Origin: Neovahlkampfia damariscottae
Taxonomy: Eukaryota > Heterolobosea > Selenaionea > Neovahlkampfiida > Neovahlkampfiidae
Length of the DNA stretch: 64,000 bases
Assembly: GCA_016618085.1 (NCBI GenBank)
Contig: JABLTG010000067.1
Span: 32,486-96,485 of the forward strand
Direction of reading: 5' to 3'
Shown here: positions 1-64,000 of the stretch, piece after piece
Position numbering within the stretch: the stretch's first letter is position 1
Layout: every line of letters starts with the position of its first letter
Program-made: the position numbers and the translations under genes
Notes under the pieces: generated by a model
Told to the model about the DNA's origin: nothing
The model's database searches: none
What the model saw: the letters and a program-made list of their open reading frames with translations, nothing else

Positions 1-688
1 TTAAAAAAAAGAAAAAACTTACAAAGATTTGTGATAGTAGAAGTAATATTTTAGAACTATAGCTATTAAATCTTGAATCTTCAAATGAATTAAATCTTGA
101 CTTGGTTTGTTGTCTTGAAAGTTTTCCAAAATTTTACAATTTTGCAAAAGACAATTCTTCAGATAGTAATAAACTTCACGATAATTAAAAGTTCTATTTT
201 CAATATCTGACCAAAATAATCTATTTGCTCCAAGTAAAAGTAAATTCAATTTTCTTTGAGTTTCATCTGTAAAACTGGAAGTAAACAACCATTTGTAAAA
301 TAACAAAGCATATATTGAAGGAAAGTAATGATTTGAACTTAATAATTTTGAAACTTTTTCCATTTTCTCACCTCTTTCAAAATTTTCTTCATAAAAGTTT
401 GCAAAAATTTGATAGTAGTTGTAAATCTCATCATCATTCAAGACTTCTTTTTAAAGGGGGTTATTTTTATGTTTATGGTTTACTTTGTATCTTTTTTTTT
501 ATTTTATTTCCTAAATCTTGAAATAAAGAAGTCAGTGTTTGTTTTCTACGATGTGAGGATTGATCTGTTGCCGTATTTAAAGTTAATTCAACATCTTCAA
601 CAAGTTTATCTCTAATCTCTTTCCATTTATTATTTTCATCCTTTTCAACAATTTCTTCAATTTTGACCACTTCCTCTATATTTTCCAT
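1..688 (-). CDS. Partial conserved hypothetical protein, 3' end beyond window
   Basis: I do not recognise this protein. Exon 1 (from ATG at 688) is acidic and Lys-rich; an intron (about 442-489, donor GTAAAC, acceptor AAAAAG) joins it to a second exon that runs to about position 22. There a perfect GTAAGT donor follows codon TTT, so the gene very probably continues off the left edge rather than stopping at the TAA that overlaps the donor. The second exon is helical and aromatic-rich (NYYQIFANFYEENFE; LLLLGANRLFWSDIENRTF), like a soluble helical-repeat protein. A CCAATTA element lies 17 nt upstream of the ATG and supports the start. Confidence 0.7.
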
Positions 689-755
689 GAAAAGAAAAAA
701 CTTTTTAATTGGTCAACGGTTTTTTTTCAAACACAAAGTTTTTAACTTTTTTTTT

Positions 756-1374
756 TTATTTTGATTTTTTATTTTGTTGACATTTATAAGAATCATGTAT
801 TTCCTGTGGAACAACAGAATTCATTAAAAAAGGTGAGTTTGGATTTGATCCAATATTATCATTCAATTGAACCATTTTTGAAATTTCTTTCTTTATAAAT
901 TTGTCTTTTTTTTTATTTGGTGCACATTTTTCTCTTTCTAAATCTCTTAAATATTGGTCAGCTTTTCTGATTATTTCATTTTCTGCATATATTTGAGAAC
1001 AAGGTCTCAAATGATTCACCCATATTTCCGCCTCTTGATTTGAATTTGCTAAAAGTACATAAACTCTTCCTTCTGTGACAACTTCAATTCCTCCTTCTTG
1101 ATTTGAGTGCTATTTGTTGAATTTTTTGATTTTTTTTACTTTTACATAGGAATTTGATAAATTGATTTTACCAAGTGAGTTTTGAGAATCTTCATTTGTG
1201 AAATAAGAAAGATATTCATCATCCAAAACAAAAAACCTTTCTTTCCTTTTTTTGAAGATTTTTAAACAATTTTTTTTTATTCTCTAACCAAGATTTGTTC
1301 ACAGAACCCATTTTTTTAAGATATCCACAATACTGACCTCTACCAAAATTTGCTTTCGAAATTGTTTTCTGCAT
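756..1374 (-). CDS. PH-domain protein
   Basis: Three exons (1289..1374, 1146..1245, 756..1109) give about 180 residues. The spliced N-terminal half is a canonical pleckstrin-homology domain: CGYLKKMGSVNKSWKERFFVL, strand pattern LSYFTNEDSQNSLGKINL, and a closing helix after RVYVLLANSNQEAEIWVNHL containing the invariant Trp. PH domains bind phosphoinositides or proteins and recruit their carriers to membranes. The Lys/Asn-rich C-terminal 70 residues have no recognisable domain. The first intron (1246-1288) is essential: only its removal creates the SWKERFFVL core. The start is set by the ATG just before the PH fold; a reversed CCAAT element lies 6 nt upstream. Confidence 0.8.
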
Positions 1375-1531
1375 TCGTGGTCCAATGAAATCAAACAAAT
1401 TATTTTGAACTTTAAAACTGAAGAAAAAGGTATACTTCAACAATAAAATCAAGTTAAATTCATTTTTCACACAAACTTCTTAGGTCCAATCAAATTTTGT
1501 TTCAATTTTTTATCTTCAAGTCTAACGGGTC

Positions 1532-4372
1532 ATGGCTTTTCTGCTAACTGACTTATTTACTACATTCATAATTATACTGATAGCTATACTGATAAATATA
1601 TTGTGGTTTAAACCCACTATTTTCGTTTTAATCGAATTTAAAAAAACAGTTTATGAAAGAATAACAGAATTTCTTCTGTACATTGAAGAAGAAATGAAAA
1701 AACGAAAAGAACAACAAAAAAAGAACACCAAAAAAATAGAAAAAGAAGAAAAAAACGAAAAAAAATTCGAAAAAACTCGAGAAAACACACAACAAGTTGA
1801 AGAAGAAAAAAAATATTATTTTACAAAAGAAACACAAGTGTCAGATATCGATTTTGAAACCTATGATATTAGAACACATTTAAAACTTCCAAAATTAAAC
1901 TCATCTTTTACTCTAAAAAATTTTATGAACTTACCAAGTATTTTAAGAGGAGATAATCATTTAAGAATTGAAAGAATGAAATTTGATGAAACTAACAAAA
2001 TTTTTAATATAAAAATGAAAGAAATATCAACTCAAACAATAATAGAAACTCGAGAAATTGGTATTGGATCTGATATGAATGAAAATATGAATATACAAAA
2101 TGAAGTAAAACAATCACCATTACCAAATTTACCATTTGAATTAATTGAACATCCATTTGAAGAAATGATTGAAAAACAAGAAATGAAAAAGAAAAAAAAG
2201 TTAAAAAAATTATCTTCAATTTTAAAGAAGGAAAATGAAAAGAAGAATGATATTTTGAACCCAAATGGATTTGAATTAAGATGTTTTGATTCTGATTTTT
2301 TATCTGGTTTTGAAGTTTCAAATTTACATTCAAAATTGATCCATTATTTAATTGAAGAAGATTTTTATCAAATTGGAAATTCAGAAACAATGATTTCACC
2401 AAGAAGAAAAGGAAGAGATGAAAAATCAACAACGTTATATTTATCATCACTTAAATTAATTCAATTACCTGTTTATCTTATTGAAGAAAATATAATTACC
2501 CATTTAGATTTATCCAATAATTTTTTAACAAATATTCCAAATTGGTTTTTTGAATCAATGAAGAATTTAACATACCTTGATTTATCAAGAAATTATCTTA
2601 ATGAATTACCTGAAAACTTCAAAGAAATGAAAAAATTGAAGGATTTATATTTAAGTTTTAACAATTTTGAATATTTTCCAACTTGTATTTTACAATTAAC
2701 ATCTTTACAATATCTTTATTTTAATAATAATTTTTTAATTCAAGTTCCAAATGATATTATAAAGTTGAAATATACATTATATGAATTGGATTTTTCATAC
2801 AACAAATTGATAGATCTACCAGATGATTTTAAAAATTTAAAAAAAATGAAATTTAATGTTCAAGGAAATAGATTGTTATATTACACAAAATTTGAAATTA
2901 TACCAAAAATGTTACCATTTGATGATTCAAAATTGAATTTACTTTCTTCTTCACCTCAAAAAAATAGTATGTTACAATCACCCAATCAAAATGGAAGTCA
3001 TACTGAAGATTTTGAAAAATTAAATTCAAAGTTCAAAGAATTTGAATCAGATTCATTAGATGAAGAAATACGTGAAACATTTCAAAATTCAAGAAATATT
3101 TTATTATTACAATTATTAGATGGTGAAAGAAAGTATGTTCGTTATTTACATATTTTCAAAGAGATTTTTGTTTTACCTTTGATGTCAATGTGTATGTTTT
3201 CAGATTCAAAAAAGAATCAAATACCAATTTCAAAAGAAGAATTATCATCTATTATACCTAAAAAACTGGAAATTTTAATCAAATTTTCAAAAATGTTTTT
3301 AATATCAATGGAATGCTCTTTGAGAGATCTAGAAAAAAATCCGAAATCTGATTCGTTAATTAAAATAGGAAATTTATTTCTGGATAATATGAATTTATTA
3401 AAAGAGAATTTTATAGAGTATCCAAGTGAATATCGAAAATGTATTGAAAATTTGAAAAATTTGAAAATAGAAAAAGTTGAATTGACCAATTATTTAGCAA
3501 CAAGAAGAAAATTGATTTTATCAGATGGATGTGATTTTGATGCATTTTTAGTATTACCTTTACAAAGATTTATTCAATATTACAAATTTTTAAAAGTAAG
3601 AATGTGTTCTTTTATTGTAACCAATAGAAAATCTTTCTTGCAACTCAAAAATCTCATATTGATTATGAAGATTTAAAAGAATCATTTAAGAAAATTAAAG
3701 ATTTATATAATTATTATAAATATAATATAGCAAAAATAAACAACAAAGATAGAGTTCTTGAATTATCCATCAAATGGAAAAATCCAGAAATTGTTAAAGG
3801 AGAAAGATACCTTATTCGAGAAGGATTATTAAAAATAGCACCTGATAAAGAAGTAGGTCAAATTAAGAGTTCTTGGCAATCTGTTAAAGATTTAGGTTTA
3901 CAATCATTGAGAAATGTTAACTTAAAAATGGGTTTTAATGATTATCCAAATTTGAAATCATTAATCAATAATAATATATTTGATGTGAGATTTGTTGAAG
4001 GAAAAATAAATTTATATCTTTTCAATGACATAATGGTGATTGAAGAAACATCAACAATTCATAAATTAAATTTATTGGGGAAAGTAAATATACTACCTCT
4101 TCAATTTGCTCAAGTTGAGATTTCAAATGGTATTTGATGTTTTTAATATCTAATCAATTTTATTAGAGAATTCTACTTCATTTTTGATTTCATTTCAAGA
4201 TATCAAGAAAGTTTTAGTTTTTACAGCAGATGATGAAAAAACAAGATCTGATTGGTTTGTTTCATTTTTGAATGCCATTCAGAAATTGAACGATAGCCAA
4301 GTTTTAAATGATGATAATGAAGGAGATGAAGAACAAGTGTTAATGAAAACAGATTTCAAAAAAGTACTGTAA
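1532..4372 (+). CDS. Membrane-anchored leucine-rich-repeat RhoGEF (DH-PH)
   Basis: Three exons (1532..3595, 3628..4129, 4167..4372) encode about 923 residues. Order: N-terminal hydrophobic segment (residues about 5-35), a Lys/Glu-rich linker, five or so leucine-rich repeats (residues about 310-440, e.g. ITHLDLSNNFLTNIPNW), a Dbl-homology domain (about 520-770, with LPLQRFIQYYKFLK at its conserved CR3 helix) and a PH domain (about 790-900, ending in TRSDWFVSFLNAI). DH-PH modules catalyse GDP release from Rho/Rac GTPases, so this is probably a membrane-tethered activator of the actin cytoskeleton. Both introns (32 and 37 nt) fall inside DH and PH and are needed for the fold to read through. A CCAATCA lies 39 nt upstream. 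Confidence 0.88.
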
Positions 4373-4398
4373 ATAATGTAAAAAAAGGAATGTTATTT

Positions 4399-6339
4399 TT
4401 ATTGAAATGATGTTAAATTTGTATTTTTTTGATGAATCAAATTGATAATCTTTTTGTTCATTTCACAAGATACACCAATTTTATTTGCTTCTTCAATGAT
4501 TTTTCCATTGATAAAATCAATTTCTGTTTCATTTCCTTTGATAAAATCTGTCAACATTGATGATTCATTTTCGAAAGTTTTTTTTGCCACTTCCATAGTT
4601 CTTTCATATGCATTTTCATAAGGTAATTTGATTCCTTTTCTTATACAAACAGTAACTGCTTCTTTTATCAAAGTATGAACTAACAATCTAGCTAATTCAT
4701 TCAATTCACCATTTTGTGTTAAGAAGCCATTTTTTACATTAAATAAAGCAGTAATTGGGTTTATTGCAGAGTTTACAACTAACTTTCCCCATTGAATTTC
4801 TCTGAAATTTTCAGAAACTTCACAATCAATTCCAGCTTTGACAAAGATTTCTTTAATATCATTGGAAATATTTGAATTTGCAATAGATGTTAATCCTGCT
4901 CCATTGTGATAAATAATCCCATCATCTTCCAATTTACAACCTTGATATGTTATTCCTTCTATTATTTGATCGAATTTGATTTCTTTTTGAATTTCTTCAA
5001 CATTCCCAATTCCATTTTGAAGAGTCAAAACATGTCCATTTTTTGATAGAATTTCTTTTGCTTTTTTAGCAGCTTCTCTTGTATAAGGTGATTTTACAGT
5101 CATTACAACTAAATCTACTTCCCCAAATTGATCTTTTACTTCTTTGATATTATTTGTGATTCTTAAATTTTTTACAAGTTTTTTATTTTCAATATTGAAT
5201 TCTTTGGATCTCACCATGATTCCATTTTCCCTGATTTTTGTTATTTTTTCATCATTTGAGGAAATTATAATAATTTCACAATTTGGTTGATTAACTAATT
5301 TTGAAGCAAACAACAAACCTAGAGATCCAGCACCAATGATTGCAATTTTCATTTTTTTCTTTTCTGATAGTGGTTCTTCAGAAATTTGTTTTTTTTCAGT
5401 TTTTATATCTGGAAATGCCTTCTTTAATTCATCTTTTTTGATCAAAAATGAATTTTCTTTTGTCGGAAATTTTCTTTCTTCAACATCTTGTTTAAAATTT
5501 GAAATTGCTTCGACAATTGTTTGTTGCAAGTTTGCGTATTTTTTTGAGAATTTGAAATCAAATTCATTTATAATACCTAAAATATCGTGGTATACTAATA
5601 CTTGTCCAGAAGTGAATTTACCAGCTCCAATTCCAATTGTTGGGATTGAAATGTGTTCAGTGATGTATTTCGCCACTCTTTCTGGAACACATTCTAGAAC
5701 TATAGCAAAACATCCCGCTTTTTCTAATGCCAATGCATCTTCTAATATTGATTTTGCTGATTCTGCTGTGTTTCCTTGAACTTTGAATCCACCAATAGTT
5801 GCAATTCTTTGAGGTGTTAAACCTATATGACCCATCTAAAATTTAGAATCAAAACAACTTACAACAGGTACACCTGCATTTACTATTGCTCTTATTCTAC
5901 TAGACAAAGTCTTATCTGCTTCCAATTTGATAGCATCCATATTCCCTTCTTTTAGAAATTTCATTGCATTTTGAACTGCTGAAATATCATCCACTTCATA
6001 TGAACCATAAGGCATATCCCCAATCAAAAAACATTTTTCAGAACCTTTTGATACTGATTTACAATGCAATAACATTTCATTCATGGTGACTGATACAGTG
6101 TTCTCTCTTCCTAACATTACCATTCCAAGTGAATCTCCAACCAATATCATATCGATATCGGCATCTGATACTAGTTTACTTGATGAATAGTCATATGCAG
6201 TCAACATGGTAATTGGAATGTTATCTTTGAATTTATTCTTGATGTCCAAGATAGTTTTCTTCATGATAGGTTTGTGTGTGGAATATTTGTTAATGTTAAT
6301 GTACTTTGTTGATTTAAAAACAGAAATTTTTTTGAACAT
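4399..6339 (-). CDS. Bifunctional ketopantoate hydroxymethyltransferase / ketopantoate reductase (PanB-PanE fusion)
   Basis: Two exons (5863..6339 and 4399..5835) separated by a 27-nt intron give about 637 residues. Residues 1-25 are Ser/Lys/Asn-rich and could target mitochondria. Residues about 28-300 are PanB (MLTAYDYSSSKLVSDADID, LVGDSLGMVMLG, GVPVMGHIGLTPQ, GIGAG near the active site), which adds a hydroxymethyl group to 2-oxoisovalerate. After a linker, residues about 325-637 are PanE: Rossmann motif IAIIGAGSLGLLFASKL, LQNGIGN, and the catalytic-Lys region WGKLVVNSAINPITAL, which reduces ketopantoate with NADPH. The fusion couples two consecutive steps of pantothenate/CoA synthesis. No stop separates the halves. 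A CCAATAG lies 3 nt before the ATG. Confidence 0.95.
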
Positions 6340-6497
6340 TTTCTATTGGATATTAAAGACCTTTTGGTGTTGGATGAGTTTTTTTTGATTTGATAAACCA
6401 ATAAAAACTAGTTTTATTTATAACCACCAATTAGATTTTTAGGTTCTAATTCGATTTTAGAGGGGAATTTGATTGGCAATGAAAAGAGATTTTATTT

Positions 6498-9400
6498 TCA
6501 ATATCTTTTTTTTCTTCTACCACTTATAGCTCCTTTTTTTGCAGCTTTTGAGTAATTTTCAAATTCTTTGAATGTTGATTGGTTTTTACCTTTTCTCTTA
6601 TTCAATTGATTTGGATCTAATGGAATATAAGCAAATGGATCAGGTTTATTTTTACGTTTAACATCACCACCTGTCCCTTTCCTTGGTTTATAATCTTCAC
6701 CATATCCTCTTTTTCTTTCAACTTTTTGTTTCTTTTGACGATGAAATGATTCAACATCAACTTTATCATCGTCATCCTCTTCAATATCTTCATTAAAATC
6801 ATCCATTAATCTTTCATCTTCAACTTGATTAATTTCATCAAAATCTTGATTTCCTCTTTTTCTTTTTTTATTTTTCTTTTTTTCTTCTTCTTCTTCATCT
6901 TTAATTACAAATTTTCCTTTTTTTTCATTGAAGACAATTGAATTATCTTCTTCTTCCATTTTTTCTTCTTCTTTTTCTTCTTTTGGTTGTTTTGTAATAT
7001 TTTTCATCATTCCAGAATCTAAGAGATCAATATTTTCATCATCCTCTTGAAGATATAATTCTTTATTTGATGAATTTTCATCTTTTGATTTTGATTTTTT
7101 CTTTTTTAAATCTCTTTTAATATTTTTCAAAAATTGTTTATTTGGATCATCTTCAGGTAAAATTTCAATAATTTTTTCATAAGTGAACATTTTAATTAAT
7201 CTTGTAAAGATATTCTTAATTAAAGGTTGAATTTCACTTCCATTTTTATCTTCAATAGATGTTAAACTTTTCACTAAATTTGGAACAAATGAAGAAATAT
7301 AATTTGCATCTAATTCAATGATTGAATTTTTAATAAAATTTAAAACTGATCTAATAACTTGTCTATTTTCATATTGAAGTAAAATTAAGACATTTTTTAA
7401 AATATCTGGAATTACAGATTCAATATTTTCACCATATTCTTTCATTAAATTTGATAAACAATCAATTGTTCCAGAAATCATAATTTCAGAAGTACCACCT
7501 AAACCTGATAATAATTGTTTCATAAATAAACATAATCTTGTTTTTTGTTGATCTGTTATTGTTGATAAATCAAATGAAACTGAACCAAATGAAAATTTAG
7601 AAATTAAAGTAATTAATAATTTCATTGAATTTTCTCTAGTTTCAGAATTTAATTCTTTTGTTCCCATGATTGATTCACCAATTAATTGTGGAATGAATAA
7701 TTCAATAATATCATAATTTGTAAGTAATTCTTGAAAACATTTCAAACGATATTTCTTTGATGATGGTTTACAAACAGAAAGTGATTCTTTTAAAATTTCA
7801 TAAATCAAAGTAACATCCATTGATTTCTTTTTTATAATTTCCAATAATGATCTATACGCTTTTTTTTGTGTTGTTGTATCTTCTTCAAATAATTGTGGTT
7901 TAATAACTTTAAAGAAAATATCAACTGATTGATTTGGTAAATTTTCAGACATTGCAATTGCTAAATCAGCTAATATATATTTCTTATTAATTTTTTCTTC
8001 TTTTTCATCATATGATAAATCTTCTTCTTCAATTTCATTTGTAATAGTTAATAATTTTTTAAGAATTGATTTGAAATAATCATTAACAATTTTGGTTGAA
8101 GTGATTGATGAAAATGATGAAATTGCACGTGAAATGAAAATTCGATCTGTTTTATTACAATCATCATAAAGATTGAATAAAATTGGAAAGAATACTTCAG
8201 AATTCTTTGATAAAACATCAAGTGTTTCTTTTGCGAGTTCTTTTAAATATTAGTTGTTTTTTGTTGTATTCTTACCAACAGATGTATTGATATTTGATGG
8301 TATTTTTGAACTATCAATGATTTCTTTATTTTTTGTAATAATTGAATGAAAAGTAGTACAAATTGTATTTCTAATATCAGATTCTTCTTGTAATGGTTCT
8401 AATAAGTCATCAACAATACTTGGAAATGCTTTTGGAAAATCAGTTGCATAAATTGAAAATGCAGGAAATAAAAACCAAATATTTTCATAAAGAGTCTGAA
8501 AGATTAGAAAAATATTGTAATTTAACTTTAAGTTGTTTTTCAGCAAATGAATTTACTTGAGTTGATTGTTGAAGTAATTGTTTTCCTAAAGGAATTAAAT
8601 TTTTTATAAAATAGAATAATTCTGAATTTGTTCCATTTTGACGTAATAATGGTAACATCCATTTTCTTGATAATTTTTCATCCAATAAATTTAAAGGTAA
8701 AATAGTCAAAACTTCAATTGGACCCATTGCAGCAATAATCATACCTATTGATGATTCTAATTGAATTCTACCATGTTTTGAATCATGTAATTTTTCCATT
8801 GAAATTAAAACATCTGATAAAATTGGATATGATTTCTTTCCAAATCTTTTAAATAAATTACCAAAAATTTGAAAAATAAAATCAAGATTTGTTGAATATT
8901 TTAATGATAAACATTGATGTAATTTAGTTATAATTTTCATTAATAAACAATTCTTTTGATTTTTTGAATAGATTTCATTAATCATTTCATCTGTAATTGC
9001 ATTTTGAATTAATTTAATAATAGTTTGATATCCATGAATTGAAACACCTTTTTTTTTTGATTCTAATAAAGTAATCAATTTTTCAAAAATTGGTAATAAT
9101 AGTATTTTTGAAATAGATTGATCATGATTAAATACTTTCATATATCCAGTATAAATTAATTTTGAAAAATTATTTGAAATATATTCTTCTTGTATATTTA
9201 ATTTTATTGAAATAAAATTTTCTAAAATTTGAACAACACTTTCAGGTGGTATTGAAATTGAATCATTTGAAAAATAATTTAAAAATATTTTCAAAATTTC
9301 ATTATTCAAATTATTTTGTTGTAATGTTGTTAATTTGACCAATAAATTTGAAAGACCAACAATATTCTTTTAAAAAATTGAATTTTTTTAAAAAACACTT

Positions 9401-10126
9401 ACATTTGGTAATAAATGAATAAAACATTCATCTAAAAGTTCTAAAAATGAAAGTGTTGGATTAAATTTTTTTGATGAGGTTTTATCAAATAATTGTTGAG
9501 CAAAATTTTGAATGAAGTTTCCAACCATTTGAAGAGAAGCAGGTTTTTTTAATGATAAAATGAATGAAATTGATTTTTTAGCTTTGTTTGAAATGGATTC
9601 ACGTGAATCTAATACTTTACCCATTAAAATTTTAAAGATTTTTAATAAATCTTCATTTTCTAACCATGAGTTATTTGGTTGTTCTTTAAGTAAATTTGTC
9701 ATTGATTGAATTAACTAATAAATCGTTTTTTTTTAAAACAAAAATTATTTCAAACTGGAAGAACTACATTTTCAGAGTTTTTGAATTTTTCATCTAAATT
9801 TATAAAAATATTTGAAAAGAAATCAAATTTTGAAACTAAAACATTTGCAGGAATTCTAAAGTTGCGAAAAAATTAATTTTTTTTTTTTTTTGTTTGAATT
9901 ACTCGCTATAAATCATATTGATTAATTTTAAAATATTTCCATTCATTGAATTTGTTTGTTTATCACCTAAAAGTGATAAAAGAGCAAGAAAATAAGTCAA
10001 AGCGTTTTCTGGTTGATTCTTTTCTTTTAAAACTTCTGTTGTTGAATTTAGTATCTTAATCATTAATTCTCCATCTTTTCCAACTCTTTTAAATTTTCTT
10101 CTGAACACAAAAGGAACTTCGTTCAT
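6498..10126 (-). CDS. RRP12: RRP12-like HEAT-repeat ribosome biogenesis factor (NUC173)
   Basis: Six exons joined by five short introns (the first at 9856-9902) give about 1,145 residues, close to the usual 1,200-1,300 of Rrp12. The middle carries the NUC173 region (ILPLNLLDEKLSRKWMLPLL; WFLFPAFSIYATDFPKAF). The C-terminus is Lys/Glu-rich and ends with the family signature DPFAYIPLDPNQLNKRK and a basic GRRKKRY tail. Rrp12 is a karyopherin-like protein that binds pre-40S and pre-60S particles and Ran and helps nuclear export. Start chosen at MNEVPFVFRRKFKR because a CCAATTG lies about 40 nt upstream and the more distal Met would lie beyond it. It is divergent from the small membrane gene at 10217. 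Confidence 0.9.
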
Positions 10127-10216
10127 TTTTGAAAAATGCAAAATTAAAGAGAACAAACAAAGAAAACAATTGGACAATATTTCTTATCCAATTAAATATC
10201 ATTTCGGAGAATAAAA

Positions 10217-10593
10217 ATGGTTCAAATGATTAATGACTCAGGAGAGATTTTAGTTGATTCAAAATTACAAAATTATGCTGAATTAATGGCCAAAACATCT
10301 TTAGATTTATTATTTTCATTTTTCACAGGAGCTCTGGGCAGTCTTCTAGTTTTTTTTTTTTTTTTTTAAATATTTCAAAGCTGAACAAAGGAATTCAAAT
10401 TTTTCTTGAAAAAAATAAAAAAGAAGAAGAATCGAAACCGTTACTGATTGGAATTTTCAATACAAAATTTTCAATCCTCAAACAACTGTTTGGAGGTGGT
10501 TTGATTGGAATTGGTTTATTTTTTATAACATTACCAATCATTCAAAAATTAAGAGAATTCAATCAGTCTGTTGTATATTATGTTGAAAAATAA
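10217..10593 (+). CDS. Small two-pass membrane protein, unknown
   Basis: I do not recognise this protein. Two exons (10217..10348 and 10381..10593) with a 32-nt GT-AG intron keep one frame and encode 114 residues. The first half has a hydrophobic stretch (SLDLLFSFFTGALGSLL), the second a Lys/Glu-rich stretch followed by FGGGLIGIGLFFITLPIIQ, so both halves look membrane-inserted. A CCAATTA element ends 22 nt before the ATG, and the gene is divergent from RRP12. The gene is easy to miss because neither exon is long on its own. Confidence 0.7.
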
Positions 10594-10605
10594 AAAAACA
10601 CAAAT

Positions 10606-11788
10606 TTATTTTGATAATTTTGCTTCAGTTTGTTTAATTTTGAATTCCCAATATTTCACTCTAAACTCATCCATTTTCATCAATTTTTGATATAATGATA
10701 TTGATTCTTCCTGAGATTCTTTTGTATTTTCTCTTTCAAGACAATAAGCTAAAGTTGAATTTGCAAAAATACTAACGGATGCTTTTTTTAAAACTAAAAA
10801 TGTGAATAAAAAAAGTAAAATACGTTCTGTAGTTTTTTGTTTTAAGTGTGATATTGTATTTGAAACATCATCAAGTTGATAAATAGCCATTCCTTTTACA
10901 TAATTCCAAGCACTTTCATTATTTGGTGATTTTGATAAAAATGTGAATCCAAAACTCAAAAATTAAAATATAAAGATTAACATACTCTATTTCTTTCTTT
11001 CTAATATCATCATCAAAATTTGTTGTTGTTTGTTTCATATAAAAACGATGATTCCAAACAGAATTATTTCTAAAATCATTTTTAAGCATTTTTTCAATAT
11101 ATTCTTCTTCATTCTTCCAAAGACTAAATTCTTTTAAAACCCATTGACGATGACTCTGTAATTAAGTTTAAAAAAAAATAATGGTTCGAATCCTACCCAA
11201 GCATGATAATTTTTTTCATCTTGTGATAAAATATTTTCAACAAAACTTAATTCATCATCCACTTTACGATACTTTTCTAAAATTGCTTTTCTATGATACC
11301 AAACTTGATAATTCTTAATGTTTTGTTTACACTTTTCATTCAAAAAATTCATTTCTTTTGATAAATCATAATCCAAATTTTCAATAAGAAATCTATGGGA
11401 TATATGGTGTTATAAAAACATAAAACAAACCTTCTGTATTGCCAAACAGTATAATTTGCTGAATTTTGTTCAATAGCTTCTTCAGTCAATAATAAAGCTC
11501 TTTCTGAAATTTCTTGTTTCATATAAACAGCTCTAAAATAATCAAAAACCTCTTTAACTGAAAAATTAAATTTTCTTTTTTCTTTTTCTTACAATCTGAA
11601 CTATAATTGATTGGTACAACTGGATTTTCTCCTTCATCTTGAGGAATAGGTACAACATCCTTCCATTCTTCTCTTTCTTTAAAGCTAGTAAACATTTCTT
11701 TTTTTTCTTTCTTTTTTGATTTTTTGAGTAGAGTTGTTGAACCAATAATCAACAAACAAAAAACAACAAAAAAAATAATCCAAGTCAT
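10606..11788 (-). CDS. Protein farnesyl/geranylgeranyltransferase type I alpha subunit with N-terminal membrane segment
   Basis: About 335 residues from six exons. The prenyltransferase alpha repeats are unmistakable: [96 protein letters not shown]. This subunit pairs with FTase-beta or GGTase-I-beta to prenylate CaaX proteins, such as the CLIL-ending Rab in this window. Oddly, the protein begins with a strong hydrophobic helix ([20 protein letters not shown]) and a Lys-rich stop-transfer, absent from the soluble family. CCAATCA abuts the ATG directly. If that ATG is skipped, Met32 gives a conventional soluble protein. A 30-nt stopless 3n intron (10794-10823) is predicted inside the fourth repeat region. 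The EF-hand gene stops only 20 bp upstream. Confidence 0.9.
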
Positions 11789-11808
11789 TGATTGGATAAA
11801 AATATAAT

Positions 11809-12348
11809 TTATTTATAAAAAAGTTCAAGGTATGTATTAAAATGAATTGAATCTGAAGATCCAAATAATTCTTTGAGTTCTTTTTGAAGGTCTGAAGTTA
11901 CAAGCTTTTTAAAAATTTAATCTTTTTTTTTTCACTATTACTTTTTGGTCAACTAATTCTTGAAACATTTTTTCAAATTCATCTTTTTCAAGTTGACCAT
12001 TTTTATTTGAATCATACTTTTTAAATAATGTTGCAGCTTCTGCAGTTTTATCAATATTCTTTTGAATAATTTGGAATTTCTCATTATTTGACCACCAATC
12101 ATAGAATTCATTAAAATCAATAGTTGAATTGTTATCTTTGTCAAGCGCTTTCATAGCTCCTTTGACTGTTGTTTCATCTGGGAAAAGTAATAAATCATAA
12201 CAAACACTTTTATAGGGTTTGTGAAAATTTGAAGTGCTTACTCAATGAACTCTTTTTCATCAATAGTTCCATCACCATTTGTGTCATATGAATCAAAAAT
12301 AGATTTGATCGTTTTTTTATCGTTGATAAGGTAAAGTGACTTGCTCAT
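11809..12348 (-). CDS. EF-hand calcium-binding protein
   Basis: Three exons give about 145 residues. Three EF-hand loops are visible: YDTNGDGTIDEKEF (complete Asp/Asn/Glu ligand set), LDKDNNSTIDFNEF and YDSNKNGQLEKDEF; the C-terminal segment DSIHFNTYLEL could be a degenerate fourth hand. This is the pattern of calmodulin-like or calcyphosin-like calcium sensors; no catalytic domain is attached and the partner is unknown. The intron after KEFI completes Asp codon GAT before ETTVKGAMKAL, restoring the continuous helix between hands one and two. A reversed CCAAT lies 38 nt upstream. It is divergent from the small gene at 12429. Confidence 0.85.
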
Positions 12349-12428
12349 TCTGTGAAAACGAAAAATAAAGTTGTTGAGTTTTTGAACCAATGAATGTTGA
12401 AGAATTAAACCAATAGGATTGTTTTTTG

Positions 12429-12623
12429 ATGATTCAAGAGGAAATAACAACGTTGACTCCAATTCAAAAAGTTCATGTGTTCATTTGGGATATTTATAAT
12501 ATTATTAGAAACTTAAACATCTTGAAGGAATTTTTTAAAATCAGATTTTCAAAGAGACAAGACAATTTAAAAATGTTAACAAAAAAAAGTGAAGAGGAAA
12601 TGAAGTGTATTGAAAATTCATAA
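12429..12623 (+). CDS. Small 64-residue charged protein, unknown
   Basis: I do not recognise this single-exon protein. It is amphipathic and Lys/Glu-rich toward the C-terminus (FSKRQDNLKMLTKKSEEEMK), with a hydrophobic centre (VFIWDIYNIIRNLNI). CCAATAG ends 12 nt upstream of the ATG, as in many genes of this window, which argues it is real. Its last two codons overlap the end of the convergent FERRY3 gene (stop at 12618-12620). Confidence 0.55.
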   Translation: MIQEEITTLTPIQKVHVFIWDIYNIIRNLNILKEFFKIRFSKRQDNLKMLTKKSEEEMKCIENS

Positions 12624-14203
12624 CTTTTTATATAAATTTGTTGAAGTGATACAATCAGGTCCTAAAATATCTCCTAAAACTTTTTCAATATCAAATTTTT
12701 CAACACTTTCAATTTCAGGAAGAAAAAGAAATAAATTTTTGAAATTTTTTGTTCTTGTTTTAACATAAGCCATACTCAAACTTTGTAAAATATCATATAA
12801 TTGAGCTCTAATTTCTTCCTCTTTCGTTTCCTTCTATTGTTAACATTTTTTTTTTTGTTACTTTTTTGTGATAGTTTAACAGTGGAAGTTGGAATGAAAA
12901 AGTTGAAACACCAAAAGAACCACATCTTGTAAATAGTTCCATTAAAGCATTTTTTATCGATTTTTCTTTTCCTTCTTCTTTTGAGATCATTAAATGAAAA
13001 ATCAAATGAATCCAATTCAAATTTGAGTGTTTTGTGACAAAGAATTCACCAACTTGAATTCGAAAATATTAACTTCAAATGTATTTGATTACCTTCTGGT
13101 TCTCTTTCCATCCATTCAAATTCCTTTTCTATTGAAGAAATTTGTTCTGAAAAATCATCGAAATGAAGTTCAGGTGAAGAGATGGTTTGAAGATCTTCAA
13201 TGATTTCTATTTTAAAAATAGTTTAATTGTATATGAATGAATACTTTCGAAATCAAATTGGTTCCATTTAAATTTAATTGAAGAATCTTCTTGCTGATTA
13301 GAGATAAATCCATTTTCTTGTGTTGGATAACAGTCAGTCAAAAAGGCATTTAAGTCATTTAAATATAATTGTTTGATATTTCTTGTTCTTTGATAAACTT
13401 CATTGATGTCATTCTCACGATCAAATAAAGTTAAGTAGTCACTAGCATTTGAATTGAAACAAACAAATAACGTGATTTTATATTCTTCATTTTTCAAATT
13501 AAAAAAATCTTTAGTATATTTTGATACTTCCAAATAAGATTCACCTGGTAACCTTATTGTCAAATCGTATGTCCTTGTATTCAAAAATTTTGGATATGTT
13601 GAACTTTTTAAATGTTTTGTGTCAATATTTGGCCTTGTTTTTGGTTGTTCTAGCTCTGAATAGATATCTCTCACAAATTTTGCATATTCTTCTTTATGTT
13701 TTTTCATCATACTGGACAATTCAATTTTTGATTTTGTTGAATTCAATTGACCTCGAAATACAACATTCAACTGTTGTTCAATCTTGTAAAATCTTGAGAA
13801 TTTTTTTTTAATTTTTTTTTACTCTCATGAGTTTTTGTTGGTCTTCTAAATTTGAAAAAAATACTTTTGAAAAAATTTCAGCAAAATTATTTGTAGTGAC
13901 TGATTTTGTTTTGTCAACTTTTTTATGTTAAAATAATTTGTTTTCTTTACCTGGATGATTTAATAATTCATCTATTAAATTTTCAGTTTCAGTTTGTTTT
14001 TCATCTTCAAATAAAAGATCTATGGCTGACAAAACGGACGAATAAAGATGTAATGGTACTGAAGTTTTACCCAAAGAATTTAAAGCTTCTTCCACTGTTT
14101 GTCCTTTTTTTAGTATCAAATCCATGGATATTATAATATTTCCATCTTTAAATTTCAAAGTTATTTCTTGATCTGAGGGTATGACCAATGGTGAATCGAT
14201 CAT
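12618..14203 (-). CDS. FERRY3: FERRY complex subunit 3 homologue (C12orf4 / DUF2362)
   Basis: Six exons joined by short introns give about 470 residues, close to human C12orf4. The C-terminal half contains the diagnostic block GEFFVTKHSNLNWIHLIFHL, matching the family's GEFYITRHSNL..HV.FHL, followed by GSFGVSTFSFQLPLL. Upstream, LEDQQKLMRIEQQL and KHKEEYAKFVRDIYSELE match the helical middle of the family. In animals the protein is part of the Rab5-effector FERRY complex that links mRNAs to early endosomes; that role is known only there and is inferred here at most. The final intron (about 12838-12866) lies before KETKEEEIRAQLYDIL. The gene overlaps the convergent small gene by a few nucleotides. 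Confidence 0.82.
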
Positions 14204-14407
14204 GTTGGTTGATTTTTAAGACCAATCAAATTGGTTTGTTTTCAGTAAAAAGATTAGATGAGTTGGTTTAGACCAACTTGAACTTGAACATTAGCAATGA
14301 AAAACTTCAAATGGTATTGGACTTAATGTAAAGATATTACAGTCTTACTAGCATTTTTGTAAGTTATTTTTAATTGGTCGAATTAATACTGCTGTGGAGG
14401 CTCCAAC

Positions 14408-14611
14408 ATGGAAAAAGATTTTGAAAAAGTTTTTTTAAACGTACCGAATTTTGCTAAAAACTATAAAAATAGTGAACAAATCAATTTAAATCCATTGAAA
14501 AATAATAATGAAATTTTTCTTGAATTTTTCAAGCCAAAAAAAGTTGAGATTAATTGGAATTTGTATGAAGAAATGAAAGAACAAGAAAAATACAAATTTA
14601 AATCAAATTAA
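14408..14611 (+). CDS. Small 67-residue protein, unknown
   Basis: I do not recognise this single-exon protein. It is rich in Lys, Asn and Glu (PKKVEINWNLYEEMKEQEKYK) with no membrane segment. It sits alone between FERRY3 and ADHFE1. A reversed CCAAT (attgg at 14374-14378) lies 29 nt upstream, which supports a transcribed gene. The upstream 200 bp contain possible splice signals, so an additional 5' exon cannot be excluded. Confidence 0.5.
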   Translation: MEKDFEKVFLNVPNFAKNYKNSEQINLNPLKNNNEIFLEFFKPKKVEINWNLYEEMKEQEKYKFKSN

Positions 14612-14686
14612 ACTCCACATTAATTTCTTCATTTATGTTGATCAACAAATTGTATTTAATTGCACATGCAAATAAATTAGTTTTTA

Positions 14687-16103
14687 TTACCAAAGTTTCA
14701 TTGTTTCATTAAACATATTATCTAAATCTTTTTCATTAAATTTACGTGGCATTAATTGATTCACACGATGTTGTGGAAGTGTTCCTTTTACAAGATTTGG
14801 AATATCTTTTTCAGTGAAACCAATTTCATTCAATCCATTTGGAACTTCAACTTCTTTCATCAATTTTGTCAATGTATTTGCTAAAATTTCACCTGCTTCT
14901 GATTCTTTTGCATTACTAATATTTGCACCTAAAATCTCTGCAGCTTTCAAAGCTCTTTCAGGACAAGCTTCACCACAAAATCTAAACACAGCTGGTGCAT
15001 TTAAAATAACAGAAATACCATGTGGAACATATGCTTCCTTTGAAGGAAATCCATTTGGAACATAAGTCAATCCATGAGCCATTCCTGACACTGGATAAGA
15101 CATTCCATGGCATAAATGAACGCCTGCATTCCCAAATCCAATTGCAGCAAAACTTGCAGAAAGTATCATTGCTTCTCTTGCTTCCAGATTTGTTGGGTCT
15201 TCGTATACTTTCTTGATGTTTGTGGATGTTAATTCAAGTGCTTTTAAAGCCCAAATGTCACTAATTGGATTACTACCTTGATAGGAAGGTCTGTATTTTG
15301 GAGATTTTGGATAATCCCTTTGGTTGAATGGTAATGCTGTATATGATTCAATTGAATGACATAAGACATCAAAGCCTGTTGCCACAGCAATTTCCTTTGA
15401 AAGTGTTTTGGTATTTTCAGGATCAACAATAGCCAAAGTTGGTTTTAAATATCTATGAGCTATGAAGTTTTTACATAATTTTTTATTTTACCTATTCCTG
15501 TTTTGACATGCATGTCTTCAATATCAAATATTGAAACACCTGTTGATTCTGAACCAGTTCCTGCTGTGGTTGGTACTGCAATCAAAGTCTTTAACATACC
15601 AGGAACAGGTTCTCCTTTTCCTAATGGAGCATTTACAAAAGTATATAAATCGTTAACAGGAAAAGTTGTGTAAAGATTAACTGCTTTGGCAGTGTCAATC
15701 ACTGAACCACCTCCTACAGCACAAATAGAATCAAAATTTGTACTCTTTGCAAAATCAATAGCATGGTAAAATGATTTATCTGTTGGTTCAATTTTAACTT
15801 GGTCATAAATAGTATACTTTACATTTGCTTCATCTAAAGATTTTAAAACTGTTTTGACTGGAGATAAATCAATCAAATATGGATCTGTGATAACTAAGAC
15901 ATGTTTAGCATTTAATTCATTAAAGTCATAACCAATTTCATGAGTGGCACCTTTTTTTTATTTTATATTGTTTTTTATTTTTACCATTTCCATATTTCAA
16001 GTTTGAAGTTGTCATGTGAATTGCAATTTCTTTGTTAAATGTATTTGTGTTGTAGAATTTTTGTAATTTTTTTGGAGTGAAGACTCTTTTAAAATTCTTC
16101 ATT
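14687..16103 (-). CDS. ADHFE1: Iron-containing alcohol dehydrogenase, hydroxyacid-oxoacid transhydrogenase (ADHFE1 type)
   Basis: Three exons encode about 450 residues. Family signatures: VGGGSVIDTAKAVNLY (nucleotide site), AVPTTAGTGSESTGVSIF, GIAHRYLKPTLAIVDP across the second intron, GFDVLCHSIESYTALP, RPSYQGSNPISDIWALKAL and the metal-ligand helix GFGNAGVHLCHGMSYP. ADHFE1 interconverts 4-hydroxybutyrate and 2-oxoglutarate to succinate semialdehyde and 2-hydroxyglutarate in mitochondria. The N-terminus (MKNFKRVFTPKKLQKFYNTN) is basic and hydroxylated, like a transit peptide. CCAATCA ends 18 nt before the ATG. Confidence 0.95.
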
Positions 16104-16478
16104 TTGTGTTTGGTAAGTTTTGATTGGTTGTTTGCTTCTTTAGGAGTATTTCCGTGGTTGGATAAAGCATGTTGGGGGTTTTCATGTATATAAAATTTTT
16201 ATTTTTTTTTTTCATTGCAATGAACTTACATTGTTCTTGACTACTTTTGCTCCAACATTGATGTTCATACTTCAAACGATCATCAATTGCAATAATTTTT
16301 CAATTCGTTTTTCAAAATCATCTTTTCTAATGTTTTTGTTGACCATCTTTTCCCAAAAAAAAATCATTTACACCCACAAACTTCACATGTTTTTTTCATC
16401 TTTTCAACAAAGCGATTGTTCAAAAAAAAGAAATTGAGATCAAGAAAATGGAAGAATATTTAAGGTTCAATCCGGAAT
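16104..16478. other. Intergenic stretch with coding-like fragments
   Basis: No intact gene found. On the minus strand a patch at about 16230-16320 reads DDRLKYEHQCWSKSSQEQ, and one at about 16340-16400 reads MKKTCEVCG. Together these vaguely resemble an AN1-type zinc finger, but joining them needs a one-nucleotide shift and stops intervene. A third open patch (SNHGNTPKEANNQ) overlaps the ADHFE1 promoter. It may be a decayed small gene or chance. The plus-strand open frame here is Phe/Thr-rich noise. Confidence 0.3.
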
Positions 16479-17847
16479 TTATTCAATTTCTAATTCACCA
16501 AAATTCATAGATAAAATTTCAAGTGCTTTGTCATTGGAATCTGATACATCTTCTAATGAATCTACACCACCAACAGATTCAAACATTTCTGCATATTTTG
16601 AATCTTTTGAAAAAATATTTTCCAATCCTTCACAGATCACAGTTTGAATTCTTGAATCTTTTGATTGAAGTGCTTCTGCATAAACTTCTAAAACACCTGA
16701 TTTTACCATGTATTGAATTTGATCATTAGTACCTCCAGCAGTGGCATTTGAAATAGCCCAAAGTGCTTCTGTAACAATATCTGGTGAATCATTTTTAACC
16801 ATTGCAAGAAGTAACTCTAAAATTCCACAATCTAAAACGACTTGAATTTGCTCTTTCACACCAGCAGTAATATTTGAAATTGTCCAAGCAGCTTCTTTTC
16901 TTATGGTTTTGTGAGTATGTTGTAATAATTTAGCAACAACAGGAACACCACCACATTGAACAAATACATCAGTTTGACGATCTGTCCCAGTCACAATATT
17001 TCCAATAGTTCTCAAAGCAGGTGTAACAACCACAACAGTTGTGTGCATCATCAAAGAAATCAAAATTGGAATAGCACCTTGTTGAATAACAGCATCAATA
17101 GGTTCATTTGAACCGTCAGAGATATAAGATAAAGCCCACAAAGCATCAGTTAATATGTCAACATCTTGATGATATAATAAAGCGCATAAAATAGGAACTG
17201 CTGGTTGAACAACTTTAAAAGAAGGTGATGGTTTTCCTCTACATAAATTTGATAAACACCATGTTGCATTTCTGTCATTCAAAAATTAAAATGAATAGTT
17301 CTGTTAAACCTTAAAATATTAATTTTGGTAATTGTGGTAATAATATTGGAAATACCATTTAACATTTCAGCCTGTAAAAGAGCATCTCTATATTCGACGG
17401 AATCACCTGCAATATTACCTAAGCACCAAATACTTTGTTCAATAACATCTTCATCAGTTGATTTAATAAGTAATTCAATAAATGAAGTAACAGCTCCTGA
17501 ATTAACAACTGTTTCTGTATTTTCAGAAGTACCTGAAGCAATATTGGTGAGAGCCCAAGCACTTTCAAATTGTATTTGTGGTCTATTAAAGTCTTTTAAA
17601 AATTTGACAAAAAGTGGAACACAACCACAATCAATAACTTCATCAATAGGAGGGTTCTTTTCTGAAGGGTTAAAATATTTTTCTGTTTCTTACCAGTACT
17701 GAGTATTTTTCTCAATTCTTGAACTGAACTGAACTGGTCTTCTGGTTTTTCAGAAAGTAAACCTTTGTAGCAGGTTTTTATATTTTTTGTATATTCTGAT
17801 TCTCTACGAGTTACAACTCTTTTTTCTTCATCACTCATGTCTTCCAT
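16479..17847 (-). CDS. Importin alpha-like armadillo-repeat protein
   Basis: Three exons give about 432 residues. Armadillo repeats carry the classic Trp/Asn NLS-binding motifs: [86 protein letters not shown]. Such proteins bind nuclear localisation signals and dock on importin beta. The intron at about 17271-17308 must be spliced with acceptor GACAG to give ILRNATWC. The start [10 protein letters not shown] leaves only about 45 acidic residues before the repeats, so no basic importin-beta-binding domain is visible. A decayed copy lies at 57.7-59.1 kb. A reversed CCAAT lies about 37 nt upstream. Confidence 0.92.
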
Positions 17848-17996
17848 GATGTCTGTGTTTGTTGGAATTTTTGCGCTGTAAAACAACCAATGATTTTTCT
17901 CATGGTTCCTCCAATCATTTTATAAACGAAAGATTAAATTTAGAATTAAAATTATTCAAGATTTAAAAAAAAAATTATATTAAAATATAAATTACA

Positions 17997-18833
17997 TTAC
18001 AAATATTTAAGAAATGGTAAACTCATACGAACAATTGAAAAAGCAAAATTAATCAATAAACCTGATAGAATACCGTATCTCATTTTACTTGAAGTACCTC
18101 TTTCCAACATCTATTGATCAAAAAAAAGTCAAAAAGAATAAAAAAAAACGAACAAAAATTAAAGAAATGAATGATAAGAAAAAACCAAAAACTAATCCAA
18201 AGAACATATCATATAAATCACCTTGCATATTTTCATTTTCTTCTTCTTCTAAATTTGTTGTTTGATTGTTTTCATCATTGATCCATTCATCTTCCATTTC
18301 ATATAATTGTTCATCTGTTATTTTTCCTTCATTTATTGAATCTATTAATTCTTTTTTATTTCTATAAAATTGAGTTCTCATTTCTTCTATTTCTTCTTCA
18401 GAAAAACCGGATTCTGATAAACGATCAAATCCCTTTGGTTCATACTTTTTAAAATTTAGAAAAAAAAAAAAAAAAAAAGTACAAATTCTTCTTCTATAAT
18501 CGGTTTTAATCGATTTTTATTTTTCCTTCCATAAGATTCAGGTGGTTTTTTATCACTTAAAATACTATTTTTTTTTTAAAAAAAAACAAGTTGAACTTAC
18601 CATTGCATTGAATCACCATCTTCTAATTTTGTTGACTTTAAAGATAAATGATCTTCTAAAAATTTTCCTCTATATAATAAACGAATCCATTTTCCTTTGA
18701 AATCAACTTCAGGACAGAATTTCGGAATTTTATTTTTTAAATCTCTGACTGTTTTTGTATCAACATTTACTTTAATTGTAAAAACTTTTGATATCAGTAA
18801 CAGTTTTATGATAATTTTATTTTCTTCAGTCAT
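17997..18833 (-). CDS. DSC E3 ubiquitin-ligase complex subunit 3-like (ubiquitin-like plus two-helix membrane domain)
   Basis: Four exons encode about 230 residues. The N-terminal 80 residues are ubiquitin-like (TIKVNVDTKTVRDLKNKI, KWIRLLYRGKFLED, DGDSMQ). The C-terminal part begins with GFDRLSESGFSEEEIEEMR and an acidic EDEWIND stretch, then two membrane helices (FGLVFGFFLSFISLIF and GILSGLLINFAFSIVRM), the layout of Dsc3/DUF2407 proteins. Dsc3 belongs to a Golgi/ER rhomboid-associated E3 ligase that extracts and ubiquitinates membrane proteins. The last intron interrupts the first membrane helix. It is divergent from CCT2; the CCAATCA between them at 18871-18877 is equidistant from both starts. 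Confidence 0.82.
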
Positions 18834-18870
18834 ACTTGGACTAGTGATGTTTTTAACAAAGAATGAACAA

Positions 18871-18877
18871 CCAATCA
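18871..18877. promoter_or_regulatory. Shared CCAATCA between divergent DSC3-like and CCT2 genes
   Basis: A single CCAATCA lies 37 bp from the minus-strand ATG (18833) and 34 bp from the plus-strand ATG (18912). It is the only such element between the two genes apart from a gattgg abutting the plus ATG. Confidence 0.55.
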
Positions 18878-18911
18878 ATTTGACACAATTTGTATGTGAA
18901 GAAGAGATTGG

Positions 18912-20648
18912 ATGAATCAACAAAAACAAAATTTATTCGATTTGAGAAATTTATTCTCAACTGATATTGAAACAAAAACAGGAAATGAAGCATCCACAGA
19001 AAGTATCAACCACAAAAAATTTTTTAACATGTTGTTTTTAGTTATTGATGAGTGTATAAAAATATCAAATATGATGAAGTCATTATTAGGTCCAAAATCA
19101 AAAGATAAACTTATGGTTGAATTTGATGGAAATATTATTAATTCAAATGATGGTGCTTTTATTTTACAATCGATTCAATTTTCTCATCCAATTTCAAAAT
19201 TACTTGTTGAACTTTCAACTTGTATGGATGATGAAGTTGGTGATGGAACTACTTCAGTGATTATTCTTGTTGGTTCTTTATTGCGTAAAAAAAAAAAATA
19301 ACTGACCAACACAGAAAAGGCAAAAGCAATGTTATCGAAAGGAGTTCATCCAAGGTCTATAATTAGAGGATATTCAAAATGTTTAACCTATGTTGATGAT
19401 TTTTTCATTAAAAATTCATTGGAATTTGATCCATTCAGTGAAGAAGGAAGAAAATTTTTAATGAAGATTTCAACAACAACTTTAAATTCCAAATTCGTAT
19501 CTTTGTCATATCCAGAACTTTCAAATTTCAGTTTGAATTCCATTTTAAAATCAAATGGTAATTTGGATGACATCCAATTGATCAAAGTGAAAAATGGAAC
19601 AATATCTGATTCACAATTTTTTGAAGACTCAATATTGTTAAGATCTGACTTGAAATGCAATCTAAAAAATGCAAAAATAGCTTTAATAGATTTTGATCTA
19701 AACATGGTATAAATTATTTAAATTTTGATTTCTTCCTCAAAGCCTAGAACAAATAAGAACTACTCGTTGGTTATTTCTTCATCCAATCAATTGGATCGTA
19801 TAATAAAAGAAGAAGAGAGTTATTTCAAAGGTATTATGGTCCAATTGAAGAAAAATAAAGTTGGATTTGTCATTTCACAACAAAATTTCAATTCTGAAGG
19901 TGTCTCTGATACACTAATCCAAATGTTTTCAAAATACAAAATTCAACTCGTCCAAAATTTGAAAAAAGATTTGATGAAAAAAATAGTTAAATTATCAAAA
20001 TCTACACTGATGACATCACATGATCAATTGAAGGAATCTTCAAATTTTGGTACTTTGGAAGGTATAGAACGTTAATTTTAACAAATCAGAAATCTTGTCC
20101 ATTGAAATTGGAATTCAAAACTTTATTGTTCTAAAGGGTGTAAAATCTACATACAGTTCCATAATTTTAAGGGGTCCTTCTGATAATTCAATTGAGGAGA
20201 CTGAAAGAGCTTTGATTGATTCACTAAAAATTTTGGCAATATCATTGAAAACTCCTGTAAGCATCACTTATCAAAAATAACTTTAATACAGAGAATATGT
20301 TCTGGTGGTGGATCTTTGGAATATTCTTTTTCATATTTTTTGAAAAGTTTAAATTTCGAAGATTTAACTCATCACCTTTCAACGATTGCATTTTCAGATG
20401 CATTGGAGCAAATCCCAGTGGTTCTGTGTGAAAATTTTGGTTACAAACCAACAACTATGTTAAATAAACTTCAAATAGAAAATAAACATGGTAACTTTAA
20501 TTTTGGAATTTCTTCATCAGGGGATGTAAAAAACATGTTTGAAATTGGAGTAATCGAACCAATGCAAAACAAAATAACTCAAATAAAAATGGCCACTCAA
20601 ACAGCTATTCAAATTTTGAAAATTAATGGAATGATAATTTCAAAATAA
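18912..20648 (+). CDS. CCT2: Chaperonin CCT (TRiC) subunit beta-like
   Basis: Five exons give about 535 residues, the length of human CCT2. Seen: GPKSKDK and NDGAFIL near the nucleotide site, the ATPase motif DDEVGDGTTSVIILVGSLL, VHPRSIIRGYSKC, the CCT2-like intermediate domain (KISTTTLNSKFV.., LKSNGNLDDIQLIKV), IILRGPSDNSIEETERAL with its catalytic Asp in IDSL, and RICSGGGSLEYS formed across the last intron. CCT folds actin and tubulin in the cytosol. The sequence is unusually diverged for this conserved subunit, but all ATPase motifs are intact. CCAATCA lies upstream, shared with the divergent DSC3-like gene. Confidence 0.88.
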
Positions 20649-20694
20649 ATTTTATTGCTGGTTATAATTCAACCAATCATTTTCTACTAAAAAC

Positions 20695-22412
20695 ATGTCA
20701 TCACTGAAAGAGTTGTCAAGTATCAAACGAAAATCGAGTAAACAAAAGATCACAGAAAAAAAGAATGAAGAAGGAAGTTCTTCACCGCTGAGTGTCACTT
20801 CACCACGAAATTTAGATGGTTACAGTAAAAATCCGAATTATAAGAAATCGAAATCTATATTTCGAATTTTTGAAAAACAACCAACAATTGATGATGTAAG
20901 TGAAGATTGGTTATATCATAGTGGACCTAAACTACCACTTTCTTGTTATAAAACAAATAGGTTCGGACAACGTCAACACAGAACTTTAATGTAAAATTAA
21001 ATAAAAAAAAAAACATTAAAAAACAAAAGGTTCTCTGAAAGTGGTGTTTCAAATTTAAAAGGAAAACAAATTCAATGGTTTTTTCCAATTGAAGATATAC
21101 ACAGTGTTTCAGTCAATCCAAATAATCCAAAAGAGATTGAATTGAAAGTTATAAAAACGTATCAATTTGAATGTGGAAGTGAAAAAGAATTAAAAAAATC
21201 TATTGAATCATTTCAAGAAATGAAAAAAGAAGGAGAAAAGAAAAAAAAACAAGGTTCTTCTATTGATGATTTTGAGTTTATCAAAATTTTGGGCAAAGGT
21301 AAAAAAAAGGAGAGTTTATTTTTGACATAAAAAAGGGTCTTTTAGTAAAGTTTGTTTGGTGGAACATAAAGAATCTGGGAAATATTTAGCAATGAAGTGT
21401 CTAAATAAAAGTGAATTAAAAAAAAGAAATCAAGTTGAACACACCAATACAGAAAGAAGCATTCTATCAACATTTACACATCCTTTTATTGTTAAAATGT
21501 ATGCTTCTTTTCAAACTTCAGATAAACTTTTTATGTGTTTGGAGGTAAAGTTTTTTTAACAATTTTTAACACAAACTTAGTTTGTCAATGGTGGTGAAAT
21601 GTTTTATCATTTAAAGAAAGCAAGAAGATTTCCTGATGAATTAGCTTGTTTTTATGCAGCTGAAGTTTTATTAGCCCTTGAATTTTTACACAATAATGAT
21701 ATTATTTATAGAGACTTAAAACCTGAAAATATTTTAATTGGAGAAGATGGTCATGTTAAATTGACAGACTTTGGTTTAGCTAAAATGGGTATATCAAGTG
21801 TTGGTGGTGATGATTCCATTGGAAATACAACTGGTACTTTTTGTGGAACACCTGATTACCTTTGTAAGAAAGTTTTTCATTTAATTTATTTGAAGCACCT
21901 GAAATTATAGAAGGAGTAGCTCATGGCAAAGGTGTTGATTATTGGGCATTTGGAGTTTTATTATATGAGATGTTGACTGGTCAACCACCTTTCTCAGGAT
22001 CCAATAGAAGAGAACTTTATGAAAATGCAGTTATTGGTGAAGTTATTTATCCAAGTTATTTATCTGATGTATCTAAAGATTTGATATCACAATTTCTTCA
22101 AAAAAATCCACAAGAAAGATTAGGATCAAAAGGAATAAATGAAATCAAAGATCATACATTTTTTAAATATGTAGATTGGGAAAAATTATTCAACAAAGAA
22201 ATAGAACCTCCATATAAACCAGTTTTCATGGTAAAAAAGTTTTTTTTTTCTAATTTCACTTAAAAAAGAATAAAATTGATTTTGATCAAAGGATGACAAT
22301 GGAGCAATTAAAAGATATTTTACCTATACCGTCAAACCCTGATACACCTAAAGATACAACTGGTTATACTAATTTTTCATATGAAAATCAAAGTGTGTTA
22401 AGTGAATTGTAA
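20695..22412 (+). CDS. AGC-family protein kinase with N-terminal PH-like domain (Akt/PKB-like)
   Basis: Six exons give about 511 residues. The first 60 residues are Ser/Lys-rich. A PH-like region follows ([34 protein letters not shown]). The kinase domain is complete: glycine loop [17 protein letters not shown] lysine, [18 protein letters not shown]-loop [28 protein letters not shown]. The AGC tail has a turn-motif TP and a hydrophobic motif YTNFSY with a phosphorylatable Ser. This is the layout of PDK1-activated, phosphoinositide-recruited kinases. Introns repair GKG|SFS, LE|FVNGG and DYL|SPE. CCAATCA ends 15 nt before the ATG. Confidence 0.92.
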
Positions 22413-22442
22413 AAAAAAAAAAAAAAAAAGAAATTAAATTTT

Positions 22443-22970
22443 TTATTTATTCATTTCAAAAAAAATAGAAATTAAATGTAATACAATCATTATTTTTAAT
22501 ACTAAAATTGCAACTTGTTTTAAATATTCTTTCAATGAAAATCTTTTTTCTATGAATGAAATATTTGGAATTTTTTTATGATAAAAAATTTCAATTGAAT
22601 TATTCTTTTTTAATTGATTTACAATATCAAATAGCTTTGAATATTTCTTTACTTGATGATAAGAAACTATTTCTTTTGGGAATTCAATTTCTTCAAAGTG
22701 ATATGGTACAAGTGTGTATTTATTTCCAATGTATTCTTTTGAATCAACACTATAACTATATTCTAAATTTATAAGTTCATTTTCATGTATAAATCCTGAT
22801 TTTATTATTTTTCCTTTTGTCTTTTTAAAATTCTTCGAAAGAGGAGAAAAAAAAAAATAATTGATATTTCTACGGAATGATTTGTAGACATGATTGACTG
22901 AAAAGATTATACTTGCACTAATTACCAACATTTGAGATACTTTTTCCTCTTTATCCTTCGTCAACTTCAT
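22443..22970 (-). CDS. Membrane protein with DUF3592-like extracytoplasmic domain
   Basis: A 175-residue protein with one hydrophobic segment near the N-terminus (SQMLVISASIIFSVN) and one near the C-terminus (VAILVLKIMIVLHLISIFF). Between them is a beta-rich region (LINLEYSYSVDSKEYIGNKY ... SIEIFYHKKIPNISFIE) resembling DUF3592 proteins, whose function is unknown. I choose ATG 22970 over the upstream one at 23039 because CCAATAA ends 16 nt before it. An intron hidden in the T-rich stretch near 22845 is possible. Confidence 0.6.
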   Translation of the reverse strand: MKLTKDKEEKVSQMLVISASIIFSVNHVYKSFRRNINYFFFSPLSKNFKKTKGKIIKSGFIHENELINLEYSYSVDSKEYIGNKYTLVPYHFEEIEFPKEIVSYHQVKKYSKLFDIVNQLKKNNSIEIFYHKKIPNISFIEKRFSLKEYLKQVAILVLKIMIVLHLISIFFEMNK

Positions 22971-23043
22971 GTTTTTTTGTGTGAAATTATTGGTAGAAAA
23001 AAAAAAAAAGTGAAAAGTATAAAAAAATTGGATTTTCATTAAA

Positions 23044-23275
23044 TTATTCTGGTTGTGTGTATCTTTTTACAATTCCTATGATAAGAACTGCTGCTAAGGA
23101 TCCTACTCCTAAAACTGTGATAATTGCGATGATGATAACCATTGGTACTTTTTCTTTAAGTTGATCCTGAAAAAAGAATTAGTTTTTGACATGTTTTTTT
23201 ATTTACCACAATTGAGATTTTTTTTGTAACGACTGTTTCTTCAGTCAAAGAAATTTGTTCATCATTGTCCATCAT
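23044..23275 (-). CDS. Tiny single-pass membrane protein (63 residues), unknown
   Basis: I do not recognise it. Two exons (23207..23275 and 23044..23166) flank a 40-nt intron with good GTAAAT and TTTTCAG sites. The product has an acidic 22-residue N-terminus, then one long hydrophobic helix (VPMVIIIAIITVLGVGSLAAVLIIGIV is hydrophobic throughout, residues about 30-56) and a short basic tail, so it is probably a single-span membrane protein. A reversed CCAAT (23307-23313) is 31 nt upstream. Confidence 0.65.
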
Positions 23276-45117: not shown

Positions 45118-45149
45118 ACATTATCTTTCCATGATGAAAATTTAATAAA

Positions 45150-46956
45150 TTAGATTTGATTGATTATTGATTTTAATCCTTCTACTGAATTATCTGTACA
45201 ATCAAATAATAGTAAAGAATCTTTGTTATTCAACATATGATATAACATTTTAGTTTGTTGTTTTATTTCTAATTGCCCAAGTGAATCCCAAAATTGTTGT
45301 TCAATTTCTGGAATATTTAAAAATTTCATTGCTTTATGACATCCATCTTGTTCATCAAATGATTCATAAATATTGATATTTTCTTTCATTTTTGAGTGAA
45401 AATTATTTAAATGATCAGAAATTCCTTTTCCCAAATTCAGACCTCGTTTTACAACAATAGATTTTTCAAATAAGAATTTTGTAAATTTAGAAAGCATTGA
45501 AGTATCATAATCTATTTAAATTAATAAATAAATAAACTTACAGTTAATCTGAGTAAATAGTATTTGATCATCATTCAATTTTTTAATCGCTATTAAACTA
45601 TAAACAAAGAATAATCTACAATCTAATTCTTCTGCAGGTTTTGATGTTCCCATTTTGAATAAAAATTTATGTTTGTCAAATAACATTTTTGGATTAATTG
45701 ACTTTGGTAAATGAGGTTTAACAATTCTATATAAAGTTGTAGTTTTTGGATCATACTGAAATCCTATTGAATAAAACATTTTTCTTGGTTCATTAACTGG
45801 AAATGGGAAATGCATATCTGCTTCAACTTCAACCATTGCATAATTATCAGGTACTATATATCCTTCTTTCTTGAATTCATCTGCTTCTTTGTAATTAACC
45901 AATTTTAAATGTTTCATATTTGGATCCAAATGAAGAAATGATTTCATAGAAGTTAAAGCTAATACACATGTTTCAAATGAATGATTAAAAACAAATTCAA
46001 ATTTAGCAGCTTTCAATATGTTTTAAAAATTTGAAATTATTTACTTGATGGAACTTTGAATGGATCAACATTTGGAAGATAATTTACATCAGTTGAATAC
46101 AAAATAGCTTCAAAATCTTTCTTTTTTGATGAATTTAATAAATTCCAATCAAATGAATCAAACATTAAACTTTTCAAAAACTTTACATCTTTTTGTGAAA
46201 TGAAAGGTTGTTGATAAAAATCTGAATTTGAAAATTGAAAATCAAGTGTTTTTTTTGATACCCAAATTCTATTATCTTTTGGAAATTTCTTTAAAATTTT
46301 ATGACAATTATCACTTCGAACAAATCTTGGAAATACATCATAAAATAAAACATGATTGACTGAATTGATGATTGGTTTTAGTACATTCACAGGGGATTCT
46401 TGTAATATCCAATTTTCTGTATTCTCTTTTGATAATTGTAGTTTTAACTTTTTATGAAACTTTTTTCGTCTATTGGAAAATTAATATGAAAAATACATAC
46501 ACATTATCATAAATATTAATTTCTTTTTTTGCTCCAACTTTAATAAAAGTTTCATAAAGTTCTGACAGCTAAAAAATTTAATAATCTTTTCAATTTACTT
46601 TTTGTATTTGTTCTTTGGCTAAGATTATTGTTTCTAATTTTTTAACTTCTTCCATGAATTCAAAATTTTCAAGGTTTTGTTCTTTTTTTAAATGTGATAT
46701 GAAGGCTTTTCTCATTTCATCCACTTTTTGTTTTATTTTATTTTTGTATTTTACCTGTGTATACTGAATATAAGTTCACAGAGAAATCTTCAGCACTAGT
46801 TGAAGCATTTTCAAAGTTTCTGGATTCTTCTTCAGTTTCTTGAAACATTTCTGAAAGTTCATGGAGGTCATCGTATGATTTTAGTAATATACCACTCCTT
46901 CGTTGTCTTTTAATGTTTAAGTTTTGTTTATCATCATTTTCAGACCTAAGAGACAT
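45150..46956 (-). CDS. RGS-START domain protein
   Basis: Six exons give about 545 residues. After a Ser/Glu-rich N-terminus (about 55 residues), an RGS domain is rebuilt across three introns: DEMRKAFISHLKKEQNLENFEF, KLSELYETFIKVGAKKEI, ESPVNVLKPIINSVNHVLFYDVFPRFVRS. It is followed by a START-like lipid-binding region (DFEAILYSTDVNYLPNVDPF, ETCVLALTSMKSFLHLDP, NYAMVEVEADMHFPFP, YRIVKPHLPKSINP). RGS domains accelerate GTP hydrolysis by G-alpha; START domains bind sterol or phospholipid. The combination suggests a lipid-regulated G-protein modulator. A reversed CCAAT is 29 nt upstream. Confidence 0.8.
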
Positions 46957-47121
46957 AATAAGAATTTTCCAAATCAAAATGTCGGCCAATGAAAAGAATT
47001 CTTGATGAAAAAAAGATATAGAACTGCTGGTTGATAGAGAAAAATCAATCATTCCACTACAGTCAAGTGAATTCAAAGAGAAATCATTTTCAATTCTTGA
47101 AGGAACTTTATAGTGATTTCA

Positions 47122-48199
47122 ATGGTTGAAGGATATTCGCATTCAAAATATAATTCTTCATCATTTGTTGTATCAGATATTTCAACGCAAATTTTAATTG
47201 GACAACCAATGCCCAGTGCATTTTCAGTTGAACTTCAAGTGGGTTTGGAAGCAATATTTCACATCCCAATTGCTGTACTATTTACATGTTTTATCTTATT
47301 TTCTGTTGGATTTCTTTTAAAAACCATGTGTTTTGGGAACGATTTTCCTTCAGAAAATAATTTACTTTTTTCATTATCAGTTTATAGCATTTGTAAGAAT
47401 CAATTTTTTAAAAAATCAAAAAGTACGCTTGTTATACTTTATATCAACTTTATTTATTTTTGGTGATAAGTTATCTCAAATTACTTTTGTTTGTTTTGAT
47501 TTTGGTTCAACTTTTTTTTACACAATTTTTATTTTCTTTTTTTTGTATTGGTCAGAAGTATTAATCATTTCAGGAGGAAAGAATGTTAATATTATGAAAA
47601 GAGAAATGTTGTTTCATCGATCTTCCATGCATATTTTGATTATTTCTATTCATTTAATTCAAATTTGTATTTCTACCTTTAGAATAATTTATGGAATTCC
47701 TAATCATATATTTGATTTACCTGAATTTGTACAAGTATTCATTTTATAATATTAATCATTTTTTTAGTCATTTTTTCATATAGCTCTTTGTTTTTTGTTG
47801 TGTATTGTCTTTTATGTTTTTTCAAAAGCTTCAAAAGCTAAAGCGTGGGATTTTAATTCTGATAGTGATGAAAGAAAGAAAGTAGATAAAATATATTACT
47901 CTGTTCTATTATGTGGTTGTATGATTTTTATTAGAGGAGTCTTGAATGTTTGTTTATTAATTTTTGAAGCATTTTCATTTTTAAGAGCAAATCATTCGGA
48001 TTATATGGTTCATATTTATACTAATGACTAACTTATTTAGAAATGGGTCAATAGTTTATTTTCATTTTTTTGTGATGTTCTTCCAACAGTTTTTGTTATT
48101 TTCAATGTTATTACTTTCAATATCTCTTATAAAAATACTAAAAAAGAAGAGATTAGATTAATAGGTTCTAGAATTATACCTGAAAATGACAGTTATTGA
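47122..48199 (+). CDS. Seven-transmembrane protein (receptor-like)
   Basis: Four exons give about 320 residues. The N-terminus is hydrophilic with an N-glycosylation site (YNSSSF), then seven hydrophobic segments: LEAIFHIPIAVLFTCFILFS, LLFSLSVYSILRLLYFIST, ITFVCFDFGSTFFYTIFIFF, MHILIISIHLIQICISTFRI, FFHIALCFLLCIVFYVFS, VLLCGCMIFIRGVLNVCLLI, FCDVLPTVFVIFNVITFNI. The YWSEVLIISGG loop recalls the THH1/TOM1/GPR137 group, but only weakly. No RGS tail. It starts divergently from RGS-START. This is the one gene whose start lacks a CCAAT within 60 nt. Confidence 0.75.
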
Positions 48200-48383
48200 A
48201 TGAGGATATCAAAAAGTACTCTCAAGATGTAGATTACCAAAAAAAGATTAAAAATTTTGAAAAAGAAAGGAAAAGTTATTATCTGTGTTATAATTTAATT
48301 CTGATTACTAATTTGATCATCGAATGCAACAATTGATGGTGAACAAATTATTGGACGAAATATTTTTAACCAATCAAAATCTC

Positions 48384-49490
48384 ATGTTGAAGCGGAAAAA
48401 AAGTGATGACATGTCATTTGGTGAAAATCCAAAACAGAAACAAAAAGTGGCTGCTGAAGCCACAATTCTTCCAAACCAAGAAGAAGTTCAACCTTCAAAG
48501 AGTCTTTCAAAAAGAAAAATAATTTCAAAAATTCAGTATGGAGATATTTCACTTAGAGAATTTTCAACAATAGATTGTGATGGAGCAACTATCATTGAAG
48601 GAATACCAAAGTAATTCATTTAACAAAACAACTTAATTTTTAGTGATACCGAAAATTTATCACTATCATTGATGATTTCTCATTTTATCGTTGAACAATT
48701 GAAATTAACATTAATAGGAGAATTATATTCACGTTCAGTTGAACCAACTTGTGTTTGAATTTATTTTTTATTTTTAACATTTTTTTTTTTTTTTCAGGTT
48801 GTTGAAAGAGGTGAAGTTTCATATTCAGTCAGAATTTATGGAAATAAGAATGTGATTGTATTTACATCAGAATATGAATTATCATCAAAATTACAAAATG
48901 ATGTAGTTGAAGCAATTTTAGATTTTGGACAAAGACATAAATGTAAAATGATTTTGTCAGTGAAAGGATTAGAAACAGATCCAGAAAAAAGAGAGAAATA
49001 TACAGTTAAAGTTAAAAATGATTCTGAAAATGGTGAAACAAATGATGAAGAAAATGCACCAAAAACAAAAGAAGATTTAATAAAATTAATTGAAGAAGCA
49101 AAAAAAAAAAGAGGAGAAGAAAAGTTATGGTTTTGTACAAATGATGAAGAATTTTCAAATAAATTAATCAAAATGGAACATAAACCCTTACAAGATGTTA
49201 TACTTTCAGGTGTTTCCGCTGGTCTTTTAGCTGAATCTTGTTATACTGATATGATTATTGCTTGTTTATTTTCAAAATTAAATGAATTACAAAAATATAT
49301 TTCAGTTGATGCTCGTGCTGCTATTGGTTTAGTGGTTTGCATATCACATTTATTAGGTGAATCTGCTGTTATTATTGATGTTAATGAAATGGATAAAGAT
49401 GTTACAAAATTAGAACAAAGTATGATTAAAATTATAAATAGATTGAATGTTTTTTCAACTAATCGTTTGGATTCTCATTTATATCTTTGA
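48384..49490 (+). CDS. Proteasome assembly chaperone 2 (PAC2/PSMG2)-like, copy A
   Basis: Three exons give about 340 residues. A basic nuclear-type leader (MLKRKKSDD) precedes the PAC2-like fold: LSLMISHFIVEQLKLTLIGE, RIYGNKNVIVFTSEYE, VEAILDFGQRHKCKMILSV, LWFCTNDEEFSNKL, VILSGVSAGLLAESCYTD, DARAAIGLVVCISHLLG. PAC1-PAC2 scaffolds the proteasome alpha ring. The true start is ATG 48384: CCAATCA ends 7 nt before it, and the resulting N-terminus aligns with the paralogue at 57.5 kb (MKRKTRSSEE). Longer in-frame starts upstream lie before the promoter element. The second intron (about 48757-48798) is T-rich. Confidence 0.78.
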
Positions 49491-49604
49491 AACAAAAATT
49501 TGAATTCACTTTTTTTGACTCCTTTAATGAGACTATAGTAGTCATATTATCAGAATAAACTTTGTTTTTAAGTTAAACTTTATTCATATATAAAATTCTA
49601 ACCA

Positions 49605-51106
49605 ATGAAAAGAAAAAGAAATATTTTTGAAGAGAACAAGGACTTAATGTATGAAACAGAAATAGATATTAGTGATATGTATGAAGATGAAATAGAAGAG
49701 TTTGAACAACCAACTTTTTTTCCCTTTGAAACAAATCCAGAAAATATTTTATCTTTATTTCTTGCAAACATGAACAAAAAAAAATTCATTTTCACAAGAT
49801 ACTTTAAAGATAAATTTACCATAAAAATTAATGGAAAAATTCAAAAAGATTCTGAATTTGTTCTGAAAAATATTTTTTTAGACAAAAGTTCACTTTTTTT
49901 CACACAAAATAATATTTATCAAAAGGAAAAATATGAAAAAGTTCATCATGTCGGTAAAATACAGCAATTTGAAACTATACATGGTCAACTTATTAGGGTT
50001 TATGAAATTAGAGATTCTTTAATTTTTGATTCAAAAGAAGGTTGGAAAATTGATAATTTAGAACTTGAAACTATTTTTGAAGATTCAAAAGCATGTGAAA
50101 GAAAAAATCTGTTAGTTTTTTTATTTATTTAATCTTTAGAGGAATGACAGAAAAACAACATGAAAGTTATACATTAAATAAAAAAAAACCAAAAAGAATA
50201 TTTTTGATTCGTTCAGGAGAAAGTGAAAAAGATAAAGATATAAAGATATATGAAACAGTACCAGATAATAAAATAAAGTTATCAAATTTAGGTGTTAAAC
50301 AATCAATTGTTTGCGGAAATAATTTAAAAAAATTAATTGGAAATGAATCAGTTTATTTTTATGTTTCCCCATTTCAAAGATCAATTGAAACATTTGAAAA
50401 TATATCAAAAGCATTTGTAAGTTAAATTTTGAAAAATATAATTTTTAAAGGGTGGGAAAAAAAAATTAAATTATAGACTGGATCCAAGATTAAGAGAACA
50501 AGAATGGGTAAAAATAATCATTTCAATTTATAACAAAAAAGGGTAATTATCAAAATGTTGAAGATAGAAAACAATTTGAAGAACAAAGAAGAATTTTAGG
50601 TGCTTTTTATTATAGATTCGCAACTGGTGAATCTGGAGCTGATGTAGCTGAAAGAGTAAGATAAATAAATTAAAAAAAACATCAATAGGTTGTAACTTTT
50701 ATTGATAATTTTCATAGAACTCATTCTGAAAAAAATGAGTTTGAAAATGTTGTTCTTGTTACTCATGGATTAACTTGTAGATTATTTTTAATGAAATGGT
50801 TTCATTGGGATGTTGATATATTTCATAATTTGTATAATTTTGATAGTATATAATATTTTCAATTTTTTAAATTTTTTAGATGGACAATATGCTATTATGG
50901 AGAAACAGAAAGATACAGGAAAATACAAATTAATTACACCTTTAAAAGCAAATATATCATGTTTTCCACCTTCAAAAGATTTTAATTTACCAAAGAATTT
51001 AAATGATAAATTATCTATTAAAGATGGAACTGAAAAAATGTTAAAGGAATCATTTTCACCAAGAGTTGATAAATTAAATTATGATCCATTTGAACAATTT
51101 CTTTGA
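49605..51106 (+). CDS. AT74-type phosphoglycerate-mutase-like protein lacking the catalytic histidine, with N-terminal extension
   Basis: Six exons. Residues about 1-175 are a novel acidic then beta-rich extension (IDISDMYEDEIEEFEQP; KDKFTIKINGKIQKDSEFVL). A 28-nt intron ending at 50139 joins it to MTEKQHESYTLNKKK and a histidine-phosphatase domain: FLIRSGESEKDKD, VYFYVSPFQRSIETF, LREQEWGNYQN, FYYRFATGESGADVAERV, VLVTHGLTCRLFLMKWFHW. The usual nucleophile motif RHGES reads RSGES (TCA codon), so His is replaced by Ser; the second His (THG) is kept. The family includes plant AT74. CCAAT overlaps the ATG itself (CCAATGA). Confidence 0.82.
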
Positions 51107-51124
51107 TGAAAAGATAAAATATCA

Positions 51125-51211
51125 AATGCACTTTTTAAGAGGAGAGATATGTTGGATATTGGGTGTTGGGTTTAAATGTTGGACGTTGAGTTTAAATGAT
51201 AAAAGTGCATT
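51125..51211. repeat. Inverted repeat with internal direct repeats between convergent genes
   Basis: aatgcactttt (51125-51135) is perfectly inverted as aaaagtgcatt (51201-51211), an 11-bp stem. The 65-nt loop holds two similar units with gtttaaatg ends (gttgggtttaaatg and gttgagtttaaatg) preceded by gttgga. It lies between two convergent 3' ends, so it may shape 3'-end formation, but that is inference. Confidence 0.55.
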
Positions 51212-51231
51212 ATTATGAAATAAAATTTATT

Positions 51232-53072
51232 TTAAACAATCATCATTTCTTTAAAAATTTTTGATGGAATGCCACCTGTTAAAAACATCAAATCTTCTAA
51301 AAATATTTCTGGAGTTCCATAAACATAATTTGCAGCCATATAATATGCACAAATTCTATTTAATTCTCTAAAGTTATATCTTTGTACATGAATTGCAGTC
51401 AAAGCATTTCTATCCATTAAATTTGAAGGTTCAATAATTTTATGTTTTTTTGATTCTGCACAAATGAATGTTTTGTTTGAATCATTTTCTAATAAAATTC
51501 TATCTAATCCACGAACTAAAGTATATTGTTTAGCATGTATTTTTTTTGGTAATTCAGTTGCTTCTTCATCATCAATATCACCAAAACTATAAGGTGTAAA
51601 ATGATCAAAGAAATTATAATCATCAATTGCGAATACCATTGGTACTGTTTTATTTGCTAATAATTCATCCATTAAAAATTTAAAAGTAATTAATAAATAT
51701 TGAGGATGAGCAAGACCATATTGACAAAGTTCAAAAATAGTTGTTGGATTTTGATATTGATCTTTACCAATAGTTAATGATGGTAATTTATAATCTTTTG
51801 ATAATTTCATTTCTTTTATAATTGTTTCATTTCCAGATTTAAATTGTTTAAGAAATGATTCAGTTGGAATTGGACAATCAAAATATCCTTGTAATAAAGG
51901 TGAAGGAACTACATATTGATTTCCTCTTGTCCAAAAATATCCATTTGGAATATGAAATACTAACATATTTTGTGAATATGAATGATAAACAATTGATGTT
52001 AAATTTGAACTTTTTCCACATCCAGACATTCCAGCTTTATTAGTTAAAAAAATATCTTCTTTTTATTCTTACTAAAAATATAACCTCTTTTAACTTGTTT
52101 TCCTTTTTTAAATAATTTTAAATGTCTTAAAACAGGTTCAATTGAAGGTCTTAACATTAATGCTCTTTGTTGTACTCTTTCAAATGTATCTTCTAAATCT
52201 TTTGATAATTTTGAAAAACTAAAATATTTATCATATTCTTGTTGATTTATAATAAAAATTTTACATAAATCTTCAATTGAAATATTTTTAATTTTTTGAT
52301 CTTTTGTATATAAATAATCAAAAGCAGAATTTGGCTCATCTTGATATTTACCTGGTTCAAGTTTTAATGAATTTAAATAAAAATCAGTTCTATCAATATT
52401 TGGTAATTCAGGTAATGTTTCAGTTTCATTCATATTTGTTAAATTAATGAATTTATTTGTACCATCTTCTTCTTCAATAACAAGTTGAGAACCTTCTGGA
52501 AAATAATCACCATATTGATCTAAAGTCTCTTCAAAATTTGAACCTTTTAATTTTTTATATTGTTTAAATTCTAAATCTTCTTTTGATTCATAATTTTGAA
52601 GTTTCTTTTTATTATGATTCAATTTTACGTTTCCATACATGTGTGTTTTTGATTTACCTCCTAAAAGTTTTTCATCAAAACTATTTTCCCATCCATATTG
52701 TGATTTAAATTCAGTCATATCTTCAATATAAGATTCTTCTGCTGTTAATTTATCTTCTCTTTCTAATTTTTCTTCATGACTTAATTTTGTATCTACTCGA
52801 TTAATTTCATCTGTTGGATCAATATCTCCTGTTTTTTTTGCTCTTTTAACAAGTTTTCCAGTTAACATAACTTTTTCTTCGTCTTGTGAAAAAAGTATTT
52901 TTTCAATAAATTTTCGGTCAATTTTTGAATTGTCACTTTTTGAAATATTTTTGTTCATTTTTGGTTGTTGGTCACCTGTAGGTCTCCATTCATTTTCACT
53001 TTTCTTTGAACCATAAAATTTACGTTGTACCAAAACTCTTTTGAAAATTGTTTTTCGTGAAGTTAAAAACAT
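51232..53072 (-). CDS. DAP3: Mitochondrial small-subunit ribosomal protein mS29 (DAP3)
   Basis: Two exons give about 600 residues. The C-terminal half is the DAP3 GTP-binding module: GYIFTGMSGCGKSSNL (P-loop formed across the single 38-nt intron), MLVFHIPNGYFWTRG, ELCQYGLAHPQYL, VPMVFAIDDYNFF, RNALTAIHVQRYNFREL. The N-terminus MFLTSRKTIFKRVLVQRKFYG is a good mitochondrial presequence. The 250-residue charged N-terminal region is longer than in animal DAP3. Its presence implies mitochondrial translation. CCAATCA ends 3 nt before the ATG. Confidence 0.9.
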
Positions 53073-53372
53073 GTTTGATTGGTCAAATTATTTTTGTTGA
53101 AAATTTCTATTTATCGAATTCATTACATTTCTAATTTAAATTTTAATTTTTATCCATTCAATTTTTTTAAACACCTCGAATTTATTTTCATCCAATTAAA
53201 CCCATAATAGAAAAATTTAACATTTGTTTTCGATTCATAAATGGAATACTTCAATCATCTTCAATGATGAAAACTTTTTAATGGTGATACAAAATGAAAA
53301 CCTTCAAAAACATCTAAGGGACTGAAATCTTTTTTTTTTTTATGGAGAATGGAAAATAAAAAGAAAGATGTA
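53073..53372. other. Intergenic region upstream of DAP3
   Basis: No credible coding frame on either strand. It contains the DAP3 CCAATCA (53076-53082), a CCAATTA around 53203, and long T runs near 53330. The short plus frame after 53241 (MEYFNHLQ) stops at once. Confidence 0.45.
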
Positions 53373-53792
53373 TTATTTTTTTTCCGAATTTTCTGATTTT
53401 GTTGCTTCTTTTTCTGCTTTGGATTTTTCTTCTATTTTTTCTTCTATGTTTTCTTCCTCAGCGTTTGAGTTCTCTTTTTGTTGTTGCTGCTTTTGAAGTT
53501 CTAATTCTTCTTGTTCAAATTTTTCTTTTAAATCTTGTGAGGTATTTTTTTTTAAAAACTCTTCATATCTTTGTTGCCTTGAACCATCAAAATTTTTCTT
53601 GTTTTCAAATTCTTGTTTGAAAGTATCCATGCTGTGTCTCATAAAATTTACTGTTTTTTTTATATTTTGTGAATTTGCTTTTCCTTTGAACGCTATAAAA
53701 TATAATTAATCGTAAAATTTTTGTTGGATCTAACATGAAAGGAAATAAAATACTCCACCGGATATAGCAGCGAAAACAATGAACTTTGACAT
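53373..53792 (-). CDS. Small coiled-coil protein with N-terminal hydrophobic leader
   Basis: I do not recognise it. A short first exon (MSKFIVFAAIS) is joined by a roughly 65-nt intron (donor GTGGAG, acceptor TTATAG; 53694-53757 approximately) to an exon that starts AFKGKANSQNIKKTVNFM and continues into a 90-residue Glu/Lys/Gln-rich coiled coil (EKFEQEELELQKQQQQK) ending EATKSENSEKK, about 117 residues. The leader may be a membrane or organelle signal. CCAATCA ends 21 nt before the first-exon ATG, supporting this two-exon model. Confidence 0.6.
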
Positions 53793-53951
53793 TTTTTGAA
53801 GGAAAAAATAATATGATTGGAGAATTATTTGTTGTATTAATTTTTTATTTATTTCAAGATTTTTAACAAAAAAAAAAAGTGACATGGAGAAATGAAGGAA
53901 ATGGAAATTATATTTACCTTTTTCGAATAGACATTGACCAATTAGGTGAGA

Positions 53952-56438
53952 ATGTGGCAGGAATTTTTCAAAAACAAACAGAGTGAAGATGGATCCGAGA
54001 AAAAGAAAAGTTTTCTATTTTCTACGGTAAAAAGAACAGTTTCCGATTCAGTCTACAGAGATTTCTCAATTTTTGAACGAAAAAATGTCTCTGCGACCAA
54101 AAGACTTTCCATTGACCTTACTGAAAAAAAACTGCTGCATAAAAAAATCAGTAATAGTCCTGATGTTCTGACACCAAGAAAGATGAAGATATTGAATAGA
54201 GAAGAAGATATTTTGGACATTACATCACCTCGTTCTCAATCATCAGAACTGAAAACAAATTCATCAATTTCAAAGTTCTATACAACTATATCAGAGAATG
54301 ATTTGGATTTTTTACAATTTTTAACTTCTGATGAAAAAGAATATGAATTATTTGCCGAGTATTGTAAAAAGAGATTTGAGCATAGTTATATTGAATTTTA
54401 TAATTTATGGAGGTGTTATGTTTCGGAATTGAATGATGAAAATCAAAAGAAAATTGAAAATCTGATGTTTTCAAAATATATTGATTCAAAAAGTGAAGAT
54501 TGCTTAAAATTACAAACAAAAGTATTAAAAAAAGCACAAAAATTATGTTCATCAACTTCAAAATTTAAAGGATTTCTTTTTGTTGTTAAACATGTACAAA
54601 ATGAACTTGAAGATATCTATGATGAATATGAAAATTATGAAGAAATTAAAGAAAAAATAACAATTCCATCAAAGAGTTTTGAAGAATTAATTTACAAAAA
54701 GAAGGAATTTAATTTATTTCAATTTCATGTAAAAGAGAATTTAAATTGTAAAAATTATTCTGAATGTTTTGAATATATTTTAAAATTTAAAAAAGCAAAG
54801 AGTTTAACAAAGAAAAATGAATTATCAAATTTTATAATTAAGAAATATTTGAATATCAATAAACCTAATAATTGTATCATTTTCAATTCAAAAATTAGAA
54901 ATATAATATTATCAGTTCATCAATCAGTTGGATCAACAAAAGAACATTGTTCAATGGATATTTTATTTAAACATTTGAATGATATATTATCTGAAGAGTA
55001 TTATCCAAGATTTTTAAATTCTTCAATTTGGTGGAATTATATTTCAATTCATTCAAATTTTGTTCATAAGAAAAATCTTTTAAATTTTTTTGATATTGAA
55101 AATCCAATTAAACAATACATCGACAATGATACTTATTGTTTAATTGAAATTAATGAGATTAGAAATAAATTGACATTAGAAAAATTCATTTCAAAAAGAA
55201 TAACAAAACAAATTGATACAATTGAATCATCTTTAAATTTTATTGGAATTAAACATCCATCTGATGGATTGATTTTTCCAATTGAAATTTTTGAAGAAGT
55301 AGAAAAGGAAAATATCATCATTACATATGTTACAAATGGATCTTATAACAATTTAAATACATTCATTATTGGAAGAAATGGTGAATATATTAACTCAGTT
55401 GTAATTATAATTTTGATTCTTTAAATCTTTTTTAAAGGAAATTATTGATATAATGATGAAAATTTTGACAATTGTACGTTTTTATCATGAAAAGAAGAAA
55501 TATTTTGATTTGAATGAATTAAGAGAAGATAATATTTACTACAATGAAGAAAAAGTAACTATTGATCAAGGATATTATAATGATTCTCATGAAACAAAAT
55601 TTAGTTATTGGGTTGCACCAGAGAAAATACAATCTGAAAAGAATGATTGTTTTTCACTTGGAATGATATTGTTTCGTTTGATCACATTAATTCCAACAAA
55701 AGAAATTAATGATTTTTTTGAAAAAATGAGTAAATCAGAGCCAACACATAAAACGTCAATTAAAAATTTGATGGATAAAATTAGTTCAAAATACAATAAT
55801 CAATATTCAAATATTTTGAAGAATGAAATGTTAAAAACAAAGGTAAAAATGAAATCATTGATTAATGGTTCTTTAAATAGAATTCAATTGAAAATTCATT
55901 GTTTGATATTGTTTTAAAGATGATTGATCCAAATCCATCAAATAGATTATCAATTGATTCTGCATTGAAAAAATTGGGAAAATTACAATCCAAATTGAAA
56001 GTGGAAGATGTTTCAAATTTGACAAATTCATTCAGATCATTGAATAAAGAACAACAATGCTTTTTACAAACATCACCAGATCGAGAATATTTGAAAGAAT
56101 TTCTTAGACTTGAATGTTCAATTGAAAACATTTTATTTTATGAAGATGTTGAAATATTCAAATCAATTGAAGATATGAAAGAGAAATTATTAAAATCAAA
56201 AGAAATGTTTGAAACATATTTGAATGAAGATTCAAATTTAGAAATCAATGTGAATAGAGTACTGAAAAAGAAATTCATGAATAATTACTTTGAATCTGAA
56301 GCGAATCAATTCATTTCCAATGAAATTTTTGATGATTTTCTCAGTGAAGTTATTGACGGTGTTTTTGTTGATTCATTTCCGAGATTTGAAAGAAGTTTCA
56401 TATTTCAAGATTGGAAAAATGAAGTTGCTCAGTTGTAA
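53952..56438 (+). CDS. RGS-RGS-pseudokinase-RGS protein
   Basis: Three exons (53952..55397, 55438..55842, 55881..56438) give 802 residues. After a basic Ser-rich N-terminus come an RGS-like module (DFLQFLTSDEKEYELFAEYC, about 120-230), a second one (FNLFQFHVKENLNCKNYSEC ... YYPRFLNSSIWWNY, about 245-365), a protein-kinase-like domain (about 385-670) and a canonical RGS (EYLKEFLRLECSIENILFYE, about 690-800). The kinase catalytic loop reads YFDLNELREDNI instead of HRD..PEN, and DFG reads DQG, while VAPEKI, GMILFRLI and MIDPNPSNRLS are kept. It is probably a pseudokinase, certainly atypical. Dictyostelium RCK1 is a one-RGS precedent. CCAATTA ends 7 nt before the ATG. Confidence 0.82.
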
Positions 56439-56452
56439 ATAAAAAACTATTT

Positions 56453-57534
56453 TCACGAATAAAAATGATTTAATTCTTCACGAGATGAATGACCTTTGTG
56501 AAAAATATCAATGTCATTCATAAAATTGGATCGTGAAAATTCTAAAGTTTCTTTCATTTCATCAATATGAATTTTTGAATAATCTTCTTTGACCAAAAAT
56601 TTTGAAATGACAGAAATGATTGAAATTGATGAATATGGCACAGTGCTTTGTAATAAATTTGAACGATAAAACAGGCATGATATTGGAATATCTGAATAAC
56701 AAGATTCATTCAATAGACCAGCAGCAATTCCTAAAATAAAAACGTCAAGAGAGTCACAATTCATTTTCGTCATTGTATCAGAAAATTCTTGATCATTTGT
56801 TGCATACCAAACTTTTTCTTTTCCGATATTTTTTTTTGCTTCATCAAATCCCTTTATGATTTCTTTTTTTGTCATGTTTTTCAAATTTTCGACTTTAGTA
56901 TCAACATTACAGTTTCCTATATAATTTGGATTTTCTTTGATTGCCTTGAAACTCAAAATTAATTTACATTTCTGTCGTTTTCCAAAATCTAAAATCATTT
57001 CAACGATATCATTTTCCATTTCAGAACTTTCAATGACTCTTTCACTTGTTAATATTAAAACATTCCTATTTCCGTGTATTCTGATTGAACTGGAAGAAAT
57101 ACCTTGTTCCACAACCTGTAAGAAATAGATTAAGATTGTCTGTTTTTTACACAACTTGGTTTTGAAAAATTTGAAGTAATTTCAGCTACTATATTTAATT
57201 CAAGTTGCTTTATAATCAGTTGAGCCGTTGTTATCATCAAACTTGAATCTTCGTCATCACTTGAAAATAGTTGAAACAAAAATTTCTTTTACTTTGGAAT
57301 TGCGACAATAATGACAGGATCTACTAGTTCTTCAAACGGAAATTCTTTCAAAATAATATTACCGTATCTATTCATTGTTTTAATTTTTCGTCTGGAAATA
57401 ACTTTTGGGTTTGAGTATGATTGTTTGAATTGAATGTCCACATTTTTATCATTTAAAATTGGATTTACAGTTTCTTTTTTCTTTGCTGCAGGAGCCTCTG
57501 AAATTTCTTCACTTGATCTAGTTTTTCTCTTCAT
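56453..57534 (-). CDS. PAC2/PSMG2-like proteasome assembly chaperone, copy B
   Basis: Three exons give about 335 residues. Basic leader MKRKTRSSEE; core blocks LMITTAQLIIKQLELNIVAE, RIHGNRNVLILTSERV, VEMILDFGKRQKCKLILSF, VWYATNDQEFSDTM, VFILGIAAGLLNESCYSD. Both introns fall at the same codon and phase as in copy A (after IPN/IPK and before VVE), proving common descent. Copy B lacks the conserved DARAA segment before the last helices and has VPYSSISIISVIS instead. A reversed CCAAT is 8 nt upstream. Confidence 0.75.
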
Positions 57535-57703
57535 TCAACAGACCAATGAAAAAAGTTCGATTTCGAAATGAAAATAAAATGAATTTCCTTCTTAAAATCT
57601 CACTGAATTCAGATTTGGTCTCATTCTTCAAAACTCGGAATTATGATTGGAGGATGTTTGCAGAAAAGTAATTGGTTGAAAAATTCCAACAAACACAGAC
57701 ATC

Positions 57704-59058
57704 ATGGAAGAGATGAGTTGTGAGGAAGAAAGAGTTTTGACTCATGGAGAATCAGATCACAAAAAATATAAAAACCCACTATAAAGGTTTACTTTCTGAA
57801 AAACCAGAAGTCCAGTTCAAATCAGTTGTAGAATTGAGAAAATTACTTAGTTTTGCTAAGAAACAGACGAAATTTTTACTCTTCAGAAAAGAATCCTCCT
57901 AGGAATGAAGTTATTGATTGTGGTTATGTTCCACTTTTTGTCATATTTTTAAAAGACTTTAATAGACCACAAATACATTTTGAAAGTGCTTGGAATCTCA
58001 CCAATATTGCTTCAGGAACTTCTGAAAATACAGAAACAGTTGTAAATTCAGGAGCTGTTACTTCATTTATTGAATTACTTATTAAATCAACTGATGAAGA
58101 TGTTATTGAACAAAGTATTTGGTGCTTAGGTAATATTGCAGGTGATTCCATCAAATACAGAAATATTCTTTTAAAAGATGGATTGTTTGTTTGTATTTCC
58201 AATATTATTACCACAAGCACTAAAATTAATATTTTAAGGTTTAACAGAACTATTCATTTTAATTTTTGAATGACAGAAATGCAACATGGTGTTTATCAAA
58301 TTTATGTAGAGGAAAACCATCACCTTCTTTTAAAGTTGTTCAACCAGCAGTTCCTATTTTATGCGCTTTATTATATCATCAAGATGTTGACATATTAACT
58401 GATGCTTTGTGGGCTTTATCTTATATCTCTGAAGGTTCAAATGAACCTATTGATGCTATTATTCAACAAGGTGCAATTCCAATTTTGATTTCATTGATGA
58501 TGCATGCATCTTTTCAAATTGTTTTACCTGCTTTGAGGACTATTGGAAACATTGTTGCTGGAACACGTGCCCAAGCTGATGTATTTGTTAAATCTGGTGG
58601 TGTTCCTGTTGTTGCTAAATTATTACAACACCCTGAAATAAGTGTTAGAAAAGCAGCTGTTTGGTCAATTTGGAATATTGCCAATAATTCAAGTTGTTTT
58701 GGATTGTGGAATTTTTGAGTTACTTCTCACAATGATTAAATATGATGAACAGGATGTTGTTTTTGAAGCACTTTGGGTTATTTCACATGCCACAGTTGAA
58801 GCTACTTATCATCAAAGTCGATATATGGTAAATGCTGGTGTTTTAGATGTTTATGCAGAAGCACTTCAATCAAATGATTCAAGAAATCATAATTTGATCT
58901 GTGAAGGATTGGAAAGTATTTTTTCACATGATACAAATTATCCAAAAATATTTGAATCTGTTGGTGGCGTGGATATATTGGAACAATTAGAATCCAATGA
59001 TAAAGCACTTGATATTTTATCAATGAGTTTTCCACGACACTATTTGGATTCATCTTAA
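57704..59058 (+). pseudogene. Decayed copy of the importin-alpha gene
   Basis: Nucleotide-level similarity to the importin-alpha gene at 16.5-17.9 kb runs from the 5' leader (ccaacaaacacagacatcat) to the C-terminus, including an identical intron near 58241-58278. Lesions: a 2-nt deletion near 57755 puts TAA at 57782 in frame with the ATG; the first donor GTAAG has become GCTAAG (57855-57860); and a deletion of about 17 nt near 58683-58690 shifts the frame inside repeat six, after which the old frame resumes ([12 protein letters not shown]). The remaining repeats drift (SIWNIAN, VISHATVEA). At least two partial products could still be made, but no full importin. Confidence 0.8.
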
Positions 59059-59315
59059 AAATGTATGTCTATCTGATGATTTTTATATACCTGTAAGAAA
59101 TAAATTATGTTCGTTTTGGTGAATTTTTTAGCTTTGGAAAGAGCCCAATCTACTTTTTGAAAGCAATCACAACAACCACTATCCAATGAATCTCTAATAT
59201 TAGTGTGAATAAAGATAATTTCAGTGTCTCCACAAAAACAACCAATTTGCCATAGATGTTTGATTGAAGGAATTTTGTTATTTTTAAAATTTATTTTAGT
59301 TGAATGAAAACCGAT
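59055..59315 (-). other. In-frame open stretch following the stop of the secreted-protein gene
   Basis: Immediately after the TAA of the gene at 59316-59717 the same frame stays open for about 86 codons to a TAA at 59055-59057. It has coding-like, Cys-rich composition (LWQIGCFCGDTEIIF; SLDSGCCDCFQKVDW) and no usable ATG. It could be a readthrough or nonsense-separated C-terminal domain, a missed exon, or a relic. Confidence 0.4.
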
Positions 59316-59717
59316 TTATTTTTTTTTATAGAGAATACCATAATCAGAGAATTTATAATTTGTTTGTTTTAAAGCATAAACACCATTTGATTCAATGACA
59401 AGTGCTTTTGGGTTGAATTTGTTATCAAAGCTTCCACAGAAAAGAACTAAAGCAGCAACTTCTTTATTATTTGAATCATAAACTACTGTATCATACCAAA
59501 CACGAGCTAATCCATCAAAGTGTACTTCAGCTTTAGGCATGATCAATTTACTTTGAATCATAAAACCACGACCTACAAAATAAAGTTATTATTTTTTCTC
59601 CAAACCAACTGTGTATACTTTTACAATTACAGGTCCTGGAGTTGTGTTGGTTATTGTAATTTTTGCACCAAAAGAAAGGACAGCAAGTATGAGCACAACA
59701 AAAATAACGAGTTTCAT
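59316..59717 (-). CDS. Small secreted protein, unknown
   Basis: Two exons give about 122 residues. A clear signal peptide (KLVIFVVLILAVLSFGA) is followed by a beta-rich extracellular domain (KITITNTTPGPVIVKVYTVG, RVWYDTVVYDSNNKEVAALV, FCGSFDNKFNPKAL). No family recognised. The intron (about 59576-59608) splits a Gly codon. CCAATCA ends 7 nt before the ATG. The frame remains open beyond the stop codon. Confidence 0.75.
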
Positions 59718-59847
59718 TTTTTTCTGATTGGCCGTTATATCCAATCAATTTAAAATGAAAAAAAAAATAAAAATATTTAAATCTTCAAAAATTTAAAACG
59801 TCCAAAGATTTTAGAGAAAGATACAATTTCATTGGTTGAACCATTCA

Positions 59848-61705
59848 ATGCTGAACAATACCTTCAGTGAAGTAGGTGGAAATATAACTTCACCTGTTTT
59901 CACTTTCACAGTAGGTGATGGAACTCTTCTGGTGGGACAGCTAATACCTTTATCTCTTTCCATCCTACTGCTGGTTTTATTTTGTATTTTTAGAAAAGAA
60001 AAAGAATTTCGCTACAGAGGAGTACTTCCTTATTTTTCAATTTTTGGTGTTTGGTTATTAATGATACGATTTTCATTAACATTATCATTTCTGATGGTTT
60101 CAAACAAAAACTCATTCACCTACAAGTATTTCAAACAAAATTAATTTTAATTTCAATTTAGACTGTCTTGTTGGTTTGACCTACTGGCTAATTTCCCAGT
60201 TTTATTATTTTTACTATCATTACAATCTTTAAATATCTTACAATATTTAATAAACAAACGAATTCATTACCTAAAAGGTAAAAGTTACAAACTGTTGAAC
60301 GAGAGCAATAAAAAAGTGATAAATAGATTGAAAGAAAAACTAATAAGATCAAATTTAGGAAAGAATACAAAAGTAGCCGCAGAGGACACTATATATATTG
60401 TTCAAGAAGATGATCTATTTTCAAATACTTCATCAATTGGAAGTTCGATGTCGTCTCCAATTTCTTCAAAACATAACTCATTTAGAAGTTCAAGGTCTTT
60501 AGATAAAGTTATTGAATTGGATGAAATTGTAACAGACTCATCATGTGTTCCTTCAACTATTGAAACAATGGATGTTGAAAAAGAAGATGAAGCTGAAATG
60601 AAAAAATTTACAACAAAAATTAAAATTGCAAGATTCATTGCATCAAATTATTTTAAATTCATCACTTTAATAATTATTTGTGTTGTAAATTTTGTTTTAT
60701 TTTTTTACTCTTTTTAGTCAACTTTTTTATTGCAACTGTCATTGGTTGGAGGAATAGAGATTGTTACTAAAATAAGTAGTGGAAACTATTGTACTTTTGA
60801 AAATACTCCAATAGCTCATGCAATATCATCATTAAGTACACCTGTTGTATTTGTTGCAGTTGCTTTAATTAATATTTTGATTATGATTTTGGATAGGATT
60901 CATTTCTTAAAACAAAATGGATGTTGGAGTTCTCAAAAGTTTTATGTTCATGATGATCCTTTTGGTTTTAGATTGGAACAAACAATATTAATGATAAGTT
61001 TGGTGATTTATGGAATTCCATTTTCTTTGATACCAATGATCATTTACTTCATCAACTCACATCTTGGAACTCCAGATATTTCAACCACAGAAGGAGAAGT
61101 ATCGGCAACTACTATATCTATCGTTTTGTGCACTGCAGAAATGGTGGTTTTGATAACAACAACTTCAGTTTCATTGTTGTTGGCTTTGTTTTCTTACATA
61201 AAAAAGAAATTACATGAGAAGAGTAATTTCAATTTAATTTAACATTTCAATAGGGTTTGAAAGAGAATTTGAATTATTTATTGCGACAAAAGATGGATTT
61301 GAAATCTTGAGAAAATATTCAAAACGAGAATGGTCATTGGAAAACGTTTTATTTTATGAAGATGTTTTGAGATATCAGAATTTGAATAGTGCAAAGTATT
61401 CCAGAAAAAGAGCAGTACAAATATTGGAAAATTATGTTTTAAAGAATTCTCCTTTGGAAGTTGAGCTTTCTGCTTCTGTTCGGAGGTCAACAAAAGAAAA
61501 AGTTGAAACCTTTGTTGAATACAAAAATTATCACAAAACCATTTTTAATGATGCCATTTTTGAAGTGAAATTCAATATGGAAGATACTTTTTCAAGAATA
61601 ACCTCTTTACCAGAATACAAACAATGGAAAACAACTTGGAAAGCAACTGTTGAGAAATTAGAAGAGTCAGATGAGGAAGATGAAGAAGTTGTTGAAAGAA
61701 TTTAA
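59848..61705 (+). CDS. Seven-transmembrane receptor with C-terminal RGS domain
   Basis: Four exons give about 590 residues. The N-terminus has glycosylation sites (NNT, NIT). Hydrophobic segments include LIPLSLSILLLVLFCIF, YFSIFGVWLLMIRFSLTLSF, LLANFPVLLFLLSLQSLN, FKFITLIIICVVNF, TPVVFVAVALINILIMIL, TILMISLVIYGIPFSLIPMI and ISIVLCTAEMVVLITTTS; a long Ser-rich cytoplasmic loop lies between the third and fourth. After an intron ending at 61252 the tail is an RGS domain (EILRKYSKREWSLENVLFYE, YHKTIFNDAIFEV, SLPEYKQW). It should couple receptor and GTPase acceleration, as in AtRGS1-type proteins. A reversed CCAAT is 12 nt upstream. Confidence 0.88.
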
Positions 61706-61856
61706 AACAATTGAAACAGGATCGTTGTCAATTTGAAACACCAGAATAGTTCATTTTAGAAATTCATGAATAAAATTTGTCAAGTTGAGCATTTTTCACC
61801 AATTTTCTTCCAACACCAAACAAAGTTTATTGTTTTTTGTTGTTGTATGAACAAAA

Positions 61857-63309
61857 TCAATTTTTTATTTTATAACGATCTTTGGTTGAGAGACCTAAAA
61901 TTAAAGATAGAAATGCTCCTACAATACCCAAAATAGAAACGATAATGAAACTCCACATAAAGCATGTGTGACCTGAATAACATTTGAGATCACCAGGTAA
62001 AATATTTGCATTGTAGATCAAGCTGAATTTGACAGTTGAAAGCAAAAAATTTGCTCCAGCAGGTCCTATCAAGCAAAATGAAAAATTAGTTCCATAATAT
62101 GCTTATACGATTAGTTAAAATAACTTAATTTACTTGGACCGAACATATCCATGACTAAGGCAACACCAACTAACATAGAAAGACCGAGAAAAAATCCTTG
62201 AAAAATTGTGCAAACAAATAACAATTCAAAAGTTACAAATGCACTTAATATTGATGCTCCTGATACTCCTAAACAACAAAATAACATGAAATATGGTCTG
62301 TTAATCCATTTGCTTATTATATCAATGGAAAAACCACCAACAATTCTCCCAGAGCAATTAGCTAACAAAGCCAAAGGAACCATGTAAGTTGCAGCTCCTT
62401 TTGGTCCATTAAGTGAAACTATAATTTCACCTAGATTGTTGATGAACATCAAACCTGCTCCTGATGCGATACCCCATGTTAAAACAACAAGATAGAATCT
62501 CAAGGTAAAAAACATCTGAAAAGTGGATGTATCAGGTATTTTCTGAGATACTTCCTTATCTTGAATTGGATTAACATCTTCTTGAACGGTTTCTTCGTTT
62601 TCTTGGCTTTCAATTGGATCTTCAAATTTCTTCCAATCAACTTCAGTATGAAAAAGAGCATTTGTCCATGGTAATACCAATCCTAAGATACTAAAAAATG
62701 TATAGTAATTTGCTAGTTTTGAAGGTCCTTCGAAAAAATTATAAATTGGGGATAAAACAGCTCCACTCAATCCAAAAAATAACAAAGGTATGGCAATTAC
62801 CAAACCTTTTCTCTTTGGTGAAAAATTCTTACTGTTTGTACCTGATCCAACAACAATTTGAGCAGCACTTCCGAATCCAACCATTAAATAATAAAATGCA
62901 AAAATAACAGGGTGGTGATACAAGTAACCACGAACAGTGAGTTGAATTAATGAATAAGACAAGAAAATGAGAGCTCCTGCCTTGTATTTAGTCAATTTTT
63001 TTTTCTTTTTTGTTACCAACAAACAAGTGAGTCTTGTTCCAAAATAATCATAAAAGATTCCAGTAGGTATTCCAACAAAGCTAAAATGTTTTTTTTTTGA
63101 TATTTTTTTTGATTTTACGCTCCAAAAAGTGAAAGAGAAGATAAAACATTTGCTTCAACTAAACTAAAACCAAGTATATTTCTTAAATCTACAGAAATGA
63201 CAGGAAAAATGTAAACAGTTCCTGCTGTAAGCATCATTAATGATGATGTCAGGAGACCTAAAAAGCGGTTTTCAAAAATTAATTTGTAACTTTTTTGCAA
63301 ATTGTTCAT
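61857..63309 (-). CDS. Major facilitator (nodulin-like/monocarboxylate-type) transporter
   Basis: Four exons give about 445 residues and about 12 membrane helices. The start region NRFLGLLTSSLMMLTAGTVYIFPVISVDL and GIPTGIFYDYFGTRL match the nodulin-like/OFA branch of MFS, with an acidic cytoplasmic loop between helices 6 and 7 and GMF-like ALVMDMFGPTYYGTNFSF near the end. The substrate is unknown. ATG 63309 is chosen because CCAATCA ends 25 nt before it; the longer frame from 63354 would include the element. A 36-nt stopless 3n intron (62981-63016) separates CLL and AGAL. Its last exon crosses a 33-nt intron near 62097-62129. Confidence 0.85.
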
Positions 63310-63398
63310 TTTAACCGAATTTTTTGAAAACGTTTGATTGGTGAAAATACTCATATTTCTATGAAGGAATAGATGAAAACAATTTTGGCAAAGTTCAT

Positions 63399-64000
63399 TT
63401 GTTAACTTTGATATTTTCCTTGAATATTTCCATTTTTTTTTCTATCTATTGGGAAACCAAAAAAGAAAGAAATGCTCAAGCATTTAAAGAATTTCTTTTC
63501 GTAATTCAGTTCTTGACAATTACACAAAAAAAATTAGATGTTGAAGAAAATGAAGGTGTAAGCCAACTCCTTTCTTGTGAAAAACATCAAAATATGAATG
63601 CCTTTAACTTTATTTCAATCCTGCTTTAAGGTAACAACCCAAAGATTTATTGAATTTATTTTTCAATTACCAGTGCAGTTCCTCGATACACATAACATTT
63701 TTTTGGTTTGAATTTCATGTGTTCAATCACTTCACCAGAACAATACATTCCGGTGTAAGTGATGATATTAACTATTTTCTTATTAATCAAAATTTATGAA
63801 GAAAGAATAAAAAATATGAAAAGAGATATTAAATCAGGTGACATTGAAGAAATATTTGATACAACAGAAGATATAGGTTTTTCATTTTCAAAATTATTTC
63901 AATCAAGTTATAATGCTTGTTTGAATACAATAACTTCAATTATAGAAACAACAAGTTTTGGTCTCGTTTCATTTGGTCCAACAATTCACTTAAATGATTG
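63399..64000 (+). CDS. Partial gene at right edge, model uncertain
   Basis: From about 63790 to the window end the plus strand is clearly coding (KNMKRDIKSGDIEEIFDTTE; FSFSKLFQSSYNACLNTITS), open to the last base, so the gene continues beyond. Upstream coding-like pieces at 63470-63560 (ETKKERNAQAFKEFL; KKLDVEENE) may be earlier exons, but I cannot fix the junctions. No family recognised. Confidence 0.4.
63672..63770 (-). other. Short minus-strand coding-like fragment
   Basis: The minus strand reads TYTGMYCSGEVIEHMKFKPK then KCYVYRGTALVIEK and a TAA at about 63672, with a plausible acceptor (AAATAG) just upstream. It could be the last exon of a minus-strand gene, but it conflicts with the plus-strand coding stretch that begins about 20 bp away. 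Confidence 0.25.

Follow-up and report, generated by a model that had tools for sequence, protein, structure and literature searches.

The question raised by this locus, a stretch of 64,000 nucleotides from the protist Neovahlkampfia damariscottae (the window), is whether a CCAAT element is positioned beside the start codons of its genes and, if so, what kind of element it is. The genome is very compact, comprising 20.4 Mb with ~26% GC and introns of ~40 nt, and the median intergenic gaps in the sampled DNA are 23-169 nt. These figures make a metazoan source unlikely, as does the EF1A comparison, in which, among the 120 of 7999 matches listed, none above 71% identity bears the name of an animal. 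We examined 264 kb, namely the window and 20 other stretches of the same genome. Start codons were called by our own gene decoder, whose model errors would lower the site counts. A first decoder was dropped, having called too many introns (1240), and a second fused adjacent genes, so the intron length was tightened; under the three settings tried, a site was present at 126/170, 129/187 and 133/193 starts, and the last setting was kept. After removal of two starts without 300 nt of upstream DNA, 191 of the 193 starts were usable, 53 in the window and 138 in the other 20 stretches. The choice of stretches was not blind, as the contigs were drawn from a genome-wide list of CCAATCANNNNNATG matches; seven of the 20 stretches (L019-L025) contain such a match and the other 13 do not, whereas the loci fetched for containing CCAATCA (L001-L008) were excluded from all frequencies.

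CCAAT enrichment before start codons

We found that CCAAT or ATTGG occurs at positions -60..0 in 131 of the 191 starts, as opposed to 51 of 191 at -120..-60 (paired P ~1e-13). In the window alone, 40 of 53 starts carry a site, with a sense copy at 24 and an antisense copy at 22, and the enrichment extends beyond the window to 91 of 138 starts in the 20 other stretches. When only the 13 stretches without a CCAATCANNNNNATG match are considered, the site is present at -60..0 in 56/89 starts, compared to 27/89 at -120..-60 and 19/89 further up. Similarly, across all starts minus the seven stretches with a match, the counts are 96/142 and, upstream, 41/142. CCAATCA is the top 7-mer, being found at 53 starts with a control mean of 4, and its density is 7.2/kb at -60..0 versus 0.33/kb in coding DNA; the 7-mer comparison returned no other motif of comparable strength near the starts that is unrelated to CCAAT. 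Genome-wide, CCAATCA is followed by ATG after 10-30 nt 4773 times and after 110-130 nt 4131 times, and TGATTGG by ATG after 10-30 nt 4098 times; these counts, with a weak backwards-read control, indicate that the word is common and are uninformative on its position because ATG is frequent.

A reading of this peak as chance, base composition or circular start choice has a few points in its favour: CCAAT or ATTGG falls in ~25% of 60-nt upstream control windows, seven of the 20 stretches were picked around motif matches, and the hand-picked count of 45 of 46 starts in the original prediction (31 sense and 14 reverse) was not reproduced. Nevertheless, it is contradicted by the paired flanks, by the DNA after stop codons, where a site occurs in 42/162 cases, and by shuffling. 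In an earlier model set, 110/149 starts carried CCAAT or ATTGG at -60..0, while 200 dinucleotide-preserving shuffles gave 22.0 +- 4.5 of 149 with a maximum of 35. The effect also persists without the seven motif-matched stretches and with plain first-ATG ORFs in place of any gene model, and we consider this reading practically negligible. When plain long ORFs were taken as genes the peak was visible, but internal exons were included, and this approach was set aside.

The claim that CCAAT is fixed beside almost every start codon is not supported. The element does have a preferred position near the ATG, but perfect CCAAT is absent from -60..0 in 60/191 starts and from 100 nt in 44/191. The start at 47122, said to be the sole one lacking the element, indeed has none, but 13/53 window starts have none in 60 nt and 11/53 none in 100 nt; the earlier count may have been inflated by hand-picked starts. 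Chance alone, for which one in ten had been estimated, accounts for 15% when judged from the shuffles (22/149) and ~25% when judged from real flanking DNA. Subtracting this background leaves a genuine site at roughly 55-60% of the predicted starts. All ten motif-to-ATG gaps that had been quoted were right to the base when counted by eye. Among the 11 starts that had been named, 11788, 20695, 37247, 39975, 47122, 53072 and 59717 recur in the final models, while 6339, 28092, 48384 and 53952 do not; for 53952, from which the ORF is open, the independent EukProt model P0241 places the start at 54183, in agreement with our own model. Individual sites are listed in the table.

Table. CCAAT sites near predicted start codons and in divergent gaps of the window.
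Site	Position	Strand	Remark
CCAAT (GGACCAATCA)	39993..39997	-	22 nt before ATG 39975, M1 aminopeptidase gene
CCAAT of CCAATCA directly abutting ATG 11788	11791..11795	-	
CCAAT starting 10 nt before ATG 53072	53078..53082	-	
CCAAT in GACCAATCA, starting 22 nt before ATG 37247	37265..37269	-	
CCAAT in AACCAATCA, starting 22 nt before ATG 20695	20673..20677	+	
Sole CCAAT in the middle of 50-bp divergent gap 25894-25943, starts 25893(-)/25944(+)	25916..25920	-	Starts from gene models alone
Sole CCAAT in the middle of 48-bp divergent gap 32834-32881, starts 32833(-)/32882(+)	32856..32860	-	Starts from gene models alone
CCAAT in 90-bp divergent gap 10127-10216	10169..10173	-	Second site 10188-10192 (+)
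CCAAT in 78-bp divergent gap 18834-18911	18871..18875	+	Second site 18907-18911 (-)
CCAAT starting 14 nt before ATG 59717	59727..59731	-	Antisense copy 59741-59745
CCAAT starting 30 nt before ATG 40141	40111..40115	+	
CCAAT starting 24 nt before ATG 688, beside AACGGT word	708..712	-	
CCAAT starting 23 nt before ATG 36192	36211..36215	-	
CCAAT starting 23 nt before ATG 22970	22989..22993	-	
CCAAT starting 31 nt before ATG 29248	29275..29279	-	

Flank, orientation and position of the element

The flank T-Y-R-W-CCAAT-C/G-A is common to the proximal sites in the two orientations and is absent around control CCAAT sites at -300..-80. In sense sites, T (70%), Y (82%) and R (79%) precede the pentamer and C (65%) and A (93%) follow it, with antisense sites being similar. 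The usual NF-Y consensus has Y R R before CCAAT and C/G followed by A/G after it. The flank here is close to that consensus, with one departure: directly before CCAAT, sense sites have A (51%) or T (42%) instead of a purine. When a score matrix was built from the window and applied to the other stretches (threshold 10), it scored 74/138 starts at -65..0 and 8/138 and 11/138 in two upstream controls; the reverse test at the same threshold gave 36/53 versus 9/53 and 1/53 in controls, and a matrix tested on its own training sites 116/191 versus 18 and 14.

The gap between CCAAT and ATG has a median of 22 nt, with a 10th-90th percentile range of 6-47 nt, among the 69% of predicted starts with a site, and the medians by orientation are nearly equal (22 and 23 nt). 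Over 193 starts, 80 have a sense and 66 an antisense copy. In divergent starts, CCAAT and ATTGG are equally frequent (40 and 40 of 92), whereas in tandem genes we count 39 sense versus 25 antisense of 98; for the 7-mer CCAATCA, the counts are 22 sense versus 12 of 92 in divergent and 31 versus 10 of 98 in tandem genes. The element thus occurs in both orientations, although sense copies are still in excess, most clearly so when CCAATCA is counted in tandem genes.

When intergenic gaps were separated by gene arrangement, a site was found in 14/17 divergent gaps of <=110 bp, with one site between the two genes in 8/17 of these close gaps, and in 32/45 tandem gaps of 40-110 bp. Convergent gaps of <=110 bp contain a site in 4/41 cases, but only five of them are 40-110 bp (2/5 with a site), too short to serve as a matched control. 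In some gaps of ~50-60 bp, CCAAT is the only promoter motif found between two genes. A single site occupies the 60 bp (L032, 3220-3279) that separate a DUF4140/DUF4139 gene from a WD40 gene, and the first domain begins at residue 23.

The 5' UTRs look short, because the number of out-of-frame upstream ATGs in a 10-nt bin declines from ~24 to 5-6 as the start is approached; CAT declines less, and GAT too drops in the last bin. Out-of-frame ATGs are also rarer between the element and the start (14/2779) than above the element (106/6031; stratified permutation P 0.012), a moderate effect; TTG also falls in the same test (P 0.028). Downstream of sense sites, none of 666 positions at +10..+29 holds an out-of-frame ATG, and at +30..+39 they return (3/137). 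EF1A and three H2B-like genes are organized along more classical lines: their CCAAT lies ~65-85 nt ahead of the ATG (68, 76 and 83 nt by hand count for the H2B-like genes), and TATA-like DNA separates the two. In the 131 genes with a box, TATA-like words, from a self-made list chosen after the fact, occur in 13 at -70..-10 and in 15 at -140..-80, and are not scarcer near the start. A TATA class below distal CCAAT was not demonstrated among the only 16 such starts.

Nature of the element

All three NF-Y subunits, a search for which had been proposed, are encoded in the genome. NF-YA has two matches, one of them partial, and residues 17-81 of the NF-YA piece examined match the NF-YA of solved NF-Y structures (E 3.5e-22). 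NF-YC and NF-YB were read exon by exon and not as full gene models, with their exon pieces matching the corresponding subunits of solved NF-Y structures (E 1e-31 and E 4.4e-16, respectively).

We weighed several explanations, drawing on the motif, flank, position, occurrence in both orientations, NF-Y genes and upstream-ATG pattern, all of them observed in this analysis. The element is probably an NF-Y CCAAT box, present in one or a few copies, which would supply most protein-coding genes with their main promoter element (probability roughly 0.75). The NF-YA/B/C heterotrimer would bind TYRWCCAATCA in either orientation within the small intergenic gap, its histone-like NF-YB/NF-YC dimer would keep the gap nucleosome-free, and NF-Y would make polymerase II initiate no more than a few tens of bases away, producing short 5' UTRs; one NF-Y site could serve two divergent genes. 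NF-Y may stand at, above or below the transcription start, a placement that we infer. A further-reaching version is possible, though on balance doubtful, in which NF-Y has become a general core-promoter factor of this lineage. In most genes the role of TATA/Inr would then fall to one NF-Y site of either orientation, lying at the transcription start or no more than ~20 bp from it, and where divergent genes are 48-60 bp apart one bound NF-Y would drive the pair of them, the pre-initiation complex extending in part onto coding sequence of the neighbour.

The closeness to the ATG could instead be a gene-model artefact: the CCAAT box would be an ordinary one, 60-100 nt upstream of where transcription begins, and the true ATGs would lie further downstream or behind 5' introns. 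The EF1A and H2B-like genes could be compatible with such a box, and the EukProt start at 54183 instead of 53952 points the same way. However, the aminopeptidase start at 39975, which is supported by the matching N-terminus of the independent EukProt model P0001, retains a short gap, the DUF4140/DUF4139 and WD40 genes have one site in a 60-bp gap with the first domain from residue 23, the longest-ORF choice of start keeps the site in 135/191, and the upstream-ATG depletion suggests that the modelled ATGs are real starts. The median distance appears to argue against this arrangement for most genes, and we regard the artefact as unlikely. A slim chance is left to an initiator in place of an NF-Y site, with CCAAT(C) read as YYANWY and transcription beginning on its A. 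CCAATC fits the initiator consensus YYANWY, and the nearness to the ATG, the interval without out-of-frame ATGs after sense sites and the sense excess of CCAATCA in tandem genes are all in line with it. Because both orientations share flank and gap, a strand-specific initiator fits poorly: a fixed strand would be expected, divergent starts have equal copies, and the T-Y-R-W flank is foreign to an initiator. Of the earlier suggestion of an initiator or nearly absent 5' UTRs, the short leaders are thus borne out in appearance, whereas the initiator is disfavoured by the two orientations. An mRNA-level signal for ribosome loading or stability would suit the leader position of the element, but its presence in both orientations, the single sites lying between close divergent genes and its variable distance from the ATG make such a signal very improbable.

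Comparison with known systems

Among the matches listed in the open-licence literature, there was no report of a near-ATG CCAAT/NF-Y promoter architecture. The Trichomonas initiator and the microsporidian CCC/GGG start motifs differ from CCAAT/NF-Y here in motif and binding protein, and the former is strand-specific. They too are common motifs that stand next to the start codon where leaders are short, as described for Trichomonas (PMC7370421). Entamoeba shares a compact AT-rich genome, in which transcription starts most often 10 nt above the start codon and leaders measure ~5-20 nt (PMC7677554), but its core elements are TATA, GAAC and Inr. In E. invadens cysts NF-Y binds CCAAT as a cyst-stage regulator, and CCAAT in cyst-specific genes is scattered across 500 nt without a region of enrichment (PMC6581852). 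Phytophthora infestans has 1953 CCAAT matches, nearly equal in number by orientation (984 and 969), with a T-rich upstream flank, and most of them are no more than 150 nt from the start codon (PMC3599244). It resembles the genome here in orientation, flank and nearness to the start codon; the box there lies at a median of 83 nt above a separate initiator, whereas here the box is itself the leading motif, and the search revealed no initiator of similar strength.

The usual view of NF-Y is of a helper that binds upstream, 60-100 bp above the start site. As the leading promoter motif, near the ATG in most sampled genes, its site would test if a histone-like factor alone sets both the open promoter and the start, and sole sites in 48-60-bp two-way gaps would test the minimum size of a eukaryotic promoter. 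In mouse cells, the choice of start site is fixed by NF-Y, which also holds the promoter clear of nucleosomes, with bound sites at a median of 94 bp above the transcription start (PMC6624317). Another account gives about 30% of genes a CCAAT box, between -60 and -100 (PMC6652802). The box lies much nearer to the protein start here, at a median of 22 nt before the ATG, than in animals, where it is measured from the transcription start; metazoan NF-Y promoters share with those described here a CCAAT(C/G)R-type site, both orientations and the NF-YA/B/C trimer.

CCAAT boxes before predicted start codons

Genes were predicted with a purpose-written probabilistic decoder (order-4 coding model, short introns, no CCAAT term), applied to the window and to one 10-kb stretch from each of 20 further contigs, which yielded 191 usable starts. 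We found CCAAT or ATTGG within the 60 nt before the ATG (-60..0) at 131 of 191 starts, against 51 of 191 at -120..-60, with 101 versus 21 discordant starts (P about 1e-13). In an earlier model set, 110 of 149 starts carried a site, compared with 22.0 ± 4.5 in shuffles, and sites occurred in the 60 nt past 42 of 162 stop codons. The 20 other stretches had a site at 91 of 138 starts; restricting the count to the 13 that lack a CCAATCANNNNNATG match gave 56 of 89, against 27 of 89 in the control. Single sites were usual (one at 112 starts, two at 19, none at 60). The original prediction had placed CCAAT beside 45 of 46 starts; its enrichment stands, while near-universality does not, since 60 of the 191 starts have no site and the window itself reaches 40 of 53.

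The most enriched 7-mer was CCAATCA, the remaining enriched words being mainly its shifts or A/T-rich. Counted on both strands, its density was 7.16 per kb at -60..0 (73 in 10.2 kb), 1.10 per kb in intergenic DNA 60-200 nt upstream (11 in 10.0 kb), 0.98 per kb in remaining intergenic DNA (7 in 7.1 kb), 0.33 per kb in coding DNA (73 in 220 kb) and 0.31 per kb in introns (5 in 16 kb). The median distance from CCAAT to ATG was 22 nt (sense 22, antisense 23; 10th-90th percentile 6-47).

In the decoder models, the median intron was 40 nt and the median intergenic gap 84 and 95 nt for tandem, 169 nt for divergent and 23 nt for convergent genes. The independent EukProt models agree with the decoder on the starts of the M1 aminopeptidase (39975) and RGS-domain (54183) genes; between these two, EukProt numbering advances by 12 and the decoder models by 14, assuming that the numbering follows the contig.

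Orientation, flanks and short divergent promoters

The consensus around proximal sites was T(70%) Y(82%) R(79%) W CCAAT C(65%) A(93%) for the sense orientation and T(64%) Y(81%) R(81%) W CCAAT C/G(66%) A(83%) for the antisense one; CCAAT sites at -300..-80 showed no such flank. Tandem genes favoured the sense orientation (39 of 98 versus 25 of 98; CCAATCA 31 versus 10). The suggestion that the element acts as an initiator is not supported, because CCAAT and ATTGG are equally frequent in divergent promoters (40 of 92 starts each); CCAATCA itself was found there 22 times in sense and 12 in antisense.

Divergent gaps of at most 110 bp held a site in 14 of 17 cases (exactly one in 8, more than one in 6, none in 3), at a median relative position of 0.52. 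Among gaps of at most 60 bp the count was 7 of 10, one of the seven being doubtful as it ends in a 10-aa model, and the three site-free gaps (41, 51 and 46 bp) each border a model below 50 aa. Convergent gaps had a site in 4 of 41 cases, but these gaps are shorter; at 40-110 bp the figures were 2 of 5 convergent (only five exist) versus 32 of 45 tandem. In the DUF4140/DUF4139 gene beside the L032 gap, the domain starts at residue 23.

Coordinates of promoter gaps and individual observations (L009 and L032 are other loci of the genome)
Location	Feature	Remark
Window	Divergent gaps of 50 and 48 bp	Single central site each; starts from decoder models alone
L032:3220-3279	60-bp gap between DUF4140/DUF4139 and WD40 genes	One site; best-supported case
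Window 53952-54183 (+)	RGS-domain gene	Frame open from 53952, next to CCAATTA; both models start at 54183
Window 4399-6339 (-)	Single gene model with domains of ketopantoate hydroxymethyltransferase and of ketopantoate reductase	Seems to be a gene fusion in the pantothenate pathway
L009:774-1173	400 nt upstream of the NF-YA1 ATG	Seven sense CCAAT, which suggests NF-YA1 self-regulation
L009 about 1160	AACGGTTTTTT-like word	Between CCAAT box and NF-YA1 ATG
Window about 713-721	AACGGTTTTTT-like word	

Leader length and TATA-like words

Beyond -70, a 10-nt bin held about 24 out-of-frame ATGs; the last six bins held 13, 16, 12, 11, 6 and 5, where CAT numbered 14, 27, 25, 19, 28 and 13; GAT was also lower in the last bin. 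Within equal-distance strata, ATG was less frequent between element and start codon than upstream of the element (11 observed versus 17.9 expected; permutation P 0.012) and CAT commoner (P 0.9985), partly owing to CCAATCAT; TTG was likewise rarer (P 0.028), which calls for caution on the ATG test. The upstream-ATG pattern points to 5' leaders that are probably some tens of nucleotides long, with transcription beginning at dispersed positions around the box.

TATA-like words were not enriched in box genes (13 of 131 at -70..-10 versus 15 of 131 at -140..-80). They were commoner at -70..-10 in starts without CCAAT within 100 nt (11 of 44 versus 13 of 131, P 0.02, with a word list picked after the fact), a hint of a possible second promoter class among these 44 of 191 starts. 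Outside the 191 starts, four genes named by eye (EF1A and three H2B-like ones) have CCAAT about 65-85 nt before the ATG with TATA-like DNA between. The H2B-like genes (at L016, L017 and L018, elsewhere in the genome) and NF-YA1 carry between box and ATG a AACGGTTTTTT-like word, which resembles a Myb site and may denote genes of a cell-cycle class; words of this kind are uncommon among the 191 starts (at most 2 per form).

Genomic setting and candidate NF-Y subunits

The window belongs to a genome of 20.4 Mb in 307 contigs with about 26% GC, and its genes include an M1 aminopeptidase, the ketopantoate enzyme fusion, and RGS, MACPF and LRR-RhoGEF proteins. The top match of the aminopeptidase is the EukProt protein (98%). 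For EF1A, among the best 120 of 7999 matches, the highest identities were to metagenome proteins (94%, 85% and 84%), followed among named organisms by a trypanosome (75%), with plants and animals at 71% or less.

A search for genes of NF-Y, the heterotrimer proposed to bind the box, returned matches to all three subunits; the original prediction had suggested such a search. NF-YA has two matches, of 93 and 37 bits, the weaker covering part of the domain; in the piece of the stronger one that was tested, residues 17-81 align to NF-YA of solved NF-Y structures. Exons of NF-YC and NF-YB were read in loci L012 and L015, matching known chains at E 1e-31 and 4e-16, respectively. The flank of the proximal sites closely resembles that of NF-Y sites, except for the A or T immediately before CCAAT. 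Judged from sequence, the NF-Y-type signal is genuine, strong and unusually near start codons; it is ordinary in its likely factor, and unusual in its position and in the share of genes that carry it.
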